Positions 1 to 64,000 of a stretch of DNA of 64,000 bases are shown in pieces (position 1 is the first letter of the stretch; each line of letters opens with the position of its first letter). The stretch is taken from the IMG/VR virus record IMGVR_UViG_3300046536_000256, positions 62,001-126,000 of that record; one strand, given 5' to 3'. The position numbers and the translations under genes are program-made. The notes beneath the pieces were generated by a model. It searched no databases and had not been told where the DNA came from. It was given only the letters and a program-made list of their open reading frames with translations. Origin of the DNA: a virus.

Positions 1-1
1 T

Positions 2-1732
2 GACAGCCTGATCTCCAACTTGAAGACTATTCAGGAAGGTAAAGACTGTGAGTTCGACATGTCTGAGTTTGCCGAGATGGCTAAAGCCAGTATTGTTCGT
101 CAATTCATGTCGGCTATTATTAGCGGTAAGGGTGACAACATCTCGATCAGCATCGACGAGGAAACCAACAAGATCTTCTTGGCGCGGATGTTTAAGCGTC
201 AGTCGGTCCGTTGCTTGTACGTTCCGGGTGAAAGTGTTACGTACATGGCGTTCAACTACAACCGTTTGGGTATTGGTCAATCCCTGACCCAAGCAGCCAA
301 GATGCACATTGCCCGTCTGGCAGCCTTTGACGTCGCTGACGCCATGGCTAACCTGGAAGCAGCCCAACCCCACAGCCTGATGTCGATTAACATCGCTAAG
401 GAGGATCCCGACCCCGCAGCCACCATCGCGATCGCTCGGTCTGTGTTCTTCGAGGCCAACCCTCGGATTCACAGCATTCTCTCAACGGCCCAACTCTCTA
501 TACCCCAGATTGTGGACTCCTTGCGGGAATCGTCCTTGACGGTGAAGATCAATGCGGGGGAAAACCCTCATATGCCTACACCGGATATCGACATCTCCCA
601 CATGGAAAAGCAGGTCTTCAAACCTGTTGACCAAGCCAGCCGTGAAGAGGTCCTTAACAAGATCTCCAACTACTTTGGTCTACCCCGCAGCTGGCTGGAC
701 ATTGTGGACGGTGGCGAGAACCAGTTCCAAATTGAAGCGTTGACTGAGCACCAGATGCTCCTGAACCAAGGGGCTAATTGGCAAGATCAGTGGTGCGACA
801 TGATCATGGACTTTGAGCGTAAGCACATGTCTGTGAACGGTCCTTTCCTAAATGACTTGGTTAAAGTCATTGTGGACAACAAACCTCTTTGGTCACCGGA
901 CAGTAAGGAGCCGTTGGAAGGCTCTGACGAAGAGAAGATCAAGTTGATCCTCACTGACTTCGTCAACAACATCTATTGCTGGTTGCCTACCCCGTCTAGT
1001 ACCGAGAGCCATGCAAAGCTCAAAGACAAGCTGGACGCGGTGGACGCACTGGTGCAAGCGTGGACCGACCTGTCGGGCTACGAGAAGATGTTGCCGGTGG
1101 TGGCTACGGCTCTGGGGTTGGAAGACGGCGATTACAACGCAGACACGATTAAGGAAGCTCTCAAGGCAGCCTATGTCACGGAAGCGTTTAAGCGATTCAA
1201 CTTGCCGATGCCGTTCGATGAGATTATCAGCGAAGGCAAAGGCGGTGGCATGGCGTCGCTGGTTAACGCGGTTGTGCATCAGCGGGTTAACTTGGCTGAG
1301 TTCTTGGCGAAGTTCACCATTGACGTGGCTGGCGCTGACAAGAAGTTGATCAAAGAGCACCAAGCGAAAATCGCTAAGGCCTTGGCTGCGCTCGAAGAGA
1401 CCGTGAACAAGGTAACCGGCGGCGGTGATGATCAACAACAAGTCGATGGCGACGGTAACCCTATCCCTGGCGGTGACGACCAAGGTAATTTGGGCGGAGC
1501 CGGTGGTGACGACAGTGGGTTGACTGGCGGTGACGATAACGACCTGGGTGGTGGAGGTGGTGACGATGATCTGACGGACGATACTCCTCCGGCGGATGAC
1601 AAACCAGCTGACACTGACGAACCTGCTCCAGATGACGACACTGCCAAGAAAGGCGATGACGACAACGCGGACGGACTCGATCCAGCGAAGAATGACCCTG
1701 AAGAAGACCCTTTCACCACAGGGAAAAAATAA
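2..1732 (+). CDS. Portal-like virion protein, 5' end outside window
   Basis: The frame is open from base 2, so the gene is truncated at the window edge; the TTG at 20 is probably not its start. The visible 576 residues include a stretch around residues 195-270 (SREEVLNKISNYFGLPRSWL, then a polar helix-rich segment) that resembles the clip/wing part of myovirus portal proteins, where a helper helix is followed by long helices. The C-terminal 110 residues are low complexity and strongly acidic, built from repeated GGDD units, ending in FTTGKK. It lies on the far side of the module from the capsid gene, as the portal does in phiKZ. Portal is an inference from these features; another head-vertex structural protein is possible. 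Confidence 0.5.
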   Translation, partial: DSLISNLKTIQEGKDCEFDMSEFAEMAKASIVRQFMSAIISGKGDNISISIDEETNKIFLARMFKRQSVRCLYVPGESVTYMAFNYNRLGIGQSLTQAAKMHIARLAAFDVADAMANLEAAQPHSLMSINIAKEDPDPAATIAIARSVFFEANPRIHSILSTAQLSIPQIVDSLRESSLTVKINAGENPHMPTPDIDISHMEKQVFKPVDQASREEVLNKISNYFGLPRSWLDIVDGGENQFQIEALTEHQMLLNQGANWQDQWCDMIMDFERKHMSVNGPFLNDLVKVIVDNKPLWSPDSKEPLEGSDEEKIKLILTDFVNNIYCWLPTPSSTESHAKLKDKLDAVDALVQAWTDLSGYEKMLPVVATALGLEDGDYNADTIKEALKAAYVTEAFKRFNLPMPFDEIISEGKGGGMASLVNAVVHQRVNLAEFLAKFTIDVAGADKKLIKEHQAKIAKALAALEETVNKVTGGGDDQQQVDGDGNPIPGGDDQGNLGGAGGDDSGLTGGDDNDLGGGGGDDDLTDDTPPADDKPADTDEPAPDDDTAKKGDDDNADGLDPAKNDPEEDPFTTGKK

Positions 1733-1746
1733 AAGATAGACCTTAA

Positions 1747-1780
1747 TACTACTCCTCTAGCCTAGGCTAGAGGAGTAGTA
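1747..1780. terminator. Perfect 34-base palindrome between convergent genes
   Basis: Both arms are identical in reverse complement (TACTACTCCTCTAGCCT and its complement), giving a stem of up to 17 bp with CTAG at the centre. It lies between the stops of the + strand portal-like gene and the - strand gene at 1794-2534, so it can terminate in both directions. On + it is followed by TTTATGTTTGG. Confidence 0.75.
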
Positions 1781-1793
1781 CGTTTATGTTTGG

Positions 1794-2534
1794 TTAGTTG
1801 TCATCCCAAGGATCAGACTGAATAATCCAGCCCGGGTATTGGCGGTCGATCTCTTTCATTTGCTCAGAGAACGACAACAGATATTCCCGATCCACATGCG
1901 GGATATGGTCGATCATGTTTTCTGGGTGGCCGATGACCAGCATGAGGTTCTTCCCGGACATCATCCCAGGGTTCTCATGCGCTCTACCCACCAGTTGCTG
2001 ATGGATAAGCCAATAGATGTGGTGTGCATCGTCCACATCCATTGGCCAAGTGCTGTGGTGGGTCAGGTAATTAAGGACAGCCCCGATGCCAGCCAACGCA
2101 CCATGGACAGGTTCGTTAACATCGGGTGGAAGGAAACGCTCAAGCGAGACAGTGATACAACCAATACGACGCTCGTCCCCACGCGCTTTATAGGTTTCCC
2201 AAGTTCCGCGGAGGAAGTCTTTAGGGAAACGGTATTCTTCGTAACCTTTAATAAAGTCACGACCAGGTTTATCGGGATTACCCTTAACCTCTTTGCGTAC
2301 CTGTGATGCCAGTTCCAGTTGCTGCTTACGCGATAAAACAATCTCGCCCTCCTCGTTAACTTCAGCAGCCTGAACCACTGGCTGCAACAACCGTTCCCTT
2401 ACTATTTCCATCAGTTGCTTAAGGGTTGGCAGGGAGCGTTCTTTAAAAGCAGGCGGGATGTTGGAGATCTGTGCGAATGTCATGCACCCCAAGAGTTCAG
2501 CTAACTCTTCATTGCTAAGTGGTTTCTCGTTCAT
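1794..2534 (-). CDS. Hypothetical protein, 246 aa
   Basis: Not recognised. The start is supported by AAGGAT upstream of the ATG. The first 60 residues are helical and charged (NEELAELLGCMTFAQISNIP). The second half holds a His/Asp/Trp-rich segment (WPMDVDDAHHIYWLIHQQL) that could be a binding site but matches no motif I know. No signal peptide or membrane segment is seen. It is the last gene of the - strand run that begins near the capsid gene, so a head-related or assembly role is possible by position only. Confidence 0.75.
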   Translation of the reverse strand: MNEKPLSNEELAELLGCMTFAQISNIPPAFKERSLPTLKQLMEIVRERLLQPVVQAAEVNEEGEIVLSRKQQLELASQVRKEVKGNPDKPGRDFIKGYEEYRFPKDFLRGTWETYKARGDERRIGCITVSLERFLPPDVNEPVHGALAGIGAVLNYLTHHSTWPMDVDDAHHIYWLIHQQLVGRAHENPGMMSGKNLMLVIGHPENMIDHIPHVDREYLLSFSEQMKEIDRQYPGWIIQSDPWDDN

Positions 2535-2566
2535 CTTTCAAATCCTTGTGTAGAAGACAGTGGAAA

Positions 2567-2592
2567 CCGCGGGGCTAAACAACACCCCACGG
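2567..2592 (-). terminator. Imperfect hairpin after the 595-aa gene
   Basis: CCG-C-GGGG pairs with CCCC-A-CGG around a 10-base loop, just beyond the stop of the - strand gene at 2603. One internal mismatch and no clear T-run, so termination is uncertain. Confidence 0.35.
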
Positions 2593-2602
2593 AGTACAGT
2601 GT

Positions 2603-4390
2603 TTACCAGGTGGTGGCCGATCCACTGATCGGTGCTAACCAGAAACGATCGGGGATCAGTTCTTCGTTAGACAGGTCAGTGTAAATGATCCAACCTTTGA
2701 TTGCTGAATCAGGGAACGCAACTTGCAAGCCTTCAGGCATCGCCGCCACGAGACCGTAAGCGAAGTTCAGCACGGTGAACTCAGACGAGCTGATTGGTTT
2801 GCTGGCCAGTGCGGCTTTAACCTCGTCAGAGATCGTTTGATGTCCATTACGGGTAAACCTCAGTTCAGAGATACTGGTGATCAAGGTGTCGAAAGTATCT
2901 TCGATTGTGTCTGACACCTGGAACTTGAACGTTTGCAGCGGGTACTTCAAACTACCCAAGGTCTCGATCAAACCCGGGTATTGAACCCACTCGGCGCCTT
3001 CCGGGTATTCGAGCCGTTGGAGAAGGTTACCAATGCTAGTGCAGTTGTAAACGACCGAACCCTTTGTGTCTAGGTTAGTCGTGTGCTGGGCCACGTTCCC
3101 TGTATACGTGTCGATTGCCATACCCACAAACCGTTCATTACGCGGCAGTCCCAGAGGGGTTAGGTCATAACCACCAACTTTGCTCCCAGCGATTACTGCG
3201 TGGTAACGATTGTTGACATTTGTCATAGCACCCATGAAAGGACTGAACGGGAATTCAGCGTGCCCGAAACTGTTGTACCGCTCGTTGGCATAGTTCCCCG
3301 GCCCCGCTGGCATGCTGAACTCAGGGTTCTTCTGCCACGCACCCATGTGATCTTTAACGTATCGCGGACCAGCCAAACGTTCTTTCACCAACTCTAACAG
3401 TTCCAAACCAGCAGGGTTGTTAGCCCCACGCATCTGCGCCGGCATTGGGCGGATCTGAGTGAGTGAGTAGAGTTCCAGAAGACCCACGATGTCGTTATTG
3501 GTAACACGCCCGTACGGGTCCATCGGACCACCGGGCATCATGAACATGCGGTTAGGGCTGAAGCTGTTGAATGGGTTGAGTGGTGGGTTGGAGTTATTGA
3601 ACATCCCATATGGGTGCGGGGTTGGTTTGACCATGCTGTCAGTTACCCCGGCAACGAATCCATTGGATCCCAGTTCAATGGTGTAACGGTCGACACAGGT
3701 GAATTCCCAGCCTGGATGACCGATCTCTTTCCTTTCCCAGAGCTTGGCGGTGACAGTGTACCGATCAATGAGCTGGGTCAGCAGAGGCATGGACGGAACC
3801 ATCGTGTTAATGACGGCGGTTGCATCCAATTCGTCGATGAAGAAACCGGTGTTGACCAAGTGAGTTTTCAGGAAGTTCAGGTCAATTCCCTGTGGGGTCA
3901 TGAACTCGTTCAAAGTAACGGTCATGGTCAAAGGTTTCTGTGGTTGAGTTTGCATGGTGTCAGTACCCTTCTTTGGTGTAAGGTTAGAAATGAACAGTTG
4001 GGTTCGTTTGGTTTTGTTTCTGGTGCCTTTTACGCAGTATTCCAGGTGGTAATCGATCAGCTTCATTTTCGAGCCGAGTACCAAAGTTACTTGGTTTTTC
4101 TGCAACCCGCCAATGTCGCAAAGCAGCCCCGGTAGTCGCTCACTGAGATCTTGTCGAACTAGCTTGCGGCCGGTCTCACCCACCGGCCAGAGACCGTCGC
4201 GGTCGCAACCGTCCAGAACCTTACACAGGCTCTCCATGAACGAGTTGGGCGCTTGCGCCATCAGACTATTCAGATCGATCTGAATGAAGTCGTCTTTTAC
4301 AGTCAAGCTTGCGTGTCCAGTAGAACCTTTCCCCAAACCAATGAACAGGTCGAAAAATCTTCTACCAACTGATTGCCGTTGGTTCTCCAT
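2603..4390 (-). CDS. Putative virion protein with YDLTP domain, 595 aa
   Basis: The frame is open to 4462, but the ATG at 4390 (MENQRQSVGRR) has an AGGGGG ribosome site 7 bases upstream and is preferred. A second in-frame ATG at 3955 (MQTQPQKPLTMTV) follows GAAGGG and could start a shorter form. The middle has a Pro/Asn/Met-rich linker (residues about 255-305 of this form). The C-terminal half carries a domain with GGYDLTP, ...FVGMAID, VVYNCTS and GNLLQRLEY that is clearly related to the C-terminal part of the protein at 61913-63343. Function unknown; its place in the head module and the shared domain suggest a structural role. Confidence 0.75.
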   Translation of the reverse strand: MENQRQSVGRRFFDLFIGLGKGSTGHASLTVKDDFIQIDLNSLMAQAPNSFMESLCKVLDGCDRDGLWPVGETGRKLVRQDLSERLPGLLCDIGGLQKNQVTLVLGSKMKLIDYHLEYCVKGTRNKTKRTQLFISNLTPKKGTDTMQTQPQKPLTMTVTLNEFMTPQGIDLNFLKTHLVNTGFFIDELDATAVINTMVPSMPLLTQLIDRYTVTAKLWERKEIGHPGWEFTCVDRYTIELGSNGFVAGVTDSMVKPTPHPYGMFNNSNPPLNPFNSFSPNRMFMMPGGPMDPYGRVTNNDIVGLLELYSLTQIRPMPAQMRGANNPAGLELLELVKERLAGPRYVKDHMGAWQKNPEFSMPAGPGNYANERYNSFGHAEFPFSPFMGAMTNVNNRYHAVIAGSKVGGYDLTPLGLPRNERFVGMAIDTYTGNVAQHTTNLDTKGSVVYNCTSIGNLLQRLEYPEGAEWVQYPGLIETLGSLKYPLQTFKFQVSDTIEDTFDTLITSISELRFTRNGHQTISDEVKAALASKPISSSEFTVLNFAYGLVAAMPEGLQVAFPDSAIKGWIIYTDLSNEELIPDRFWLAPISGSATTW

Positions 4391-4478
4391 GTTGATCCCC
4401 CTTAGATTTCGATAGTGACGCCGTCGGTTGGTTTGACCACGTTTGCCATTAATAAAGTCCATCGATGTAGAAAAGAAA

Positions 4479-4528
4479 AACCCTCTAACTCTATTAGTGC
4501 TTGGGTGAGAAAATAGAGTTAGAGGGTT
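4479..4528 (-). terminator. 17-bp hairpin terminator
   Basis: AACCCTCTAACTCTATT (4479-4495) pairs perfectly with its complement at 4512-4528 around a 16-base loop. On the - strand the stem ends directly in TTTTTCTTTTC, so this is a conventional rho-independent terminator for the gene at 4533-5285. Confidence 0.8.
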
Positions 4529-4532
4529 GATG

Positions 4533-5285
4533 TTAGAGAGCGTTTCTTACTTCCTGCGGGACCGCACCCGGTTCGTACCGATTCCGAACGTTGCCATCCA
4601 TATCGCAAACGTATATCCCCAGTGCTGCTGGGTTGCTCAGCGTATGGAAAGCATGGTAGATCGTCTTGGTATCGAAGTTAACGGTTACGTCGGTAAAGAC
4701 TTCTTGCGAGGTCCAGACAGGGAACAAGTTGTAAGCCACCGGGATGATCTCAGGGTCACGTGAGATGAACGTGATCGGGAATGCGTAATACTGGTGCCCG
4801 GTGATGTAGTGGCGGACCAATACCCCTTTGGTTTCAGGATGCGGAATGTCAACCAGAACACGCCAGCAGTTGAACTCCAGTTCTTGCTGGAGTTCAATGT
4901 ATACCTGAGCCTTCGAATAGCTTTCCGACCGGATGTGGGCTTCAAGCTGCCGGAGGATGTTGCCGTACACGTTGTCGCGTTGAACAGCCCCGCCTTCAGC
5001 TGCGTACACCATGTCCTTCACCATGTTCCTGACGTGGTCGTAGGGACTACTCTCGGCGTCTACAATTTTGGTGAGATCGATACCCCTTCTTACGGTATTG
5101 CTCTGTCGGGCCCCTGTGACTTTTTCCTCGCCTTCTTTCAGGGTAAGACGACGGGCTACAGCTGCGAGCAACTTAACCGTATCGGCCGTCATTGGCGCGT
5201 AGGTTACCAGGTTGTGGATTTCCTGGGACAGTTGTTCATTGTCCATCAGGCGGTAACGGTTACCGCGCGATTCAGTGATTGCCAT
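4533..5285 (-). CDS. Hypothetical protein, 250 aa
   Basis: Not recognised. ATG preceded by AAGGGT. The N-terminal 120 residues are helical and charged; the remainder looks like a beta-rich globular domain with many aromatic residues (RHYITGHQYYAFPITFISRD, VWTSQEVFTDVTVNFDTKT). No membrane segment or Cys cluster. It forms its own unit: a terminator closes it at the 3' side and another terminator, belonging to the gene at 5359-5730, lies just upstream. Confidence 0.75.
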   Translation of the reverse strand: MAITESRGNRYRLMDNEQLSQEIHNLVTYAPMTADTVKLLAAVARRLTLKEGEEKVTGARQSNTVRRGIDLTKIVDAESSPYDHVRNMVKDMVYAAEGGAVQRDNVYGNILRQLEAHIRSESYSKAQVYIELQQELEFNCWRVLVDIPHPETKGVLVRHYITGHQYYAFPITFISRDPEIIPVAYNLFPVWTSQEVFTDVTVNFDTKTIYHAFHTLSNPAALGIYVCDMDGNVRNRYEPGAVPQEVRNAL

Positions 5286-5309
5286 GTTAGGTTACCCTTG
5301 TTTGAAATG

Positions 5310-5339
5310 AGACAAAAATAAAGGGGCGCGCAACGCCCC
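5310..5339 (-). terminator. GC-rich hairpin with T-run
   Basis: On the - strand GGGGCG (5334-5339) pairs with CGCCCC (5323-5328) and is followed by TTTATTTTTG. This is a standard rho-independent terminator for the gene ending at 5359. Confidence 0.75.
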
Positions 5340-5358
5340 CCTTTTACCGCGTCGACCA

Positions 5359-5730
5359 TTACTGGCCGGCGAGGTTGCACAGTGAGTCAGTGATCGCAGC
5401 ACCCAGGCTAGCAACACTAACGCCGAAGCTTGCAGCGGTGATGCCGGTCAGAACTTTGGTGGTGGTGTTGATATTGCTGATAGGACCCATTACGGTACCC
5501 AGTGCATAACCACCCAGTGCGCCGATAGCCGCGCCAACCAGTGCTGCACCTTTAGAGCTACCGCCAGACAGTGCACAAACACCACCCAGGATACCACCGG
5601 CAACACCAGCGATTTCAGATACAGCCAGACCTTCGTTACGGATACCAGTGATAGCGGTGCGGTCGCGCAGGCCCAGTTCTTCTTTAACGGAAGCAGCGTC
5701 AGCAGCAAAAGAGGAAGAGAAAGAAGTCAT
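5359..5730 (-). CDS. Glycine-zipper-type hydrophobic protein, 123 aa
   Basis: ATG with AAGGAC upstream. From about residue 38 on the protein is made of Gly/Ala-rich hydrophobic segments (EIAGVAGGILGGVCALSGG, GAALVGAAIGALGGYALG, GITAASFGVSVASLGAAI) with GxxxG-like spacing, typical of packed membrane helices or glycine-zipper domains. The first 35 residues are polar. It could be a membrane-active phage protein (holin-like, or a pore or injection component), but no family is recognised and no lysis genes are next to it. It is followed by its own terminator, so expression is probably independent. Confidence 0.8.
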   Translation of the reverse strand: MTSFSSSFAADAASVKEELGLRDRTAITGIRNEGLAVSEIAGVAGGILGGVCALSGGSSKGAALVGAAIGALGGYALGTVMGPISNINTTTKVLTGITAASFGVSVASLGAAITDSLCNLAGQ

Positions 5731-5824
5731 TGATCAAGTCCTTGTATAACGGGATAGGAAAGTTATTTGTGTTACTTATGTACCCTAGTTATATAGACCT
5801 GAAAAAGAATATAAGTTAAATTTA

Positions 5825-6052
5825 TTACATGTAGAAGTGGGGGAAAGAAATCCAGTCGTAATAGCTGAGTACCGCCACAGTGACTATGCCGCCAACCGCC
5901 ATCAACAGAACTATATTAAACGCCATCCAGAGGAACTCACCCGTCCGCTCAAGGAACGAACGACGATCAGGTTGGTGAATACCGTAGGCAACACCGTCTT
6001 CGTAGTGGATGCGCCTTAGTTCTTTATCCAGTGCTTCTGCTTGTGGTGACAT
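5825..6052 (-). CDS. Small single-pass membrane protein, 75 aa
   Basis: The frame opens at 6103, but the ATG at 6052 (MSPQAEALDKELRR) has AGAGG 8-9 bases upstream, while the upstream ATG has none, so the shorter form is chosen. An N-terminal charged helix (about residues 1-35) is followed by one hydrophobic segment (LWMAFNIVLLMAVGGIVTVA) and a short aromatic tail (YYDWISFPHFYM). No lipobox. The topology resembles small phage membrane proteins, but the role is unknown. Confidence 0.75.
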   Translation of the reverse strand: MSPQAEALDKELRRIHYEDGVAYGIHQPDRRSFLERTGEFLWMAFNIVLLMAVGGIVTVAVLSYYDWISFPHFYM

Positions 6053-6096
6053 ATGGGGTGCCTCTAAATAAAGGGTGTTGTGTTGAAAAGAAAGGT

Positions 6097-6109
6097 CAAG
6101 CAAACATAA
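6097..6109 (-). promoter_or_regulatory. TATGTTTGCTTG element after terminator
   Basis: The - strand reads TTATGTTTGCTTG directly after the hairpin at 6107-6137 and about 45 bases before the ATG of the 75-aa gene. An almost identical element lies at 11387-11400. phiKZ late promoters are reported to contain a short TATG motif; calling this one a promoter is inference from that and from position. Confidence 0.4.
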
Positions 6110-6137
6110 CTCAGGGGCTTTGGTGGCCCCTGAGTTA
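6107..6137 (-). terminator. 12-bp hairpin after the 780-aa gene
   Basis: TAACTCAGGGGC (6107-6118) pairs perfectly with GCCCCTGAGTTA (6126-6137) around a 7-base loop, immediately beyond the stop of the gene at 6149. There is no long T-run; the - strand continues into TATGTTTGCTTG. Confidence 0.7.
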
Positions 6138-6148
6138 ATGTCCGTTAC

Positions 6149-8491
6149 TTAGTCGAGCGCGAGGAGTACCAGCGGTTGCTTACGAGATACGTGACGAAGA
6201 GTCGCCATGTTCTTGTCAACGGCCGAGTAGCTCCACAGCCACAGATTGTCGCTGGTAGTGAAACACACCAGTTTATCAATGGTGTCAAACGAAGCTTCTT
6301 CGCCCATGGTCGGATCGAAAGCTTTCTCGATCAGATCGAAGTATTCCGGGAAGGTGCTGCGTTTCAATTGAATCGGTAGGTTTGTATCGGTGTAGATCGG
6401 GCCGCCACGGTTGTTAATGAACGTGATGTACAGTGGGCGTTCCAGAATCAATTCCTGCGCGTACTTGATCTGCTCGATAGCCGACAGTTCTGCTGCATCC
6501 GGTTTGGATGGATGAGCGTACGTGAAGATTTTCAGTTCTTCGAGCAGGTAGTGTTCTTGATCATTCGAGTTCAGGATGCGGAACATCACGGAGTCGGTTC
6601 GCTCCAAGATACCATCCAGTTCCTCGTAGTCCTTCACAATGCTGTCCACCGAAAGGTAGTGAGCTTCGTGAGGGTAACTGTCGTAACCAGCACAGTTAAT
6701 GAAGTAGTTATTGATTGCCGTTGTCAGTCGACTGTCAATGAACGACATCAGTTCTTTGTCGATGATGTTCTGACGGAAGTACGCCAGGGTTGCTTTCATC
6801 GCGGTGTAGAAGTTAGGACGCGTTGTCATCTCGCTGTCTTTAAACAGGAATGGCAGGTCCTGGAACAAACGGACTTTGTCTTCCGGTTTCGCGCACGCAA
6901 ACGTATCCCACACTTTGGTGTTGAAGCTCACCGCGTTGACTTTGGTGAAGTTCTGGCTTACACGCTGGTTGACATTGATCAGGGTCGATTCCAACTCTTT
7001 CGAGCTGGCAGCCAAGATCTGGTCTTTCAGGGTGATAACCGGGATTTTGTCTTTCTCCTCCAGCGTTTGGCAAGTCTCAATAGAGATTGTCAGTGCTGCG
7101 TCGCCTTTCAAGCCGGCAACATCTTCAACCGCAGAAGTTTCAACGGTCAAGAAATCTCCGCCATCATCGGACAGACGTGGTAGGAGTTTATGCGGGTCAC
7201 TCAAAACGGTAGGCATATCGTAGCCCTCGCAACGGACGATTCGACTGAACCATCCCGAGTCCGCATCAAGATCGATAATCACGATCCGGAAGCAGCCCTC
7301 TAGGACGGTTTCCTCTTTCTTCATTTCTGGGTGTTTAACAAACGCGTGCTTAATATTCTTCCAGTCGGTCTCGGTAACCAAGTAATGATTTGGTTTACCG
7401 ATGTTGTAGAAGAATCTGCTGAGCTGGAACTCTCCTTTGTTTTTGGGTGTAAGGTTGTTAAGGTCGTTACGGATTTTGTTCCAGTTGTGATCTGCGGCAA
7501 TGCTCGCTTCGACTGGGTCGTGACGGTCATTGTGCTGAACGTTCCCATGGTAATCACGGGCGTTCTTCTGAACGATGGAGAACAGATCACGGGCATCGCC
7601 GAAATCGGCCTGTCCGTGCATCGCCAGACCTTGGTTGCCGTACAGATACTCGGCACCCGATTCATAGCGGTTGTTCGTCAAGTCAGACCGAACAGCGGCT
7701 TTGATTTCCCACTTGATCCCAGCATACGGGTTGTTGATCCCGAACACCGCACACGCCGAGCTGATCACGTCGCTGTAGTTTTCCAGGTTTGGCATTTTGA
7801 TGGCCAAGTCCTTAGGCAACTGGCGAGCGTGGACGTTACCTTCCGGCGTCTTCATCAACCAGTTAACCATCTCCATAAAGAGGATGGAACGGATTGCGAC
7901 TTCAGCCGCACTCAGGTACTGGTTGGAGTTCAGCTCTTCCCGACCGGTCTCCTGACGGATATTGATCAAGCGCCAGCCGAACAACGGAGCTGCTGCAATC
8001 GCCACCGGGCGGTTAAATTCCTGGTGGCGAGAGAACATGGTGATAAACGCATCACGCACTGGACAAGGATGACCTTGCTCATTACGACGGAAACTCTCCA
8101 CCGTTTGTCGGTATACCTCATAAAACTTACCCGACCGCGAGATGAGGTGCTGCATGAAGATTACGTTGATCTGCACCACCTGGGAAGCGTGGTACTGCAT
8201 CGAGTCCTGATCAGGGCCTGAGGAATTTAGAATCTCCTGCATGCCCTGATCGAATACGCCACCCGAACCGTACGATTCCCATTTGATACCACCACCCATC
8301 GCAGCGGTACCGCCATCGACCATCTGACGAAACATCGCCATTGGGTCCATGGGTTGCCCCAGCATGGGGGTTGCACCTAACATGCCTGTGCGAGCACCAG
8401 CAATAGGAAGTTGACCCTGCAAGTTTGGGACTGATACACCGACTCCTCCACCTGGACGAATCATACCGCTTTGACCATTGTTCTGTTGCAT
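6149..8491 (-). CDS. Large hypothetical (virion?) protein, 780 aa
   Basis: Not recognised. The first 70 residues are low complexity, rich in Gly, Met and Pro (MIRPGGGVGVSVP, MLGQPMDPMAMFRQM), like the linkers in the proteins at 2603-4390 and 61913-63343. The rest looks globular and mixed alpha/beta, without membrane segments or a G-x-E cleavage signature. A DLDAD string near residue 410 is not followed by the residues expected of an RNA polymerase active site. It lies immediately downstream of the beta-N-like gene (15-base gap), so the two are probably co-transcribed. A structural role is an inference from context. Confidence 0.8.
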   Translation of the reverse strand: MQQNNGQSGMIRPGGGVGVSVPNLQGQLPIAGARTGMLGATPMLGQPMDPMAMFRQMVDGGTAAMGGGIKWESYGSGGVFDQGMQEILNSSGPDQDSMQYHASQVVQINVIFMQHLISRSGKFYEVYRQTVESFRRNEQGHPCPVRDAFITMFSRHQEFNRPVAIAAAPLFGWRLINIRQETGREELNSNQYLSAAEVAIRSILFMEMVNWLMKTPEGNVHARQLPKDLAIKMPNLENYSDVISSACAVFGINNPYAGIKWEIKAAVRSDLTNNRYESGAEYLYGNQGLAMHGQADFGDARDLFSIVQKNARDYHGNVQHNDRHDPVEASIAADHNWNKIRNDLNNLTPKNKGEFQLSRFFYNIGKPNHYLVTETDWKNIKHAFVKHPEMKKEETVLEGCFRIVIIDLDADSGWFSRIVRCEGYDMPTVLSDPHKLLPRLSDDGGDFLTVETSAVEDVAGLKGDAALTISIETCQTLEEKDKIPVITLKDQILAASSKELESTLINVNQRVSQNFTKVNAVSFNTKVWDTFACAKPEDKVRLFQDLPFLFKDSEMTTRPNFYTAMKATLAYFRQNIIDKELMSFIDSRLTTAINNYFINCAGYDSYPHEAHYLSVDSIVKDYEELDGILERTDSVMFRILNSNDQEHYLLEELKIFTYAHPSKPDAAELSAIEQIKYAQELILERPLYITFINNRGGPIYTDTNLPIQLKRSTFPEYFDLIEKAFDPTMGEEASFDTIDKLVCFTTSDNLWLWSYSAVDKNMATLRHVSRKQPLVLLALD

Positions 8492-8505
8492 GGCTAGTTT
8501 ACTCT

Positions 8506-10158
8506 TTATTCGCGACGCTTCAGCCTGTTACTGGTCGACTCATATAACTCTTTGAACTCGGGAGCGAGTCCGGTTACTTTGTCGTTGATCAGATGGAGGC
8601 ATGGTGTCAGATACCCTCGTCCGTCTGGATACGGGTTAGTCACCCGCAGGTAACTGTTTACGAAAGGCAAGGAAGGGTGAGTGAAGCACGCGCTGTCAGT
8701 TGTATCAAAATCACCGCGCTTCTTCTTGTTGCCTACCCCGGTATAGACCTTGTGCTGTGGCATGCATCCCAACACATAATCGATGAACGGATTATCTGTC
8801 GGTGTCGGTTCCTGAATGAGATTGGTCGTTCGCGCATTGTCAATCTCCTTGATGTGAAAATTGTTATTAAGGAACCGGGACACTTTCTTCTGGCTGAGTT
8901 CCGAGTTGTTCTTGATGTCGTGTTTGAAACTGTTGGCGGCTGTGATCAGCTTGTCCAACGTGAATTCCAAACTCGCCAGCTCTTTGTAGAGCATGGAGGC
9001 ACGATCGGTTGTCTGAACGATCTCACTGCGGTTAGCAATGATGTAGTTAAACAAATCGAACATGTTCGACACCACGATGGACTGGGACGCGAATTTCTTA
9101 ATCGAGTCTTCGTCCAGGTACTCGTTGATCGAGTCAAAGTGCTCATACATTAAACGCATGATGTACTCGTTACTGTCTCCCGCTTTCACGGAGCAGCGAC
9201 CGATGATCAACTTCCAGTAGTCCGGGTTGTCAATGCTGTCAATATCAAAGTACGAGGAAAGGCAATCAATGACAAACAACAACGCCCCGGCATACTGCAA
9301 CGCCATAGAGCTCAGCTCTTTACGCTTATCGGACTTGTTCCGTACCGCCACGGCATAGTCGTGGCCTACGAAGTCACCCAAAGAACGCGAGTTAGGCGAA
9401 CTGGAACGGGTGATAATTTCCCAACGATCCCCTGGTTTGCATTCCGCAACCAAAGCATCGGTAGGTCCGATCTCAAAGTCACACTCGCCATACTGTTGCA
9501 TGGCTTTGGTGAACCCCATATCCGCAAAGATGTACCAGGCTAGTAAAGGCGTAGGGGTTTTGGTGTCCTTGATCTTCCTGGCTTCCGTCGGGCTATAAAA
9601 CCGATTGGCTGCCAAGTTGATGTCGGCGGTTCGCGTCATGTTGCTACCGGTCTCAGAGAACACTTGGTCGTACTTAAAGTGCTCCACACCGATCTTGAAC
9701 TTGAACCCCAAGACTTTGACGAACAGCGAGTTTTCCTTAGTGACGGGTAGTCCACGTTCGGCTAACACGAATTGCAAGCTGTAATGCACGCCTCGTAACC
9801 ACAGATCGCCATGCTTGTCGCAATACGGCAACATGACATACACTGGGTTCAACGCGATAATCTTGCCAGCCTTGTCCATGTACTCGAACATGATCTTGCA
9901 AGGGTACAGCGTCTCCTTGTGAATGTCGAAGATCTTAGCGCTCGACTTAATGAGATACTCGTTGTATTCCCGAGGCGATACCCGCTTCACGTCCCGGAAG
10001 AATACCCCGCGCTTTTCAATGCTCTTGAAAATCAATCGAAGTGAATGGTCGAAATAATGAAGACCTTTCTCAAATTCCTTTTGATGAAAACCGTCAACAA
10101 TTACCTGATTGAATTTCGGCATTGTTGCTTCAATAGGTCCTATTAGCCTTGGGTGCAT
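8506..10158 (-). CDS. Probable RNA polymerase beta subunit, N-terminal half, 550 aa
   Basis: Likely the first half of a split beta subunit of a phage multi-subunit RNA polymerase. A segment near residues 105-145 (VYVMLPYCDKHGDLWLRGVH then a hydrophobic strand) resembles the beta N-terminal block in which a small protein interface is followed by GTFIINGTERV. The C-terminal stretch around residues 490-520 (THPSLPFVNSYLRVTNPYP then DGRGYLTP) resembles the beta block HPTHYGRVCPIETPEGPN at the end of the rifampicin region. The protein stops there, as expected of a split beta. Position three genes from the capsid gene parallels phiKZ gp123, the non-virion polymerase beta N-terminal part. Start: ATG with GGAG 8 bases upstream. 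The similarity is distant and read by eye. Confidence 0.5.
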   Translation of the reverse strand: MHPRLIGPIEATMPKFNQVIVDGFHQKEFEKGLHYFDHSLRLIFKSIEKRGVFFRDVKRVSPREYNEYLIKSSAKIFDIHKETLYPCKIMFEYMDKAGKIIALNPVYVMLPYCDKHGDLWLRGVHYSLQFVLAERGLPVTKENSLFVKVLGFKFKIGVEHFKYDQVFSETGSNMTRTADINLAANRFYSPTEARKIKDTKTPTPLLAWYIFADMGFTKAMQQYGECDFEIGPTDALVAECKPGDRWEIITRSSSPNSRSLGDFVGHDYAVAVRNKSDKRKELSSMALQYAGALLFVIDCLSSYFDIDSIDNPDYWKLIIGRCSVKAGDSNEYIMRLMYEHFDSINEYLDEDSIKKFASQSIVVSNMFDLFNYIIANRSEIVQTTDRASMLYKELASLEFTLDKLITAANSFKHDIKNNSELSQKKVSRFLNNNFHIKEIDNARTTNLIQEPTPTDNPFIDYVLGCMPQHKVYTGVGNKKKRGDFDTTDSACFTHPSLPFVNSYLRVTNPYPDGRGYLTPCLHLINDKVTGLAPEFKELYESTSNRLKRRE

Positions 10159-10170
10159 CTTAACTCCAAA

Positions 10171-11307
10171 CTACGAAGTAAATAGTTTATACCCTGTAAA
10201 CGCGACTCCGGCTATTGCTCCAACGGCCTTCGCGAATTCACCCCAGTTATTGGCCGATCCTTTCTGTTTAACCAGCTCCATGGATGCTTTATTCACCGTG
10301 TCTTTGATACGACTCTCGTACTTAAAGATGTCGCCTGACACTTTGGTGTGGTGTTTCAGCTGGCTCATTTCAAGGCGGTGCTCATGCTTAACCTGAGCGA
10401 CTTCTGTTTTGTGATCTTGTCGGGATTGCGTGAGGTCCTTGGCCAAACGACTATTAACGATCTCAGACTTGGACAGGAGGTCTTGCAGACCGTTGGAGTG
10501 ATCCTTCAGACGTCCCACCTCCTTGGAGAATTCTTTAACCTTGTTCTCGGCGGTCAGCATGCGTTCAGTGTTACCACCGTTTTCACACGCAGACTTGGTT
10601 GAGAACAAACCTAACGACTCCAGGATTTTTGCATCCAAACCTTCGAAAGTGTAATATAGTATTTGCGGTGATTCATTACCATACATGACTCCAGTGTACA
10701 GCCCAGGCTGCTTACTGTCGTCGTACACCACAGGAACCTCAACAGCTTTACCCATGACGTTGGTGTACATCGGGTTGCTTTCCCGACGTGGGTCGTTCAC
10801 ATAAACGAAGTGGTGTAATCCACCTTTAGGGAGCGGTTGGTCACCCAGGGTTGTTGTGCACAACTCTTTCAGGGTGAAGGTTGGGGTGTTCATGGAAGGC
10901 TGAGTAGCATTCTCCATCCCGTTATACAAAGTGATGCCGAGGATCTCGCTGTGGATCGCGTCGTTCTTTTCAACGAGTGAGCTGGTTAGTGCAATCACTA
11001 CGTTAATGTCCTGAGAGAACATGTCTGCGAAGTTACCTTCGGAGTCTTTCAAACGGTCGCGGTCTAAACGGATACCCTTAAGCAGTTGTTTGTCAAACAG
11101 GGTCAGTGCGGCGGATTCATCGATGAGCAGGTTAGCGATCACGATTTGTGGAATGTGTACGTGCACTTGGCGTTGGGACGAATAGCTCGGCTCCTTTGCC
11201 CGACGAATAATGTAACCCAGGCCACCTTTGGCCCTTACAACCATTTCTTGACTGGATCGATTAACGATCCGGTAATTCAGCTTGAAGCTACTGATCTCGG
11301 TTTCCAT
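10171..11307 (-). CDS. Coiled-coil protein with C-terminal hydrophobic anchor, 378 aa
   Basis: Not recognised. Residues 1-240 look globular and beta-rich. About 245-340 are a long charged helix suited to coiled-coil pairing (ENKVKEFSKEVGRLKDHSN, THEHRLEMSQLK-type repeats). The last 20 residues (WGEFAKAVGAIAGVAFTGYK) are hydrophobic and could anchor in a membrane or pack in the virion. GGAGG lies upstream of the ATG inside a GGAGGCCTCC palindrome. It stands between the capsid gene and the beta-N-like gene; a terminator separates it from the capsid gene. Confidence 0.8.
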   Translation of the reverse strand: METEISSFKLNYRIVNRSSQEMVVRAKGGLGYIIRRAKEPSYSSQRQVHVHIPQIVIANLLIDESAALTLFDKQLLKGIRLDRDRLKDSEGNFADMFSQDINVVIALTSSLVEKNDAIHSEILGITLYNGMENATQPSMNTPTFTLKELCTTTLGDQPLPKGGLHHFVYVNDPRRESNPMYTNVMGKAVEVPVVYDDSKQPGLYTGVMYGNESPQILYYTFEGLDAKILESLGLFSTKSACENGGNTERMLTAENKVKEFSKEVGRLKDHSNGLQDLLSKSEIVNSRLAKDLTQSRQDHKTEVAQVKHEHRLEMSQLKHHTKVSGDIFKYESRIKDTVNKASMELVKQKGSANNWGEFAKAVGAIAGVAFTGYKLFTS

Positions 11308-11386
11308 TTGGAGGCCTCCAGGGAAACATTAATATTAGGTTCTAACTCAATAATGTAGGTCTGAAAGATTCCAATGGAAAAAGTCA

Positions 11387-11400
11387 CCAAGCAAACATAG
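11387..11400 (-). promoter_or_regulatory. TATGTTTGCTTG element upstream of the coiled-coil gene
   Basis: The - strand reads CTATGTTTGCTTGG between the terminator at 11408-11439 and the gene starting at 11307. It shares 12 bases with the element at 6097-6109 and has the same place relative to a hairpin. Promoter activity is inferred. Confidence 0.4.
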
Positions 11401-11407
11401 ACCACTG

Positions 11408-11439
11408 CCCTCCCTCACCCCTTTCGAGGTGAGGGAGGG
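11408..11439 (-). terminator. 12-bp GC-rich hairpin after the capsid gene
   Basis: CCCTCCCTCACC (11408-11419) pairs with GGTGAGGGAGGG (11428-11439) around an 8-base loop, about 100 bases beyond the stop of the capsid gene. The roughly 230-base gap between the two genes holds only this hairpin and the TATG element. Confidence 0.7.
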
Positions 11440-11539
11440 AGCAGACTCTGTTTCAACTCACTTCAACCACAGCCCAACTTGGCATCGGCTTCGTTGACAG
11501 ACAACATCTAAACTGTCAACTGACCGTAGTCAGTAGGGC

Positions 11540-13723
11540 TTAGGCGTTTGGGTCGGTGTCCGGTACGTTAGCACCGGCGTTGCCGATATTGTCAACAACA
11601 ACGCGCTGAGAAGCCAGCTTCGACAGCAGACCTTCGTCACCCAGGAAGTCATGGGCGTCGGTGATGGTCAGCGAGCCGATGATTGGGTTCAGAGCCCAGT
11701 GCTTGTAGATCGGGAGGGTCATGACCACACCGAAGTCCTGCTGGTCACGAGTGACGTTGCCTTGGACCAGGATGTTTTCCTTGGACACGTTCACGCCGAT
11801 ACCGCCCAGAGGGTTGATGGTGTCGTTGGTGGAGGTGTTCTTCGGAACGATCAGGATTTGACCGATCTGCGAGTCGAAGTTGGTTTCGACTACGTTCAGG
11901 CTTTGCTTCGGACCAGTGGTACGAGCGTCGCCGGAGCGCATTACGAAACGGCTGAGGTTCTGGTGAACAACAACGGTCCACTCGATGTTGCCGTCAGTGC
12001 CGCCGTATTCAGCGATCGCAGCCAGACCCGACTTGGTGTTCAGGGCAGCAGTGATGTCGCTGATTTCGTTGGTGATGGCTGCGCAGACAGCGTCGAAGAC
12101 ACCCGAGGAGTCGATCGACGAAACTACGTCCTTCAGAGTGATCGCACGGTTAACTGCGGACGCAGTAACGAAGTGCTGACCGGCCAAGGTGTTGGAACCT
12201 TGGTTGTTGCCCACGACTGGGGAACCGTCGATGGAGGTGATGTACTTCAGGTGATCTTGAGCCTTGTCGAACGCGTTACGCGAGCACTGGTTGTTGATCA
12301 CGATGGACATCTGCTGGATTGCGAAGTCCAGGGAAGCCTGGTTGACGTCGTCCTTGCTGATCGGGTATTTCACCGACACTGGGGAGCGGCGCTGTACCGA
12401 CAGATGCTTGCGGGCATCGAACACTTCGATGCGATAGCCGAAGTTGCCACGGCTGGTGTTGGAAACGTTGAAGGTAGGCTTCATCGCCACAACGGTGCCG
12501 AGGCTGAACGAACGGATCAGCGCTTTCTGAGTGTCATCAGCTTTGCCGATGGTGATCAGGCTGCCAGTGGTCAGGTCGCGCAGAGCGTGAACTTCGGCAG
12601 TACCGGCGTTCAGGCGCAGTTCGTTGCCTTGACGCTGGTAGTTACCAGAAGCCGAGACGTTCAACATTGGCTCGTAGCCAGCGGTTTTGAAGCTAGCGAA
12701 AATGGTTTCGCCGACTTTCACGCCGTCTTTGTCTTCAACCGAGAAGCCTGGCAGAATGCGCAGGTGCATGTTGAGCATGCGATCGTCGGACGATTGACCG
12801 TTGGCGGTTGGGCCGAAGGTGTTGTTCGACATCGACTTGGTGTCGATGAAGAAGGTAACGGCGTTGGCGCCGATTTTGCCACCCAGAGCCATGGTGCGGA
12901 TGCTGATGGAGTTCGATTCGATTTCGTCGGTCGAAGTCCAAGGGCGCTGGCCAGGAACTTGGGTCAGACCCAGAAGGTTCGGTACGGTAACCGGAACAGT
13001 CAGGAACTGAGTTTTGTGAGCGCTACGGCCGTAGGCGTCGCCTTCGGAGTAGGTGGCGTTGGTTGGAGCAACCAGGCCGGCATCAGCGAACAGGGAACGA
13101 GTGTCGTCACCAGCGTCAGCTGGGTACACTGGCCACAGAGCCAGCACTTCGTCTTTGAACATTTCGCCGGAACGCAGCAGACCGAAGATCGGACGCAGCT
13201 CGGAAGCCGACTGCCATGCACTGTTGCCGTAGGCATAAGTGCCCAGACCAGCGGCACGTACGACCATTTCAGCGCCTTCATCTTCGTACTTGACGGAGAT
13301 GGTGGTGAAAAGTGCCTCAGCCGCAGGCGTTTGCAGGTGAGACTGGGCGTTGAGGGTCATGTTCGCAGCTTTCAGGTCAGCCTGATCGCCTTTGAAGTTT
13401 TGCATCGAGAAGCCTTCCAGACCTTGGATAGACTTCAGGCCAGCTTCGGCCTCGCCGAACAGGGACAGCGCTTCGCCTGGAACGCCGCTACGGCCTTTGG
13501 CGCCCATGAAAGCGTCGTACGCGCCGGGAGTCAGGACTTTCAGGCTCTTGCCGAGGGTGGCGCCTTCAGTGCCAGCAACCCCCATCATTTGCGATTGGAA
13601 AGTGTCGAAGCTCTCGTTACCCGAGAAGGTAGCCAGCGCGTTGTTGTTCACCAGCGATTCGCGGATAGCGTGGAACAGGTTGTTCTCCGGCTTCAGCGCT
13701 GCCGTCAAAATTTTCTTAGCCAT
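11540..13723 (-). CDS. Major capsid protein precursor, 727 aa
   Basis: phiKZ gp120-like major capsid protein: length, position and sequence character fit (the phiKZ protein is about 747 residues and made as a precursor). The N-terminal 100 residues are helical and contain two prohead-protease-type sites, GNE-SF at 35-39 and GLE-GF at 101-105, so the scaffolding-like propeptide is probably removed at or after the second. The rest is a beta-rich, Gly/Ser/Thr/Asn-rich shell protein without Cys clusters. The gene is GC-rich and uses a narrow set of codons compared with its neighbours, as expected for very high expression. ATG preceded by AGGAC. It is followed by a terminator, and an 18-bp palindrome lies in its 5' leader. 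Confidence 0.85.
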   Translation of the reverse strand: MAKKILTAALKPENNLFHAIRESLVNNNALATFSGNESFDTFQSQMMGVAGTEGATLGKSLKVLTPGAYDAFMGAKGRSGVPGEALSLFGEAEAGLKSIQGLEGFSMQNFKGDQADLKAANMTLNAQSHLQTPAAEALFTTISVKYEDEGAEMVVRAAGLGTYAYGNSAWQSASELRPIFGLLRSGEMFKDEVLALWPVYPADAGDDTRSLFADAGLVAPTNATYSEGDAYGRSAHKTQFLTVPVTVPNLLGLTQVPGQRPWTSTDEIESNSISIRTMALGGKIGANAVTFFIDTKSMSNNTFGPTANGQSSDDRMLNMHLRILPGFSVEDKDGVKVGETIFASFKTAGYEPMLNVSASGNYQRQGNELRLNAGTAEVHALRDLTTGSLITIGKADDTQKALIRSFSLGTVVAMKPTFNVSNTSRGNFGYRIEVFDARKHLSVQRRSPVSVKYPISKDDVNQASLDFAIQQMSIVINNQCSRNAFDKAQDHLKYITSIDGSPVVGNNQGSNTLAGQHFVTASAVNRAITLKDVVSSIDSSGVFDAVCAAITNEISDITAALNTKSGLAAIAEYGGTDGNIEWTVVVHQNLSRFVMRSGDARTTGPKQSLNVVETNFDSQIGQILIVPKNTSTNDTINPLGGIGVNVSKENILVQGNVTRDQQDFGVVMTLPIYKHWALNPIIGSLTITDAHDFLGDEGLLSKLASQRVVVDNIGNAGANVPDTDPNA

Positions 13724-13752
13724 GGATTAAAGTCCTGTGAGTTGAACATTTG

Positions 13753-13770
13753 AAACAAATATATTTGTTT
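13753..13770. promoter_or_regulatory. 18-bp perfect AT-rich palindrome in capsid leader
   Basis: AAACAAATATATTTGTTT is its own reverse complement and lies 30-47 bases upstream of the capsid ATG. It could be an operator, an RNA hairpin stabilising the leader, or part of a promoter. On the - strand TTTTATGTGC lies a little further upstream. Confidence 0.4.
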
Positions 13771-13806
13771 GCGCAAGTTGAGCTGCACATAAAATATGTA
13801 AGAGTG

Positions 13807-14352
13807 TTAGGGATTTTCAATGCTGAGCAGTTTGAAAACCTCTGCCAGCGTGAATTCCCCGAGAGCAGGATGCGTGACTTGTCCGGAGTGAGACTCCAAA
13901 TAACCCACGCGACTATAAATCGTTTCCAGCAGGGCGGCTGCGAAAGTATTGCCATCTTGCTTGTGGAAGCTTGGGAGTAACTTGTCGGCATGATCCCCAG
14001 CAACCATAACAACAGTTTGCCCTATAACAAGGGATTGGAACTTAGTGGCCGCCTTGAACTGGCCGGCTAAAGCATCACTGCTAGACGAATTGAATGCATC
14101 TGCGAGCATGGCGGCATCGTACCCAGTGCCCATTTGCACCTTGGCATCAGTCAGAGGGATCCCCATAGTTTTCCCAACAACCAGTTGGTACTTGAGGATA
14201 TCCGCCATTTCTCCGTAAGTCAGGACACCATGGTATACTGCCAATTTGTCCAAGTCCTGCAACGGAACAGACGACCGGACTAGCGTGTCTACCATCCCGC
14301 TGGTCAGGAAAAAGAATTTAAACGGATTACCGTTAGGATAATTCAAAATCAT
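13807..14352 (-). CDS. Hypothetical protein upstream of capsid gene, 181 aa
   Basis: Not recognised. ATG with GGGAG 9 bases upstream. The sequence is mixed alpha/beta (GEMADILKYQLVVGKTMGIP, QSLVIGQTVVMVAGDHADKL) with no membrane segment or cleavage signature. It is transcribed towards the capsid gene with an 83-base gap and divergently from the helicase gene. A head-assembly role is possible from position only. Confidence 0.75.
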   Translation of the reverse strand: MILNYPNGNPFKFFFLTSGMVDTLVRSSVPLQDLDKLAVYHGVLTYGEMADILKYQLVVGKTMGIPLTDAKVQMGTGYDAAMLADAFNSSSSDALAGQFKAATKFQSLVIGQTVVMVAGDHADKLLPSFHKQDGNTFAAALLETIYSRVGYLESHSGQVTHPALGEFTLAEVFKLLSIENP

Positions 14353-14375
14353 CTTTAGCTCCCGGGGAGTTTTGA
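14353..14375. promoter_or_regulatory. 23-base divergent gap with shared Shine-Dalgarno palindrome
   Basis: The whole space between two divergent ATG codons is 23 bases. Its core CTCCCGGGGAG gives GGGGAG to the + strand helicase gene and GGGAG to the - strand gene, so both ribosome sites overlap on opposite strands. Promoters for both genes must lie inside the opposing coding regions. Confidence 0.55.
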
Positions 14376-15908
14376 ATGAACGATTTACTGGTGTTGGTTA
14401 AGATCCTTTCGGCACTTTATCAAGCGAAGAAGCTGAAAGATAACAACTTAATCAACGAATTAATAGAAACCTTGGAAGAACTCCCGAAACCTAACGCTGA
14501 CGTTTTCAGCCAGGATAAGGAAGTTCGCGAGAGCATAAAGGCGACAATTCAGTGGCTGCTCAAGCAACCTAACGATGAGCCTGTTATAAAATCATTGCTT
14601 ATGCAGCGTGTTGAGCTGTTTTGCAAGAATGATGACTCGCTGAAGAAGACCATTGAAGCAGGCTTGGAAGATTGTGCCGACGAAGAACTGACTCGTAAAC
14701 TGGTCTACAAGCACGTTACTGAAGTACGTCTGAACGGCGAGACTGAAGCGTTCCAGAAGAAGTTCAAGCAGGCACTGGCTCCTTTCTACTTCAAAGACAT
14801 CTCGGAGATGAAGAAGGAAGACTGGGGCAACCTGATCGACATGATTCAGGAACGGGTGAACAACACCTACGACGAACGCACGTCGGAGATTGTTTACACG
14901 GTCACTTCCGGTACGCCGGAATCCTTCTTCCAAATCATTGAGATGGCCAAGAAGGAAAACAGTAAGCAAGGTATCCTTAAGCTCGGTCTGCATGCATTGA
15001 ATCAAATGCTCGAGCCTGACGGCGGTTTGCGTCGCAGTAAGTTCTACCTGATCAACGCCCTGACTAACCGCGGTAAGTCGTTGACCATGGCCCACATCTT
15101 GGCGTCTGTGGGCTTGTACAACATTCCGATGTTGCGTAACAAGGCGAAGATCCCAACGCTGCTCATGGAGTCCTCTGAAGACACCATGGACCTGATCATC
15201 ATGCGGATGTACAAACTCGCATTGAGTGTTCAGAACAACCACAGTGGCGACTTCCAAGTGGATGCTGCTGAGGATATCGTTGAGACCATCGTTAAGTGCT
15301 TCAAGGAAAACGGTTGGTTCCTGATCATTAACCAGATCGAAGCGAACAAAGACAGCATGCAAGGCATGTTCGATCGCGTTCGTAACCTGGAAATGAAAGG
15401 CCACGAGATTATCTTCTACGGTTACGACTACTTGGGTCTGGTCCCTATCGACAAGATCCCAGGCGAAAGCAAGTCGGACAAGTTGCAGATTCTCTTCCGT
15501 CGTGTTCGTTCTTTCATGATTGCTCGTGGTATCTGCTTTGTTACTCCGCATCAACTTAGCCCAGAAGCCAAGAAGATGCTGAAAGAAACAGACGATGAGT
15601 CTGAAGTCTATTTTGCTCGTGAAGTTGCTGGTAAGTCCATGACTGAGACTTCCACCAAGATCACGAACGAAGTTGATGTCGAGTTAACCATCCATGTGGC
15701 CAAAACCCCAACCAAGAACTACTTCACAGCATGCGTGGGGAAATCGCGTGGGGAAGGTTGTGAGCCGAGCAAACGGTTTGCGATCTACGACCTTGATCCA
15801 ACACATGGGTTGAAACACGACATCAATGGTAAACCCGCCTTCCGTCGTAGCCTGCAACAGAAGATCACCGATGATGGTTCTCTGGTTGCTGACTGGGACT
15901 CGCTCTGA
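14376..15908 (+). CDS. DnaB-like replicative helicase, 510 aa
   Basis: RecA-fold hexameric helicase of the DnaB/T4 gp41 type, expected to unwind DNA 5'-3' at the phage fork. The N-terminal 190 residues are helical. The ATPase core has a P-loop near residues 224-236 (FYLINALTNRGKSL, with GKS at 233-235), MESSED near 264-269 as the catalytic-glutamate region, a Walker B strand ending in Asp351 (EIIFYGYD) and the sensor PHQLS near 391-395. A basic C-terminal segment contains GKSRGEGCEPSKRF. The P-loop is shortened compared with the textbook GxxxxGKT, as in T4-like helicases. Start: ATG with GGGGAG upstream. Monocistronic, followed by a hairpin. Confidence 0.75.
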   Translation: MNDLLVLVKILSALYQAKKLKDNNLINELIETLEELPKPNADVFSQDKEVRESIKATIQWLLKQPNDEPVIKSLLMQRVELFCKNDDSLKKTIEAGLEDCADEELTRKLVYKHVTEVRLNGETEAFQKKFKQALAPFYFKDISEMKKEDWGNLIDMIQERVNNTYDERTSEIVYTVTSGTPESFFQIIEMAKKENSKQGILKLGLHALNQMLEPDGGLRRSKFYLINALTNRGKSLTMAHILASVGLYNIPMLRNKAKIPTLLMESSEDTMDLIIMRMYKLALSVQNNHSGDFQVDAAEDIVETIVKCFKENGWFLIINQIEANKDSMQGMFDRVRNLEMKGHEIIFYGYDYLGLVPIDKIPGESKSDKLQILFRRVRSFMIARGICFVTPHQLSPEAKKMLKETDDESEVYFAREVAGKSMTETSTKITNEVDVELTIHVAKTPTKNYFTACVGKSRGEGCEPSKRFAIYDLDPTHGLKHDINGKPAFRRSLQQKITDDGSLVADWDSL

Positions 15909-15964
15909 TAAAACAGTAACTTTTAATATCGCCATCTATCAGTATTAAATAGACCACCTAAATA

Positions 15965-15994
15965 CCTCCTCTCCGGGTCATTCCTGGGAGGAGG
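15965..15994 (+). terminator. Hairpin after the helicase gene
   Basis: CCTCCTCTCC pairs with GGGAGGAGG (15986-15994) around an 11-base loop, 57 bases beyond the helicase stop. No T-run beyond TTAATGGG. Confidence 0.6.
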
Positions 15995-16204
15995 TTAATG
16001 GGTTATATTTGCCTGCTTCTTATTTCCACATCGCCTTATTAGCGAATGCCGGCTACAAAGGGCTACAAAGCGATTACAGCCGTTTTAAGAATACTCCCTT
16101 CTCGTATTAGGGGTTATTCTCTTTAATAGGTTTAACGTGATTGTAGGGGTTACTCTTTTCCCTTCCTGTTAATGGGTTCCCTAGGGAACAGAGCAATAAG
16201 GCAT
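15995..16204. other. Gene-free stretch with short repeats
   Basis: No reading frame with a ribosome site was found. It holds a tandem duplication of GGCTACAAAG (16051-16070), a small hairpin AATAC...GTATT near 16090-16108, and an imperfect direct repeat TAGGGGTTATTCTCTTT (16108) / TAGGGGTTACTCTTTT (16144). These could belong to a small RNA, a regulatory region or decayed sequence; nothing identifies an origin or a tRNA. Confidence 0.4.
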
Positions 16205-16235
16205 ATACCTCTACTCCCAAAAGGAGTAGAGGTAT
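16205..16235. terminator. Perfect 13-bp hairpin
   Basis: ATACCTCTACTCC (16205-16217) pairs perfectly with GGAGTAGAGGTAT (16223-16235) around a 5-base loop. It lies about 100 bases beyond the stop of the - strand gene at 16339 and may end that operon and also act on + strand transcripts. The - strand continues as ATATGCC. Confidence 0.7.
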
Positions 16236-16338
16236 AGCTTACTGTCAAAAGCAAAGATAGAAGGGGATTGCCCCCACTCGCTCCCGCGTCTTTCCATTAC
16301 TGGTGTATAGACATAAGCACCCAGACAGGAAAATATAT

Positions 16339-17679
16339 TCATTGATCCACAGGGATAACCGTGTTCGCCAAGAACAGTTCCAGTGTAGAGTGTTCCCTGA
16401 ACTTAGGTTGCCCTGCGTTCTGAGTATCCTGCTGGTATTCCGAGCGAACCGTTATGATGGTGCCTTCCCGGTACATCAACGCATCACTGCCGCTCATGAA
16501 GTAGAACCGACATGGCATGCCTGGGGTGATCTCGCTAGCCCGTGAGTTGTGCCAGGTCCTAGAGACCACTGAACCGTCGATGTAGGCGTTCTGAGAAAGC
16601 AGCTTACACAGGTTGTTGGTAGGGGTGGCGTGGAAAGGGATACTGTCTTCCCCACTACCCCGAGCCGTGGTCTTGTATTCCGACATGGAGTCTTCACGCG
16701 TAGTGAGCGCCTGTCCCTTAGCGTAGTAGCTACCTGTCTCCCCCATGATGGCGTCCGAGCTAACCACCCGTTTACCAGAACCGAAGTTCTGCTTCTGGAT
16801 GTCACTGCCGTCACTGTTGTGCCCTTCACCTGTCGACAGGATCGTCAGAACCTTATCATCAAGGAACCAACTGTTCTTCAGGGTCGGGAACACGTTAGAT
16901 GGCAAGGCGTAGATGTTGGCTACCTTGCGAGCAGCTTCATAACGTCCGATCTTTAGCGGAGGAAAGATGTACCACATCCCTTTACGGTAGTAGGACGCCA
17001 TACCCCGGCTGTAGAACCCAAACTGGTCATCTTGCTGAAGAAACTCAGCAAACTTGATCAACGGCATCGGTGGAATAACAATCTGCTTAAACACCCGTGT
17101 GTTGTCATATGGGTATTCGATGTCCACACCACGGAACTTATCCCCACCGGTCAATTGCAGCTGTTCGCCGTACTTGGTCAGTTGGTAATGCAGGGCGTTG
17201 TCCAAGGTGGTCATTAACAGGTGGTCAGAGATCGTGGTTGTCTTCAGTTGGGCGTAACCCACGTCCAACAGCTGGAACTCCACATCAACCATGTTCAGAT
17301 CGTCTTTGGTGGACAGATCCGCCAAGGCCGTGTTGTTGGCCGCCATCGGCGCACTGGAGTCATGCAGAGGGATCGCCCGGAATCGATACATCACTTGTGT
17401 GTAACCTTCCCGCTCAGTGATCTCGATAAACAGGTTGTCCTTCACCGGCAGCACACGGTTCTGGTATACCCCCGGTTGCAGCTGAGCTTTAATCCGGCAA
17501 TCATCCGAGTGGTTAACCCCGAACAACGCCAAACGAGCAAACCCCGTCGGAAGAATCAACGGGATCTGTTCATCAGGAGCGATGATCATCGCCGACATGG
17601 TGAAAATACGTTCGCTCTTGCCCTGGTCAATCGAGTTGGCGTAATTAACCAGGTTGGCTAACGGCTTTGGTACTTCCAT
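16339..17679 (-). CDS. Putative virion protein, 446 aa
   Basis: Not recognised. AGGGG is 7 bases before the ATG, in the end of the upstream gene. The sequence is beta-rich and polar with no membrane segment. The last gene of an operon of four nearly overlapping genes (16339-21202), an arrangement typical of neck, tail or baseplate parts. A structural role is inferred from this context and from the phiKZ-like structural surroundings. Confidence 0.75.
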   Translation of the reverse strand: MEVPKPLANLVNYANSIDQGKSERIFTMSAMIIAPDEQIPLILPTGFARLALFGVNHSDDCRIKAQLQPGVYQNRVLPVKDNLFIEITEREGYTQVMYRFRAIPLHDSSAPMAANNTALADLSTKDDLNMVDVEFQLLDVGYAQLKTTTISDHLLMTTLDNALHYQLTKYGEQLQLTGGDKFRGVDIEYPYDNTRVFKQIVIPPMPLIKFAEFLQQDDQFGFYSRGMASYYRKGMWYIFPPLKIGRYEAARKVANIYALPSNVFPTLKNSWFLDDKVLTILSTGEGHNSDGSDIQKQNFGSGKRVVSSDAIMGETGSYYAKGQALTTREDSMSEYKTTARGSGEDSIPFHATPTNNLCKLLSQNAYIDGSVVSRTWHNSRASEITPGMPCRFYFMSGSDALMYREGTIITVRSEYQQDTQNAGQPKFREHSTLELFLANTVIPVDQ

Positions 17680-17682
17680 GAC

Positions 17683-18393
17683 TTACCCCTTAAAGATCCA
17701 TTCGGAATGAGAAGGAGCGGACTCCAGTTGTGACAGGCTATCCATCACAGCCGAAGGGGTCATGGTAGGACGTTCCGCCATGAATTCATCCACCGATACG
17801 AAGTCCGATTTATCCTGCAAGCCATCGAGGTGACTGACAAAGCTGATCTCGCCCTTCTGCTTACTGAAGCTGAACAGCATCGACAAGCCAGTAAGGCCCG
17901 ACTTGTTCAATGCCTTCTCAGTGGTCATCGCTTTCTCGACATCGTCGTCCAGTACAAACGGTTTGATCCGCCGGTACATGGGGAACAGATACCAAGCCAA
18001 GGATTCCAGCCAGCGCAGCTCCTGCATCGGTGGGGTAGGGAACTCTGGTGCGTTAGTGGTAATCTCGCACCAAAGCATCAAGTACTCCTGGATCGACTCG
18101 TAGATCTCCGGAACAACCTTGTTGGCATTGTTGAAGCCCAGATCATCAGCCCCTGTCAAGTTCGGCAGGATGTCGATAATCTGGGGGCAAGTCATCTTCC
18201 TGATTTGATGGTTATCAAAGTAACCCGCATCGTTGGCGTACCCTTCCTGTTTGGATTCGTACCGCTCACGTAACTGTTCAATATCCATCAACGTCTTCGG
18301 GGCAATCCACATCGGGAAAGCTCGGTTGTTGATGATGTTGTACAGGAAGAAGATCCGCTCTCGGATCTGGTTGTACCGGGTATGCGAAATCAT
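17683..18393 (-). CDS. Hypothetical protein, 236 aa
   Basis: Not recognised. Helix-rich, with an N-terminal basic/aromatic segment (RYNQIRERIFFLYNIINNRA) and a Trp-rich middle (MQELRWLESLAWYLFPMYRR). Its start overlaps the stop of the next gene upstream by 4 bases (ATGA), so it is translationally coupled, and 3 bases separate it from the gene downstream. Likely part of the same structural sub-assembly as its operon partners. Confidence 0.75.
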   Translation of the reverse strand: MISHTRYNQIRERIFFLYNIINNRAFPMWIAPKTLMDIEQLRERYESKQEGYANDAGYFDNHQIRKMTCPQIIDILPNLTGADDLGFNNANKVVPEIYESIQEYLMLWCEITTNAPEFPTPPMQELRWLESLAWYLFPMYRRIKPFVLDDDVEKAMTTEKALNKSGLTGLSMLFSFSKQKGEISFVSHLDGLQDKSDFVSVDEFMAERPTMTPSAVMDSLSQLESAPSHSEWIFKG

Positions 18394-19679
18394 AGAGGGT
18401 CCCCTAGCTTACGGCTGACCTCCAGCAGGAGCATCAAAATGGCGCCGTGGTAAAGTTGTTGGTTCTTGTCGAGGTCGAAGTACCCCTCGCAATAAGCAAG
18501 CAGCTTCTTCTTGTCCACGACTTTGTCACGCAGGATCGCAAACACCAGTTGTTCGAACGGATCATCCGACACACCGGTAAAGAACGCGTCGGAGAATACG
18601 TAACCCGAGAAGTTCTTTTCTGTGGACGGCAACAGGATAGGGAAACCGTCCATGTTGAAGTATTCCTTGTACTCCTTGTAGTCCTCTGGGTTGGTGCAGA
18701 TGAACCACATGATCTTGCTGGAGCGCAAGTTACCGTAGAGCCGGGTGTTCGCCAACCGTGTGGTCTGGATCATGGCGGCTTTGTTGTCACAGATCTTCAG
18801 CAGGTTAAAGTCGCCCCGCAGCAAGACCTCCCAGATGTTGATGGTGCCGTGATAGCCCTTATCCAACCCGCCGTACTGCACCGAGAACTCGTTGATGAAT
18901 GGGTAGGTCGTCTGGAGCTCTGGGGGCAACACCGCCCGGATGAAACTAACCAGATACTGGTCATAGACCTTCTCATCGTTAGCAGCATCGTAGACGATAG
19001 TCTTTTCCGGGTTCCAGTAGAACTCCCGCATCACGTAGTTAGCGATGGTCGCTTTCCAGCGCGAAAGCTTCTGACCGATGTCGTAGGCTTCCGGACTGAT
19101 AACGTCGGCACCACTGTGCAACGCAGCATCCCGATCGTAGACCTTCTCCTCCACGACCCGGCCATTGAGGATATCGTAGATGTCCTTGGTCAGGATGCAG
19201 AGGAACTGGTAGGTGATGTAGAACATCTTGTTTGCGGTGATGTTGCGCGGTTCCGGTTGCTCGGTAACCGCAAACAACCCTGCCAGCCCATCGCCGATGT
19301 CGAAGATCACCACGTCGTGTCGCACCGGGGCTAACTTGCTGATCGCCCAGCCGTTGTATACCTTGGTGCTCTCGGCATTGTCCGGGTTGAAGTTAAACGC
19401 ACCGTCCCCTTCCTGCTTAATGACCGTGCGTTTGATGCGGGTGTAGCTTTGATACGTCCCGGTGTTATCCGGGGAAAACGGGGTAGGCTCTTCGTCAGCA
19501 CCCAGGAAGCAGCGGTAGTACTCGCCCAGACGGGGAGCACCGTCAACCATGCTCAGCAGGCTGGTTTCAGGCTGATAAGAAGAGTCGACGATGGAGTGCT
19601 TAAAAGCCTCGCTGTAAATCTTGGGGGCTTCCGATGCCGGGGGTATCTCTTTCCCCAGGGGAGTAATCGCGAAAGACAT
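18390..19679 (-). CDS. Putative virion protein, 429 aa
   Basis: Not recognised. Mixed alpha/beta, rich in Tyr and Phe, no membrane segment (SRWKATIANYVMREFYWNPE, TRLYGNLRSSKIMWFICTNP). Stop and start overlap with both neighbours (TAATG upstream, ATGA downstream), showing tight translational coupling. Second gene of the 21202-to-16339 operon. Confidence 0.75.
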   Translation of the reverse strand: MSFAITPLGKEIPPASEAPKIYSEAFKHSIVDSSYQPETSLLSMVDGAPRLGEYYRCFLGADEEPTPFSPDNTGTYQSYTRIKRTVIKQEGDGAFNFNPDNAESTKVYNGWAISKLAPVRHDVVIFDIGDGLAGLFAVTEQPEPRNITANKMFYITYQFLCILTKDIYDILNGRVVEEKVYDRDAALHSGADVISPEAYDIGQKLSRWKATIANYVMREFYWNPEKTIVYDAANDEKVYDQYLVSFIRAVLPPELQTTYPFINEFSVQYGGLDKGYHGTINIWEVLLRGDFNLLKICDNKAAMIQTTRLANTRLYGNLRSSKIMWFICTNPEDYKEYKEYFNMDGFPILLPSTEKNFSGYVFSDAFFTGVSDDPFEQLVFAILRDKVVDKKKLLAYCEGYFDLDKNQQLYHGAILMLLLEVSRKLGDPL

Positions 19680-21202
19680 TATTTAATCTCCTCAATGAGG
19701 GTGAAGGCAGTCAGTCCCATGTTCATGGTGTAGGTGTTGATTGGACGTTCATGGAACTTCCCCCACCCTTTAGCGATGTCTTGACGGACTTCGTATAGAT
19801 GGTCAATCCACGGACCGTCGAACTGGTTCCAGTCGTAATCCGTGAAGAATGATTCGACAAGCACCCGGTCGGCAGGGTTATTGCGCATATCATCCCAGAA
19901 CGTGTCTGTGTAGTCACGGATGGCCCAATCGAGACAAACCACAACCCGATATGTGTTTTTCATCTCGGGAGCCGTAGAGAGCCACACAACCCCGTTCTCG
20001 TCCAAAGACAAGCGTGGAGGATGAACACGGCGGTCATTACTGAACACCTGGACAATGAACGGGGTCTGGTTAGGACTGAACGCCCAGTCCCGACGACGCA
20101 GCATGTAAGCCTTTACCTGCTCGTTCCACTGATAGCCTGGTAGATCGAAGATGTTCCCCAAGGCTTGGAGTTCGACATCTTGAACCACACAGCGGGCTTG
20201 AACAATCGGTTGTACCCACGCGCTGAACTGCCACGCCCATGGATCGTGTGCCGGCAGTTTCAAGTAGTACGGCGCTTGGATGAACTTATCCGGGAAGCCC
20301 AAGTCACGACCGAACGCAACTTCTGGGGCAACACGCTTGTTGTACTGCTCAACGTGCTTTACCTGAGGCGCCGGAATAAAGGCCTCGGGGATCTGCTGTT
20401 GGTAGACCATCAGCGGGTATTCCAACTCCCAACCCATGAACTCCTGGAAGAAGAAGTTGTAACCCAGCGTCACTTCGTATTTCCCGAACTGATCCGCCAG
20501 ACGAGATAACTTGGTTTCAGGGTCATCGAAGTACACCCCGATGTTATCCAGTCGCATTGGCGCGGCCATACGTTTCTGGTTACCCGCCACGTTGCTGATG
20601 GTGGTGACCGGGGTCTTACAACCAGCATCAAACCAATCCGGCAGTTCGGGGGTCAGGGGTTCAGCGTCAACCAGCATGCCATGAATAGTCTTCATGAACT
20701 CGATGATCTGCGGGTTGATGACCAAGTGCACTGTAGCGCTGATGTTAAACGCCGTGACCTGGTTAGCCTGCAAACGACTGATACGGTTGACAAAGACCTT
20801 AGCGCCCTGACGACTGTTGAAGTAAGCGGTTACACCCACTCGAATCCGACGCCCCTCAAAACAAGGGGTCAGTCGTAGAGGCAAAGCTCCCTCATCGGAC
20901 CAAGTGGTCAGTTCGGTTGCCATGCGTCGTTGGTTGCCGTACCCCGAGTTGAACTCATGGCGCTCGACTTCAGGGGTAATGAAAATCTTGTTACGGAATA
21001 CGCCATCCGTGTAACGACCAGCGCGATCATCGTCAGTGGCGTTGTTACCCACCAGCTTGGCGATCTCGTTCTCACCGTTGTAGTAGATCTGGGCTGTGCT
21101 GTCCAGTCCGTAGAACTTGAGTACTTGACGGATGGAATCCATGATAGCTGGTCTGAAGAAGGCGTTGTAGTCTTCCTCTGACTCAATAAAGGTGTTGAGC
21201 AT
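19679..21202 (-). CDS. Putative virion protein, 507 aa
   Basis: Not recognised. First gene of the four-gene operon; only a weak GGGT ribosome site lies before the ATG. The protein is rich in aromatic residues and Pro, with strands and loops typical of baseplate or neck proteins (LGYNFFFQEFMGWELEYPLM, DPWAWQFSAWVQPIV). The terminator at 21233-21263 lies just upstream, so the promoter must be in the short gap or transcription reads through. Confidence 0.75.
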   Translation of the reverse strand: MLNTFIESEEDYNAFFRPAIMDSIRQVLKFYGLDSTAQIYYNGENEIAKLVGNNATDDDRAGRYTDGVFRNKIFITPEVERHEFNSGYGNQRRMATELTTWSDEGALPLRLTPCFEGRRIRVGVTAYFNSRQGAKVFVNRISRLQANQVTAFNISATVHLVINPQIIEFMKTIHGMLVDAEPLTPELPDWFDAGCKTPVTTISNVAGNQKRMAAPMRLDNIGVYFDDPETKLSRLADQFGKYEVTLGYNFFFQEFMGWELEYPLMVYQQQIPEAFIPAPQVKHVEQYNKRVAPEVAFGRDLGFPDKFIQAPYYLKLPAHDPWAWQFSAWVQPIVQARCVVQDVELQALGNIFDLPGYQWNEQVKAYMLRRRDWAFSPNQTPFIVQVFSNDRRVHPPRLSLDENGVVWLSTAPEMKNTYRVVVCLDWAIRDYTDTFWDDMRNNPADRVLVESFFTDYDWNQFDGPWIDHLYEVRQDIAKGWGKFHERPINTYTMNMGLTAFTLIEEIK

Positions 21203-21232
21203 GTCGAATACCCGTTATACGAATGAACAAAT

Positions 21233-21263
21233 CCGGTATGGAAGGGGCTACCCTCCATACCGG
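21233..21263 (-). terminator. 10-bp hairpin with inner GGG/CCC
   Basis: CCGGTATGGA (21233-21242) pairs perfectly with TCCATACCGG (21254-21263), with an inner GGG/CCC pair. Directly beyond the stop of the gene at 21276 on the - strand. Confidence 0.7.
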
Positions 21264-21275
21264 CGTTATGCCTGC

Positions 21276-22004
21276 TTAACCGGCTTTCTCTTTATCGCTG
21301 GCATCCAGAAGGCGATACCGCACGAACCACAGATGGTTATCCTCGGTCCGGAAGATGGCGACGTCAGATACACCGTCATTGATCAGTTCCACCACCTCGG
21401 CTTCCAGCATCGACGCAACCGACGGAGAATGCTCGATCGAGACGTGTACGAGATCGGCCGCCAACGATTGAACGAAGCCCTTAGGTAGCCCGCCTGCGCC
21501 AATGACGATAACGTCGTAAGTCGGGAAAGCTTTACTGACCAAAGCCAGCTGAGCCTTCTGTTCTCCCAACGCACAGCACACGGCGATCTTTGGACGATCG
21601 AACTTGGTCTTGTCCTTCACTGTGAGCGGGAAACCGCCTGTGAGGTGAACGGAGTCGGGACTGATCACGATGCTGGCGACGATAGTACCGCTATCACCGA
21701 ACTCAACCGTATGGTCATCCACGCCGTAGTCCACACCCGGGGTCAGGTAAAGGCGGTACTTGGCCGAAATCGCCGCCATCACATCCGCCCACTTATCGCC
21801 TTCGTTGGCAAAGACTTCCGGACGCTGGCCGCCCAAGTAGGTAGTAACATCGAGCTTGGGCATGACCACCCGTTTGACTTCATCACCGATGCGCACGCTA
21901 AAAGCAGACTGAGTCAGTGATTCGACCGTAGCCGATTCGATTACCGAGCCGGACGGTAAACGACTGGTCAACAGGCTAAGAACGCGGGGATGCACGTTAT
22001 TCAT
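21276..22004 (-). CDS. Hypothetical protein, 242 aa
   Basis: Not recognised. The frame opens at 22034, but the ATG at 22004 (MNNVHPRVLSLL) overlaps the stop of the upstream gene by 8 bases and fits the coupled style of the region. The middle looks like a Rossmann-type alternation (KIAVCCALGEQKAQLALVSK, then TYDVIVIGAGGLPKGFVQSL), with GAGG as a possible nucleotide-binding turn, but no family match is clear. Last gene of its operon, followed by a hairpin. Confidence 0.7.
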   Translation of the reverse strand: MNNVHPRVLSLLTSRLPSGSVIESATVESLTQSAFSVRIGDEVKRVVMPKLDVTTYLGGQRPEVFANEGDKWADVMAAISAKYRLYLTPGVDYGVDDHTVEFGDSGTIVASIVISPDSVHLTGGFPLTVKDKTKFDRPKIAVCCALGEQKAQLALVSKAFPTYDVIVIGAGGLPKGFVQSLAADLVHVSIEHSPSVASMLEAEVVELINDGVSDVAIFRTEDNHLWFVRYRLLDASDKEKAG

Positions 22005-23400
22005 CTTTCTTATCCTTGGTATCGTCGGCAACAAAGATCTTCGGGCTGATACCGGAGATTGCCTTCTGAATGCCTTGCATGAGTTTGGTGTGAGCCGCCA
22101 GTTCGAACTTGACGTTCTTCAACGCCTCCTTACCGGTTTTCACTTTGTCCTGGACCTTGGCCTTCTTCGCAGCAGCCACGTCCTTATTCGTTTCATCACC
22201 CGACGTATCGCTGGCCGCAGCCTTGATGTCACTTACCGCCTTCTGCGCGTCGGAGATCTCTTTATTCAGAGGACCGGCCGCAGTGGCTTCTTTGGACATG
22301 AACCCCATCAGAGCATCAATGACCTTAGGACCGTCGCTAGGAGTGCGCAACTGGCTGACCAGGTTCTTCAGTTTACCCGAAGGATCAACTTCAGCCATCA
22401 GGTTGGTGATGCCCTCCCGTGCCTTGTCATTGATGACAGCAGCGGTGGACTTCATGGACTGCAATGCCTTCTTGTTATTATCGGCCATTGTTTCAGCCGA
22501 CTTAACCTTTTCTTCAGGATTGCTGGTGGTGAAGAGATCCTTGATCGCGCTCAAGGACGCGGTCAGTGCATTCCAGGCTTTCTCACCCAGATCCTTGATC
22601 GCATCAAAGATAGGACCTTCCTGACCGGCGTAGCCCTCCAGACGAATGTTGTTGGCGCCCGCCACCCCGATGAAGTATTCACGGGCAGGAGACTCAACCC
22701 CATTGAGGAAGTCCTCCATCCCGTCGATTACCATCATCGGGTGATCCATTACGCAACCACAGGTACAGTCGGCGTCTTGCTTGCATTCCAGACCGTCCAC
22801 ATCAAAGTCGGGGTCAGGTGTCTCGCCCACTTCCTGCAATGCCGCCTCGGAGTATTCAGGGGCCCCGTAGACAGCACCCAGCTTGCAGGTCACAAAGACG
22901 TCAGTCAGCTCCAGCACCTTATCAAGGTATTCCAGCTTGTGGACATACGCTCGCAAGATATCGATGGGGAGATCATCCGTCCCCTCGTAGAACTGCATCA
23001 GCTTGCTCAGGATAAAGTGGGCTTCTTCAGAAATGGCATCAACGGATTCAGAGAACTCCATTGTACCGTTCTTATTCCCCATCCCGCAGATTGTCATGGC
23101 AAGGGTTTTGGAACGCTCGTAGATCCCGTTACGAAGATCTTTAAGGACGTCGCCCAGATACTGGTTCAAAGCGAAGTTAACCTTCATCTCAGAACCGTCG
23201 TAATAAGTGAAGCGATCTTCCAGACTGGCCAACGTGTTAAAGAAGCGTTTGGTGATCTCCTCCTTCGAGTTGGCGTCATCGCCGTAGAGCCCCATCGAGT
23301 CCAGCAACTTTTGCAGGATCGGGTGTTCAACTTTGGAAAAGGAAAACATCTTGGTGATCAACATCAACCCCAAGAGGTGTAACTGGAGATAAAGGCTCAT
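21997..23400 (-). CDS. Internal-head-type protein with Cys cluster, 467 aa
   Basis: Carries the signature shared by the internal-head proteins of this window: GQE-GP at residues 259-263, followed by an amphipathic helix (IFDAIKDLGEKAWNALTASL). If the prohead protease cuts there, the 261-residue propeptide is unusually long; additional G-x-E sites at 227-229 and 234-236 lie in it. The propeptide has a Cys cluster at about 206-216 (CKQDADCTCGC) that could bind metal. The C-terminal half is Lys/Asp/Ala-rich and helical. GGGAG precedes the ATG. Function inferred from the signature and from phiKZ inner-body biology. Confidence 0.7.
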   Translation of the reverse strand: MSLYLQLHLLGLMLITKMFSFSKVEHPILQKLLDSMGLYGDDANSKEEITKRFFNTLASLEDRFTYYDGSEMKVNFALNQYLGDVLKDLRNGIYERSKTLAMTICGMGNKNGTMEFSESVDAISEEAHFILSKLMQFYEGTDDLPIDILRAYVHKLEYLDKVLELTDVFVTCKLGAVYGAPEYSEAALQEVGETPDPDFDVDGLECKQDADCTCGCVMDHPMMVIDGMEDFLNGVESPAREYFIGVAGANNIRLEGYAGQEGPIFDAIKDLGEKAWNALTASLSAIKDLFTTSNPEEKVKSAETMADNNKKALQSMKSTAAVINDKAREGITNLMAEVDPSGKLKNLVSQLRTPSDGPKVIDALMGFMSKEATAAGPLNKEISDAQKAVSDIKAAASDTSGDETNKDVAAAKKAKVQDKVKTGKEALKNVKFELAAHTKLMQGIQKAISGISPKIFVADDTKDKKDE

Positions 23401-23410
23401 GCAGAGCTCC

Positions 23411-23899
23411 CTACTTGATTTTGACTTGTACCATGCCTTTAAACAGCAGGGCGTTACGGGCGTCGATGTTCATGTAGTCATCAGACGTGCTGAGCTCCAC
23501 TTCAGAGCGCGCCAAGCTGTCCAAGCCCACCACGCGCTTCCATTGAGTAAACAACACCCCCAGCGCGTCGTCAGGACCCAACTGCTCGGTGACCGGGGCC
23601 ACAACAGGATACTCTTGCGTTAAGAGATCGATGTTGAGGCTGGCTTGCAATTCGAATGGCGACTGTATCGAGTCTTGGAACGTAAAGCCGGTGATGTCTT
23701 GGGGAACCTTATCGAACAGTTCGGCCAGGTCGACACGTTCCACCAATACAGCGTTCAAGCCATCGCCAGTAGCGGCGTACTTAAACAGTTTATCGTTAAC
23801 AGCGACCGCGCTCCCGAAACGAGGACTTAGGTTAGACAGTCCAGCCTGAAGAACGGCGACCGACATAATGACGGTTTGGTTTAACAGATTGAGGCGCAT
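23411..23899 (-). CDS. Hypothetical protein, 162 aa
   Basis: Not recognised. AAAGG lies before the ATG at 23899; an alternative start is the Met at residue 12 (MSVAVLQAG). The protein looks beta-rich with acidic loops (AATGDGLNAVLVERVDLAEL) and a basic end (MVQVKIK). It stands between two internal-head-type genes with 4- and 10-base gaps. It lacks a clear G-x-E signature, so it may be an accessory or tail-related protein. Confidence 0.75.
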   Translation of the reverse strand: MRLNLLNQTVIMSVAVLQAGLSNLSPRFGSAVAVNDKLFKYAATGDGLNAVLVERVDLAELFDKVPQDITGFTFQDSIQSPFELQASLNIDLLTQEYPVVAPVTEQLGPDDALGVLFTQWKRVVGLDSLARSEVELSTSDDYMNIDARNALLFKGMVQVKIK

Positions 23900-23903
23900 G
23901 TGA

Positions 23904-24956
23904 TCAGCCTTTATTAATGGTGGCGTTCAGAACCGACTGAGCCGCGAAGATAGATTTGTAGACAGCGGTCTGCAACATCTTCAGGTTACCCATGACAACA
24001 CGCACGGTAGCCTGGACCTCATTGGCCGCCGCAGTGAACTGCTTGGTCCCGTTTACATCGATGTTCTTGTTGAAGTCCATCAACGAGTTAAGAGACTTCA
24101 ACGACACGCGTTCGATGTGCATGGATGTTTCCAGCATGCTGTCTGCTGCCTTTAACAGGGCCTTCTGCTTGGTGAGCAAGTGGAGTACCTGACTTTGATC
24201 CGTTTTGAATTTAGGGTTCTTGCCCTGAAGCGGAGGATCGGGAACTTCTTTCAACTTACCGTGGCCGTCCATCTGGAAGTCCACACGGCCGTAGAGCGTG
24301 CTTGGGGTATTCAGTTTCTCGATGGCCAGCGCATTCTGTGCCGCAACCAGCAAAGCGTCATGCTCTTTCTTAACAGCGCCAGCACCGTCATCGTTAACCT
24401 TCTGGAAACCAGCCTCGGTGATGGCCTGGCAGCCCTTCTTCATGACCTCGATGTAGTCCTCGATCTTCTTGACCGCTTTCTCACAGTCGCCCAGAGCACT
24501 GTCCATCCAACCCAGGTTGGCGGCCGGGATACCGGTTTTGTTGTAGATGTCGCCGAAGCCGAGAGGGTAAGGAATCTCATCGGTGTTCACACCATGCTTG
24601 TCGATGCTCAATTCCAAGCTTACCGACTTACGCCCGGCAATCTCTTTCTTACCAGTAAAGAAAGAGAACAGCCATTTAAAGAAATCTTTCACCGACTGTA
24701 TAACGGCACTCAGGCCTTTCTTGATGCTGTCCATGAAACCAGCTTCGTTACCCGAGACGACGTCAATACTGGGAAGCGAGATGTGAGAGAAGACAGCCTT
24801 GTAGAACTCTTCGTTCCCGCTGACCGTGTCGTACTCGCGGGAGAGGGCGATTACCGTGTCGTCGTCAACGGCCTGATCGTACCCTTTCTTATCCTCGTTG
24901 TATTCCTCCAACAGAGTTGGGGTATTGATGAAACGAGGACTATCGCTAATGGACAT
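23904..24956 (-). CDS. Internal-head-type protein, 350 aa
   Basis: Two prohead-protease-type sites, GNE-EF (47-51) and GNE-AG (69-73), separate a short acidic propeptide from a mature N-terminus that forms an amphipathic, aromatic helix (MDSIKKGLSAVIQSVKDFFK, ending in FSFFTGKK). The remainder is helical and Lys-rich. This architecture matches the other cleaved proteins here. In phiKZ such proteins make up the inner body around which DNA is wound, or are ejected with it. AAGGGG precedes the ATG. Confidence 0.75.
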   Translation of the reverse strand: MSISDSPRFINTPTLLEEYNEDKKGYDQAVDDDTVIALSREYDTVSGNEEFYKAVFSHISLPSIDVVSGNEAGFMDSIKKGLSAVIQSVKDFFKWLFSFFTGKKEIAGRKSVSLELSIDKHGVNTDEIPYPLGFGDIYNKTGIPAANLGWMDSALGDCEKAVKKIEDYIEVMKKGCQAITEAGFQKVNDDGAGAVKKEHDALLVAAQNALAIEKLNTPSTLYGRVDFQMDGHGKLKEVPDPPLQGKNPKFKTDQSQVLHLLTKQKALLKAADSMLETSMHIERVSLKSLNSLMDFNKNIDVNGTKQFTAAANEVQATVRVVMGNLKMLQTAVYKSIFAAQSVLNATINKG

Positions 24957-25029
24957 AAGGAAACCCCTTGTCTGTGGTTAATAGAACATGCCTATAGCAT
25001 CCCCTAAATATCGAAATGCGGCATAAAGG

Positions 25030-25062
25030 CTAAACGCCCAGGGAAGAACCCAGGGCGTTTAG
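25030..25062 (-). terminator. 10-bp hairpin with inner stem
   Basis: CTAAACGCCC (25030-25039) pairs with GGGCGTTTAG (25053-25062), with an inner GGG/CCC. It lies just beyond the stop of the gene at 25094 and is followed on the - strand by TTTATGCC. Confidence 0.7.
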
Positions 25063-25093
25063 TTTCTTTACGTCAGCAACCTAACCGCGAGGG

Positions 25094-26344
25094 TTAGATG
25101 TGTGCAGCAACAGCGTCCAGAGTCCAGCTGGCGCAACGCAGCATGTACTTGTGGGTCTGCTGAGTAACGGAAGCCGAAGTGGCGTAGATCGCACGAACCA
25201 GCGCAACCTGCTTGTTCACTTCGTCGGCTTTCTCTTTGTCGTCAGCTTTCACGACGTTGAGGGTGCCGATGACTTGGTCACGCTGAGCCTTGGAGAAGGC
25301 CTGTGCGGTTTTGTTGCCGCGGAACGCAGTGATGTCGGATTTGATCGACGTCAGGATGCGGGACAGCTCGCCTTTGTCAGCTTTAGGAGCCGACTCGCCG
25401 CTGGTCAGCTTCTTCACGTCGCCTTGGCCGAAGAAGATCTTGATGGAGCGAGCCATTTCGGCAGCTTCACCCAGGTCTTTCGCAGCGCCAGACTTCATCT
25501 CGGCGTGAACGCGCAGGCCGGCGTATTGACCGATCAGCACTTTCTTGTCGCCTTCCGATTTCTCGCCAGCTTCCAGGTCTTTCTTGGCGTCAGCAGCAAT
25601 TGCCGAAGTCAGAGCCGCGTAGGCAGTGTTGAACTTGCCCACTTCGATGCTGGTTGGCTTGCTGGCCACTTCAGCGAACTTGTCCAGCGCGGTACCAGTA
25701 GCGTCCCAGCCGTCCATGCCAGCTTTCAGGCCGTGCTTCTCGTAGTCGAACATGGCGTTCCAGCCGCCCAGCTTGACTTTCTCTTTCAGCTTGTCGGCGG
25801 CAGCCAGACGAGTGGAGAGTTGTTCCTGGCGACGGACCAGCTTTTCGATCTGCGAGAAGACGCCGACGAAGAAGTTGATCACGGTGTTGAAGATGTGCTT
25901 GATGACTTCGATGGCTTTCTTGGCGTAACCTTTGACGGTCTCCATGAAGCCTTCCATGCCATTGCGGGCCATGATCTGAGCGGTAGCCGCGTCGGACATG
26001 GATTCAACACCGCAGCGCTCGATGGACTGGCCGCCGAGTTTGGTGTTCAGCTTGGCCGCACGGTTGTACATGTTGGCGAAAGCGGTGGAGTTGAACGAGC
26101 CGGAATTGATCAGGGATTCCAGGCCTTCAACAACTTCCTGGATTTCTTCAACGGCTTCGTCCTGCTGCTTGACTTCTTCACGCAGCTCTTCGATTTCCTG
26201 GGAAACTTGTTCCAGGGTCACAGCGACTTCGGCGACTTCAGCGCGGACCGAATCTTCGGCGCCAACTTCAACAGCTTCAACAGGCAGCGTGCCGCCGTTC
26301 AGTTCCAGTTCTTCGAAACCGGCGTAGCGAGTCAGAATGCTCAT
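25094..26344 (-). CDS. Internal-head-type protein with coiled-coil propeptide, 416 aa
   Basis: The first 80 residues are acidic with a heptad coiled coil (LEQVSQEIEELREEVKQQDE). Sites of the G-x-E type follow at 74-76, 112-114 (GVE-SM) and 129-131 (GME-GF). After the last comes the aromatic amphipathic helix (METVKGYAKKAIEVIKHIFN, then FFVGVFSQIE) and a Lys/Ala-rich helical body. The gene is clearly GC-rich and uses restricted codons like the capsid gene, suggesting an abundant protein. AAGGA precedes the ATG; two palindromes lie in its leader. Confidence 0.75.
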   Translation of the reverse strand: MSILTRYAGFEELELNGGTLPVEAVEVGAEDSVRAEVAEVAVTLEQVSQEIEELREEVKQQDEAVEEIQEVVEGLESLINSGSFNSTAFANMYNRAAKLNTKLGGQSIERCGVESMSDAATAQIMARNGMEGFMETVKGYAKKAIEVIKHIFNTVINFFVGVFSQIEKLVRRQEQLSTRLAAADKLKEKVKLGGWNAMFDYEKHGLKAGMDGWDATGTALDKFAEVASKPTSIEVGKFNTAYAALTSAIAADAKKDLEAGEKSEGDKKVLIGQYAGLRVHAEMKSGAAKDLGEAAEMARSIKIFFGQGDVKKLTSGESAPKADKGELSRILTSIKSDITAFRGNKTAQAFSKAQRDQVIGTLNVVKADDKEKADEVNKQVALVRAIYATSASVTQQTHKYMLRCASWTLDAVAAHI

Positions 26345-26356
26345 GCTTTTGTATCC

Positions 26357-26391
26357 TTCGTTAACGAAATGATTTGGTTTGTTTATAAACA
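26357..26391. promoter_or_regulatory. Two 12-bp palindromes in the 5' leader
   Basis: TTCGTTAACGAA (26357-26368) and TGTTTATAAACA (26380-26391) are perfect palindromes filling the gap between the genes at 25094-26344 and 26393-27370. As with the capsid leader, they sit just upstream of a gene with high-expression codon use. Confidence 0.35.
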
Positions 26392-26392
26392 G

Positions 26393-27370
26393 TTAAGCGA
26401 AAACACCCAGTACACCATGAATGTACCGGTCGGTGTATCCGACCACACGCGGAGTGAATCCACTATAAAATGCAAGCGCCCCGCGGTTTCCTTCCAGAAG
26501 CTTTTCGGCTTCCTTCAACGCAGACTTGCTAACGCGGTATTCCAGCTTGGTCATGTTCTCATCGACGCCCTTAACCATTTCGGTCCAAGACTTGATGTAG
26601 GCCAGATAGCCGTCGTAGGCCGCCTTAACGCGCTGATGAAGACTGTTGACCTTGTCCAGCTTATTCAGCAGTTCAGCAGCGCTGGACTTGGATAACGAAA
26701 GGTCACCGCCTTCGCCCGCAGGAGTATCCCCCGACATAGAATATTTCGGAGTATCAGCGTCGCCACTGGTAAACGTCCATTCCTTGCCGCCTGGGAGAAC
26801 ATCGGATGCCGCCAAGACCGGGTACTTCAGCTTCTCGACCGCGTCAATAACCCCGAAGACGTCATCCGTGTGTTTGGCGTCTTTGAGTTTACGTACCGCG
26901 ATAAGCTGAGCATCAAGATGGTCCAAGACCGCCTTGTTGTGCTTGTCCAACGCTTCCAGGTTTCTGATCAGGATGTCCATATCGCGAGAGATATTGTCCG
27001 GATCGCCTTTGCAGGTGATCATCCCGACCTGAGTTGCCGAAAGCTTCAGAGTGTGGTCGTCCGCTTTGCCCACGTCACCCAACAAGCGCTTGATGTAAGA
27101 CTTGTTGTCATCGAAGGACTTAGAAAGCGCACTACCGGCCGTCTGAATGACGGAGGAGAAGGCGGTAAGAGCTTTACCACCTACCCACATAGTAACGCTT
27201 AGCAAGCCGTTACCCAGCTCCTTCATGCTGTCAGCGAAGGCTTCGTTCCCCGCTACAGAATGGGGATCGGTTGCCATCAACCGGCCTAAATCGATTACAT
27301 CGTTCCCAGCTTGGAGCAGCTTAATGTGCTGCTCCAGTGCCGAGGTCAGATCTCTTTGAATCTGAGACAT
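26393..27370 (-). CDS. Internal-head-type protein, 325 aa
   Basis: GNE-AF at residues 41-45 marks a likely prohead-protease cut after a 43-residue propeptide. The following helix (ADSMKELGNGLLSVTMWVGG) and the helical Lys/Asp-rich body match the other cleaved proteins. GAGGTGGG precedes the ATG. The gap to the gene upstream is 18 bases, consistent with co-transcription. Confidence 0.75.
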   Translation of the reverse strand: MSQIQRDLTSALEQHIKLLQAGNDVIDLGRLMATDPHSVAGNEAFADSMKELGNGLLSVTMWVGGKALTAFSSVIQTAGSALSKSFDDNKSYIKRLLGDVGKADDHTLKLSATQVGMITCKGDPDNISRDMDILIRNLEALDKHNKAVLDHLDAQLIAVRKLKDAKHTDDVFGVIDAVEKLKYPVLAASDVLPGGKEWTFTSGDADTPKYSMSGDTPAGEGGDLSLSKSSAAELLNKLDKVNSLHQRVKAAYDGYLAYIKSWTEMVKGVDENMTKLEYRVSKSALKEAEKLLEGNRGALAFYSGFTPRVVGYTDRYIHGVLGVFA

Positions 27371-27388
27371 GTCCCACCTCGTCCTTGA

Positions 27389-28708
27389 TTAAGGAGTGTT
27401 GACCTTGATGGAAGTGTGGCAGAGTTCAACCAGACCGGCGATGATCAAGACCAGGTAGCTGTTCACCGCAACGCGGATGTTCAGCAGTTCCATTTGGTTC
27501 TTCCGCACCAAGGCAGAGAACGTAGTCAGGAGCTTGTCCTTCAGCTCATCGCTGATGTCGGATTCAAAGAACCCTTTGGTGATGTCGGAGTAATCCGATT
27601 CACCCAGCTTGAACTTCTCGCCGCCGTCGAAGACCTTACGCCATTCTTTCAGCACGTCACGCAGCAGCTTAATCACGGCCTTGATCTGTTGCGAAGACAG
27701 GGACTTGATTTCCAGGTCCAGCTTCGGGTAGATCATCGGAGCCGAGTTATCGAAGCCGGTCGTGTCGATGTCGAGGAAACGGGTCACGAAGTCTTCAACC
27801 TCACCGATCGATTTGGTAGCCCGACCGCTGTTGTTCTGACGAATGTCGACGAAGTAGGCGCCGCCCATCAACTCAACCGACTGCTTAGCCGTGGCTGCCG
27901 CCACCGAATGCTGAGGGCACGGGTAGGTGCACTCTTTGAAACGTTCCGACGGGATAGACACACCCAACAGCATGAAACGTTCTTCGGCTTCTGCCTGAGA
28001 CTTGCCTGCAAAGCCGCCAAAGTAGCTCAGGGTGGCGTTGAGGCTGTTACGGTTGTTCAGGTAGTAGTTCTGACTCAAACCCGACAGAGAGCGGCTCAGC
28101 TTGCTCAGGTCTTCAACCCAGTTCTCGCTGACCTTACCGTTTACCTTGAACAGGTTAAACAAACGGTTGCCCAGCAGAATCTTCTCACGGTCCTTTTCGA
28201 ACGGTGGAGAAGTGCTGATTGAGTTTTCCAACAAGTCCACCGACGCTTCCAGGGAGTCCTGGCTTTGGGTGAACAAGATGTAAGCCTCTTTGAAGCCTGT
28301 GCCCATCTGGGAGATGATCTGGCGTGACTTCTTGAAGAAGTCTTCCATGAAGCTCTCACAGCCTACCAGACGGGTGAGCAGGTAGTCCTTCGGCATCAGA
28401 GAACGACCCAGTGCCTCAAAGCCCTCCACCGAGTCAACACCTTCAACCGGAGGGATTTCAACTTCAGACCGCTCCAGTTGCGCATCCATGACTTCCGCCA
28501 AGGAGGGAGTGACTTCATGCGCCTTGAGGGCTTGCAGGGTGTCCTTCACGGACTGAACACGATCTTTCGAGTTGTCCAGTTCGTTCTGGTAACGGTTGAG
28601 GTCACCAGAGTTCGCGGCGCTAGCTACGATTTCCGCAGACGTCACCACGTTAATGGCGGCCATCTCAGCCGCCAGCTTTTCGTTTGCAAGTACCTCAGGA
28701 CTAGCCAT
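27389..28708 (-). CDS. Internal-head-type protein, 439 aa
   Basis: G/S-x-E sites lie at 93-95 (SVE-GF) and 116-118 (GCE-SF). After the second comes FMEDFFKKSRQIISQMGTGF, a version of the amphipathic mature N-terminus. The body is helix-rich with a hydrophobic C-terminal segment (VNSYLVLIIAGLVELCH). Its start overlaps the stop of the upstream gene by 8 bases, so the two are coupled. The Cys in place of Asn in GCE is a small departure from the usual site. Confidence 0.7.
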   Translation of the reverse strand: MASPEVLANEKLAAEMAAINVVTSAEIVASAANSGDLNRYQNELDNSKDRVQSVKDTLQALKAHEVTPSLAEVMDAQLERSEVEIPPVEGVDSVEGFEALGRSLMPKDYLLTRLVGCESFMEDFFKKSRQIISQMGTGFKEAYILFTQSQDSLEASVDLLENSISTSPPFEKDREKILLGNRLFNLFKVNGKVSENWVEDLSKLSRSLSGLSQNYYLNNRNSLNATLSYFGGFAGKSQAEAEERFMLLGVSIPSERFKECTYPCPQHSVAAATAKQSVELMGGAYFVDIRQNNSGRATKSIGEVEDFVTRFLDIDTTGFDNSAPMIYPKLDLEIKSLSSQQIKAVIKLLRDVLKEWRKVFDGGEKFKLGESDYSDITKGFFESDISDELKDKLLTTFSALVRKNQMELLNIRVAVNSYLVLIIAGLVELCHTSIKVNTP

Positions 28709-29213
28709 AGTAGTTTTCCCCGCCCAGGAGTAAGAAGATGCGTCCTACGGCGGCTGGACCGATACCCGCAGCAAGACGATAAAGGTCGTAGTCTTCGACA
28801 CTGTAACCGTCTTTGAGGAACGGTTCGCTCGAACCATGGCGGTAAGTCGCCTGGTAGGTCGCCGAGCGAGCGCGGGCAGAGGCTTCGAGAACGTGTTCGC
28901 ACATGCGGATCGACGTCAAGACCGTTTGGTGGCCTTGTTTACCGTTAAGGTAATGGACGATGTCGCGTACCAGGTTCGCCAACGGGCCGTTACCATTATC
29001 GAAGTTCAGCTTAAGGAACTGATCGAAATCGTTACCAGTCAAGCGCTTCGCTACTCGCAGGGTTTCTACGGCAACATAGCCTTTGATAACAATCTCGAAA
29101 TCGTTGTACGCATCCTGACGCAACATCCGCAGGTTGCGAAACAACACCGACAGTTCCTGATCTGACAACGACGCGTCCACGTAGCCGTTATTGATCAGTC
29201 TGTATTCAGGCAT
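28701..29213 (-). CDS. Hypothetical protein, 170 aa
   Basis: Not recognised. The frame opens at 29309, but the first 32 residues would overlap the upstream gene and are basic and shadow-like; the ATG at 29213 (MPEYRLINNGYVD) overlaps that gene's stop by 8 bases and is preferred. Helix-rich, with a Gly-rich hydrophobic end (RLAAGIGPAAVGRIFLLLGG). Coupled on both sides in the 31203-to-27389 run. Confidence 0.75.
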   Translation of the reverse strand: MPEYRLINNGYVDASLSDQELSVLFRNLRMLRQDAYNDFEIVIKGYVAVETLRVAKRLTGNDFDQFLKLNFDNGNGPLANLVRDIVHYLNGKQGHQTVLTSIRMCEHVLEASARARSATYQATYRHGSSEPFLKDGYSVEDYDLYRLAAGIGPAAVGRIFLLLGGENYYG

Positions 29214-30087
29214 ATTTCTTCTCGATCGCTTCGATAGCGTGGGTGTTTTTGATGATCTCGTCTTGATAGATTTCGATCTCACGTTCGAGTTGTGGATCCT
29301 GGCCGCCACCTTTCTTGTTGATGGCCTGAGAGATCTTCATCGCGAACAGTTCGTTGTCGCGGCGCATTTGTTCGATGCGCATGATGTTGATCTTCGACCA
29401 CGCCAAGTGGAACCAGAAGATTGGGTTGACCATGTGCACGCCGAAGCCTTGCTTGAGCAGGTCGACCTTAGCGGTGCCTTCCATGCTTTCCAGCACGTCC
29501 AAGGAGTTCTTCGACACTTCCACATCGGCCAAGCTGTTCAGGCGCACCAGTATAGCGCGGGAACCCTTCATCAGTTCAACAGTCAGCTGGCGGAAGAACA
29601 GCTCGGTACCATTGACCCAGCGGGTGTCGTACTTGGTCAGGTACTGGTCCGAGTGAATGCCGCTGTTGTTCATGGTCAGCAGAACGTCGAAGACCATACG
29701 AACGTACTTGATCCAGAAGCTCAGGTGCTCGATCAGGTTCAGGATGTTTAGCTGTTTAAGTGTAACCAGCTTGCCGTCCCAGATCTTTTCGTTAAAGCCC
29801 TTGACCAACTTGATCACTTCAGGCACCAGCGATTGGATGCTGGCGACGCCGACCAGGATGGTGCCTGGGAAGTCGTTCATGAACAGACCTTGCGCACGCA
29901 GGAACTTTTCCAGGCCTTTCGAGATGATCCACTGCCCCGACGCCTCAGTCAGATCGACATCGCTGTTTTGAATGCGGTCTAGGTTGGCTTTCAGATCCGT
30001 GACCGCGACAGTGATGTTCAGCAGAGAGGAAATGATGTCTTCTTGCTTGAACGTCTGTACGCCAGCACTATATTCAATTGCGTCCAT
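29206..30087 (-). CDS. Putative virion protein, 293 aa
   Basis: Not recognised. Almost entirely alpha-helical with leucine-rich and aromatic stretches (NLIEHLSFWIKYVRMVFDVL) and a charged C-terminal coiled-coil-like helix (DPQLEREIEIYQDEIIKNTH). No G-x-E signature near the N-terminus. No gap to the gene upstream. Its company suggests a head-internal or structural role. Confidence 0.75.
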   Translation of the reverse strand: MDAIEYSAGVQTFKQEDIISSLLNITVAVTDLKANLDRIQNSDVDLTEASGQWIISKGLEKFLRAQGLFMNDFPGTILVGVASIQSLVPEVIKLVKGFNEKIWDGKLVTLKQLNILNLIEHLSFWIKYVRMVFDVLLTMNNSGIHSDQYLTKYDTRWVNGTELFFRQLTVELMKGSRAILVRLNSLADVEVSKNSLDVLESMEGTAKVDLLKQGFGVHMVNPIFWFHLAWSKINIMRIEQMRRDNELFAMKISQAINKKGGGQDPQLEREIEIYQDEIIKNTHAIEAIEKKYA

Positions 30088-31203
30088 TTACGCGCCCCCG
30101 TTCAACAGTTTAACCAGATCAGCCAGCGTGTTGCTGCCCGCATCTTTCTTGGATTTGCCCGACAGGTCCTTACGAGTGTAAGTCTCTGCCATGTTCGAGC
30201 CGTGAGTGTAGAACGTGTAGATACCACGGTCTTCATTGCACACGACGATGGTGTTAGCCTTGACCGCTGCGAAGATCTTGTCGCGAGACTTCGGATCATC
30301 GAAACGCTTACCAATGGACAGCTCAAGCTGGTTGGCGGTGTCCTTGGTAAAGATGAAGCTGTTGGCCAAGCTGTTGAAGCTGACCAAGCCGGTACGGATC
30401 GCCGCCATGCGGTTACCAGTTTCACGGCTCAGGGCTTCTTTGTAGTAGCCGGACATGTCCTCGTTCTTGATGCGGAAGCGCTCTTTCACGAGGTCCAGAC
30501 CACTGATGAACTCAGGAGAGGTGATCTCGCCTGTTTTGACCATCAGCATGCGGGCGAAGAAACCGTCTTCACCTTTGGCCGCCGAGAAGACTTTGTCCAA
30601 GTCCTTTGGCTGGATCGGCACGGGGATTTGGCGGAAGGTCAGAGGGAACTCAACCTTAACGCCGTTGTCGCCGTAGATGGTGGCGTTAACCACTTTACCG
30701 ATGGCCAGCGGGGCGAACTCGTGCAGATCAGGGAAGGTCTTGCCGCCGACTTGAACGTAGTTGGCTTTACCCTCATCGTCATCTTTACCAGTACCGTCTT
30801 CCAGACCCTTGATGTTGTCATCAAGTGCTTCCGCACCCAGGACCGAGAGCATGCCGCCGCGGTTAGGGTTGATGGTGCCGATGATGTCGCGAACCTTGAC
30901 ACCCATGCCCGCAGAGTTCTGCAAAGCCAAGTGAGTCAGGGTTGCTACCACGTCACGCAACATGACGATTTGCATCAGGTCGCCCATGAACTCTTGGTGC
31001 AACAGAGACGCTTCCACAGCGACCATTGGGGCAATGATTGCTTGGTTCGCAGACTGTGTCACCGACGTGGTCGAAACCACATTGTATGAACGTTTTACTC
31101 GCTCCGCCGCATCAGCCGCCGAGCCAAGATCTTTGCTGTCTGGGTAGACTTTCGACGCGAAGTCGAGAAAGAAAGACCCCAGGTTAAGTACACTTCCGAT
31201 CAT
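30088..31203 (-). CDS. Putative virion protein, 371 aa
   Basis: Not recognised. First gene of the - strand run 31203-27389; GGAGAGG precedes the ATG. The N-terminus (SVLNLGSFFLDFASKVYPDS) is an amphipathic aromatic helix like the mature ends of the cleaved proteins, but no G-x-E precedes it. The rest is mixed, with a Lys-rich C-terminus. Divergent from the + strand gene at 31231 with a 27-base gap that contains both ribosome sites. Confidence 0.75.
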   Translation of the reverse strand: MIGSVLNLGSFFLDFASKVYPDSKDLGSAADAAERVKRSYNVVSTTSVTQSANQAIIAPMVAVEASLLHQEFMGDLMQIVMLRDVVATLTHLALQNSAGMGVKVRDIIGTINPNRGGMLSVLGAEALDDNIKGLEDGTGKDDDEGKANYVQVGGKTFPDLHEFAPLAIGKVVNATIYGDNGVKVEFPLTFRQIPVPIQPKDLDKVFSAAKGEDGFFARMLMVKTGEITSPEFISGLDLVKERFRIKNEDMSGYYKEALSRETGNRMAAIRTGLVSFNSLANSFIFTKDTANQLELSIGKRFDDPKSRDKIFAAVKANTIVVCNEDRGIYTFYTHGSNMAETYTRKDLSGKSKKDAGSNTLADLVKLLNGGA

Positions 31204-31230
31204 GTTAACCTCTCCAAGAAGGAATAATTT

Positions 31231-32304
31231 ATGGCTGATAGCCCAAGTTCTAATGAGGGATGGTTTGAAGGGACACCAGGTAACGAGAAACCTACTGTCG
31301 CGCTTGATTCACAGAGCGTCCCTGAATACCTTGATTACGCGTTCAGAGAGAATGGTGGACCCGGTTACCAGAGTGCGTTGGTTAACATGCTCCGAGGTAT
31401 CAGAATTCTCGGCCCAGGGAACCAGCTAGCGCCCATCCCCGACGACACCATAGGATTAGCGTTTGTTAGCCGTCCCATGCTCAATTTGTCCGACGAAAAC
31501 GTCATCAAACACCCACAGCTCGCCCCTCTTTATAAGCCTCAGAAAAACACCCTGATGGCTTACCTCAAAGGGTTGCTGGATCCAACGTGGGGACGTGGTA
31601 ACGCTGGGCTCTCTGATATCCTCGATCCACTATGTCCTTGGATACCGCCGTGCACCAACCAATTGAAGGTCAGTTCGGGTTTCCCTGACCTTCAATTGCA
31701 AATGGGTAAATCCAACCCCGGGTTTCGTAAAGAGGTTTACCAGTACGTGAACAGCGTGCTTAAAGTGAACTACGACTACGACTTGCGACAGTCTTACACC
31801 ATCGCAAAGCCCAACGTGCTTCCTTATATGTTTGAAGCTTGGGTTCACTACATCGAAGCCGTGCGGTTAGGTGACGAAGGTCTGGAACCTTATCCTGAAG
31901 CGTTGATCGAGAACTACATCGATTACGACTGCCGGATCTACCACATGATCTTGAACAAAGACATGCGGAGTATCGAGTGGTTGTTCTGTAGCGGTAGCAG
32001 CATACCGACTACGTTCCCGTCGGGTGCGTTCAGTACCATCGACCGGACACAGAACTCGCTCCGCGGTCAAGGGCAGGACGAGATGGAGGTTAACTTCTCT
32101 TCCGTAGGTTTCCGGTTTGGTAACATTCAAATCGCCGACATGTTTAACCGCACCACTGTGAAGTTCAATCCGGGGATGCTGCCTTCTGTACGGGATCAGA
32201 AATACCGCCAGCTAACAATGGCTGAGTACTTTGGCGGTGGTTACGAGTCCTACCCGTGGATTAACATCGACTCAATGCAGATTGAATACTGGAGTAAGAT
32301 CTAA
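31231..32304 (+). CDS. Putative tail or baseplate protein, 357 aa
   Basis: Not recognised. AGAAGGAA precedes the ATG. Pro/Gly-rich N-terminus, then beta-rich and aromatic-rich sequence (ENYIDYDCRIYHMILNKDM, PSGAFSTIDRTQNSLRGQG). The stop overlaps the start of the 975-aa gene (TAATG), so both are made together; if that gene is a baseplate-wedge protein, this is likely a partner. Confidence 0.75.
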   Translation: MADSPSSNEGWFEGTPGNEKPTVALDSQSVPEYLDYAFRENGGPGYQSALVNMLRGIRILGPGNQLAPIPDDTIGLAFVSRPMLNLSDENVIKHPQLAPLYKPQKNTLMAYLKGLLDPTWGRGNAGLSDILDPLCPWIPPCTNQLKVSSGFPDLQLQMGKSNPGFRKEVYQYVNSVLKVNYDYDLRQSYTIAKPNVLPYMFEAWVHYIEAVRLGDEGLEPYPEALIENYIDYDCRIYHMILNKDMRSIEWLFCSGSSIPTTFPSGAFSTIDRTQNSLRGQGQDEMEVNFSSVGFRFGNIQIADMFNRTTVKFNPGMLPSVRDQKYRQLTMAEYFGGGYESYPWINIDSMQIEYWSKI

Positions 32305-35231
32305 TGGCTATGTCCCAAGACGATCTGGAACGATTGGCTAACAACCCACAGCGTGGGATCAACCTGATTGTCGATGAGATCGAAAAGAACTGGTTCAACG
32401 GCACCGTCAAGCTGAACAGTAAAGCGCACCCCGCCGTCCTCTGTATGGATTTGATCCTGGGCACCTCGCATGGTTTCCTGAACCGTCTGAGCGACGCCAA
32501 CAGCAAGGTAGCCCTGAAGCACGCGCGTAACGTCAGCGACCTCAGCCGCAACATGAGTGACGATGAGCGGTTCGGCCTGTTCGCTAACCCTGCCGATTCC
32601 ATGATGCAGTATGCGATTTCGGAAGATGCGTTTAAAGACATCGCCAAAGACGTCACTGTAACCCAAGGCAAAACCACTATGACCTACAAAGTCATATTGA
32701 TTCCAAAGGACACGGTATTCGACGTTAACGGCTATTCCTTCGCGGTGAACAACGGCATCGAACTGCGTTACAGCGAGAAGGCTGGCTGGCAAGCGGTGTA
32801 CGACGAACAAACCAACAACCCGTTCCAACCGATCGGCACTAACCTGATCGACAAGGACAAGAAGTTGGTGAACGGTACAATGTATCGCCTGTTCAACATC
32901 CCCGTTACGCAGTTGGCGATCAAGGCTACCGAGAACATCACTTCCAACGAAGGTTCGGGTTGCCGCGGGACAGTTGACTATCCGGACTACCTGTTCGGTG
33001 TGCGGGCATTCCTGGTGCAGAACGGTGTGTTGTCGGAGATCGCAGTGTCCTTTGACCAGGACGTGTTCGACCCACTGACCGTGACGCTGGCGTTGGACAT
33101 CGACACCGTGAATAACGTATTCAACTACGAGATCCCGGACGTCTACATCACCAACAAGCTAGGCGTGGGTTCCATCCGGATCTACACGTACACCACCAAA
33201 GGTGTATTGTCCAAGAACCTTACCCTGACCCCGTCGCAATCGATTACTCCTAACTACCAGGACTTCCGTTACGGCGCTGGTAAGCTGGGCGATACCTCGG
33301 TCATGCTGCGTAACGCCAAGGGTGCTGCGTGGGCAATGGTTGACGTGACTACCGGGGGTACTAACCCAGTACCGTTCAACGTCATGAAACAAGCGCTGAT
33401 TGACGGCCGTCGTCAACGCAATACCCCGATCACCGAAAGCAACCTGAAAGGCATGGTGGAGAACTACGGTTACGGTTCGGTTAAGACCATCGACTACCTA
33501 ACAGGCCGGGCTTACTCGCTCAGCAAGGAATTGCCTATCCAGGACAACAAGGGCTTCTACGCTCCGATGTCTTGCTACGTGGGCAGTCACTTAGCTTCGG
33601 CGAACGATTTGGTGGGCGCGGGGGTTGTGTTGGACAACGGTAAGCGGATCACCATTCCGCACAACGTGCTGTTCGATATCACCACGCCAACCTCTAAGCT
33701 GGTTAACGACCTGACGAAGAACCGTTACCTGGGCATGACCAGTGATCAGATTGTAGACCTCATGGGTGCAAATACCTTGGTGTACACTCCGTTCTACTAT
33801 GTCTTGGACATGACCAACAACCAAGCGGTACTGCGAACGTATCACCTAGATGCCCCGGTAGTGCGTAACCAGACCTTTGTTGCGGAGAACTCGACACTTG
33901 GGTTTGAACTGGGTGTGGGGTCGATTGCGATTGAGCATGTGGATACGGGTTACCTGATTACAATCGTGACCAAGTCTAACGACGCTTACAAGCAGCTGGA
34001 CAACAACCAGTTGGCGATGCAGCTCAGTATCAGCCCGCAAGACTCCAGCAGCTTGGCTAGCATTGCAGGGACTCTGATTGGGGTGACCGCGGACACCAAT
34101 GAGCGGATCTTCCAGTTTAATCTGGATACGAAGTTTGACGTTGATGTTAACGACATTCTTTACTTCACTAACCTGCATCAATTCGGGGCGGTACAACCAA
34201 GCACAGGTTCTACACTGGCAGTGGACATGACGTTCATCTTCTGCTTCGTGGGGGACATGGAGTTCTCGAAATCGGATTCTGATGCGAAGATCGATCAGAC
34301 ACTGTTCGCCGAGGACATGGTAGCGATCATCGAAACCGCCTACGGGATTACCTTTGGCAAGAAGATGGGGAACCTCTACAGTCGGATTCGTCCATTGGTC
34401 GGTGAAGCCCAGTACTTGCGTTATGCAGCGGATGTTCCTGAAACCTACACGACGAACGTGATGAAGCGTGTAAACGGCGAGCTGGTGTTCGATCCTGACA
34501 CTAACCTACCGATCATGGATCAGGTGGCGGGTCAGATCGTGTACAACGATGACGGCACTCCGCGCTTGCTGTACCGCGCGGGTATCGACGTGGTGTATCA
34601 GGATGGCGTCCCTGTCATGGTGGCTCCTCGAGACTTGAAGTACCATTGGGACTTCATTGCGTTCGACGGTAACTACTTCTTCAGTGACGACCAGTACGAC
34701 ATCCAGTTTGCGCTGGACACCAAGAACTACTTCGTTAACGTGATCAGTAAGGACCTGGAAGCCTTTACCTCGGAGTCGTTGGACCGTACCGAACTGTTCT
34801 ACCAGCCGCGCAGTAAGCTGGGGTATCAGAAGGTTGTGGTTAACAGCAACTACGAGTCGTTCCTCAAGCAAGACTTGGAGTTCACCATCACGTACTACCT
34901 GACGGGCGCTGGGTACAAGAACCAGAACCTGAAGGATGCGTTGTCGGCCAGTTCTCCTCGTGTGATCAACGAAGCGTTATACGGGGCTACCACCATCGGT
35001 ATCACTAACTTCGTAACCAGCTTGATGCAGGACGCTGGCGAACAAGTGGTGACGGTTAAACTCAGTGCAATCTCCGGTGACACAACCGTTGATGTAATCA
35101 GTAACGTGGACAACCTCACAGGCTTCAGTGTTCGTAAGAACTTGAAACTCTTGGGGGATGGCGGCGTAGGTGTTAAGGAAGCGATTGACATCATCTTCCT
35201 GCCGCACGACGCCAGCGTCGCTGGAGCATAG
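32304..35231 (+). CDS. Large tail protein, possibly baseplate wedge gp6-like, 975 aa
   Basis: A long, beta-rich, Asn/Asp/Thr-rich structural protein with a helical N-terminal 110 residues. The length, the N-terminal character (MSDDERFGLFANPADSMMQY) and operon with a second structural gene recall the large baseplate-wedge proteins of contractile-tail phages (T4 gp6 type), but I see no diagnostic motif, so this remains tentative. GGAG lies before the coupled TAATG start. A bidirectional terminator follows. Confidence 0.75.
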   Translation: MAMSQDDLERLANNPQRGINLIVDEIEKNWFNGTVKLNSKAHPAVLCMDLILGTSHGFLNRLSDANSKVALKHARNVSDLSRNMSDDERFGLFANPADSMMQYAISEDAFKDIAKDVTVTQGKTTMTYKVILIPKDTVFDVNGYSFAVNNGIELRYSEKAGWQAVYDEQTNNPFQPIGTNLIDKDKKLVNGTMYRLFNIPVTQLAIKATENITSNEGSGCRGTVDYPDYLFGVRAFLVQNGVLSEIAVSFDQDVFDPLTVTLALDIDTVNNVFNYEIPDVYITNKLGVGSIRIYTYTTKGVLSKNLTLTPSQSITPNYQDFRYGAGKLGDTSVMLRNAKGAAWAMVDVTTGGTNPVPFNVMKQALIDGRRQRNTPITESNLKGMVENYGYGSVKTIDYLTGRAYSLSKELPIQDNKGFYAPMSCYVGSHLASANDLVGAGVVLDNGKRITIPHNVLFDITTPTSKLVNDLTKNRYLGMTSDQIVDLMGANTLVYTPFYYVLDMTNNQAVLRTYHLDAPVVRNQTFVAENSTLGFELGVGSIAIEHVDTGYLITIVTKSNDAYKQLDNNQLAMQLSISPQDSSSLASIAGTLIGVTADTNERIFQFNLDTKFDVDVNDILYFTNLHQFGAVQPSTGSTLAVDMTFIFCFVGDMEFSKSDSDAKIDQTLFAEDMVAIIETAYGITFGKKMGNLYSRIRPLVGEAQYLRYAADVPETYTTNVMKRVNGELVFDPDTNLPIMDQVAGQIVYNDDGTPRLLYRAGIDVVYQDGVPVMVAPRDLKYHWDFIAFDGNYFFSDDQYDIQFALDTKNYFVNVISKDLEAFTSESLDRTELFYQPRSKLGYQKVVVNSNYESFLKQDLEFTITYYLTGAGYKNQNLKDALSASSPRVINEALYGATTIGITNFVTSLMQDAGEQVVTVKLSAISGDTTVDVISNVDNLTGFSVRKNLKLLGDGGVGVKEAIDIIFLPHDASVAGA

Positions 35232-35243
35232 TTGCAAACATAA

Positions 35244-35282
35244 CCCCCACCCATGCCTTCCTTAACGGGGGCATGGGTAGGG
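35244..35282. terminator. Bidirectional hairpin between convergent genes
   Basis: ACCCATGCC (35249-35257) pairs with GGCATGGGT (35270-35278), extended on both sides by further CCC/GGG pairs. It serves the + strand 975-aa gene and the - strand gene at 35289. On the - strand it is followed by TTATGTTTGCAA. Confidence 0.75.
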
Positions 35283-35288
35283 AGTTAC

Positions 35289-36026
35289 TTACATCGTTAC
35301 TTCACGGTTGTCCGTCATGTCAACGAAGTTTTCCAGGTACGCGGCAAACAACAGCGAGAGTTCCGTGACCGCACCCAATGTACTGGAGCGCCAATCAACA
35401 TCGCCCAAACTGAGGCTGTATTTGTACGGGAAGTTTTCTTCGATAAACTTAGCGTGAGCCTTGTCCACCAAGTTTGGGATGTTCTCCAGGAACAGGTAGT
35501 CACCGTTTTCAACGCTTTCCACGGAAGGGCTAAGGTCACCCCATTGCTTTGGGTCAGGATCCAGCAACTGCGTTTTGATCTCGTACACGCCCCAATTAAC
35601 AAAGCCCATGTAACGAGACACCTGAGCTTTGAGGGTGTTGAGAGTGAACGCCGCATCCTGACACGCCAGGTTCTTCGAGTTGATGTCATCCAGGATGGCC
35701 TGAACCTTCTCGGAGATGTACACCCCGGCAGCCTCAAAGTACTTCTGGGCTTGTTCCGTAGCGATGGTATCGCTGATGCGCTTGTCGAGACCTTTGTTCA
35801 GGATGACCTGACCGTTCTCTTTCGGGAAGCTGTCGAACAGTCGGAGTTTGATTTCCGACGCTTCGCGCACAGGCCAGAAACGGTTAGCGACTTCACAAGC
35901 TTCCTTGTAAGAGACGCCTTCCTGGAGCTGTTTAACCAGATCCTTCATCGCAGCGGTGGAGTTGGTCATCTCGGCGTGCGCCGCGTTACGCAGCTCAACG
36001 AGTTGAGTCAAGCAAATGTCGGTCAT
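35289..36026 (-). CDS. Hypothetical helical protein, 245 aa
   Basis: Not recognised. Strongly alpha-helical and charged (NSTAAMKDLVKQLQEGVSYK), no membrane segment. Its start overlaps the stop of the internal-head-type gene upstream by 4 bases (ATGA), so the two are coupled; a partner or chaperone of that protein is possible. Last gene of the operon. Confidence 0.75.
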   Translation of the reverse strand: MTDICLTQLVELRNAAHAEMTNSTAAMKDLVKQLQEGVSYKEACEVANRFWPVREASEIKLRLFDSFPKENGQVILNKGLDKRISDTIATEQAQKYFEAAGVYISEKVQAILDDINSKNLACQDAAFTLNTLKAQVSRYMGFVNWGVYEIKTQLLDPDPKQWGDLSPSVESVENGDYLFLENIPNLVDKAHAKFIEENFPYKYSLSLGDVDWRSSTLGAVTELSLLFAAYLENFVDMTDNREVTM

Positions 36027-37552
36027 ACCATTTTCCCCCAGCCAGTTTGTTTGGAGAAGTTATTCAGCGTGGTTTTAACACCACCGAAGTCGTTCTTGAT
36101 GATGGTCTCAACGACCGCGGCATTCTTCTCGCCGAAGGTCTTTGCGTCCGCTTCTTTGATGAACACCATGTCGCGAGCGTAGGCGTAACCTTCCGAGTCA
36201 CCGAAACCAGCATGACCTTTAGCCCGTGCCTGCATCACCAGGTTCGCCGCTGTCTCTACTTCGCCCAACAGGCCGTTGTAGTAGTAGGCGTGCGCGCGGT
36301 TGTACCAGTCCGCCAAGTTAGATGCCTGGCGTTCAACGATCAACAGCGATTGCGAGATGCTGTAACAGAACTGAGAGAAGTTCCGTACGTCCGCGGCCAT
36401 CACCTGATACATCTGAGCCAACGCCGGGTAATTGTAGAAGCCAGCAATCTCATTGATCTTGTCGGCCTCACCCTTGTCGATTACCGAAGCCAAGTCCTTA
36501 AAGTTGATCTTGGACAGGTCAGCGGTGTTCTCGGTGATTTCAATGTACCGCGTGTTGAGCGCCTGGATGCTGTGCAGGATAGTCGAGACATCCTGTTTTC
36601 TCACCTTAACCATCTCGGTGACCACAGTCTCCTGGATCTTCTTGCGGCAATTGCTGAAGCCGCTCTGAAGCTCGTCGTTGCTGAACTTGATGTTGTACAG
36701 TGTTTCATACAACTTGCTGACCAAGCTGGCCACAACGTCGACATCAAGGCCCAGCACCACTTCGTTAATCTCCTTGGTCAGGCGGTTAACTTCAGGGGAC
36801 ATACTCACCGAGGTCTGCAACGCAGGGTTACCGGCACGCACACGGGTCTTGGTGTATTCCTTGCTAATCAATGCCTTAAGCGATTGATTGTTCTTGGCCA
36901 CCTTGTCCGTGATCTGACCCAGCTTAGCCATCGCCTGTTGCAGCAGTGGCATGGCTTCGATCAGACTGTCAATGGCGCCTTGGTCCGTTTCGAACTTGCT
37001 CTTCAGCAGGGTCAGCTGCGCGATCCGGTCCTGGTTAGGCGGCAGGTTCATCAGGAAGTTTTCGAGGTTGTATTCACTGGCGGGGAAACCCAGGCCACTG
37101 AGTACAGTAACGAACTCTTGCTTCAGTTTACCCAGGTCGTCGTTGATCGCCTTGTTGATACGGGCGCTCTTACGGAAACCAAAGATCCCTTTCACCGTGT
37201 CGACCACCCAGTCCACCGCCATGCGGATGTACTTGATGATGTTCTCGATAAAAGCCTTGAAGCCATCCTTAATAGCGCTGAAGAAACCTTCCTGACCAGC
37301 ACGGGCATTACGCTCAGACGGGAACGGGTCGTAGTTCTCGTGGTTTGCCAGTTTGAAGTGAGCCGCTACACGCTTGGAGAACTTACCCAGTTGCATGCTT
37401 TCAATGCCGCTGACCATGACGGTTGCATCGTCTTGCTGGGTTTCTTTGTAGTACTCGGTCAAATCAACGCGTTGTTTGCTGGTGCCCGGCTCATACGAAT
37501 CGTCCGGGTGACCAGTGGCGATCTGTTTGTATGTGTCCAGGTAATCACTCAT
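36023..37552 (-). CDS. Internal-head-type protein, 509 aa
   Basis: The frame opens at 37585, but the ATG at 37552 (MSDYLDTYKQ) overlaps the upstream stop by 8 bases and is preferred. GQE-GF at residues 86-90 is a clear prohead-protease site, followed by FSAIKDGFKAFIENIIKYIR, the amphipathic helix seen in the whole family; a second site GIE-SM lies at 49-53. The body is a long helical, Lys/Asn-rich domain. Inner-body role inferred from the phiKZ family. Confidence 0.75.
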   Translation of the reverse strand: MSDYLDTYKQIATGHPDDSYEPGTSKQRVDLTEYYKETQQDDATVMVSGIESMQLGKFSKRVAAHFKLANHENYDPFPSERNARAGQEGFFSAIKDGFKAFIENIIKYIRMAVDWVVDTVKGIFGFRKSARINKAINDDLGKLKQEFVTVLSGLGFPASEYNLENFLMNLPPNQDRIAQLTLLKSKFETDQGAIDSLIEAMPLLQQAMAKLGQITDKVAKNNQSLKALISKEYTKTRVRAGNPALQTSVSMSPEVNRLTKEINEVVLGLDVDVVASLVSKLYETLYNIKFSNDELQSGFSNCRKKIQETVVTEMVKVRKQDVSTILHSIQALNTRYIEITENTADLSKINFKDLASVIDKGEADKINEIAGFYNYPALAQMYQVMAADVRNFSQFCYSISQSLLIVERQASNLADWYNRAHAYYYNGLLGEVETAANLVMQARAKGHAGFGDSEGYAYARDMVFIKEADAKTFGEKNAAVVETIIKNDFGGVKTTLNNFSKQTGWGKMV

Positions 37553-37958
37553 GGCGGCCCACCAGTTCGGCCAGCAGGAATTCAACCAGCACGCTGAACT
37601 CTTCGTTCTGAGTGATGTCCACGCCTTCGGTACCCTCGACCACGACCACAGTGGTGAAAGGTTCAGGCAGACGGCCCTTGGTGATCAGTGCAGCACGCAG
37701 GGAGGCCATGCGGTACTTGACGGTTTCGAAAACAAACGGACCGTTGATCGGCGAGATTTTGTTCCAGCGGTCCAGTTGTTCCCAGACAGCTTGTTCTTCG
37801 TCAATGCTCAGGCCGATGCTCGAGCTGAACTTGAAGTGCTTGCGGATGATGGCGGTGGCGTAAGGTTCCAGAGCAAACTTCGCCAGTTGTTCAGGGCAGG
37901 TGATCCCCAAGCTGATCAGTTTGTTCTTGTAGTCGGCAACATGCGGCAAATGAGACAT
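37545..37958 (-). CDS. Hypothetical protein, 137 aa
   Basis: Not recognised. The frame opens at a GTG at 38012, but the ATG at 37958 (MSHLPHVADYKN) has AGGAG 9 bases upstream and is chosen. Mixed alpha/beta with a hydrophobic strand (EPFTTVVVVEGTEGVD). Coupled by overlap to the downstream internal-head-type gene. Confidence 0.75.
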   Translation of the reverse strand: MSHLPHVADYKNKLISLGITCPEQLAKFALEPYATAIIRKHFKFSSSIGLSIDEEQAVWEQLDRWNKISPINGPFVFETVKYRMASLRAALITKGRLPEPFTTVVVVEGTEGVDITQNEEFSVLVEFLLAELVGRHE

Positions 37959-37986
37959 GGTAATGCTCCTAATTAGTGGGGGTGTT

Positions 37987-39390
37987 TTACGCTGGCAAAG
38001 CTTCTGGATCACGCCGTTCTTTCAGTGCCGCCAACTTGACGGCGAACACGTTCAGTTCGTGGTTCGACAGAACCTGGGTGTAGTGCTCGATTTCTTGCAG
38101 CTTGAAATCACCACCGTTGAACACCCAACCCATGGCACGCTGGATAACGGTGTTGTCGTACCACGGTTTGAATTTCTTGTTCAGCTCGAGCATCTGGTCA
38201 ACGGTTTTCACCAACTCAGCTTTCTCGGCCGAACCCACGCCCTTGTCTTCTTTGATCTTGGCAACCATTTGACGGAGGGCATCTTCAAAGCGACGGTGAT
38301 CGGCGTTGTACACGCTCGAGTAACCTTTGCTGAAGTATTCGCAGACGAACAAAGTCGTGAAGAGGCATCCGCTGAAGATAGTAAATGGCAGAATACCACC
38401 TCCAGCCGCGAGGGTCAGCGCGATGCCAGGGGTCATCAACATTTCGATAATGATGGTAAAGAGGGCTGCGGAGATCAGGCTGTTGACCACATGGGTAATT
38501 GCACCAATGTCGATGAAAGCCGAGATCACAGCAATGATACCTTTGTCACACCCCATACGAATGGCGTACATGTCAGCAACCACTTCCGACGACATACGCT
38601 CTACGCCTACGGACAGACTACGGCGGCTGTTGCGCTGCACAGTCAGTTTGTTCCAATAGAGGACAAACGCTTCCTCGTTAGGGTTCTGGGCAATGGCTTG
38701 TAGTTCGGCAATCTTGGCTGGATCGAGTTCCAAGATGGAGGCGGTATCTTTCAACACCATCACGCGGTCCTCTTCACGCTCAGCCTTCTTGTAGAACTGT
38801 AGGGCTGCTTTCGCTACCAGGTTGTCCGACGCAGCGGTGTAGATCATCATGCAGCCACCGAAAACGTGGCCGAGTTCATGTGCAATAGCACCGGCAATGA
38901 TACCGTGGATTGGGACACCGTACTTGGCGACCTTCTCTGGTTCAAAGGGGACGCTCAGGTTTACGTTGATGTGCAGGTTAACCGGGATCGTTGCGAAGCT
39001 ACCGCTGACTTTACCAGTACTGTAATCGATGGAGCCCTTGAACAGCTTGACCTTGTTCTCGGCGAACCAGCGATACAAAGTGGTCTTGGTGATGCCCATC
39101 AGCTGGTCCGTACCTTCGTTGTTGAAAACGTGGTGCGGAGAGAAGTACCCAGTGTCAACCGCTAGGTTACCCTTCTCTTCAAGCTTGACCGTAATGTTCT
39201 TGAAGCCGGTGAATTCTTCGATGATCGGGAGGATGTCTTTAGCAACGTCCTTACCCAACACCGATTTACCATTAACCAAGGTAATGTTCTTTTCGACGGC
39301 AGTGCTCAGGATATCGTAGAACCGAGTGGTCTGAAAGTCGATGAATTCGATACCAGCACGGCTGGATTTAAGAAAATCAATAGAGATCAT
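37987..39390 (-). CDS. Membrane-associated zinc metalloprotease, 467 aa
   Basis: Residues 171-175 are HELGH, the HExxH zinc site, on a helix (IHGIIAGAIAHELGHVFGG). Downstream, SSEVVADMYA (Glu269, Asp273) fits the third zinc ligand region E-x-x-x-D of M48-like peptidases. Then come hydrophobic segments at about 284-350 (four short stretches, e.g. ITHVVNSLISAALFTIIIEM) that could cross or insert in a membrane, and a charged C-terminus. Peptidase activity is likely; the substrate is unknown. It stands among internal-head genes, so a head-internal or injected enzyme is possible. The usual prohead protease of phiKZ is a serine enzyme, so this is probably not it. AAAGGAG precedes the ATG. Confidence 0.7.
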   Translation of the reverse strand: MISIDFLKSSRAGIEFIDFQTTRFYDILSTAVEKNITLVNGKSVLGKDVAKDILPIIEEFTGFKNITVKLEEKGNLAVDTGYFSPHHVFNNEGTDQLMGITKTTLYRWFAENKVKLFKGSIDYSTGKVSGSFATIPVNLHINVNLSVPFEPEKVAKYGVPIHGIIAGAIAHELGHVFGGCMMIYTAASDNLVAKAALQFYKKAEREEDRVMVLKDTASILELDPAKIAELQAIAQNPNEEAFVLYWNKLTVQRNSRRSLSVGVERMSSEVVADMYAIRMGCDKGIIAVISAFIDIGAITHVVNSLISAALFTIIIEMLMTPGIALTLAAGGGILPFTIFSGCLFTTLFVCEYFSKGYSSVYNADHRRFEDALRQMVAKIKEDKGVGSAEKAELVKTVDQMLELNKKFKPWYDNTVIQRAMGWVFNGGDFKLQEIEHYTQVLSNHELNVFAVKLAALKERRDPEALPA

Positions 39391-39468
39391 GCGCGGACGC
39401 TCCTTTAAGTTGATACACAGACCCTATTAATATAGTGTCAAAAGCAGGCATAAAATGCAGGGTACTCC

Positions 39469-41250
39469 ATGGAACCAAATAGCTCACCCATAATTGCTAA
39501 AGTGTGCAAACATGCCGCTCAGTCGATTAATCGTTTTGACAAAAGTAAAGATTTGCTGTGTGCCAAGATCACCAATATTCATGAAGATGGCTCACGCTCC
39601 AATTCGCTGATAGCCCTTGAGAATTACAAGACGCCTATCTGGATCGTTAAGGAAGATAAGCGTAAGTTCAAACAGCACAAAGATTACATCGAAGAAACCA
39701 TGTGCAAAGAGTACAAGGTACCTCGTTGTCAGTTGGCCGCCGCAATCAACAAGTTCTATTATGGCCGGGTTGATAGCTCTTATGACATTCGTCAGGCTAA
39801 GAACAACCCCCACGTATTCGGGTTAGACCAAACCCCTCCAGTTCACTTCAAACGCAAGTACTTTGAGCGTTACGGCGACCATCAGGAAACTGAGGCTTAC
39901 AGCTTAGCGGCTTACGACGTTGAAGGCGACATGTTCAAGAAGGGCGTGCCGGTCATGATGGCCTCGGTAACCTTCAAGACCAAAGCCTACTTCGCAGCCT
40001 GCCGTGGTTGGTATTCGGAGAAGGCTGGTAAACGCTTAACCGATGCCGAGATCCTCAATGGCTTGAAGGAAGCCGAATACGCTCACTTGTCGGGACACCT
40101 TAAACGTCGTAACTGTACTGTTGAGTATGAACTCTTCGATACAGCCGGTCAGGTAGTTAAAGCGTGCATTGACAAGATGCATACGTGGCAGCCAGATTGG
40201 GTAGCCGCTTGGAACGCAGCTTACGACATGCAGGCTAACGAAGATGCATTGTTGGCTGACGGTTACAACTTGGCCGACGTGTATTCCGATCCGAGCATTC
40301 CAAAAGAGTACCGGTCGTATAAGTTTCACCCGGGTCGCACACACAAGCATAAAGAAGATGGCACGAAGATGCCGTTGGAATGGCAAGAGCGTTTCCCAAC
40401 GATTCGCACCATGGCCACTTGGCAAATGGCGGACGCTGGTTCGTTCTACGCGATTAAGCGGCAGCCGGTTGAAGGTAAGCTTCAGGATACGTCGTTACAA
40501 GGCATTGCTACAAAAGAAGACGTGCCAGGCAAGCTGTACACCGCAGAAGGCGCTGAGCAAGGTGTAGGGTCGCCGCAGTGGCACCGTTACATGCAGAAGA
40601 ACTTCCCGTACATCTACTCCATGTACAACATCTGCGATAACTTTGTAATTGAAGAGATCAATGAGAAGACCAGTGACTTCAGTCTCTCGTTACCGATGCT
40701 GTTGAAATACTCGGAATACTTCAACTACGTCTCTCAGCCAAGCATGATCTCGGATACCCTGTCGTTCATGGCAAGAGAGCGTGGGTTTGTGTGGGGGTCG
40801 ACTCCAAGCAACCGGGATAAACAGTTCTCTGAGAAACTCCCAACTCTGGGCGATTGGATTGCGTTGCTCGATACTGAGAAGAACGCCTCGTTTGGTAAAC
40901 CGTTGTTTGCGGGTCTGGACGATGTGTTCAGTAACGGTCGAACAGATACGTCAGACATTGACGTGGAAGGTGCATACCCAACAGCTACACTGGCATTGAA
41001 TGCCGGGGGTAAGACGACCATGGCAGAGGTCTACGGGATTCAGGGCGCAGACCCCATGAAGTTCCGGGAGATCGCGGTGAACTATGCCAGTAGTACGCAG
41101 GCTAACGCATTCGGGTTGTGTCATGACCTGTTCCGTTTCCCTGCCCCTAAAGATCTGAAGAAGGTCTTTGAAGCGGCATTGATTGCACAAGGCAAAGAAG
41201 AAGAACTGAAGAAACTGCAAGAAAACGAAGCAATGAAAAGAGCCGCCTAG
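39469..41250 (+). CDS. Family B DNA polymerase-like protein, exonuclease plus motif A only, 593 aa
   Basis: All three 3'-5' exonuclease motifs are visible: Exo I Asp150/Glu152 (AYDVEGD), Exo II Asn249/Asp253 (WNAAYDM) and Exo III Tyr386-xxx-Asp390 (YNICD). Further on, polymerase motif A is present at about 496-506 (DIDVEGAYPTATL, matching DxxxLYPS). The protein then ends after some 90 residues, with no motif B (KxxxNxxYG) and no motif C (DTD), which a complete PolB needs. It is therefore a split polymerase subunit, or a proofreading protein. The gene ends naturally at a strong terminator, so this is not an edge effect. AGGGT precedes the ATG. Confidence 0.75.
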   Translation: MEPNSSPIIAKVCKHAAQSINRFDKSKDLLCAKITNIHEDGSRSNSLIALENYKTPIWIVKEDKRKFKQHKDYIEETMCKEYKVPRCQLAAAINKFYYGRVDSSYDIRQAKNNPHVFGLDQTPPVHFKRKYFERYGDHQETEAYSLAAYDVEGDMFKKGVPVMMASVTFKTKAYFAACRGWYSEKAGKRLTDAEILNGLKEAEYAHLSGHLKRRNCTVEYELFDTAGQVVKACIDKMHTWQPDWVAAWNAAYDMQANEDALLADGYNLADVYSDPSIPKEYRSYKFHPGRTHKHKEDGTKMPLEWQERFPTIRTMATWQMADAGSFYAIKRQPVEGKLQDTSLQGIATKEDVPGKLYTAEGAEQGVGSPQWHRYMQKNFPYIYSMYNICDNFVIEEINEKTSDFSLSLPMLLKYSEYFNYVSQPSMISDTLSFMARERGFVWGSTPSNRDKQFSEKLPTLGDWIALLDTEKNASFGKPLFAGLDDVFSNGRTDTSDIDVEGAYPTATLALNAGGKTTMAEVYGIQGADPMKFREIAVNYASSTQANAFGLCHDLFRFPAPKDLKKVFEAALIAQGKEEELKKLQENEAMKRAA

Positions 41251-41257
41251 CAGCCAT

Positions 41258-41297
41258 ACCCTCACCCATTCCCCTTTGTCGGGGAATGGGTGAGGGT
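41258..41297. terminator. Perfect 17-bp bidirectional hairpin
   Basis: ACCCTCACCCATTCCCC (41258-41274) pairs without mismatch with its complement at 41281-41297 around a 6-base loop. It separates the convergent PolB-like gene and the internal-head operon. On the - strand it is followed by TATGGC. Confidence 0.8.
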
Positions 41298-41310
41298 TAT
41301 TCACGGTTGG

Positions 41311-42303
41311 TTACTTCACGTAGTTGGTTTTCAGCCAGTTACTGAATTTGACGCAGTCACTAATGGCGTCTTCCAGGTACTGGTTGAGTTTGACCAGTGC
41401 TTGCAGGAACTCTTTACCAGCGGCCAAATCGCTCTTAAGCTTAGGGAGTTCCTTGTCATTCTTCTTGGTAGCCTTGACACGTTTCTCCAGATCGCTGATC
41501 GCGCTTTGCAGGTTGCTTTTGATACGGTCCAGCGGAACACGCGCATCCTTCATACGACCTAGGTACTTCTTGACCTCGAACTGGCTCTCGAGTGCTTTAA
41601 CAAAGCCGTCAATCGAGATGGCCTTGCGGAGTACCTTGTCTCGATCAACGTGTTCCATTTTGCCCAAGGCGATGTGCAGCTCGTCGTGAAGATTTTCGAA
41701 AGTAGTGCCTTTATACTTCCCTTCTTCGGACGGGTCGGCGATGGCGGTCAGCTTCTGGCTGGTGCGCTCGGCTTTGTCGACCAAATCGCTAAGCTCAGCG
41801 CGGCGCTTACCATTCATAGCCTCCCATTCTTCTTCTTCCTTCTTCCACTTAGCGTCACGTTCCGCTTTCTTCTTGGCCGCTTCCTCGTCGTCAGCCTTGT
41901 TTTCAGCCTTATTCTTGGCGATTTGGTCATCAAGTTCTTGATGACGCTTCTTCATTTCCTCGGCGTTACTTTCAACGCGAGTAATGGCGGCGGTTTCTTT
42001 CTTGGCAATCGCATCGTCGCTGCTACCGAAGAAGAAGTTCCAGATTCCCTTGAAGAGCTTGGCGATGAAATCCCAAACAGCCTGAAGACCATTGCCGATC
42101 GCCCCGAAGAAGCTCTCGTTACCAGCAACTCGTTCAGCACGAGAGAGCGCGCCATCTGCTTCCAGGATGGAGTAAACGTAAACCTGAGCAGGCACCAGGG
42201 AATAACTTTCCGAACCGTTCAGCCGATCCAGAGAAGCTGTCAAAGCATCGAAAGCCATACCAACGTGGCCTGCGTCCGAAACACCGTAATCTTCATTGCT
42301 CAT
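41311..42303 (-). CDS. Internal-head-type protein, paralog 1, 330 aa
   Basis: One of three adjacent paralogs. An N-terminal acidic propeptide contains GSE-SY (30-34) and then GNE-SF (61-65), followed by the amphipathic aromatic helix FGAIGNGLQAVWDFIAKLFK and a GIWNFFFG end. The body is a long Lys/Glu-rich helix (KNKAENKADDEEAAKKKAER) likely to form coiled coil. In phiKZ such proteins are processed in the prohead and packaged with the DNA; here this is inferred. Last gene of the 44555-to-41311 run. Confidence 0.75.
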   Translation of the reverse strand: MSNEDYGVSDAGHVGMAFDALTASLDRLNGSESYSLVPAQVYVYSILEADGALSRAERVAGNESFFGAIGNGLQAVWDFIAKLFKGIWNFFFGSSDDAIAKKETAAITRVESNAEEMKKRHQELDDQIAKNKAENKADDEEAAKKKAERDAKWKKEEEEWEAMNGKRRAELSDLVDKAERTSQKLTAIADPSEEGKYKGTTFENLHDELHIALGKMEHVDRDKVLRKAISIDGFVKALESQFEVKKYLGRMKDARVPLDRIKSNLQSAISDLEKRVKATKKNDKELPKLKSDLAAGKEFLQALVKLNQYLEDAISDCVKFSNWLKTNYVK

Positions 42304-42319
42304 GATGTAACCTCGTGAA

Positions 42320-43411
42320 TTAAGCGTGCGCCATACCGAACAGGCGCATGATGGTTGTACTGATCTGCTTCAGGCCTTCATCGCAGGTTTCAATCTGCTT
42401 GGCCAGGCGGGTGGTCAGACTCAGGAAGATCTTGCACGCGGTCAGGTCCTTACGGAACTGGGCTTCTTCGGCCGAGTTCCCTCGTTTACCAGCGATAGCG
42501 ACTTGCTTCTCGAGCAGCTTGACCTTGCTGATAATCGGACCCTTCTGCGCCACGATGAACAAACGCTGACCACCTAGGTCAGTGTGCAGCATACGCGTGA
42601 TGATAGTCTGCGCCGCGATTGCATCTTTGAGGTTGTGGATCCTCGAGAACTCAGCGATGTCGAGCCCATTGGAATCTTGCAGGTCGGTGTGGAAGCTGTG
42701 GTACATCGACTCGAATTCAGTACCCGCGAACTGAGCAGACTCGTCCTTCATCACCATGGTGTTGAAGTCTTCGGTGATCTTGTTCACCCGGGTTACCTGC
42801 TCAATCAGGTGTTGCTTCTGACGGCGGTTCAAACGACCAACTGCTTCGGCGACTTCCTTAACAGCGTGGGCTTTTTCGGCAGGTGTGGGGTGCTCGGGGA
42901 CCTTGTCGATAATAGCTTTCACCTGAGCGGCTTCGGCAGGCGTTGCGTCAGAGGACCCCATGAACTTATCCAGGGCCTCAACACTATCGATGTGTGCCAT
43001 CTTTGTCCAAGTGGCGTCGGTTGTCGGCGTAGGCTTGGCTACCAGCACGCTGGAGAGGGAATCCGCGTTGACCTTGACCTTGATCTCGGTCTTCTTGGTC
43101 TTCTGCTCAGCAGAGTTCTCCGAGGTGCCAAAGAAGAAAGAGGAGATGCCATTGAACATCTTCATGATGTAATTCCAGATGGCTTTCAAACCATCCCCAA
43201 TTGCACCAAAGAAACTTTCGTTACCATCCACCTTCTGCTGGTGGGTGAGGTCGTCGCCAGCGCCCAGTACTGCAAAGGCGTATTGCTGAGCCCGCGTCAA
43301 CCCAAAGCCTTCGCTGCCGGTAACACCGTCGAGGGTGTCGGTGATAGCTTCGAACATGAGTTCCAGGTGTTCAACACCAGCAACACCGTAATCTTCTTGT
43401 ACATCATCCAT
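42320..43411 (-). CDS. Internal-head-type protein, paralog 2, 363 aa
   Basis: Same plan as its neighbours: GSE-GF (32-36) in the propeptide, GNE-SF (63-67), then FGAIGDGLKAIWNYIMKMFN and ISSFFFG. The N-terminal 70 residues are nearly superimposable on paralog 3 (VTGSEGFGLT then AQ). The body has diverged and is rich in Ala, Lys and Thr. 16-base gap to paralog 1. Confidence 0.75.
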   Translation of the reverse strand: MDDVQEDYGVAGVEHLELMFEAITDTLDGVTGSEGFGLTRAQQYAFAVLGAGDDLTHQQKVDGNESFFGAIGDGLKAIWNYIMKMFNGISSFFFGTSENSAEQKTKKTEIKVKVNADSLSSVLVAKPTPTTDATWTKMAHIDSVEALDKFMGSSDATPAEAAQVKAIIDKVPEHPTPAEKAHAVKEVAEAVGRLNRRQKQHLIEQVTRVNKITEDFNTMVMKDESAQFAGTEFESMYHSFHTDLQDSNGLDIAEFSRIHNLKDAIAAQTIITRMLHTDLGGQRLFIVAQKGPIISKVKLLEKQVAIAGKRGNSAEEAQFRKDLTACKIFLSLTTRLAKQIETCDEGLKQISTTIMRLFGMAHA

Positions 43412-43425
43412 GGTGGATTCCCCAG

Positions 43426-43438
43426 TTAAGCAAATATA
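43426..43438 (-). promoter_or_regulatory. TATATTTGCTTAA element
   Basis: On the - strand TATATTTGCTTAA lies between the hairpin at 43448-43477 and the ATG of paralog 2. It resembles the TATGTTTGCTTG elements at 6097 and 11387 in sequence and position, though it has TATA in place of TATG. Confidence 0.3.
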
Positions 43439-43447
43439 AAGGAATAG

Positions 43448-43477
43448 GCCGGGATAACCTTTTACAGTTATCCCGGC
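43448..43477 (-). terminator. 11-bp hairpin between paralogs
   Basis: GCCGGGATAAC (43448-43458) pairs perfectly with GTTATCCCGGC (43467-43477) around an 8-base loop, just beyond the stop of paralog 3. Confidence 0.7.
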
Positions 43478-43487
43478 TTAACGGTTG

Positions 43488-44555
43488 TTACAGGCAGAAC
43501 ACGCGCTTGGTGGCCTTTTTCAAGGTCAAGATGTCTTCGACGCTGGTTTTGACGTGGTGAGCGAAGCCGCTGCAATACGCCAGGATCACGCGCAGTTGAC
43601 CCAACAGAGTCGTTGCGGTTTTGTTTTCGGCGGTGGACTCTTTCAGCTGTTTCTCGCACTCGGCGATTTGCTTGGAGATGGTGTTCTTCTGATCGTTCAT
43701 CGCCTTGACCGCTTTCTTGGCCTCGTCGATGTCGTTGATCATCGCCTGAGCAACGCTCTTGGCTTTGTTCAGATCGCCCAGCTCTTTGATTTCTTCCAGC
43801 TGGTCCAGGAATTTCTTGCTGGCCGTGATGAACGGGTTCATCTTCTGGAACATTTCCCAAGCCAGACCGTGTTCAGCCCCGCCGACCATGGACTTCTTCT
43901 TGGAGTCTTCATGGAACGCCAGGAGTTTGGTCAGCTTGTCAACAATGCGCTGGACAGCCTTGACGAAAGCGGCTTGGCCATCTTTGTTGAACTTCGGCGC
44001 TTCATGGCCGATCATCAAGATGACTTCTTTCTGCTCGGCGGGAGTTTTGGCTTTCTTCTCGCGTTCCAGCAGGCTGTTGACGATGGTCAGTTCGGCGCCA
44101 GTGGCGGTTTGCGCGAGGGACTCGAGGCGACCTTTCATGGTGCTGATCTGGTCGGCGATTTCTTTCTCGCTACCCTTGCCGATCTCGTCGAGCTCTTTCT
44201 TGAACTCGGTGACGTCTTCTTTGGCTTTGTCGAGCAGAGCCGGGGCGTCACGGTTGAAGAAGAAACCCCACAGGCCTTTGAACATCTTGACGATGTATTC
44301 GTAGACCGATTTAGCGCCGGTGGCGATCGAACCGAAGAACGATTCGTTACCGCCGACCGAGCTGGCTTTGATAGCACCGCTGGCCATCAGAACGCCTTCA
44401 GCATAACGCTGAGCTTCGGTCAGACCAAAGCCTTCACTGCCGGTAACACCGTTGACAGTGTCGTCCAGTGCATCGAACATGATCTCGATGTGGGGACGGT
44501 CACTGACGTCAAAGCCTTCGTTTTCATCACCTGGAGCAATATCAAGAGGATCCAT
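43488..44555 (-). CDS. Internal-head-type protein, paralog 3, 355 aa
   Basis: GSE-GF (39-43) and GNE-SF (69-73) mark the likely propeptide cuts; FGSIATGAKSVYEYIVKMFK and GLWGFFFN follow as the mature amphipathic helix. The body is Lys/Glu/Ala-rich helix with Lys-Lys pairs. The gene is GC-rich with restricted codons, suggesting higher expression than the two paralogs. It is separated from paralog 2 by its own terminator. Confidence 0.75.
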   Translation of the reverse strand: MDPLDIAPGDENEGFDVSDRPHIEIMFDALDDTVNGVTGSEGFGLTEAQRYAEGVLMASGAIKASSVGGNESFFGSIATGAKSVYEYIVKMFKGLWGFFFNRDAPALLDKAKEDVTEFKKELDEIGKGSEKEIADQISTMKGRLESLAQTATGAELTIVNSLLEREKKAKTPAEQKEVILMIGHEAPKFNKDGQAAFVKAVQRIVDKLTKLLAFHEDSKKKSMVGGAEHGLAWEMFQKMNPFITASKKFLDQLEEIKELGDLNKAKSVAQAMINDIDEAKKAVKAMNDQKNTISKQIAECEKQLKESTAENKTATTLLGQLRVILAYCSGFAHHVKTSVEDILTLKKATKRVFCL

Positions 44556-44615
44556 GGTACTTTCCTTTATTCTAATCTGGAGAAGTTGGGAGTGGGAGTA
44601 CTAAACCCCGCCGGC

Positions 44616-45272
44616 TTAAACGCTGGCGAGTTTGTTGAAGTACTGGGTGAGGTTGCGCTTGGCCTGAGGTTGCAGGCTGTTCGCCGCGTAGGTGATGTCG
44701 ATCAGCTTCTTCAGCTTGAAACGAACATTCCAGTTGATCGCGATTTTGGTCAGCACCTGCATGTACGACTGGTAGCTCTTGACGATGTCGTAGTACGGAC
44801 CTTTGTCCAGACCCACGGTAAAGCGGAACGCCAGACCATCGGTGAAGACCTGTTGGTTCGCACGGATCTGCTCCAGCAGGTAATCGGTAACGACCACGTA
44901 GCCTTCGAAATCCTGCTTCATCGAGTTACCGATCGTTTCAATGAAACTGATCTGCTCGGCGTTGCGCTCTTCAACGTTGTTGAAGCCTTCTTCGCCAGTC
45001 AAGTACTTCATGTGGCGATTGATGCGCGCGATCATGTCAGCAGTGACCAGGTTGCCTTTAGCGTTGAGCATTTTGCCCACGCCAATGACATCAGGGATCG
45101 GAGCCAGAGTAGGCTCTGCTGCTTTAACTTCAACCGCTGGAACTGGAGTCTTAATAACCGACGCCAGTGTTTGCACAGGGGCTTGTTTCGTTGGGGCGGG
45201 AACGACAGGCGCTTCAACAGCAGCACTCGTATCCTCTGTTTCTGGTTTAACGTATTCTTTATCGGTGCTCAT
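44616..45272 (-). CDS. Internal-head-type protein with Pro/Ala linker, 218 aa
   Basis: The frame opens at 45335, but the ATG at 45272 (MSTDKEYVKPETE) follows AAAGGG and is preferred. The first 80 residues are a Pro/Ala/Val-rich, acidic linker (AAVEAPVVPAPTKQAPVQTL). GEE-GF at 93-97 is a variant of the cleavage signature. The C-terminal 120 residues are a compact helical domain without the aromatic helix. It may be a distant relative of the neighbouring family. Confidence 0.7.
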   Translation of the reverse strand: MSTDKEYVKPETEDTSAAVEAPVVPAPTKQAPVQTLASVIKTPVPAVEVKAAEPTLAPIPDVIGVGKMLNAKGNLVTADMIARINRHMKYLTGEEGFNNVEERNAEQISFIETIGNSMKQDFEGYVVVTDYLLEQIRANQQVFTDGLAFRFTVGLDKGPYYDIVKSYQSYMQVLTKIAINWNVRFKLKKLIDITYAANSLQPQAKRNLTQYFNKLASV

Positions 45273-45323
45273 TGAAAGGGCCCTTTCGTATGAGTAATAG
45301 GCAATATAGGACGTGATGTCATA

Positions 45324-45360
45324 GAATATCCCCAAGGAGCAAGGCCCCTTGGAGATATTC
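45324..45360 (-). terminator. Hairpin after the frameshift gene
   Basis: GAATATC (45324-45330) pairs with GATATTC (45354-45360) and an inner CCAAGG with CCTTGG, one mismatch between. It closes the unit ending at 45372. On the - strand it continues as CTATGACATC. Confidence 0.65.
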
Positions 45361-45371
45361 GTAGACGTTTA

Positions 45372-45890
45372 TTACAGTTTCCCCATCCCTGCCTTTCTTG
45401 CCAACTCCAGAATTTCCTTCTCCTCTTTAGAGAGTCCAGCTTCCGGAGGTGTTGCATCGGCATCGGCTTTGGAACGTTGTGCTTCGCCCTCACTGATCGC
45501 CAGCACCAAGTCGTCCACTAAGAAAGCTGGTAGGTTCAGGTAGTCATGAAGGGGAATCACATCTTTCAACTTAGCCCGTCCGTAGTACTTACCAATGGCA
45601 TTAATCGACCACGGGTGTACAAACTCATTCTCCTTTTTAATGAAGGCAACTGAAGAATGCGGGTTAAGCTGAGATCGGTCGTAATACCCCATGTTGAAGT
45701 CATGCAGTATCCCCTCTTGGAAGTCCAACGACTCTGGTCGGTCCAGGTGTGTCGGAAGTCCAAGAAGGTTGTTGTTTACTACATGAAACTCATCGCTGAA
45801 GTGTCTCTCGAAATCTATTCCGAGATGGCTTCTTTGGTCGCGGCTGCCGCTTCGGCCGCTTGAGTCATCAGCTTCAACTGGGTAAGGGTA
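45372..45890 (-). CDS. -1 frame extension of the 580-aa protein (172 aa)
   Basis: This frame is open from the slippery site to the stop at 45372 and lies exactly -1 relative to the 580-aa gene. Between the last in-frame stop upstream of the T-run and 45728 it has no ATG, GTG or TTG; the first possible start is a TTG at 45728 without a convincing ribosome site. Yet the sequence before that TTG looks coding (FERHFSDEFHVVNNNLLGLP). The simplest reading is a fusion made by -1 frameshifting at codon 556, giving 728 residues. The C-terminal part has an aromatic segment (VHPWSINAIGKYYGRAKLK) and a Leu/Val helix (AFLVDDLVLAISEGEAQRSK), recalling small baseplate-hub assembly proteins of T4-like phages. 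Confidence 0.7.
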   Translation of the reverse strand, partial: YPYPVEADDSSGRSGSRDQRSHLGIDFERHFSDEFHVVNNNLLGLPTHLDRPESLDFQEGILHDFNMGYYDRSQLNPHSSVAFIKKENEFVHPWSINAIGKYYGRAKLKDVIPLHDYLNLPAFLVDDLVLAISEGEAQRSKADADATPPEAGLSKEEKEILELARKAGMGKL

Positions 45891-47557
45891 AAAAAAGCCA
45901 TGAACGGGTCGATCGGGGTGTAGCCAAAACGACGGTCAGGGTCCTGGAACTCTTCGGTCCGCTTCTTGCACACCGGGCAGTGGTAGTTAGCCACAGCAAC
46001 GAAGGTGTGCGCCATCTGCGGCGATTTGTTCAGGATGAAGGCAGAGAGGGTCTTGTTCAGCTCACGGCTATCCAAGATCACGTCCATACAACCCTTGTTG
46101 AATTCGGACGCTTCACATTCCGAACGCTTCAACACCAGGTCTTCTTCGTCAGTACCCGGCGCGCCCACCGACACGTAGGTCTTGATCCAGTGCAGGAACT
46201 CAGTCGCACCCAGGGTAGTCAACAGCAGAGCGACCTGAGTCTTGAACTCTTTCTCGTCGATAACCTTGGAGCGAATTTCCTGGAGCTGTGGGTTGATACG
46301 ACCGGCGTAGTAGTCGTAGGTTTCGAACGCTTCAGCCATCGACGAAGGACCGACTTCGAAGTAGATCGACTTGTCAACGTTGTAGACCCGATTGCTTTCC
46401 AGGCCGTAGGTCGACTTCTCGATCATTTCCAGCGTCTGCTCAACGGTGTACTTCGCATTACCGTTGTACAGGTTGGCGTAGATCGCCGACTCTTCCGGAG
46501 TTTCGATGCTGTGACGCACACGCACCAGCTTGTCCGGATCACTGACCTGGAAGTCAGACCAGTCGCACTTGTCGTTCAGGCAACGCAGCTGGAGGTTGAC
46601 CCCGTGACTGTGGGTCGAGCGCAGCAGTGCCATGCAGATGGTGCCGAAGTCGCTGAACCGCACAACCTGAGACAGGTCCTTGAAGTCAACGATACCAGTG
46701 ACCGAACTGTTGACGATACGTGCCGCCAAGAAGTCCCAGACCACACGCATGCCAGCCATGACCGACAGAGTGACACTGTTACCGCCCACGGTACGCACGT
46801 AGCCTTTAACGGTACGGTTGATGTCGTTGACCAGCGCTGCCAGTTCCAGCTTGCTTGGACGGGTGAAGGTCAGCATGCAGTACGAATCACGCAGCAACAC
46901 GTCGAACTGGAATTCACCGTTCTCAGCACGCATCGAAGAACGACGCATTACTTCAGAAACAGAGAACCCTTTCGACGCACGACTTGGCTTCTTGCCCAGG
47001 ATGTCCGTGGTAACAATGTTGCTGCCACGGTCACTGACGTTGGAGATACCGTCTTCGTTCATGACCTTGGAACGGATCTTGATGCTGTCGACGTACTCTT
47101 CCATGAAACGGTAGAGGTCGCCGCAGATCTGCTCCATTTCTTCAGCAGTCTTGTCGGCGTGGCTCGCTTCCAAGTACTGAGCCCATTCGTTCTTGGTCGA
47201 CGCCAGCATGCCATCCGACGCTTGGCCTTGTTCGTGCAACGACTTCATTGCAGTCGTTTGCAGCCACTTGGACAGCAGGATGTTGGCACGCTCGTTGCAG
47301 TCACGAGAGTTACCCAAGAAGATCGGAAGGTAGCCGAGTTGTTTGTCCTCTTCAGTACCAGGACGAATCAACTCAGAGACCGAAGGCAGGATCTTCTTCA
47401 TCGGGGTGTTTTCAGCGGTGTGGGTTTCGCCGAAGCTGGCTTCTGCCACCGGAGCGGCTGGGGCCACTGGGACCACCGGCACTGGGGAGGCTTCAGCTGG
47501 ATCTTCCGCAACCCCGGCTTGCGTGGTGTTCGCCGGGTTGTTCTCTTGTTCACTCAT
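45815..47557 (-). CDS. Baseplate-hub or tail-assembly protein with Cys pair, 580 aa
   Basis: The N-terminal 60 residues are a Pro/Ala/Val-rich linker. Residues about 60-530 are globular, with Cys pairs suited to metal binding (CLNDKCDW, and HCPVCKKR near residue 523). The end, PDRRFGYTPIDPFMAFFTLT, resembles the C-terminus of T4 gp26-type baseplate-hub assembly proteins, where a Cys-rich strand is followed by a Pro-rich FF segment. A 7-T slip site at codon 556 probably diverts a fraction of ribosomes into the -1 frame, in the manner of tail-assembly chaperones. AAGGAAA precedes the ATG. The function is an inference. Confidence 0.7.
   Translation of the reverse strand: MSEQENNPANTTQAGVAEDPAEASPVPVVPVAPAAPVAEASFGETHTAENTPMKKILPSVSELIRPGTEEDKQLGYLPIFLGNSRDCNERANILLSKWLQTTAMKSLHEQGQASDGMLASTKNEWAQYLEASHADKTAEEMEQICGDLYRFMEEYVDSIKIRSKVMNEDGISNVSDRGSNIVTTDILGKKPSRASKGFSVSEVMRRSSMRAENGEFQFDVLLRDSYCMLTFTRPSKLELAALVNDINRTVKGYVRTVGGNSVTLSVMAGMRVVWDFLAARIVNSSVTGIVDFKDLSQVVRFSDFGTICMALLRSTHSHGVNLQLRCLNDKCDWSDFQVSDPDKLVRVRHSIETPEESAIYANLYNGNAKYTVEQTLEMIEKSTYGLESNRVYNVDKSIYFEVGPSSMAEAFETYDYYAGRINPQLQEIRSKVIDEKEFKTQVALLLTTLGATEFLHWIKTYVSVGAPGTDEEDLVLKRSECEASEFNKGCMDVILDSRELNKTLSAFILNKSPQMAHTFVAVANYHCPVCKKRTEEFQDPDRRFGYTPIDPFMAFFTLTQLKLMTQAAEAAAATKEAISE
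45890..45896 (-). promoter_or_regulatory. Slippery heptamer for -1 ribosomal frameshift
   Basis: Seven T in a row on the - strand, read in frame as GCT TTT TTT ACC, a valid X-XXY-YYZ slip site, 24 codons before the stop of the 580-aa gene. A GCGGC/GCCGC hairpin can form roughly 30 bases downstream, which is longer than the usual spacing. Confidence 0.65.
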
Positions 47558-47583
47558 GTTCTAGCTTTCCTTAACAGGGGTGC

Positions 47584-48453
47584 TTAAGCGGTGGGTTGTT
47601 CTTGCGCCGCCAGATCCTTTTCAAGATCGGGAGTTTCCAGCAGCACGGCGTCGGAGATGTCTTCGTCGATGGTTGGATCCGACGGCATTGGGTTGGCCGG
47701 GGTGTAGGTGTGCAGCAGTTCAGCCGCGTCGCCGGCTTCGGAAACCTGGGTGTGGTAAAGCGGGAAGACCTTTTCCATGCGCTCGCAGTGCAGACCCTGC
47801 ATGTACAGGAACACACCGGCTTCTTTATTGCTGTTGTGTTCTTTGGCGTAGGTGTCGATCAGTTCCTGACGCGGAGTGAGCATGGCCATGACACTTGGAA
47901 CCGTCTGGTCGAAAAGACGCGCCAGCAGTTCGGTGTAGTTCATGAAGATCCCCATGTAGTCTTCTGGGGTCTTGCCGCTGTCCACGAACGCCACGATGGC
48001 GTTGATGTCTTCCGTCACCTTGGTGATCAGTTCATCAGTGGTGTTGATCAGGGTCTGCTCTTCAGCAGTGATCTCGAAACGCTTTTCGTCAGCCAGACGG
48101 CAGAACAGTTCGACGCCGGAGTGAACACGAATGACCGCCGGGATCACATCGTTAATGCTCTGCATCACGACGGTGTTGGTGATCTCTTCTTCGATGGCCG
48201 TTTGTTTGTCGTACTCGGCTTGGGTCATCTTGCCTTGGCGTACGCGCTTCTTCATGCTCTTCAGGCGTCGCTTGGCTTGATCAGCAATGCTTTCGTTGCT
48301 ACCGGTCTCAGCCATCAACTTGGCCATCTCACGACGACCGATGAGCTTCTTGCCGAGAGCCTCTTCTTTACGTGCGCCCACTTGTTTTTGCTTGGAGCGT
48401 TTCTGACGTTTAGCTTGTTTGTTCGCACGCAGTGAAGTTTGTTTGGTAGCCAT
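47584..48453 (-). CDS. Hypothetical helical protein with basic N-terminus, 289 aa
   Basis: Not recognised. The first 60 residues are highly basic (SLRANKQAKRQKRSKQKQVG), suited to nucleic-acid contact or to internal packing; the rest is helical and acidic at the end. AAAAGGAA precedes the ATG. It is 26 bases upstream of the 580-aa gene and probably co-transcribed; the pairing suggests a tail or baseplate part, or a DNA-associated protein. Confidence 0.75.
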   Translation of the reverse strand: MATKQTSLRANKQAKRQKRSKQKQVGARKEEALGKKLIGRREMAKLMAETGSNESIADQAKRRLKSMKKRVRQGKMTQAEYDKQTAIEEEITNTVVMQSINDVIPAVIRVHSGVELFCRLADEKRFEITAEEQTLINTTDELITKVTEDINAIVAFVDSGKTPEDYMGIFMNYTELLARLFDQTVPSVMAMLTPRQELIDTYAKEHNSNKEAGVFLYMQGLHCERMEKVFPLYHTQVSEAGDAAELLHTYTPANPMPSDPTIDEDISDAVLLETPDLEKDLAAQEQPTA

Positions 48454-48494
48454 ATGCTATGTTCCTTTTAATTAACAGCCATGGTAAAGCCCCA

Positions 48495-49454
48495 ATGATT
48501 ATTGAGACCCAAGATGTGGTAGTGATGAATGAGGATGAAGATCTTGCCGCCACCCTCATGGGCGGAATCTGGACTGACTTTAAGGCCTCTATTCCCGAGC
48601 CTCAAGCTAAAATATTGACCGAGGGGTTCAATTTAATTCTCCTCAGCAATCCTAGCGAGTCCGATCAAGAAGACCTTTCCGATCCAGACTTCAATTCGGG
48701 ACGTCAGGACACTCTGCTACCCAACGTGATCACCGGCTTGTTGGTAGATGAAAATACCCACACGCCAGAAAAGAAAAATGCGGTCTTTCAGCTCATAACC
48801 GGCAATATAATCGAAACGCTGGTGAAGTTAGGCTTTACGCTCAACGAAGACGAAGTTAACCCAGATCGTCTGACCCAACTGAACCAACTGGTGTCTTTGT
48901 TCTACGACCTGAATAACTACCAAGACCTGATCGGCTTGGCAGACGTGCTGGACTCTGCGGACATCCCACCGAAAGACCGTTACCTAATGGTCATGCAGAA
49001 GTACCTGGGTGAGAACTTCGACATCGACGTCTACGAGCTCATGGTGGACGATGTGAGCGAGGTTACACTCAAAGCCATCCGTGACTCGCTGATGCAGGAA
49101 GACATGACCGAGATGCCCGCACAGAGCATCATAAAGCGTATCGTCCAGAACAAAGCAGAACTGGACGGCACTCTGGTCTATACTCACATCCGTAATAACG
49201 GTCAAGTCGGTGGGTCGGTACAAAGCTTCCTGAACTTCTACCGTCGTGAACTGGATGCCCTCACCGACGAGCCTACTCCAGAGAACCTGTTCAAGTACGG
49301 TAAAGAAGTGATCGCGATCTTCCTGGCCAGTGAATTGAATACGCCGGTCATTAAGGACAGGCTGATGCGGTTCCTTGCTGACGTCGTGACCGACTACCAG
49401 GCTTTGATCCAAATCGAAAACCTTATTAACCGGTTGGTACTCACCGATGAATAA
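48495..49454 (+). CDS. Hypothetical protein, 319 aa
   Basis: Not recognised. The frame opens at an ATG at 48459 but that overlaps the control region of the divergent gene; the ATG at 48495 (MIIETQDVVVMN) is chosen with reservation because no strong ribosome site is visible. Helix-rich and acidic (NLFKYGKEVIAIFLASELNT). Its stop overlaps the start of the beta-prime-like gene by 8 bases, so the two are made together. Confidence 0.65.
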   Translation: MIIETQDVVVMNEDEDLAATLMGGIWTDFKASIPEPQAKILTEGFNLILLSNPSESDQEDLSDPDFNSGRQDTLLPNVITGLLVDENTHTPEKKNAVFQLITGNIIETLVKLGFTLNEDEVNPDRLTQLNQLVSLFYDLNNYQDLIGLADVLDSADIPPKDRYLMVMQKYLGENFDIDVYELMVDDVSEVTLKAIRDSLMQEDMTEMPAQSIIKRIVQNKAELDGTLVYTHIRNNGQVGGSVQSFLNFYRRELDALTDEPTPENLFKYGKEVIAIFLASELNTPVIKDRLMRFLADVVTDYQALIQIENLINRLVLTDE

Positions 49455-50742
49455 AATCGAATTCCTCAAGCACTGCTTTGACAATAAGGGTTACGGGTTA
49501 AAGGCAGCGCTGCAATCCATGATCACCATTCAGTTTGAAGATGAAGACTCGTCTGGGGCTTTTAAGAAGATCCCTTACGCGGTCTTCGTGGAGGGTGGCA
49601 AGTATCACACCCTGATCGACGGAGAGTCGGTGGTTGTAGAAGGTGACGCTAAATCCCCTCTGCTGTACATGGACCTTCCCTTGGATCTCCCTGGTGACTT
49701 CCACCCCTGCTTGAAGGGTAAGCCGGTTCAAACCACCTTCGGCTTGTTCCTGTTCAACGTGATCCTGTTCTGGGAACCTTTCCAGGGTAAGGTGGACTAC
49801 GTTAACAAAGAGTTCACCAAACCGCTGATCGAGGACTTACTAAACCGGTTGATGGTCGATAACCCACAGCCAGGCGAAACTGTGCCGGACGATAAGGCCA
49901 GTGTTGACGACTGTCTGAAGCTCAGTGAGAACTTCAACTTCCTGGAAGGCCTGGGTACTCACTTCGTTAAGCCCGGTGGCGTAGACGTGATGCAGGTGAG
50001 TCCTGCGGTCATGAAGCGCAAGGCCGAGCTCATGGAGATCCACAAGCATGAGCTGAACGATCCGGTGGTGTTTACTGCCATGATCGACGAGCTGGTTAAA
50101 CTGGACGAAGCCGAGCAGCGGAAAGGGCCGAGTAAGAACTTCTTCATTAACAAGAAGTTCATCCACACTGCTCGTAAACGGATGTTCATTGCTTTCGGTA
50201 TTGAACCGGATGCTAACGGCGGTTGGAGAGCATTGCCTCAGTCGTTGGACCAAGGTATCGATCCGAAGTACATCGTCGACTACATCAACACCTCGGTAGT
50301 CGGTTCGTACTCGCGTTCGATGGCTACCGGCGACGGGGGCGCTCAAGTAAAAGAAGCCTTGCGTTTGGTGGGTCGTTCTTCTGTTGAAGCGGAGGACTGC
50401 GGCAGTCCTGTCGGTGAGAAGATCATCATCGACGCCAAGAACAAGCGCGGCTGGATTGGTAGTTACCAGGTTGTGGACAAGAAGGCGGTGGAGTTGACCG
50501 CGGAAAGTCTTGACAAGCTGGTGGGCAAGACTATCTTCATTCGTGTCACCGAGTACTGCACCCAGCCGGACGGCAACTACTGCAAAGTCTGCTGTGGTGA
50601 AAGTCTTGGTAAGTACGGCACACGTATCTCCGCCGAGGTGGTGTTGATTCCTACCACGTCCATGTTGACGCGGATGAAGGCGGCCCACACTGCGGGCGGC
50701 ACCGTAGTGCGGTTGGACTTGAGCACGGCCATTCGTAAATAA
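49447..50742 (+). CDS. RNA polymerase beta-prime C-terminal fragment, 431 aa
   Basis: A beta-prime piece of a split phage RNA polymerase. Residues about 285-330 (GSYSRSMATGDGGAQVKEAL, then AEDCGS with Cys318) match the bridge-helix region leading to the DCGT motif. Then Cys371 and CKVCCGE (Cys379, 382, 383) match the zinc site C...CAHCYG, and RMKAAHTAGG (His414) matches MRTFHIGG next to the trigger loop. No DFDGD catalytic triplet is present, so that must be in another gene. By place near the internal-head cluster it could be the phiKZ gp80-type subunit of the virion enzyme. The first 200 residues are not recognised. Confidence 0.7.
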   Translation: MNKIEFLKHCFDNKGYGLKAALQSMITIQFEDEDSSGAFKKIPYAVFVEGGKYHTLIDGESVVVEGDAKSPLLYMDLPLDLPGDFHPCLKGKPVQTTFGLFLFNVILFWEPFQGKVDYVNKEFTKPLIEDLLNRLMVDNPQPGETVPDDKASVDDCLKLSENFNFLEGLGTHFVKPGGVDVMQVSPAVMKRKAELMEIHKHELNDPVVFTAMIDELVKLDEAEQRKGPSKNFFINKKFIHTARKRMFIAFGIEPDANGGWRALPQSLDQGIDPKYIVDYINTSVVGSYSRSMATGDGGAQVKEALRLVGRSSVEAEDCGSPVGEKIIIDAKNKRGWIGSYQVVDKKAVELTAESLDKLVGKTIFIRVTEYCTQPDGNYCKVCCGESLGKYGTRISAEVVLIPTTSMLTRMKAAHTAGGTVVRLDLSTAIRK

Positions 50743-50763
50743 GACAAAAAAAGCACAGGCCGC

Positions 50764-50794
50764 ACCCTACCAACCCGTAATGGGTTGGTAGGGT
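50764..50794. terminator. 13-bp bidirectional hairpin
   Basis: ACCCTACCAACCC (50764-50776) pairs perfectly with GGGTTGGTAGGGT (50782-50794) around GTAAT. Lies between the beta-prime-like gene and the convergent gene at 50803. On + it is followed by TATGG. Confidence 0.75.
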
Positions 50795-50802
50795 TATGGT
50801 CG

Positions 50803-51324
50803 CTATTCAGGAGTTTCGGTTTCTGGTTCTTTCGGTTCGGCGTAGTAGAACACGTAGGTGTCCCATTCCTTTTCCTCACGCACATTCAAGATGAGCTTTC
50901 CTGGATTAGGGTTTGGGAAGTTGGTAGGGAGGTCCAGTTTGTCTCTGGCCACGTACAGGGCCGACACGATGGACGCATGAGGAACGACCTCTTCTTTGTG
51001 GTGAGTCAAGATGCGGGCTTTCCACATTACCCACTCTTTGCGAACCACGTTGTTGCTGAACGGCATGGTGAACTCTGGCTCTGGTGGTACTTCCTCAGAC
51101 GCCAGATCTTCGTTGGATTCGAAGTCCTCTTTCAGTGTCAACAGGGTTTCGTCCGCAGCCGCCTCGATGACCTCACGGAAGCTCTCGAATTCTTTACCCG
51201 TTTCCGGATGACACTTAGGCGCCGACATACCGTGTTTGCAGGCAACCTTTGCCCAACGCGGTAAAGCCAAGAAGCTGCGGTCTAGACGATCAATCAACTT
51301 ACTACGTTCTTCAGGGGACATCAT
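50803..51324 (-). CDS. Hypothetical protein, 173 aa
   Basis: Not recognised. Mixed, with an acidic middle (DFESNEDLASEEVPPEPEFT) and a Trp/Tyr-rich C-terminal part that looks globular (EEKEWDTYVFYYAEPKEPET). Its ATG overlaps the stop of the HNH gene upstream (GCATGATG). The HNH gene may have inserted just before it. Confidence 0.75.
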   Translation of the reverse strand: MMSPEERSKLIDRLDRSFLALPRWAKVACKHGMSAPKCHPETGKEFESFREVIEAAADETLLTLKEDFESNEDLASEEVPPEPEFTMPFSNNVVRKEWVMWKARILTHHKEEVVPHASIVSALYVARDKLDLPTNFPNPNPGKLILNVREEKEWDTYVFYYAEPKEPETETPE

Positions 51325-51830
51325 GCGGCTCCGTTTAGTTTCTCAGGTGGCAAAGACCACACGAGGTTGTCGGTCTCGAAGTGGGCCTTGTTGTTGTCTT
51401 TGTGGGTCACGATCAAGTCTTTAGGGTGACTCCCCTTCAGGCTCTCAGGGATCGGCACAAAGCCACAAGCAATTGCGCGGTGGATGGTCAGTGGTTCAGG
51501 CTTTCGTTGGATGTTCACCACGATGTGGGGGTACCCGCTGGAATCAAGACTCCACTCAACAAATTTTGGGTCAGTGGTATTGCGCATATTTACCACTCGG
51601 CCTTTGTTACTGATGAAGTAAAGGTAAGGGGCTACCTTCACAGCCGCTCCAGGTACTGTCAGAGCCGCTTCATGTCGCCAGTAGACCAAGGGGAGGAACA
51701 TCTCAAACGTATCGTCCTTAGCAAGCTTAGCCGCTAACCGATCGGCAATAATACCGACGTTGAAAGGGTACTCGAGTTCACGGTACGCTTTCATGTCATG
51801 AGTAGTCAGTGCAGTTTCTAGAAATTCCAT
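51321..51830 (-). CDS. HNH homing endonuclease, 169 aa
   Basis: Free-standing HNH endonuclease of the phage homing type. A strand FISNKGRVVN (71-81) is the NUMOD4-like start, followed by IHRAIACGFVP (His117) and DLIVTHKDNNKAHFETDNLV, which gives the HNH core with His143 and Asn155. It is clearly related to the protein at 55980-56921: both share a 50-residue N-terminal part (LEYPFN, then FVxxVY/YGY) before the HNH fold. AGAGGT precedes the ATG. It would cut a phage genome lacking it at this site. Confidence 0.8.
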   Translation of the reverse strand: MEFLETALTTHDMKAYRELEYPFNVGIIADRLAAKLAKDDTFEMFLPLVYWRHEAALTVPGAAVKVAPYLYFISNKGRVVNMRNTTDPKFVEWSLDSSGYPHIVVNIQRKPEPLTIHRAIACGFVPIPESLKGSHPKDLIVTHKDNNKAHFETDNLVWSLPPEKLNGAA

Positions 51831-51866
51831 AATGCGAATACCTCTGAGTGTAGGGAATCAAACATA

Positions 51867-51897
51867 TTCCTAACGAATCCGTGAGGACCGTTAGGAA
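51867..51897 (-). terminator. 9-bp hairpin
   Basis: TTCCTAACG (51867-51875) pairs with CGTTAGGAA (51889-51897) around a 13-base loop, directly beyond the stop of the gene at 51916. On the - strand it is followed by ATATGTTTGATTC, another variant of the TATG element. Confidence 0.6.
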
Positions 51898-51915
51898 CAT
51901 AGGTTTATTGGGTAA

Positions 51916-52398
51916 TTACAGATCGATCAGTCCAGACAACATGAACATGACCTTATTACCCATGTGGGTCGTGGAAAAGTTCAGTTTAGCCGTGTACTCC
52001 GGCGTACGCAACATGTCCCCCAGGACCATGAGTGTCGCCATGTCATTGAATTGCGAGATGGTCTCTACTGCGAGACACAGTTTCATCGTAACAAAGGAAA
52101 CGAACTCCGGCAGGTTGGCCAGGTATTCCGGGGTAGTAATGTCGGTCCCGGTTTTCTCATCCATCTCTTTCATTACTTCCATGAGGAACTCGATCGACGC
52201 CATCAGGTTACTGTCTGGGTCGTCGGCGTAGGTTTCCGGATCATCGACCACCGGCATGTACAGCGACATGGCGCTGGGGATGTCTTTCACTACGTTGTAC
52301 AGCGCTTCAATAAGAATGAAGGCCAAGAAGTCTTCATGGATATCGGAGTAGAGCTCACCTCGGGTTGCGGGGTTCAGATTGATGGTTAGGCTTTTCAT
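51916..52398 (-). CDS. Hypothetical protein, 160 aa
   Basis: Not recognised. Helix-rich and acidic with many Met residues (MLRTPEYTAKLNFSTTHMG). Overlaps the upstream gene by 4 bases (ATGA). Last of four small coupled genes between 53621 and 51916. Confidence 0.75.
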   Translation of the reverse strand: MKSLTINLNPATRGELYSDIHEDFLAFILIEALYNVVKDIPSAMSLYMPVVDDPETYADDPDSNLMASIEFLMEVMKEMDEKTGTDITTPEYLANLPEFVSFVTMKLCLAVETISQFNDMATLMVLGDMLRTPEYTAKLNFSTTHMGNKVMFMLSGLIDL

Positions 52399-52769
52399 GC
52401 CGCCACCGGTTCTGGAACCTCGATCAACACAACCAGTCCACTTGCGGTGACGTTGGTGATTTCGAACTTGTTGTGCGCGTACGGCTTGAGGTTCTTGAGC
52501 GCTTCAGCGTACATCGGCGTCTTCTCGAACTCGTGGAAAGCTTGCAGGATAATCTTGCCTTCCGACTTGCAGTACTTCTGGATGTCTTCCTGCCGCACCA
52601 GCTTCGGTGGGATTTCCAGGTAACGCTCAACCAACGAACCGCTGATGTCGTTGAAGTGATCGCCTTCCATGATGCAACGGACGCGCTCTTTCGCCAGCAA
52701 CTGGACCAGGTAGTAGTTGGTGTACTTCTCAACGTCTGGGGTTGGGACAAACAAAGATCTGACGCTCAT
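52395..52769 (-). CDS. Hypothetical protein, 124 aa
   Basis: Not recognised. Small mixed alpha/beta protein, basic in the first half (NYYLVQLLAKERVRCIMEGD). ATGA overlaps on both sides show translational coupling. Confidence 0.75.
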   Translation of the reverse strand: MSVRSLFVPTPDVEKYTNYYLVQLLAKERVRCIMEGDHFNDISGSLVERYLEIPPKLVRQEDIQKYCKSEGKIILQAFHEFEKTPMYAEALKNLKPYAHNKFEITNVTASGLVVLIEVPEPVAA

Positions 52770-53203
52770 AACTTAACTCCCTCGGCCATCAGCAGCCATT
52801 GATTACGGAAGGCACGAATTACCTTGATGGTTTTGATTTCGTAGCCGTTATACATCGCATTGATCTTGTCTTCATTGTGACGATGAAAAGACGTGATCAG
52901 TTCCTCGATCTGGGCGCTGAGGCGTATAAAGCCTCCCTCCGGATCCAGCATGAAGTCCCAGAGTTCTTCCCCATGGGCCGCGTAGGTGATATTCCCGACG
53001 CTGTCGTACAAGCGGTCCTTGAGGTGACCGTAGAACCATCCCTCATCAAACCAGTCGTCGCGCCCGCCTGTGTCCATCAGTAACTCGATGAGGCCTTCTT
53101 CTACAACCGCCGTAACTACAGTGGTTGCATTATGAATACCCGGGCACTTCAGTAGGAGTGGTATAGACTTGACTTGGCGATCTTTCTCCGCTAACGGAGC
53201 CAT
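52766..53203 (-). CDS. Hypothetical protein, 145 aa, tandem paralog A
   Basis: Not recognised, but it aligns along its length with the next gene upstream: LLLKCPG / LMLKLECP, WFYGHLKDRLYD / SFRRHLEDQFYE, and the ends IKVIRAFRNQWLLMAEG / LDLIKTLPNHWIIAVKKG. The two are a diverged tandem duplication. Role unknown. Confidence 0.75.
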   Translation of the reverse strand: MAPLAEKDRQVKSIPLLLKCPGIHNATTVVTAVVEEGLIELLMDTGGRDDWFDEGWFYGHLKDRLYDSVGNITYAAHGEELWDFMLDPEGGFIRLSAQIEELITSFHRHNEDKINAMYNGYEIKTIKVIRAFRNQWLLMAEGVKL

Positions 53204-53204
53204 G

Positions 53205-53621
53205 TCAACCTCCTTTCTTTACAGCGATTATCCAATGATTGGGTAGCGTCTTGATCAGATCCAGTTCGCATTTCCAATAAGCACGTTGGGTCAGATCAAT
53301 TACCGATTTATTACACTCTGCGAAAGACGCCAGTGTTTTGTAAAACTCATCCAGGTACATCTGAAAACAAGAATGAGGATCACGCATATAACTTATCCGT
53401 TCTTCTTCGCTACCAGAAAAGGTAACGTATCCGTCGAACTCGTAGAACTGGTCTTCCAAATGCCGCCTGAAAGATCCCAGATGCAGACCCTCATCAATAT
53501 TCTCACCGAACGATAACACCGACAACAACGCATCTTGCAGTGCATTTTCTACAACCTGACTCGTCCGGCATACCCTAGGGCATTCCAGCTTCAACATCAG
53601 GAACTTGTCTTTATCGCCCAT
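53205..53621 (-). CDS. Hypothetical protein, 138 aa, tandem paralog B
   Basis: Diverged copy of the 145-aa neighbour (see the shared segments given there). ATG preceded by a weak AAGAG site. First gene of the four small coupled genes downstream of the helicase. Confidence 0.75.
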   Translation of the reverse strand: MGDKDKFLMLKLECPRVCRTSQVVENALQDALLSVLSFGENIDEGLHLGSFRRHLEDQFYEFDGYVTFSGSEEERISYMRDPHSCFQMYLDEFYKTLASFAECNKSVIDLTQRAYWKCELDLIKTLPNHWIIAVKKGG

Positions 53622-53648
53622 AACGGTAACTCTTAAGGGTACTGCGCA

Positions 53649-55961
53649 CTACTGGAGTGCGCAGTTAGAGTCAATCACTTTGAAGGTCTTCTTCTTGGGT
53701 TCGAAGGCGACCTCGCGTTTGCGGAAGTACTCTTTATGTTTCGGCTGGCTTATGCAAACGCCAAACACAAACCGCGGTGTAATCCGACCCCCGAATTCAT
53801 TCCGGTTAGCCAAATCACGTAAGCGGCCAATCATCTGCTTATTACGTTGAGTAGACCCCACCGTATGGAAACAAATGGTTGTTACCAGTCCAGGAATGTC
53901 CTTACCGGTACCGCAGCTGCCTGGCGTGGTTATAACGTGTTCGTGCCGTAGATATTTAGTTTTTCCTTCCTTATCCTTTGACTTGGTATCGTCGCCGGTA
54001 AAGGTCACGAAGTCACCCCCTGGATATTCCTTCTGGAACATCTCAAGCATCACCTCGCACATGCTGACCCTGGAGAAGAAGAAGAGGCACTTAGTGCCAG
54101 GCTCCCGGATGTCGAGGTAATAATCCTCGTACGCCTTCTTAGCCACGTCAAAGTAGAACTGCGTGACGGCACGGTTCCCCAGAATGCTCTGCTCCCAGGT
54201 TAGGTCATTGTAACTACCGAACTGCTGGGTCTTCAGGTTATACCGACGCGGGTTAATGTCGTAAAGGTACGCGACGATGTCGATATAGTTCTCAGGCTCC
54301 GGTTCCTTAAGCCGGATGTGGTATGGGAACATGACCTTGTAGATCTTGTTAATGAACGGGTCATCGGCAGCCAGTGTGGCGGACAGCACCAACACTTTGG
54401 CAAAGTTACCGTACATCAGCGAGATGCACACCTGGTGGATCGCCTCGTGCCCTTCGTCAATGATCCTGAGACCACACTCAAGGCTTTCGAAGATCTTGTC
54501 CAACCCAGGAGTCGACGGATCCTTCTTCTCGTTGCGCAGGTGTACGTCAATGCGCGTCATCGGCACAATGATTACTTTAGGGTCAACCGTCCCCTTCAGC
54601 ATCAACTCCTGCAACTTCTCGAGATCCTGTTCCCACACCAACACATCAGACGGTTGCAAGTCGATGATGTTACCCAACGCAGTGATCCAGGTGGTGATGT
54701 ACCGTGGCTGGATGGTGATCAGGGTTCGCTTGCCCATCAACAACATCGTCCGAAGACCCATGTAGGTGTTGTGCGTAACGAGGTAGTCCTTGATCACAAA
54801 GCAACGACTGTCATGCTCTACGGCAATGCAGGTGGTCTCAACCGGCCGGTCAATCTCAATGCGGTTAATCCGCAATGCCAGATCACGGTTCTCCTTATCC
54901 CATAATGCTTCCACCTTCTCTTGGACGGTGAACAAGACATCTGGGGTTCGGTGCGTGATAACAACCCAGTTATCGCTATCGGAGTAGTGGGCCTTTGCAA
55001 CACCCCCTATGCTCCACACCAGATCGCGAACCATCTTGGCGCTGGTGCCGTAGTCCGACTGATACAGAATCGACCCATCACCCTGTGGTTCACCTGTAGC
55101 GTCCAACAAACCACGCAGCAAGCCCATCCGCTGAGAGTGTGAGCCCTCAAGGTATTTCTCGCCGAGGAACCGATCTGTTTGACCGATCAGGTAGGGGTCG
55201 ACTATATCTGCGCGTTCCGGATTGCGTTCACTGGCGGTTAAAGGAATGCGCCAGACTTTATCCGCCGGACTGTCCACCAACTCCTGTGTAGTCATGACCT
55301 CCCAATCAGTTTGGCCATCTTGCCGAACTTCCCACTGGTGTTCAGGGCAAGCCACAGCTGTTCTGCCGTCCTCGAAGGTCAGCTTATATGTCGGTGTCAC
55401 CCCTTGAGGGAAAACCCCTGTGACGTACGTGTGGGAGCCGTCAGGAGCCATCACAAGGTCATTAACCTTGATCTGCCCGATTGGCTTCCAACCTTTAGCT
55501 GTTCTGACCGGTGTATCGTTGGCCAGTGCCTTACCAAACCCCGTTGATGCGTTGTTGACCTTAATGGGACCGGGGGCTAGTTGGTACTTGACCCATTCAT
55601 CCTGACCAGGGCGGGTGTTCTCGTAACCTTTGTTGAACTTAAAGGGTACGTTCTTACCGACCAACTCAGGTTCTTCAAGGAGGTCCACTCGGCTCTGGTT
55701 GTAACCCCGATACTGGGCGAACTCCAGAAACTCCTTCAAGAGACTCGAAGGGATACGGTACTCACTCTTATCGAAGTTAGACCGTGCGAATACATGGGTG
55801 ACCTTGTACGCTGTTCGGTTGGTGCCGGGTACAACTACTTTCCCTGTTTTGTACAGGTTAGCCCGACAGAAAGGCATAATGACTTGCGCGTAAAACTCTC
55901 CGTAGAACCCAAAGATTCGTAGGTAGTTATGGGCACGACTGATGGTCGCCACGTGTCTCAT
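53649..55961 (-). CDS. SF2 DExH helicase interrupted by an intein, 770 aa precursor
   Basis: The host protein is a UvsW-like SF2 helicase: motif I ASTGFGK at 138-144 joined across the intein to Thr399, motif II DEGH at 502-505, motif III SAT at 527-529, a motif IV-V region with TGDD and TGKDIPG, and motif VI QMIGRLR at 709-715. The 254-residue insert lies between Lys144 and Thr399, exactly inside the Walker A loop, so the enzyme cannot bind ATP until it is spliced out; mature length is 516 residues. AGGGGG precedes the ATG. A likely role is branch migration and DNA or RNA unwinding in replication and recombination. Confidence 0.8.
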   Translation of the reverse strand: MRHVATISRAHNYLRIFGFYGEFYAQVIMPFCRANLYKTGKVVVPGTNRTAYKVTHVFARSNFDKSEYRIPSSLLKEFLEFAQYRGYNQSRVDLLEEPELVGKNVPFKFNKGYENTRPGQDEWVKYQLAPGPIKVNNASTGFGKALANDTPVRTAKGWKPIGQIKVNDLVMAPDGSHTYVTGVFPQGVTPTYKLTFEDGRTAVACPEHQWEVRQDGQTDWEVMTTQELVDSPADKVWRIPLTASERNPERADIVDPYLIGQTDRFLGEKYLEGSHSQRMGLLRGLLDATGEPQGDGSILYQSDYGTSAKMVRDLVWSIGGVAKAHYSDSDNWVVITHRTPDVLFTVQEKVEALWDKENRDLALRINRIEIDRPVETTCIAVEHDSRCFVIKDYLVTHNTYMGLRTMLLMGKRTLITIQPRYITTWITALGNIIDLQPSDVLVWEQDLEKLQELMLKGTVDPKVIIVPMTRIDVHLRNEKKDPSTPGLDKIFESLECGLRIIDEGHEAIHQVCISLMYGNFAKVLVLSATLAADDPFINKIYKVMFPYHIRLKEPEPENYIDIVAYLYDINPRRYNLKTQQFGSYNDLTWEQSILGNRAVTQFYFDVAKKAYEDYYLDIREPGTKCLFFFSRVSMCEVMLEMFQKEYPGGDFVTFTGDDTKSKDKEGKTKYLRHEHVITTPGSCGTGKDIPGLVTTICFHTVGSTQRNKQMIGRLRDLANRNEFGGRITPRFVFGVCISQPKHKEYFRKREVAFEPKKKTFKVIDSNCALQ
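54768..55529 (-). other. Intein with Ala1 and degenerate endonuclease region, 254 aa
   Basis: Begins with Ala145 (ALANDTPVRTAKGWKPIGQI, block A), continues with block B around TAVACPEHQW (His208), and ends with block F (TCIAVEHDSRCFVIKDYL) and block G VTHN with the terminal His397-Asn398, followed by Thr399 as the +1 residue. The first residue is Ala rather than Cys or Ser, as in the Ala1 (class 2) inteins. The middle has RMGLLRGLLDATG, a recognisable LAGLIDADG motif, with only one clear copy in about 120 residues, so the endonuclease is probably decayed. Confidence 0.85.
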
Positions 55962-55979
55962 GGTAACCCCCTAAATTTT

Positions 55980-56921
55980 TCAAAGCGGTATCCTTTCGAA
56001 GGTATACCCCTTATAGCTGGATCTCTTTTGAGCGATAACATCGGCCACTAACCTTCTGTGAAAGTTCATATTCTTTAATTCTTTTCGCCCAACTATAACT
56101 ATTTGCTCTCCAGTTTCTATATGTGTCGCAAGTAGCTTCGTTGTGACGTAAGGATTTATTGAAAAGAGGTTATTCTTGACCTCGTCATTTAAGCCATGGG
56201 GAAGGGTCTTTAGATCTTCCGGAGTCGCCATCGAGAACTGACAACTCTTATGTTTTCTAAAGCCGGATCCGACTGATCCAAATATTCTTGTGGCGTCGAA
56301 ACCGGAAGCTTCCGCCTCCTTCTTCCCACATATAACAAAGGAATAACCCTTAAACTCTCCAGCCACTACAACACCCTTAACAGGCTTCACTGCGTAATGG
56401 TCGATTCCTACCGGAGATATGAGTAGTCCTGTTTCTCTGGCGTGCCGCACGTTACCTTGTCCAGTAGTCCACTCTAGGTTGAACAAATCGAAATTACTTT
56501 TGACGCCGTCCATGTGGTTGACTTGGAGGTCTTTAGGATGACCTGGTATCTCGAGCGGGACAAATGAGCAGGCTAAGGCCCTATGGAGAGGAACCTTATT
56601 TCTCTGCTTCCCGTTATCTACCATCAGCCTAGGGTATTCCTCCATCATCCACGGTATCAAACGCCCGGTATGTTTATTCTTCTTAAAGGACCAGACTCTC
56701 CCCTTGCTGCTAATAAACATTTTGTACGGTTTAAGAACCTGTTTATCGATGTAGCCATAATAAACAAACGGGACCCACACTTCGTACTCTGGATCCAGTT
56801 CCAGCTTTGCTTTCAAAGCCTTATGCAAAATAGAAAGGTTAAACGGGTATTCAAGTGAGTAATATAGGTTTAAGTCTTGCTCACTTAGTAAATCCTCGGG
56901 TTTATTTGAACTTTCATTCAT
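55980..56921 (-). CDS. HNH homing endonuclease with modular DNA-binding tail, 313 aa
   Basis: Related to the protein at 51321-51830: N-terminal LEYPFNLSILHKALKAK, then VWVPFVYYGY, FISSKGRVWS and an HNH core (LHRALACSFVP, VNHMDGVKSNFDLFNLEW). The C-terminal 150 residues contain two similar modules (GKKEAEASGFDATRIFGSVG and GRKELKNMNFHRRLVADVIA, each followed by a GY-F strand) of NUMOD1 type for DNA recognition. The gene is AT-rich compared with its neighbours, a sign of recent arrival. The ATG at 56939 lies in a hairpin; the ATG at 56921 (MNESSNK) has AAGGAT upstream and is preferred. Confidence 0.75.
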   Translation of the reverse strand: MNESSNKPEDLLSEQDLNLYYSLEYPFNLSILHKALKAKLELDPEYEVWVPFVYYGYIDKQVLKPYKMFISSKGRVWSFKKNKHTGRLIPWMMEEYPRLMVDNGKQRNKVPLHRALACSFVPLEIPGHPKDLQVNHMDGVKSNFDLFNLEWTTGQGNVRHARETGLLISPVGIDHYAVKPVKGVVVAGEFKGYSFVICGKKEAEASGFDATRIFGSVGSGFRKHKSCQFSMATPEDLKTLPHGLNDEVKNNLFSINPYVTTKLLATHIETGEQIVIVGRKELKNMNFHRRLVADVIAQKRSSYKGYTFERIPL

Positions 56922-56933
56922 AACGGTATCCTT

Positions 56934-56958
56934 AACCATCTCGATTGTCGAGATGGTT
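56934..56958 (-). promoter_or_regulatory. 11-bp hairpin over the upstream ATG of the HNH gene
   Basis: AACCATCTCGA (56934-56944) pairs perfectly with TCGAGATGGTT (56948-56958) around a 3-base loop and includes the first possible ATG of the HNH gene. It could limit translation from that start or act as a terminator for transcripts reaching the HNH gene. Confidence 0.5.
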
Positions 56959-57021
56959 ATTTAGGGAGTTAGTAGATTCTGGCAACGTGGCGCATTGTAG
57001 CAGCCTCTTAACAAAATAAAC

Positions 57022-57041
57022 GAGAACCCCGAAGGGTTCCC
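57022..57041 (-). terminator. TTCG-loop terminator after the beta-prime gene
   Basis: On the - strand GAACCC-TTCG-GGGTTC is followed by TCGTTTATTTTG, a compact rho-independent terminator with a stable tetraloop, 14 bases beyond the stop at 57055. Confidence 0.75.
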
Positions 57042-57054
57042 GCCATCGGGTGTG

Positions 57055-59070
57055 TTAAGACGCCCCCAACGCCCAAAACGCTTCGAGTACCGAACCTTGA
57101 CGGTCAGTGGTCATGAAGGTGCGCGGGTCGTTAAGAACGTTCTGTTGTTTCTCAAAGATCAACAACCCGCCTCCGCCCCGGCTGGTGATGCAGTTAATGA
57201 AGCTGGCGAAATACTTATCACCAGAACCATTCGCTAGGGCGTAGTTCAGATTGTTTGGATCTCTGGCCAAGCAGCAGTACAGCAAGGATTCGATGTGAAC
57301 CGCGTTGATACCCTTGATCTCTTGGTTAATGAGCGTCCAGAATTCTGATTGCACTTCGCCAAAGACTTTAGGAGTCACCACTTGGTTACGCCATGCGGTA
57401 TTGCGCTTGTTAAAGGTCATGAAGTTTTCCACACGAGCCCGGTGCATATCCAAATCTTCCCGAGTATAAGGAAGAGCGAACATCGGAGCCAATGTGTTCC
57501 AATCCGACAGGTCGATGGAGATGAAGCGTTTGTCCACCGTGTTCCAACCCTTGTCCAACACAAACTTCAAGAAGTCCAAGGAGAAACGAGCATTACGCGA
57601 CGACACCGAGGTGGTAGCCGAATGCTGCTGCGTAGTTTTGCCACCCATCATGATGTCTTCCACTTGGTAGCGGAAGGTAACGTCGGAGAAGTACGGGAGT
57701 TTATCCAGCCCAACGTCGTCCAATACATCGAGCGACTTCAGGTCGGACAGATCCTTAACAATAGACGACTTCAGAATCAACTCTGAACCCGGAACGCAGA
57801 TCTCAGCCTTCAGGAAGATTTCGTCCCCGTTGGTGTAGATGATATCCTTGTCCCGCATGTGAGGCACGAACTTCCGCGAGGTTGCGTTGCGGATGTAGTG
57901 CTTAGTACTGAGCATTTTCTGCCCCATCGGGTTACATAAGGTAGTGCCCGAGTACATTCCCACGTTTGCGTCTTTCATCATCATGACGTTAAACGGGATG
58001 GTCGACTTCATTTTCCCATAGCAACGGCCGCACGGCTGGCCTGGGTTGTGAGAGTTACAGAACGCTATGCTGCGGAAGGTGATGACGTCACCCGCCTTGA
58101 TCGTGTTCACGTTGCGTTGGTCAATCAGCACCGAGGACCCGTCAGCCATGATCATGTATTTGCCCATCAAGGACAAAGCCATTTCCATGTTCAGGATCTT
58201 CATTGGAACGCCTACAGTAGTGCCGCAGTCGTTCATGTGCAGGATGCTGGACAACGGCGCCGACAGCAAGTGAATCTTGCGGTGGAACCACTCAGCGTCC
58301 TTCAGACCTTTACCGTTGTTGATCAGCGATTTCCCCGAGGAGTTACGTTCCCCCAAGGAATCCGCTAAGTTGGTGATACCGTGTGCATACGGCACGTTAA
58401 CCGCATTCGGGAAGATGGTGTTGTTCAAGTCAAACACCGAACCACGAATGATCGTCGTCTGGAATGCTTGGTTGACGCTCACGCCACCGGTACGCGCCAG
58501 CAGAGCCATGGTGTTAGTGCTCAGACTTTCCGCTTCACGCAGGTAGGTGCTGAACTCTTTCTCGCCATCGTCAATGCTGACTTCATGCTTCAGGATCCGG
58601 TCACGGATATCCATGATCCCGATGTCTTCCATCAGCTCCGCCACCGACTCAGCCGTAGCTGAAATCACCGACGCCTCACTCATCACCACAATCATGTTGT
58701 TGAGTTTGGTTTGCCAGATGTGCACCTGACGCTTGATGCTGTCGGTTTCTACCGGGTCATCGATCTCCGGCATGACCTTTTCCAACACCCAGTTAACCGG
58801 GATCGCTAGAGTGTCATCATTGTAAACAACCTCCTTATGCTCCGGGTTGGTGTTGGATGGGATCAGTTCATCAATCGAGTACGGTACATCGTTGTACTTG
58901 CGGTGAACGATTAAGCCTTGCCAGGTCAACATCATGGCGAACAGGCAAGACAGTGTCTTCTTGCCTTCGTCGTCCACCACTTCCACTTGATGTCGGAAAC
59001 CACGACAGCGGATGATGTCTTCCTCAGGGAGGTTGGCCCACTCACGCAGGCTAATTTGCATGCAGCCCAT
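57055..59070 (-). CDS. RNA polymerase beta-prime C-terminal fragment, 671 aa
   Basis: Residues about 185-285 (a helix-rich stretch with LADSLGERNSSGKSLINNG, then a helix ending in HMNDCGT at 281-284) match the beta-prime region from the bridge helix to the DCGT motif. RSIAFCNSHN and PCGRCYGKM (Cys338, 347, 350) match the zinc site before VGMYSGTTLCNPMGQKMLST, equivalent to [20 protein letters not shown]. So the piece starts after the catalytic DFDGD loop, which must lie in another gene. It is coupled to the beta gene by TAATG. It differs clearly from the 431-aa beta-prime fragment, so two enzymes are represented. Confidence 0.75.
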   Translation of the reverse strand: MGCMQISLREWANLPEEDIIRCRGFRHQVEVVDDEGKKTLSCLFAMMLTWQGLIVHRKYNDVPYSIDELIPSNTNPEHKEVVYNDDTLAIPVNWVLEKVMPEIDDPVETDSIKRQVHIWQTKLNNMIVVMSEASVISATAESVAELMEDIGIMDIRDRILKHEVSIDDGEKEFSTYLREAESLSTNTMALLARTGGVSVNQAFQTTIIRGSVFDLNNTIFPNAVNVPYAHGITNLADSLGERNSSGKSLINNGKGLKDAEWFHRKIHLLSAPLSSILHMNDCGTTVGVPMKILNMEMALSLMGKYMIMADGSSVLIDQRNVNTIKAGDVITFRSIAFCNSHNPGQPCGRCYGKMKSTIPFNVMMMKDANVGMYSGTTLCNPMGQKMLSTKHYIRNATSRKFVPHMRDKDIIYTNGDEIFLKAEICVPGSELILKSSIVKDLSDLKSLDVLDDVGLDKLPYFSDVTFRYQVEDIMMGGKTTQQHSATTSVSSRNARFSLDFLKFVLDKGWNTVDKRFISIDLSDWNTLAPMFALPYTREDLDMHRARVENFMTFNKRNTAWRNQVVTPKVFGEVQSEFWTLINQEIKGINAVHIESLLYCCLARDPNNLNYALANGSGDKYFASFINCITSRGGGGLLIFEKQQNVLNDPRTFMTTDRQGSVLEAFWALGAS

Positions 59071-61406
59071 TACACACCCCCGTAAATGTTGTCAGTACCG
59101 CCTGTTACTCCGTGCATTTCAAAATCCTCAGGAATTGCCGCCGGGTTAAAACCGCGCTTACCCGCATAACGCGGTTCGGCTGGTGGGCTTGGCGCCGGTG
59201 GCTCTGGGACCAGGAACTCTGGAACAGGACCCGCTTCTTTGATGTAGTTGTTAAACATCGCATCAAGTGGTTCAATCGTGCGGTCACTCGGCAGCTCACT
59301 GCGAATGGTGTAGCCCGAGTCAGACAACATACTCGACGCCATCTTCACTGCACGGTTGTTCTTGTACTCATCTGGCTTGACGATCTGATCGATATCAAAC
59401 GGATCGTTAGCCCGGATGGCCCGACGCACCATGACCTTACGCAGATCAGGAGAATACGCCATCGCCAATTGCTTAGCCGTTTCCTGACCACCGTGCTGGC
59501 TGGTACGCAGACGACCTTCAGTTTCACCCGTGTTCCGGTTACCCTGATCGCGCAGCCAGCTGGAGTACTTGCTGCTGTCATTCAGCTTCGCCGGCATACC
59601 GAACAAGTTAGACTTAGGCAATGCCTGAGCCGACATATCCGTACCGAACTTATCCAGCATCATGAAGTGCTGGTTACTGATGAGGATTGGGTTCACGGTC
59701 TCCACGTACTCACCCAACGAGTTCATGAAGGTAGCCTTCTGCGGTTTGAAGGGGTACTTCGCGCGCAGCGCGTTAATGATCCCCACGCCGTACAAACGGG
59801 TGTTACTGCGAACATGGATGGAGATCATGTGGTCACAGCAGTGGTCGACGTAATCCTTAATGTCTTCCGCGGTCTGGTAGGTTGCCCGAACGATCTCGCC
59901 AAACTCCGGGAAACCGGTCTCACAGAACTCCAGGATCATTGCATAGGCTTCAGCGTACTGACCCAGGTTACGCAACAGAGTTGCTTCTTTCTGGATGTTC
60001 ACGTTGATGTAGTTAATACTCAGCTCCATCAACATGGAGTAGATCTGACGACGGAACGCTGGTGTGTTGTTGATCACGACTTCCGCACGAGTACCGTCCG
60101 CGTAGGTCGGCGCCATGTGGTCTTCGATGATGCTTACCGCTACACCTTTGTCGCCGTTCAAACCTGCGAACTTGAACTTGATCCGACCAGGCACGATTTC
60201 GCGCAGCAGGATTGTAATGTTCCAGTCCTTCAGTTTAACGCGCTTGATCCCCCGGCTGAGTGGGTTGATCCGCCCGCTCTGGCTGTGGCGGGTATAGTTG
60301 CCGTACGCCAAGTTAATAAAGGTATCGAGTTCCACGGTGATTGGAATGTCGTTACCGCGGTTAGCCGCGATGCGACGCTCGTACCAGCGCAAGATGTTGT
60401 TGTGCATCTCGTTCTGGCGTTTCTCATACCGCTCCAGCAAATCGGTGTGAGGTTGTGGGATGTAATCAGTACCCCGGTTGTTCGCACGGTTCTTCATGCG
60501 GTCGCTTAACACTTCGACCGACATGACTTCCGAGTTAATCGGAGCGTAGAACAGTTGGTCGTAGGTCAAGTCCGGAATGGTCAGTGCTTTCCGGGTCAGG
60601 GACACCAAGGAGTTCTCGGCAACGCGGCGACGGAAGCCCATGACAATGCCGTCAGGACGAATACGATCACCCGACTGTGGAAACGGGCATGGGTTGCCTT
60701 CTTTATCCTTGTACAGCATCAGAGGAACCCACTCGTCCTCATTCCACTGGAACCCACGATCGTGTTTAAACATGCAGCGCAGGCGTTCTTCAGCGTACGA
60801 CCGAGTCAGCTGAATTGCATCCTCCTCGGTAACGTGGCTGGAGATAGCGGCGACGCGGGTGTTCATACCGAAGCACCATTCACCGCTTTCGCTGATACGT
60901 GGGGATTGTGCGAACACGGTACCCTTGGCAAAGGTAGCGTTCGGTTTCCCCAGACGGCGCATGACATCTTTGTCATAGACGTACTCGAATCCCACGTAGG
61001 TGTTCTGCGTGTTATATCGAGGAAGTTCCAGAACGTCGTACATGCCTTTTTCGTCGTTCTTAAACACCACCCAGATTTTGTTCCAAGCGTCAGTCTGGCC
61101 AATCTCCCCAGTGGCCGAGACGTAGAAAACTTCTTCAACCACCATGTTGGCGGGCGCTACGATCTTGCGGGCAGTTTGCGCGTAACCTTGCTGCCATTCG
61201 AAACCGGTCACCATCATGCGCTCATCGGCGCCCGAGGTTACTACCGATTTCGGAATCATGTTACCGGCCATGTACAAACGACCAGCGGAAGCAGACCATG
61301 GAAACAGAATCAGGTTATTACTAACGCCTACTAGTGCTGGGTGAATCTGATTCGGTCCGCAAATGTACTTGTACTTCACATCTTGTGCGGTCTCTTTGTC
61401 ACTCAT
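59070..61406 (-). CDS. RNA polymerase beta C-terminal fragment, 778 aa
   Basis: FGMNTRVAAISSHVTEEDAI (179-197) matches the beta block LGRNVRVAFMPWxGYNxEDAI; GDRIRPDGIVMGFRR lies at 246-260; IKFKFAGLNGDKGVAVSI (409-425) matches KMAGRHGNKGVIS; and RNTGETEGRL near the C-terminus matches the GGQRFGEMExxAL end of beta. The protein starts where the split N-terminal half (compare 8506-10158) stops. The C-terminal 40 residues are a Pro-rich tail. TAGGAG precedes the ATG. Whether it belongs to the virion or the non-virion enzyme cannot be decided from sequence alone. Confidence 0.75.
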   Translation of the reverse strand: MSDKETAQDVKYKYICGPNQIHPALVGVSNNLILFPWSASAGRLYMAGNMIPKSVVTSGADERMMVTGFEWQQGYAQTARKIVAPANMVVEEVFYVSATGEIGQTDAWNKIWVVFKNDEKGMYDVLELPRYNTQNTYVGFEYVYDKDVMRRLGKPNATFAKGTVFAQSPRISESGEWCFGMNTRVAAISSHVTEEDAIQLTRSYAEERLRCMFKHDRGFQWNEDEWVPLMLYKDKEGNPCPFPQSGDRIRPDGIVMGFRRRVAENSLVSLTRKALTIPDLTYDQLFYAPINSEVMSVEVLSDRMKNRANNRGTDYIPQPHTDLLERYEKRQNEMHNNILRWYERRIAANRGNDIPITVELDTFINLAYGNYTRHSQSGRINPLSRGIKRVKLKDWNITILLREIVPGRIKFKFAGLNGDKGVAVSIIEDHMAPTYADGTRAEVVINNTPAFRRQIYSMLMELSINYINVNIQKEATLLRNLGQYAEAYAMILEFCETGFPEFGEIVRATYQTAEDIKDYVDHCCDHMISIHVRSNTRLYGVGIINALRAKYPFKPQKATFMNSLGEYVETVNPILISNQHFMMLDKFGTDMSAQALPKSNLFGMPAKLNDSSKYSSWLRDQGNRNTGETEGRLRTSQHGGQETAKQLAMAYSPDLRKVMVRRAIRANDPFDIDQIVKPDEYKNNRAVKMASSMLSDSGYTIRSELPSDRTIEPLDAMFNNYIKEAGPVPEFLVPEPPAPSPPAEPRYAGKRGFNPAAIPEDFEMHGVTGGTDNIYGGV

Positions 61407-61513
61407 TACAATCTCCTACCCACTAATGCTCTGTTACAAAAAGAAATTGTTACCATATCTAACCTAATGATATAGGTTTAAAATCGGTTAACCCCATCTT
61501 TGCAGGTAGCTTT
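61407..61513. promoter_or_regulatory. Divergent control region with inverted repeat
   Basis: A 107-base AT-rich gap between the divergent beta gene and the + strand gene at 61514. AACCTA (61461-61466) and TAGGTT (61473-61478) form an inverted repeat around TATA-like sequence (AATGATATAG). Likely to hold promoters for both directions; no precise start can be given. Confidence 0.45.
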
Positions 61514-61843
61514 ATGCCAATTCCTAACAACGAGATCAATAGCGACAAGGACGTGTTCTTTACCGAAAGCTTCAAGACCCTTGTTCGTTCTGAAAAGGAG
61601 CTACTTAAGCGTTCGGCTCATAGCAAGCCTATCGTTGAAAAGAACGTGCTCTACGCCTACCGTAATGACATCTACCGATTGCTGCGGAGTTTTGAGATTC
61701 CGTCTTATATGTGGTGGGCTACTGCGTACATCAATGGCTTCGAAGACCCCACATCGGACATCACGAACTTGTCAGAGATTTTCATCATCGATGAGTCCGT
61801 GTTGGCTGGAGCCATCTCCCGAAGTAATACAGTTCAGGGATAA
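61514..61843 (+). CDS. Small baseplate-wedge gp53-like protein, 109 aa
   Basis: NDIYRLLRSFEIPSYMWWAT followed by AYINGFEDPTSDITNLSE resembles the core of T4 gp53-type baseplate proteins (a Y-x-WW-IA-N-I-DP pattern in which a short Trp-rich helix is followed by an Asn-rich turn). The length is shorter than T4 gp53. AGGT lies before the ATG. Single-gene unit with a strong hairpin behind. The similarity is short, so the call is tentative. Confidence 0.6.
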   Translation: MPIPNNEINSDKDVFFTESFKTLVRSEKELLKRSAHSKPIVEKNVLYAYRNDIYRLLRSFEIPSYMWWATAYINGFEDPTSDITNLSEIFIIDESVLAGAISRSNTVQG

Positions 61844-61867
61844 AAAATAAATGAGCCTTAAGAAATG

Positions 61868-61892
61868 GGTAGGGGAGCTCAGCTCCCCTACC
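61868..61892. terminator. 12-bp bidirectional hairpin
   Basis: GGTAGGGGAGCT (61868-61879) and AGCTCCCCTACC (61881-61892) pair perfectly around one base (effectively a 3-5 base loop). Between convergent genes. On + it is followed by TATGACTT. Confidence 0.75.
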
Positions 61893-61912
61893 TATGACTT
61901 ATAGCCGCTTAC

Positions 61913-63343
61913 TTACCAGGAAGCTGGTTGCGCACCGCCACCGTTATCCGGATAAACCGATGGCGCTACGCCGCCCGCGGTAACCGGTTGGTTCATCATC
62001 ATCATCGGATTCATCATCATGCCAGGCTGCATCATCATCAAGGGATTGAACCCCATCATGTTCTGGTTGCCCATCATGTTGTTCATCATCGCCTGATTCT
62101 GCATCTGCATGGCATTCATCTCCACGCGTTGCAGGAAGTTACCGCGACGGGTGCAGTGGTAAACCACTGGGCTGCCCGACATGGTGTTAACAGCATGGTG
62201 CAGGACGCGTCCGCTGTTCTGATCGATTTCAGTACGGACGTAACGATCGCCCGCTTGCATTGGTGGAGGAGTGAGATCGTAATCACCCACCATCATGTTT
62301 TGCGGTTGGTTCGGGTTCTGCTGCTGATTGATCTGCTGGTTCTGCTGGTTGCTGGTTGACGAGACAGACAACAGGCCGGCCATGTCATTGCGACCCATGG
62401 CTTGGTTGACCGTTTCGTCTTGGGTGTTGTGACTGTTGTAGTCCATGATTGGAACTTGGCGGTAGGTCTCTGGCAACTCCTCCAGATATTCCACCCAGCC
62501 CATGTCGATCATGTACACGCCGGCTTTGTCGAAATCACCGCGGAACGTATTCTGGATCTTGTTCAGCTGATCCGCGATATTGCCGTAGCAGCCCAAGTAC
62601 GAGATCAAACGTGCAGCCACCGGAGTGGTCGACTCGAACTCGAACTCACCAGGGTTGTTCACCGCCGGGATGATCGACTGGAACAAGTGACGCGCCAGTT
62701 TCAGTGCACCAATCGAAATGCTGTGGTTGTTGAGTTCCACAGTTTGGTTATCGGAGACACCTTCCGAACGCGCCAGCTTCTTGACGATCTCGTTGTAGAA
62801 CGGGAACGACGGTTTGGTCTTGTAGTACACACGCTCGCCAGTTGCCTGGCTACGCCCACCGCCTTTAACAACCGTGAAGTGAATGAAGCGGTTGTCGGTG
62901 CCGTCTTCTTCCAGTTCAATGTGCATCCGGGCAAACAACTGATTCAGCTCATCACGCACAGAGCGCTTGGCTTCTTTCAGCGGTTCCATCATGTCGATGA
63001 TGTCCTGACGCCATGCTTTCTTTGGTCGAGCAGCAGCGGCAATGCCGAACAGCACGATTGGGTAAGCACGGAATACCGACAGCAGTTTCATGCAGGTCAT
63101 CTTGCGGATGATCTTGAACACCTCGGTTTCTTTCGAGGTGATGTTCTCGCACGCTGGGTGGAAGAACACCTTGTTCATGACGTTGCCGTCGAGGATGTTG
63201 GACAGTGGCAGGTACATGTCCATTTCATCGATCCGGATCGGGAATTCCTCACCATTGATGACGAACATGATGCGGCCGTCTTCCTTGACAGCACAGCTCC
63301 ACGATTTAACCATTGCCGCGTACAGTTTGTTCAATTCGTTCAT
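61913..63343 (-). CDS. Putative virion protein with Met-rich tail, 476 aa
   Basis: The N-terminal 300 residues look globular. From about 315 a Gln/Asn-rich linker leads to a domain with GDYDLTP, VRTEID, VVYHCTR and GNFLQRVEM that matches the C-terminal domain of the protein at 2603-4390. The last 70 residues are extremely Met/Asn-rich (NMMGNQNMMGFNPLMMMQPG). AAGGA precedes the ATG. No enzyme motif is seen. The two proteins probably bind similar partners; the function is unknown. Confidence 0.75.
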   Translation of the reverse strand: MNELNKLYAAMVKSWSCAVKEDGRIMFVINGEEFPIRIDEMDMYLPLSNILDGNVMNKVFFHPACENITSKETEVFKIIRKMTCMKLLSVFRAYPIVLFGIAAAARPKKAWRQDIIDMMEPLKEAKRSVRDELNQLFARMHIELEEDGTDNRFIHFTVVKGGGRSQATGERVYYKTKPSFPFYNEIVKKLARSEGVSDNQTVELNNHSISIGALKLARHLFQSIIPAVNNPGEFEFESTTPVAARLISYLGCYGNIADQLNKIQNTFRGDFDKAGVYMIDMGWVEYLEELPETYRQVPIMDYNSHNTQDETVNQAMGRNDMAGLLSVSSTSNQQNQQINQQQNPNQPQNMMVGDYDLTPPPMQAGDRYVRTEIDQNSGRVLHHAVNTMSGSPVVYHCTRRGNFLQRVEMNAMQMQNQAMMNNMMGNQNMMGFNPLMMMQPGMMMNPMMMMNQPVTAGGVAPSVYPDNGGGAQPASW

Positions 63344-63355
63344 GATCGGGTTCCT

Positions 63356-64000
63356 TTACTGGCCGAAGTGTTCTTTAATATTGCGGAGGTAGTTCTTGGA
63401 GGTGCTCAGACCAATGTCAGAACCGGCGATGTTGGTGCTGGTCCGGTTGATCATGTAGGTGGCGTTGGTGAACTGCTTGATGAACGCCATTTCGCCGTTG
63501 AAGCAGATGGCGACGGTGGTTTCACCAAACATGTGCGAATCTACCTCCACGTTCATGATGGTCTTCTGGTGAGCGTAAACCGAAGTGTACTTCGCGAAGA
63601 AGTGTGTCTTCAGGGACTCACAGAACTGTTCCACACGGTTGATCACGTGATCGTCGTGGTTGAGCACCGACATGGCTTCGCCGGGGATTACCACAACACC
63701 CTCATCGGAACCCACCAGACCGTTGAAGTCCATCGGGTTGTTGGTGGCGCTGAAGTGGAAGCTTGCCAGGCCACTGCTCAGCAGCAGGTGAACGGTCAGC
63801 ATGGCCAGTTCGGTTGCCATCAGTTCGTGCGGGTTAGCACTGCCGTAGGCTTCGCTGGTAGCCAGGTTAGTGTCAGCCCCGAAGTTGTTTGCTTCCAGCA
63901 TGGTCAGGTTCAGCACATCGCTGAAGTTCATAAACACGCTGTTGATCTCACCCACCGAGAAACCCTGGAACCCAGCCATGCTGTAGCCACCGGTGCTGAA
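63356..64000 (-). CDS. Hypothetical protein, 5' end outside window
   Basis: The frame is open through the ATG at 63979 to the window edge with no ribosome site before that ATG, so the gene probably begins outside. The visible 214 residues are mixed alpha/beta with a hydrophobic helix (LMATELAMLTVHLLLSSGLA) and no known motif. 12 bases separate it from the Met-rich gene downstream, indicating one operon. Confidence 0.7.
   Translation of the reverse strand, partial: FSTGGYSMAGFQGFSVGEINSVFMNFSDVLNLTMLEANNFGADTNLATSEAYGSANPHELMATELAMLTVHLLLSSGLASFHFSATNNPMDFNGLVGSDEGVVVIPGEAMSVLNHDDHVINRVEQFCESLKTHFFAKYTSVYAHQKTIMNVEVDSHMFGETTVAICFNGEMAFIKQFTNATYMINRTSTNIAGSDIGLSTSKNYLRNIKEHFGQ

Follow-up and report, generated by a model that had tools for sequence, protein, structure and literature searches.

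A predicted clade-specific cleavage code for the prohead protease of an EL-type jumbo phage

Why do the major capsid protein of a phage and about ten of its other proteins share the short signature G-x-E-[S/G/A]-F? A preliminary description of this DNA had related these pentapeptides to a phiKZ-type prohead protease cutting after Glu and had suspected a recognition rule narrower than [S/A/G]-x-E. The window analysed here comprises 64 kb, i.e., bases 62001-126000 of a virus record of 233,283 bases. The encoded capsid protein is 64% identical to that of Erwinia phage RisingSun and 59% identical to that of Pseudomonas phage EL, and judged by its sequence the record belongs to a jumbo phage of phiKZ type within the EL group.

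We consider it very probable that the motifs are recognition sites of the phage's own S80 prohead protease. The enzyme would cut after Glu in [V/I/L]-x-G-x-E/[S/G/A]-[F/L/M] during head maturation (predicted cuts are marked by a slash throughout). These cuts would remove the N-terminal propeptides of the capsid protein, the portal protein and a group of internal head proteins, in many cases by cutting one propeptide at two or three sites; the protease would also remove its own C-terminal tail. In terms of the code, this clade would combine Gly at P3 with a hydrophobic anchor at P5, while in sister lineages P3 would be Ala, Ser or Gly, together with other anchors. From the sequence patterns described in the following, we infer that these bonds are indeed cleaved, that the enzyme contacts P5 and P2', and that protease and substrates switched jointly.

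Motif enrichment and a sharpened pattern

Genes were called over the whole record with a codon-usage score, for which the window served as training set; this resulted in 231 predicted proteins with predicted gene starts. Expected motif counts were derived from 300 within-protein shuffles, i.e., they control for composition and not for local structure. Over the whole genome, G.E[SGA]F is observed 13 times compared to 2.45 expected occurrences (sd 1.57, maximum of 8 among the 300 shuffles), mainly in head proteins, while the controls G.D, G.Q and A.E in the same frame reach 0.75-1.8 times their expectation. The annotated EL proteome shows 10 matches versus 2.5 expected. Among 28,338 patterns built in this form, the motif ranks second in this genome (p-value 1.4e-6), which corresponds to a Bonferroni-corrected value of only about 0.04. 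The weight is therefore carried by conservation and the refined pattern and not by the raw count. One could argue that such a short and degenerate motif merely collects chance matches, and both the pattern-wide correction and the chance-like appearance of the match in protein 44616 (proteins are named by their position in the window) and of several non-head matches speak for this. It is opposed by the conservation seen in alignments, by recurrence in independent genomes and by the contrast between lineages, and we regard this explanation as extremely improbable.

The site logos of capsid protein and protease show Val or Ile at P5, i.e., two residues before the Gly. The correspondingly extended pattern [VILF].G.E[SGA][FYLMIH] is found 24 times versus 4.07 expected in this genome (z 9.8) and 18 times versus 4.2 in EL (z 6.9). 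Here, the P5 term was spotted on the capsid and protease logos and tested on proteomes that contain those proteins; nine other genomes repeat it. The anchor is located at P5 and not at P4, given that V.G.E shows 27 observed to 6.4 expected matches in this genome versus 7 to 6.8 for VG.E, with respective values of 27 to 1.4 versus 5 to 1.4 in pTD1. By these counts, Val, Ile or Leu at P5 is the strongest extra determinant of the predicted sites. The A.E and S.E versions show no enrichment comparable to G.E, i.e., P3 lies within the S/A/G set of phiKZ and is narrowed to Gly.

Position-wise preferences were assessed in the head gene clusters of eight further phages of the clade. P1' shows an excess of Ser (4.0-fold), Ala and Gly and, given one of these residues, P2' is enriched for Phe (6.9-fold), Met (3.8-fold) and Leu (3.4-fold), while Tyr is not. 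The sites cluster N-terminally, with 104/130 located no further than residue 150 of the respective protein. In its sharper form, the rule reads [V/I/L/F]-x-G-x-E, a predicted cut, and [S/G/A]-[F/L/M/Y/H]. Exceptions are Arg, Thr or Tyr at P5 (25094, residue 86 of 36023, protease residue 205 and 21997), a P2' that is not bulky (capsid site 51 and the 21997 site) and Asp at P1', which also occurs in protease sites. The expectation of a rule narrower than [S/A/G]-x-E thus holds for this clade, with Gly at P3, S/G/A at P1' and a hydrophobic P5. Its initial wording, an aromatic or small residue after Glu, conflated two positions, since it is P1' that is small and P2' that is bulky and hydrophobic. 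Furthermore, the Phe following the motif is a preference (Phe before Leu, Met, Tyr and His) and no requirement, as shown by H/Q/A/I/L/M at capsid site 51.

An enrichment of this kind may also result from paralogy, i.e., the motif might be common only because it was inherited with a shared N-terminal module and without any recognition rule. Such a common module is indeed present in 41311, 42320, 43488, L003:3150, 23904 and 21997. When the paralog family is left out, G.E[SGA]F is still found 8 times versus 2.3 expected (z 3.7) and the sharpened pattern 17 times versus 3.9 (z 7.0). Moreover, the motif also occurs in capsid protein, portal protein, protease, 30088 and 27389, which are members of different families, and P2 as well as the flanks diverge while Gly, Glu and P1' hold. 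Paralogy as the sole cause is thus very unlikely.

The protease and its predicted substrates

The prohead protease is encoded outside the window on the minus strand (G000:174428-175276, coordinates of the whole record) and is identified by matches to Peptidase S80 (PF20034, 1e-66) and to the head maturation protease family phrog_3014 (7.9e-73). Its own C-terminal region carries two of the sites, namely GLE/SY at residues 205-209 and GSE/SF at residues 247-251 of 282. The G-x-E is kept at both places in 25/25 distinct homologs, with the variants GLE/[SDQ][FYL] and G[TNSM]E/[SD][HFYL]. In region, these sites correspond to the mapped autocleavage site AQE-203 of SPN3US gp245, at which that protease cuts off its own C-terminal tail (PMC10052503). 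Several His and Ser residues are invariant among 24 homologs, including H79, H123 and S164, as candidates for the catalytic pair. A close homolog of the protease (88% identical) was modelled with its tail by AlphaFold, and the model was set aside given its poor mean pLDDT of 58. A profile search of the PDB revealed no solved relative of the protease and no match to T4 gp21 by sequence. The preliminary description had not noticed the protease, since it is encoded outside the window; the portal protein, a further paralog, two likely substrates and the hydrophobic P5 residue were also missing from it.

The major capsid protein (11540-13723, minus strand, as all window features below except the portal gene; 727 aa; Pfam PhiKZ_MCP 1.3e-135; PHROG major head protein) is predicted to have an N-terminal propeptide of about 103 residues. 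We compared its sites among 22 distinct EL-type capsid proteins. Within the propeptide, GNE/SF (residues 35-39, 13607-13621) shows G-x-E followed by a bulky P2' (F 19, Y 2, L 1) in 22/22, and GTE/GA (residues 51-55, 13559-13573) shows G-x-E-[SG] in 22/22 with the non-bulky or mixed P2' given above. The predicted maturation site GLE/GF (residues 101-105, 13409-13423) is G-x-E-G-F in 22/22 with variable P2. That is, Gly and Glu are invariant at all three sites while the intervening residue varies. The maturation site aligns with phiKZ GLE163/NY and is only a few residues away from the mapped SPN3US site ATE130/YY. Its counterparts are GTE/AF in Ea35-70, AME/SF in PhiEaH1 and SME/GY in Yong XC31.

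All pentapeptides listed initially for the capsid protein and ten further proteins are present, although 44616 and 21997 are weak cases. This confirms GNE/SF at capsid residue 35 and in 41311, 42320 and 43488, GLE/GF at capsid residue 101, GQE/GF in 36023, GME/GF in 25094, GCE/SF in 27389 and GNE/AF in 26393. For 36023, the predicted maturation site GQE/GF (37283-37297) appears as GxE/[GS]F in EL, RisingSun, FishSpeaker, Miami, pTD1 and OBP, and the propeptide-internal GIE/SM (37394-37408) corresponds to GSE/SL in EL and GAE/AF in RisingSun. The internal head protein 25094 (phiKZ_IP, 3.4e-38) has a predicted maturation site GME/GF (25946-25960), which is GxE/[GAS][FML] in the same six relatives, and a propeptide-internal GVE/SM (25997-26011), which is GxE/S[FIL] in all six. 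The predicted site GNE/AF of 26393 (27236-27250) is GNE/EF in RisingSun, GNE/DF in FishSpeaker, GNE/TL in Miami and GEE/SL in pTD1, and the EL counterpart GSE/AL is found a few residues away. The virion protein 27389 shows the predicted maturation site GCE/SF (28349-28363), with GCE/[SG]F in EL, RisingSun, Miami and pTD1.

Within the paralog family, GNE/SF is accompanied by a second site in 41311 (42109-42123; GSE/SY at 42202-42216; shared N-terminal module phrog_21850), 42320 (43211-43225; GSE/GF at 43304-43318) and 43488 (44337-44351; GSE/GF at 44427-44441). A search of viral contigs gave no relatives of the 43488 paralog. A further paralog (G000:23150-24343) carries GSE/GM and GNE/EGG. Two of the listed sites deviate from the initial form. 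In 23904, the GNE is present and the Phe is shifted one place later (GNE/AGF, 24738-24752; EL GTE/GF, Miami GME/AGF). The 21997 site (22612-22626) reads GQE/GP and lacks the Phe; still, it is kept as GxE/G, with GSE/GQ in EL and GNE/GK in RisingSun.

Beyond the listed proteins, 30088 carries GAE/AL (30823-30837), which aligns with GLE/AM in EL, GCE/AY in RisingSun and GAE/SF in Miami. Its homolog in SPN3US, gp50, is cleaved, and 30088 is likely a substrate as well. The C-terminal part of the portal protein is encoded at 1-1732 on the plus strand (phrog_3004, 1.4e-158), and its sites GNE/AY and GLE/AI are found upstream of the window (L005). Another predicted substrate is encoded at G000:148811-150247, i.e., outside the window. 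It carries GAE/AL and is homologous via EL gp13 to SPN3US gp262 (E-value 4e-41 for EL gp13 versus gp262). The latter shows AVE/SF and is listed as possibly cleaved, with peptide coverage C-terminal to such a motif (PMC10052503).

The sites recur at aligned positions in EL, RisingSun, FishSpeaker, Miami, pTD1 and OBP, and most sites of 36023, 25094, 27389, 26393, 30088, portal protein and protease are kept in the aligned orthologs of these six relatives. Compared to EL, GxE[SGA] is kept at the same aligned place for 17/28 sites in head proteins versus 7/31 elsewhere, with an identical P2 in only 6 of the 17. Fixed P3, P1 and P1' with a free P2 is the pattern a protease motif yields. This conservation, together with the encoded S80 protease that itself carries such sites near its C-terminus, makes the initial assignment to a phiKZ-type prohead protease very probable. 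The listed 44616 match GEE/GF (44982-44996) fails the conservation test because its Glu is replaced by Lys or Ala in relatives (GKK-GF in EL, GEK-GF in RisingSun, GTA-SF in FishSpeaker); it is probably a chance match and no cleavage site, and 44616 is dropped as a motif carrier.

Even if the GxE sites are truly cut, the protease need not read the Phe at P2', which might simply be the first residue of an amphipathic helix of the mature protein. For ten non-capsid substrates of the window, the 36 residues following the predicted cut are mostly hydrophobic and amphipathic, with a best 18-residue moment of mostly 0.54-0.69 compared to a background of 0.36 (sd 0.11). At the majority of the maturation sites, the first hydrophobic residue of this segment is the Phe itself. 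Six of the ten share one N-terminal module, which reduces this exposed-segment measure to about five independent cases, 26393 being the weakest. The later Phe in 23904 and the Pro at P2' in 21997 point in the same direction. On the other hand, Phe, Tyr or Leu is kept at P2' of capsid site 35, i.e., inside the discarded propeptide where no mature helix starts, and the protease tail shows F/Y/L/H at P2' without a mature helix after it. At the capsid maturation site, P2' is Phe or Tyr in all 21 capsid proteins compared, and by our own reading 10 of the 14 sites mapped in SPN3US have a hydrophobic P2'. We thus consider an unread P2' rather unlikely. In our opinion, Phe serves in both roles, i.e., recognition and helix start, with recognition by the protease being the likelier reason for the pattern overall.

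Cleavage codes of other lineages

To compare lineages, the same motif frames were counted across 16 phages. When P1' is small and P2' hydrophobic, the pattern V.G.E shows a z-score of 8.2 for the genome studied here and of 5 to 25 for EL, RisingSun, FishSpeaker, Miami, pTD1, OBP, PS1, pEt-SU and Sureiya. It is absent from SPN3US, where VA.E reaches z 6 (z 11 when P2' is left open), and from phiKZ, where S.E reaches z 4.3, i.e., P3 is Ser-rich by our count. PhiEaH1 shows VS.E (z 6.4), Ea35-70 shows G.E with the hydrophobic residue at P4 and not P5, and Yong XC31 gives a mixed signal. No signal was found for LucasX within the stretch examined, which probably lacks most head genes. In a tree of the major capsid proteins, a fully supported branch separates the V-x-G-x-E phages from the other lineages, whose own branches are long and poorly resolved. 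The cleavage code is thus specific to the clade, as far as the predicted sites represent cleavage.

SPN3US allows for a validation of the method. For this phage, mass spectrometry located 14 cleavage sites in nine head proteins, among them the capsid protein, the portal protein and the protease with its tail, and the resulting logo shows A-x-E with Val at P4 and Ser at P1' (PMC10052503), which is matched by our sequence-only pattern. The published residue numbers for gp47 and gp50 disagreed with the RefSeq proteins, such that sites therein were identified by motif. The phiKZ motif is reported as S/A/G-x-E (PMC13282480, PMC5694885) and also as S/A-x-E with no other identifiable requirement (PMC9026906), while S/A/G/T-x-E is given for 201phi2-1 and A-x-E for SPN3US (PMC5694885).

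The system resembles that of phiKZ in its homologous S80 protease (32% identity to gp175 over 213 aa) with a C-terminal propeptide and in its capsid, portal and inner-body substrates, which are (here by prediction) cut after Glu in a small-x-Glu motif. It differs from phiKZ by Gly at P3, a hydrophobic P5, S/G/A at P1' and F/L/M at P2', and from SPN3US gp245, which has Ala at P3 and the Val anchor at P4, by Gly at P3 and the Val anchor at P5. The P3 class of T4 gp21 is different again, i.e., Leu/Ile-x-Glu. Otherwise this prohead protease is similar, being a distant homolog that cuts after Glu and trims N-terminal propeptides as well as itself (PMC9026906). Head proteins of EL and RisingSun have the same sites at orthologous positions. 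The literature searched, which did not cover the EL proteome study, contained no mapped cleavage site for a phage of the EL clade, and the mass-spectrometry proteome paper on RisingSun reports proteins only and no sites. What is predicted here is a new variant of a known protease system and not a new system.

Possible role of the cut

The internal head proteins have acidic propeptides, with net charges of -3 to -24. We tentatively put forward, with little confidence, a lineage lock in which the protease and about 15 substrates (about 25 sites) have switched together in P3 (G/A/S) and in the P4/P5 anchors, and in which the cut unmasks a helix. The acidic propeptide would mask a hydrophobic amphipathic N-terminal helix of the internal head proteins until maturation. 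As a speculation, the target of the unmasked helix could be DNA, the inner body or, once the proteins are ejected, the inner membrane of the host, e.g., in the early infection vesicle. For SPN3US, it has been proposed that smaller fragments exit the head more easily (PMC5694885), and the predicted removal of propeptides as several short pieces fits this idea.

A 2017 study of SPN3US raised the question whether protease mutations shifted the specificity and hence which head proteins are processed (PMC5694885). Lineage-specific codes make this question testable from sequence, since each clade code predicts the substrates, their precise mature ends and the sites that a sister protease should not cut. 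They also offer a way to annotate the head and ejected proteins of giant phages, the majority of which are listed as hypothetical.

Putative intein and HNH-like proteins

A helicase-like gene (window 53649-55961, minus strand) appears to carry a putative intein of about 240 residues, bounded by '...STGFGK' and '...VTHNTYMG'. HNH-endonuclease-like sequence (e.g., HKDNNKAHFETDNLVW) is found in two proteins, encoded at 51321-51830 and 55980-56939 (both minus strand), which are possibly homing endonucleases.

P2 cysteine and a possible site outside the rule

Among predicted prohead protease sites in EL-clade head clusters of eight phages, GCE, i.e., cysteine at P2, occurs at about 13 times background. 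Examples are the orthologs of the virion protein at 27389 as well as the protease tails of Miami and OBP.

The gp45 of Salmonella phage SPN3US is cleaved at ASE-20|SIGF ('|' denoting the cut). The N-terminus of its homolog (window 37987-39390, minus strand) reads RAGIE|FIDF, a possible cut site whose P1' residue, Phe, lies outside the rule for predicted sites.

Peptides between paired sites

The final two predicted sites of the internal head protein at 25094 (window 25946-26011, minus strand) lie 17 residues apart; the intervening stretch, SMSDAATAQIMARNGME, is strongly conserved among relatives though predicted to be discarded.

The paralogs sharing an N-terminal module (window 41311-44555, minus strand; L003:3150-4343; EL gp50 and gp165) show a conserved peptide of about 30 residues between both predicted sites; the region reads GSE|GFxLTxAQxYxxxxL and, further on, GNE|SFFG. 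If both were cut, this peptide would be set free intact, and it may serve as a head-targeting signal.

Follow-up and report, generated by a model that had tools for sequence, protein, structure and literature searches.

Background

In bacteriophage lambda the products gpG and gpGT, found at a ratio of approximately 30:1, bind the tape measure protein and recruit the tube subunits, and both are absent from the virion (PMC5009743). For T4, PMC3004832 lists gp26 and gp51 among the hub assembly chaperones; their roles in hub assembly have been disputed. Both T4 proteins match the PF12322 family and gp51 has an extra C-terminal tail matching phrog_634; this suggests that gp26 and gp51 are the short and the long form of one chaperone, produced from separate genes. 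The tail assembly of the phiKZ-like phages is poorly known; in SPN3US the tape measure protein is gp239 (PMC5694885).

The locus described in this work lies in a 64,000-nt stretch of DNA (the window) from a phiKZ-like phage and consists of gene A and an open -1 frame, B, that begins within it. The first-pass annotation had pointed to seven T, read GCT TTT TTT ACC, near the end of a 580-aa gene as the site of a programmed -1 frameshift. The coordinates of the run hold (Table 1). The remaining details, i.e. the -1 frame open down to 45372, the absence of a start before 45728 (the earliest ATG, GTG or TTG being TTG 45728, 56 codons past the slip) and the predicted A-B fusion of 728 residues joined after codon 556, were all reproduced.

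Judging from the comparative sequence evidence, a programmed -1 frameshift is proposed to join A and B in phiKZ-like phages, with a probability of approximately 0.93. Gene A and the -1 frame would then be a single translational unit. The majority of ribosomes would end at A's own stop codon to give the short protein, and a minority would slip back one base on T_TTT_TTT, with the Phe-tRNAs in the P-site and A-site re-pairing, to give the A-B fusion.

Table 1. Positions of gene A, the slip site and the parts of the -1 frame in the window
Feature	Position	Strand	Remarks
Gene A	45815-47557	-	ORF; 580-aa zero-frame product; phrog_4585 match, E=1.2e-108
Slippery heptamer T_TTT_TTT	45890-45896	-	zero frame of A, codons 555-556; reads GCT TTT TTT ACC
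-1 frame extension	45372-45896	-	174 aa from the slip codons on; stop at 45374-45372
Dual-coding overlap	45815-45889	-	final 24 codons of A and its stop; -1 reading gives the N-terminus of B
Linker of the -1 frame past the A stop	45729-45814	-	no start codon in the window phage; open in all relatives
Conserved core of B	45432-45713	-	phrog_19747 match, E=4.7e-32, residues 62-155
C-terminal CPxC motif of A (C527, C530)	45968-45979	-	Cys invariant; approximately 25 codons upstream of the slip; aligns to CPECG of T4 gp26
Central Cys pair of A (C326, C331)	46565-46582	-	invariant in alignments

The slip site and the -1 frame in the window

The chance control on heptamer frequency covered the 64,000-nt window. 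An in-frame TTTTTTN heptamer occurs there a single time (53 genes, 20,442 codons), and the TTT-TTT at the A slip site is the only one among the 48 Phe-Phe pairs of the window genes. TTC makes up 74 % of the Phe codons in this genome, and the T-run is more than a product of chance.

The claim that the -1 frame is coding upstream of 45728 was borne out by tblastn, in which its homologues start at its first residue, with 49 % identity in the case of Erwinia phage RisingSun. By nucleotide comparison, the A/B pair has nearly no similarity to public phages outside a stretch of 64-69 bases over the slip site, where the identity to Erwinia and Shewanella phages is 81-84 %.

A second heptamer of the window followed by a long -1 frame, TTTCCCC in 35253-36182, was set aside; its -1 frame enters an ORF antisense to 36023-37585. 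The window also contains, at 41311-44555 on the minus strand, three tandem genes (330, 363 and 355 aa) that all match phrog_21850 and look like paralogues.

Conservation of the slip site and of the frame arrangement in phiKZ-like phages

The phiKZ-like set comprised 39 loci: the window, 16 IMG/VR contigs and 22 reference phage records (phiKZ, EL, OBP, RisingSun, FishSpeaker, Miami, Aphrodite1, PS1, SXP01, CF8, pEa_SNUABM_54, sm033, SPFM16, Goslar, PhiPA3, FBKp24, Ea35-70, Moabite, Noxifer, LucasX, Yong XC31 and CR5). The loci span phiKZ, EL, OBP, Goslar, SPFM16, Vibrio and Xanthomonas phages, and 36 of them are distinct, three being near-duplicates. No relatives of LucasX were found in the IMG/VR search. 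Pseudomonas phage vB_PQ1 was omitted from the counts because of its broken ORFs: its A homologue and the neighbouring genes are split into many short ORFs, possibly through sequencing errors.

Protein searches indicated that A and B are usual neighbours in phiKZ-like phages, and the pair of profiles that they match, phrog_4585 and phrog_19747, occurs in the same gene order beside an RNA polymerase subunit gene. In 39/39 loci the frame of B is -1 with respect to that of A; past the A stop this frame runs on for at least 368 nt and the +1 frame for at most 130 nt. TTT is the first of the two slip codons in every distinct locus (36/36; log10 P = -23.5 given the TTT/TTC usage of each gene, a value overstated by kinship, as the loci were treated as independent). 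The second slip codon is TTT in 22 loci, TTC in 13 and TTG in one. The preceding base is T in 32/36, which gives the full heptamer T_TTT_TTN, and G in the remaining four (PhiPA3, Noxifer and two IMG/VR contigs).

These four loci, reading G_TTT_TTT or G_TTT_TTC, are a mild case of what the first-pass annotation had named as evidence against itself, an interrupted T-run in a phage whose two frames are undamaged. Their TTT-TTY core is kept and their -1 frame is still open; G_TTT_TTY is expected to be a weaker slip site. Otherwise the alignment of relatives strengthened the original proposal, since the same arrangement is present in all 39 loci and in SPN3US, where TTTTTTC lies 72 nt upstream of the gene 39 stop.

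In phiKZ the pair corresponds to PHIKZ077/076.4, with the heptamer beginning at 71945 (minus strand), 42 nt before the end of PHIKZ077. ATG, GTG and TTG are all absent from the first 85 codons of the phiKZ -1 frame, and the PHIKZ076.4 annotation covers just its final 80 codons. The predicted phiKZ fusion has approximately 687 aa. In relatives, too, the B core is annotated as a short gene of its own. PHIKZ152/151 was rejected as the phiKZ counterpart due to the wrong frame and the absence of the T heptamer; the profile search gave PHIKZ077.

Dual coding of the overlap

Ten members of one subgroup (the window, EL, RisingSun and seven IMG/VR contigs) were used in a synonymous-codon test. Over the 25 codons from the slip to the end of A, synonymous-codon identity at conserved residues was 1.33x that expected, the top value among all full blocks of A, and both slip codons were identical in 45/45 pairs. 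Between the window and locus L019, whose A proteins are 79 % identical, there are 4 differences in the 75-nt overlap, and divergence over the remaining part of B is much greater. Conservation of the -1 product begins with its first residues; the FF junction is followed by Y, H, R or D and then, in most loci, by P. The linker between the A stop and the B core is under weak constraint by dN/dS, a result uninformative on its own. The overlap has the pattern that would be expected from dual coding. It is at this level, the comparison of sequences, that the conserved slip site, the frame arrangement, the dual coding and the missing start signals are established.

Identity of the A and B products

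The AlphaFold model of A had a pLDDT of 85, and that of B was poor (64). Foldseek with the A model returned other phiKZ-like A proteins first, followed by entries carrying the name 'Baseplate hub assembly protein, bacteriophage T4-like'; for the top two of these the probability was 0.97-0.99, with weak E-values of 0.02-0.06. The A profile scored 26.3 against the gp26/gp51 family (maximum of 21.0 in 100 column shuffles; hhalign probability 3.8 %), and a lenient alignment of the two was colinear, with the CPxC and FF positions paired. The Pfam search of A gave no significant match and stayed below the cut-off for PF12322 (T4_baseplate); PDB sequence searches with A and with B gave nothing significant. 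Based on the weak profile match and the Foldseek likeness, A is proposed to work like the hub-assembly chaperone domain of T4 gp26/gp51 and is probably distantly related to it, but is not filed in PF12322.

The fold search with the low-confidence B model gave noteworthy matches among phiKZ-like proteins only. The score of B against the gp51 tail profile was reached by 3/100 shuffles, and a relation between B and the gp51 tail is not claimed.

A had been described as 'hub-like' in the first-pass annotation, and its predicted fold does match T4-like hub assembly proteins, but a putative hub/tape-measure assembly chaperone is preferred here over a hub subunit. Such a product would provide a candidate assembly chaperone for the phiKZ-like group, and its link to gp26/gp51 makes the relation between short and long forms testable. 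Some A homologues from Erwinia and Aeromonas phages are annotated as 'putative ZipA-like cell division protein', an assignment for which no support was found here.

Possible stimulators of slippage

A downstream RNA structure or an upstream Shine-Dalgarno stimulator is a common, though not obligatory, part of -1 frameshift cassettes. No strong upstream Shine-Dalgarno-like stimulator was found among the phiKZ-like loci, and the folding of 12 downstream windows gave no signal of a stable RNA structure (z-scores from -1.5 to +0.4). The heptamer may be sufficient alone for the phiKZ-like slip, or another stimulator may be involved. In E. coli, U_UUU_UUU is reported to be far less shift-prone than A_AAA_AAG (PMC5009743).

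Alternative explanations and the preferred one

Were B an independent gene, with translation beginning at a start of its own or resuming past the A stop (reinitiation), the -1 overlap would be incidental. Annotators put the B starts downstream of the A stop, an ATG is found 29-60 codons past the slip in several loci and the Miami record gives a ribosome-binding site for B. This explanation is nevertheless regarded as very improbable, since all 39 loci have a -1 frame that is already open at the slip, and conservation of the product sets in with its first residue, a long way upstream of the annotated starts. In phiKZ the first 85 codons contain no start codon, and Shine-Dalgarno matches of at least 5 bases are rare at possible B starts (4/39 loci, in comparison to 22/39 for A starts by the same measure). 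A separate gene would also leave the conserved TTT TTY and the synonymous constraint unexplained. As start codons after the A stop exist in many or most relatives, a minor internal B product from its own start may be made. Even less probable is an A-B fusion through transcriptional slippage, i.e. by the polymerase and not the ribosome. The polymerase could slip on a run of seven T and yield almost identical products, but many relatives carry just T6 followed by C, or G-T6, the conservation follows the codon phase, and T6 runs are short for polymerase slippage.

The ribosomal frameshift could also be real, with A and A-B acting as structural parts of the baseplate or head instead of assembly chaperones. 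In SPN3US the gene directly upstream of A (locus L144, 1442-2062) encodes gp38, a low-abundance virion protein tentatively assigned to the tail (PMC10052503), and T4 gp26 has been claimed by some as a hub component (PMC3004832). Against a structural role, the PHIKZ077 record has no structural note, whereas those of PHIKZ079/080 have one; gp39 and gp40 of SPN3US are not named in the main text of two proteome papers (PMC5694885, PMC10052503), and the PDB fold search found no counterpart of A among solved structures. The missing PHIKZ077 note and the tail assignment of SPN3US gp38 are hints consistent with an assembly role, and the structural alternative is considered unlikely.

The explanation preferred overall, and held to be likely, is that a single translational unit made up of A and the -1 frame encodes a two-product hub/tape-measure assembly chaperone. 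By analogy with the roles of lambda gpG/gpGT and T4 gp26/gp51, the A product would hold the tape measure or hub proteins, and the rarer A-B fusion would add a C-terminal domain recruiting the next component, in the manner of a G/GT-like two-product chaperone. That A and A-B work as such a device, with many A chaperones and few A-B, seems a good deal more likely than otherwise. Our inference covers the occurrence and efficiency of the slippage as well as the chaperone role and the partners.

A counterpart in T4-like cyanophages

In P-SSM2 and Syn9 a gp51-type tail is encoded in the -1 frame after gp26. The cyanophage-type set consisted of these two and 80 IMG/VR loci; in 82/82 an in-frame T_TTT_TTC lies 12 nt ahead of the gp26 stop, with the -1 frame open beyond. 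A GGAGG/GAGG/AAGG-type element is present 8-10 nt upstream of the slip, again in all 82 loci, and an upstream Shine-Dalgarno-like element of this kind stimulates -1 slippage in E. coli dnaX. Since the element overlaps conserved gp26 codons, its conservation may be partly due to constraint on the gp26 protein. Reinitiation is possible in these loci, as a start codon lies within 20 codons of the slip in 81/82. The gp26/gp51-tail pair of the cyanophages is a probable second -1 frameshift, apparently undescribed.

In T4 the FF codons of gp26 are TTC TTT and the slip heptamer is absent; the simplest reading is that T4 uses two genes for products that frameshifting supplies in the others. An ancestral two-product frameshift gene might have encoded the hub-assembly chaperone in contractile-tailed phages, with the T_TTT_TTY slip retained at matching FF codons in phiKZ-like phages and T4-like cyanophages and with T4 having split it into genes 26 and 51. 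We give this scenario an even chance; if true, gp51 could be understood as gp26 in its 'GT' form.

No earlier description of the phiKZ-like or the cyanophage gp26/gp51 frameshift was found in the open-access literature, as judged mostly from titles and passages. The scope was underestimated in the first-pass annotation: the predicted device is group-wide and has a counterpart in T4-like cyanophages. From the comparative evidence, a recoding event seems to have been overlooked in the phiKZ-like phages as a whole, phiKZ among them, with gene B entered in the annotation as a truncated orphan. If the frameshift is confirmed, entries for the fused product would correct the annotation of a few hundred phiKZ-like records (at least 208 matches in one search and 69 in another, partly overlapping) and of many T4-like cyanophages.

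Comparison with known systems

With lambda gpG/gpGT, of the -1 tail assembly chaperone (TAC) family, A/A-B would share a -1 slip located late in the upstream gene, close to its 3' end, a downstream frame dependent on the slip and two products in likely unequal amounts. Lambda G is small, whereas A has approximately 500-720 aa, conserved Cys motifs and a T_TTT_TTY slip site. A sequence relation of A to known TAC families was not found: there was no significant Pfam match, and the Foldseek matches to TAC proteins were weak (probability 0.13-0.20). The lambda-type chaperone genes lie just upstream of the tape measure gene; in contrast, SPN3US gp39/gp40 are far in numbering from gp239 and not adjacent to it.

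T4 gp26/gp51 resemble A in the Foldseek fold, in the weak colinear profile match and in the CPxC followed by FF near the C-terminus, and both systems would provide short and long versions of one domain. They differ in that T4 has two separate genes without the heptamer, and A exceeds them more than twofold in length and has no Pfam match. The gp26 gene of the cyanophages differs from A in the position of the slip, only 12 nt before the stop, in the Shine-Dalgarno-like element found in 82/82 loci and in the added tail of mostly 60-67 aa; it resembles A in its in-frame T_TTT_TTC, its downstream frame at -1 and its FF junction at the matching position.

Follow-up and report, generated by a model that had tools for sequence, protein, structure and literature searches.

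Class 3 inteins splice without needing an N-terminal nucleophile and are defined by Trp B12, Cys F4 and Thr G5 (the WCT), with Cys F4 making the first attack (PMC3196547, PMC5050341, PMC5222942). This chemistry was shown experimentally for the Deinococcus radiodurans Snf2 and mycobacteriophage Bethlehem DnaB inteins (PMC3196547), and the mechanism, with a Cys-His-Thr triad, was established on MchDnaB1 (PMC7664689). One survey counted 1701 class 3 inteins (PMC7891396), and a P-loop is a classic location for an intein within an ATPase (PMC5050341). Membership in the family alone is no proof of activity, because Arsp-FB24, a class 3 intein that lacks Cys F4, proved inactive (PMC3196547); grafting the WCT onto a class 1 intein was insufficient for splicing (PMC7664689).

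Several described inteins resemble the one reported here. The ORF040 helicase of Pseudomonas phage EL and the helicases of phiRU, HHBS8_1 and IR-QUMS, all Elvirus, hold inteins in the same gene, at the same GFGK/TYM junction, with the WCT, a terminal HN-Thr and, as in our case, a truncated homing endonuclease. These inteins nevertheless share only around 38–39% identity with ours, begin with Met and have an endonuclease truncation of a different shape. Inteins of Shewanella phage FishSpeaker, Raoultella phage VB_ZK_P1 and Aeromonas phage D6 occupy the same helicase site and carry the WCT, but are 351–364 amino acids long with a complete LAGLIDADG region (VMGVLLGDG and LLDTDG are among its motifs). 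The best solved class 3 matches, mycobacterial MsmDnaB1 (6bs8) and MchDnaB1 (6rix/6riy), share the HINT fold with the WCT but reside in DnaB, have solved chains of around 125–146 amino acids (half the length) and are 16–33% identical where aligned. The D. radiodurans Snf2 and Bethlehem DnaB inteins, likened to ours by description only, also have helicase-type hosts, although these are different proteins.

The window analysed here, a stretch of 64,000 nucleotides, belongs to a 233-kb IMG/VR virus record. It encodes a core SF2 helicase of phiKZ/EL-like jumbo phages, interrupted within its Walker A motif:

53649..55961, minus strand: helicase precursor gene, 770 amino acids, predicted to be 516 once spliced (translation, phrog_16, Pfam, synteny)
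55530..55550, minus strand: N-extein junction ASTGFGK, the first part of Walker A (the same motif is continuous with Thr in intein-free orthologues)
54768..55529, minus strand: intein, very probably class 3, of 254 amino acids, from Ala1 to His-Asn254 (translation, same-site alignment, fold model)
54765..54767, minus strand: Thr+1, both the C-extein nucleophile and the Walker A Thr (translation, relatives)

A PHROG profile search matched phrog_16 ('DNA helicase') across the whole 770-residue open reading frame (E = 2e-43). The helicase sequence without the insert matched Pfam DEAD (residues 137–277) and Helicase_C, and the DEAD match at 137–277 appeared only with the insert removed, being missing from the 770-residue precursor. 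In relatives (EL, RisingSun, VP4B, JN03 and Kwan), the helicase gene immediately follows the RNA polymerase beta/beta' genes on their downstream side. The insert comprises precursor residues 145–398 (254 amino acids), mapping exactly to 55529..54768, with flanks that read NASTGFGK / ALANDTPVRT... and ...KDYLVTHN / TYMGLRTM, which places the insertion point between Walker A Lys144 and Thr399 (ASTGFGK/T). It is thus an in-frame insert that carries the intein blocks and ends in Asn followed by Thr (...THN/T). An earlier note had proposed an Ala1 intein at 54768–55529 in the Walker A loop of a phage SF2 helicase, splitting ASTGFGK from Thr, ending in HN-T and leaving joined exteins of 516 amino acids. 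Translation and relatives confirm this reading: the boundaries are exact, VTHN is followed by Thr+1, and joining the exteins reproduces the 516-residue length.

Intein-free orthologues lack exactly the 254-residue segment, the outcome of a comparison that the note had suggested. The host sequence is continuous in L049, L016, L048 and RisingSun, which align over their full length, the site included (64%, 59% and 53% identity to the window helicase for L049, L016 and RisingSun, respectively), and also in GXNNE2, which has an uninterrupted GFGKTYM where EL and IR-QUMS hold an intein. GXNNE2 helicase DNA differs from that of EL at 36 of 1539 positions, excluding the 744-nucleotide EL insert, and from that of IR-QUMS at 15 of 1539 positions outside the intein. 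A further 15 distinct helicase genes, from IMG/VR and from Elvirus phages, carry an in-frame intein at the same place; together with the empty orthologues, these indicate that the insert is not there by chance. A full-length homologue with the segment inside the helicase fold was searched for, and none was found.

The catalytic residues of the intein were scored on an alignment of seven same-site inteins:

55332..55340, minus strand: block B, His64-x-Trp66 (B10 His and B12 Trp of the WCT); both residues invariant
54828..54830, minus strand: block F, Cys234 (F4), the proposed first nucleophile; invariant
54768..54776, minus strand: block G, Thr252-His253-Asn254 (G5, G6 and G7); all three invariant

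These residues lie in the motifs CPEH-Q-W (His64 and Trp66), ETTC (Cys234) and VTHN (Thr252, His253 and Asn254), followed by Thr+1, such that Trp B12, Cys F4 and Thr G5 are all present as W66, C234 and T252. Residue 1, by contrast, varies at this helicase site: it is Ala in the window clade, FishSpeaker, Raoultella and VP4B, Met in EL, Ser in L040, Leu in D6 and Glu in AhC3_1, and it is Val in the more distant helicase of Kwan. Whatever residue 1 is, the Trp, Cys and Thr of the WCT are kept in every same-site relative and in Kwan, the pattern predicted for a residue 1 that does not serve as the nucleophile; at the level of sequence, these inteins (Ala, Met, Ser, Leu or Glu at position 1) have no required N-terminal nucleophile. 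The Ser1 intein of L040 starts near position 3433, the Met1 intein of EL corresponds to L001 6433–7176, and D6 and AhC3_1 are both Aeromonas phages.

Structural comparisons were consistent with this signature. Profile searches gave strong matches to PDB sequences of inteins, namely 6riz (gp41-1 with an engineered WCT, 1e-14), 6qaz (wild-type gp41-1), 6rix/6riy (MchDnaB1) and 6bs8 (MsmDnaB1). An AlphaFold model of the intein (pLDDT of 80.7) adopts a predicted HINT fold, with the class 3 intein MsmDnaB1 (6bs8) as its top Foldseek match (E = 1e-7); the top matches were inteins, and a Hedgehog autoprocessing domain also appeared. In the AlphaFold model of the full precursor, confidence is low over the intein.

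Ala at residue 1 would, taken alone, suit either a class 3 intein or a class 2 intein, in which no block F intermediate forms and the N-terminal junction is attacked by Thr+1 itself. We consider the class 2 assignment very improbable: class 2 inteins have neither an N-terminal nucleophile nor a WCT, yet here the complete WCT is present and invariant across the same-site relatives, including those with Met1, Ser1, Leu1 and Glu1; class 2 inteins were known only from KlbA genes when surveyed in PMC3196547; and the nearest solved structures are of class 3. The earlier note had coupled Ala1 to a different first step; the Ala1 stands, and the splicing class, which the note had left open, is assigned to class 3 by the full WCT, the variation of position 1 among relatives and the fold matches. 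Together, these observations make us highly confident that the insert at 54768–55529 is a class 3 intein, with the block F Cys predicted to make the first attack and splicing to yield a 516-residue helicase.

In the mechanism that we propose, the HINT domain would fold between Walker A Lys144 and Thr399 of the 770-residue precursor, and Cys234 of block F, activated by His64 and Thr252, would attack the Lys144–Ala1 bond to yield a block F branched thioester. The N-extein would then be handed over to Thr+1, Asn254 would cyclise with the aid of His253, and an acyl shift would leave GFGKT joined in the 516-residue helicase. Because the intein junction falls between the Walker A Lys and Thr, the ATP/Mg site is incomplete before splicing, and the helicase probably binds ATP only after excision of the intein, with the precursor presumably inactive. 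Such a requirement for splicing of an essential loop would hold the intein in place.

Could the intein instead be a pseudogene that has lost splicing, leaving the helicase dead or dispensable in this phage? The degenerate state of its homing endonuclease, described below, and the precedent of a non-splicing class 3 intein (PMC3196547) would suit such a reading, but we regard it as highly unlikely. Every catalytic residue is intact, including those missing in Arsp-FB24, and the helicase domains remain in an open frame and are conserved as in intein-free relatives. In addition, residues 1–70 of the intein are 93% identical to those of L007 while 14 of 36 fourfold sites differ; the splicing blocks are under strong purifying selection. 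The intein is therefore most likely active in splicing, as judged from its sequence. That the insert is no intein at all, merely a lineage-specific structural domain, has almost negligible probability: the reading frame continues through the insert and a clade conserves it, but it splits the Walker A Lys from Thr, carries every intein block with a predicted HINT fold, is precisely missing from orthologues and has same-family inteins in unrelated proteins of this and other phages. An RNA intron was also rejected, as the frame is open throughout and Rfam gave no match in 53000–62000.

The same genome contains two further class 3 inteins, both outside the window and given here in genome coordinates. 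One (L072, 209652–210464) begins with Ala, lies in the P-loop of an SNF2-like helicase (GSGK/T) and also has a reduced endonuclease; the other (L073, 154892–153951) begins with Met and lies in the Walker A motif of the large terminase (QQGK/T).

The central part of the window intein holds what is left of an endonuclease:

54990..55199, minus strand: remnant of a LAGLIDADG homing endonuclease, residues 111–180 (alignment with the EL RNA polymerase intein; Pfam)

As a full-length reference we used the 366-residue intein of the EL RNA polymerase beta' gene, which has the motifs VLGVLLGDG and LLQGLLDTDG. Compared with it, the window intein stops after PYLIG and resumes at the segment preceding motif 2, a large deletion, and its motif 2 reads LLRGLLDATG, with the catalytic Asp lost. 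Pfam LAGLIDADG gave no match in the window intein, whereas it matched the same-site FishSpeaker intein and the EL polymerase intein. An active LAGLIDADG enzyme has two motifs with catalytic acidic residues, a pair that this intein lacks, and on sequence grounds its homing endonuclease is dead. The same truncation is found in all Ala1 copies of the window clade. The EL gene that supplied the reference (ORF039, L001 2821–5931) is annotated as a helicase, and its class 3 intein, with full LAGLIDADG, sits at AGK/S, a sequence that resembles a P-loop although beta' does not belong to that type of ATPase; the beta' gene of the window is without an intein at this site.

The histories of intein and helicase do not coincide. 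On a helicase tree of 40 distinct sequences, the presence and absence of the intein requires six changes, at least five of which are forced by supported branches. The window and L051 have exteins that are 77% identical and inteins that are 49% identical, whereas the window and L009 have exteins that are 63% identical and inteins that are 72% identical; for the latter pair, fourfold sites differ at 41 of 89 positions in the intein versus 85 of 130 in the extein (Fisher P = 0.005). Approximately unbiased (AU) tests rejected the helicase clade on intein data (P = 0.026) and the intein clade on helicase data (P = 2.7e-5), for groups that were defined with the identities already known and with L051 as a long branch in the intein tree. 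The mismatch in identities and the AU tests disfavour purely vertical descent of the intein. Between IR-QUMS and GXNNE2, 7 of the 15 differences fall within around 115 nucleotides beside the insertion point, as co-conversion would leave them (chance of such a cluster anywhere, 0.0035; noticed post hoc).

This conflict between trees suggests transfer between lineages, even though all sampled copies of the Ala1 group are without a nuclease. The simplest account has the intein moving from phage to phage once its own nuclease had decayed, through recombination or with the help of another nuclease; alternatively, an unsampled nuclease-bearing version of the intein may have been the source. With its LAGLIDADG inactive, the intein would persist chiefly by descent and by recombination between phages.

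The helicase gene also carries an insertion at its 5' end:

55980..56939, minus strand: free-standing HNH homing endonuclease gene, 319 amino acids (HNH_3; phrog_59), inserted in the helicase 5' end
56969..56995, minus strand: stub of the old helicase start, MRHVARIY followed by a stop codon (first 16 nucleotides identical to the helicase start of L007)

The HNH gene was inserted at codon 5 of the helicase gene (window 55961–56995, minus strand). Upstream of it, the old start ATGCGCCACGTTGCCA remains as an eight-codon stub that matches L007 until the sequences diverge after it; on the downstream side, the helicase begins anew with MRHVATISRA, its first ten codons recoded synonymously, and similarity to L007 then resumes. 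This combination of insertion and silent recoding looks like a homing event with protection of the target site. The closest relatives, L007 and L012, have kept the intein and have no HNH gene at that place, and we rejected the HNH enzyme as a general, long-standing partner of the intein. A paralogue (L074), 42% identical over 255 amino acids, lies near 203.1 kb of the same record. We think it unlikely, but conceivable, that a nuclease-less class 3 lineage has kept moving among jumbo-phage lineages at the helicase P-loop, borne by recombination or a different nuclease, and that in the window phage the HNH enzyme could co-convert the intein as it homes. If true, this would be collaborative homing of an intein by a free-standing endonuclease, the HNH gene at codon 5 being around 0.45 kb from the intein.

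The intein also bears on annotation. The name 'terminase' given to this protein was rejected, as PHROG terminase matches fall on the intein and its junction and not on the helicase domains, which is as expected for shared inteins. Intein-free copies (L002 6001–7539 and that of Vibrio phage pTD1) are labelled 'terminase large subunit, intein-containing', and this label on intein-free helicases is a misannotation, which probably spread by way of shared intein sequence. Such sharing suggests why 'terminase large subunit (intein-containing)' is a frequent label for the helicase, even in phages where it has no intein.

Since class 3 and P-loop inteins are well described, the intein itself is unsurprising, and it adds an example to an already known kind of element. 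The natural series at this one site, with Ala, Met, Ser, Leu or Glu at residue 1 and a constant Trp-Cys-Thr, supports the block F Cys mechanism, and nuclease-dead inteins whose tree is discordant with that of their host offer a tractable case of how inteins spread and persist after loss of the endonuclease.
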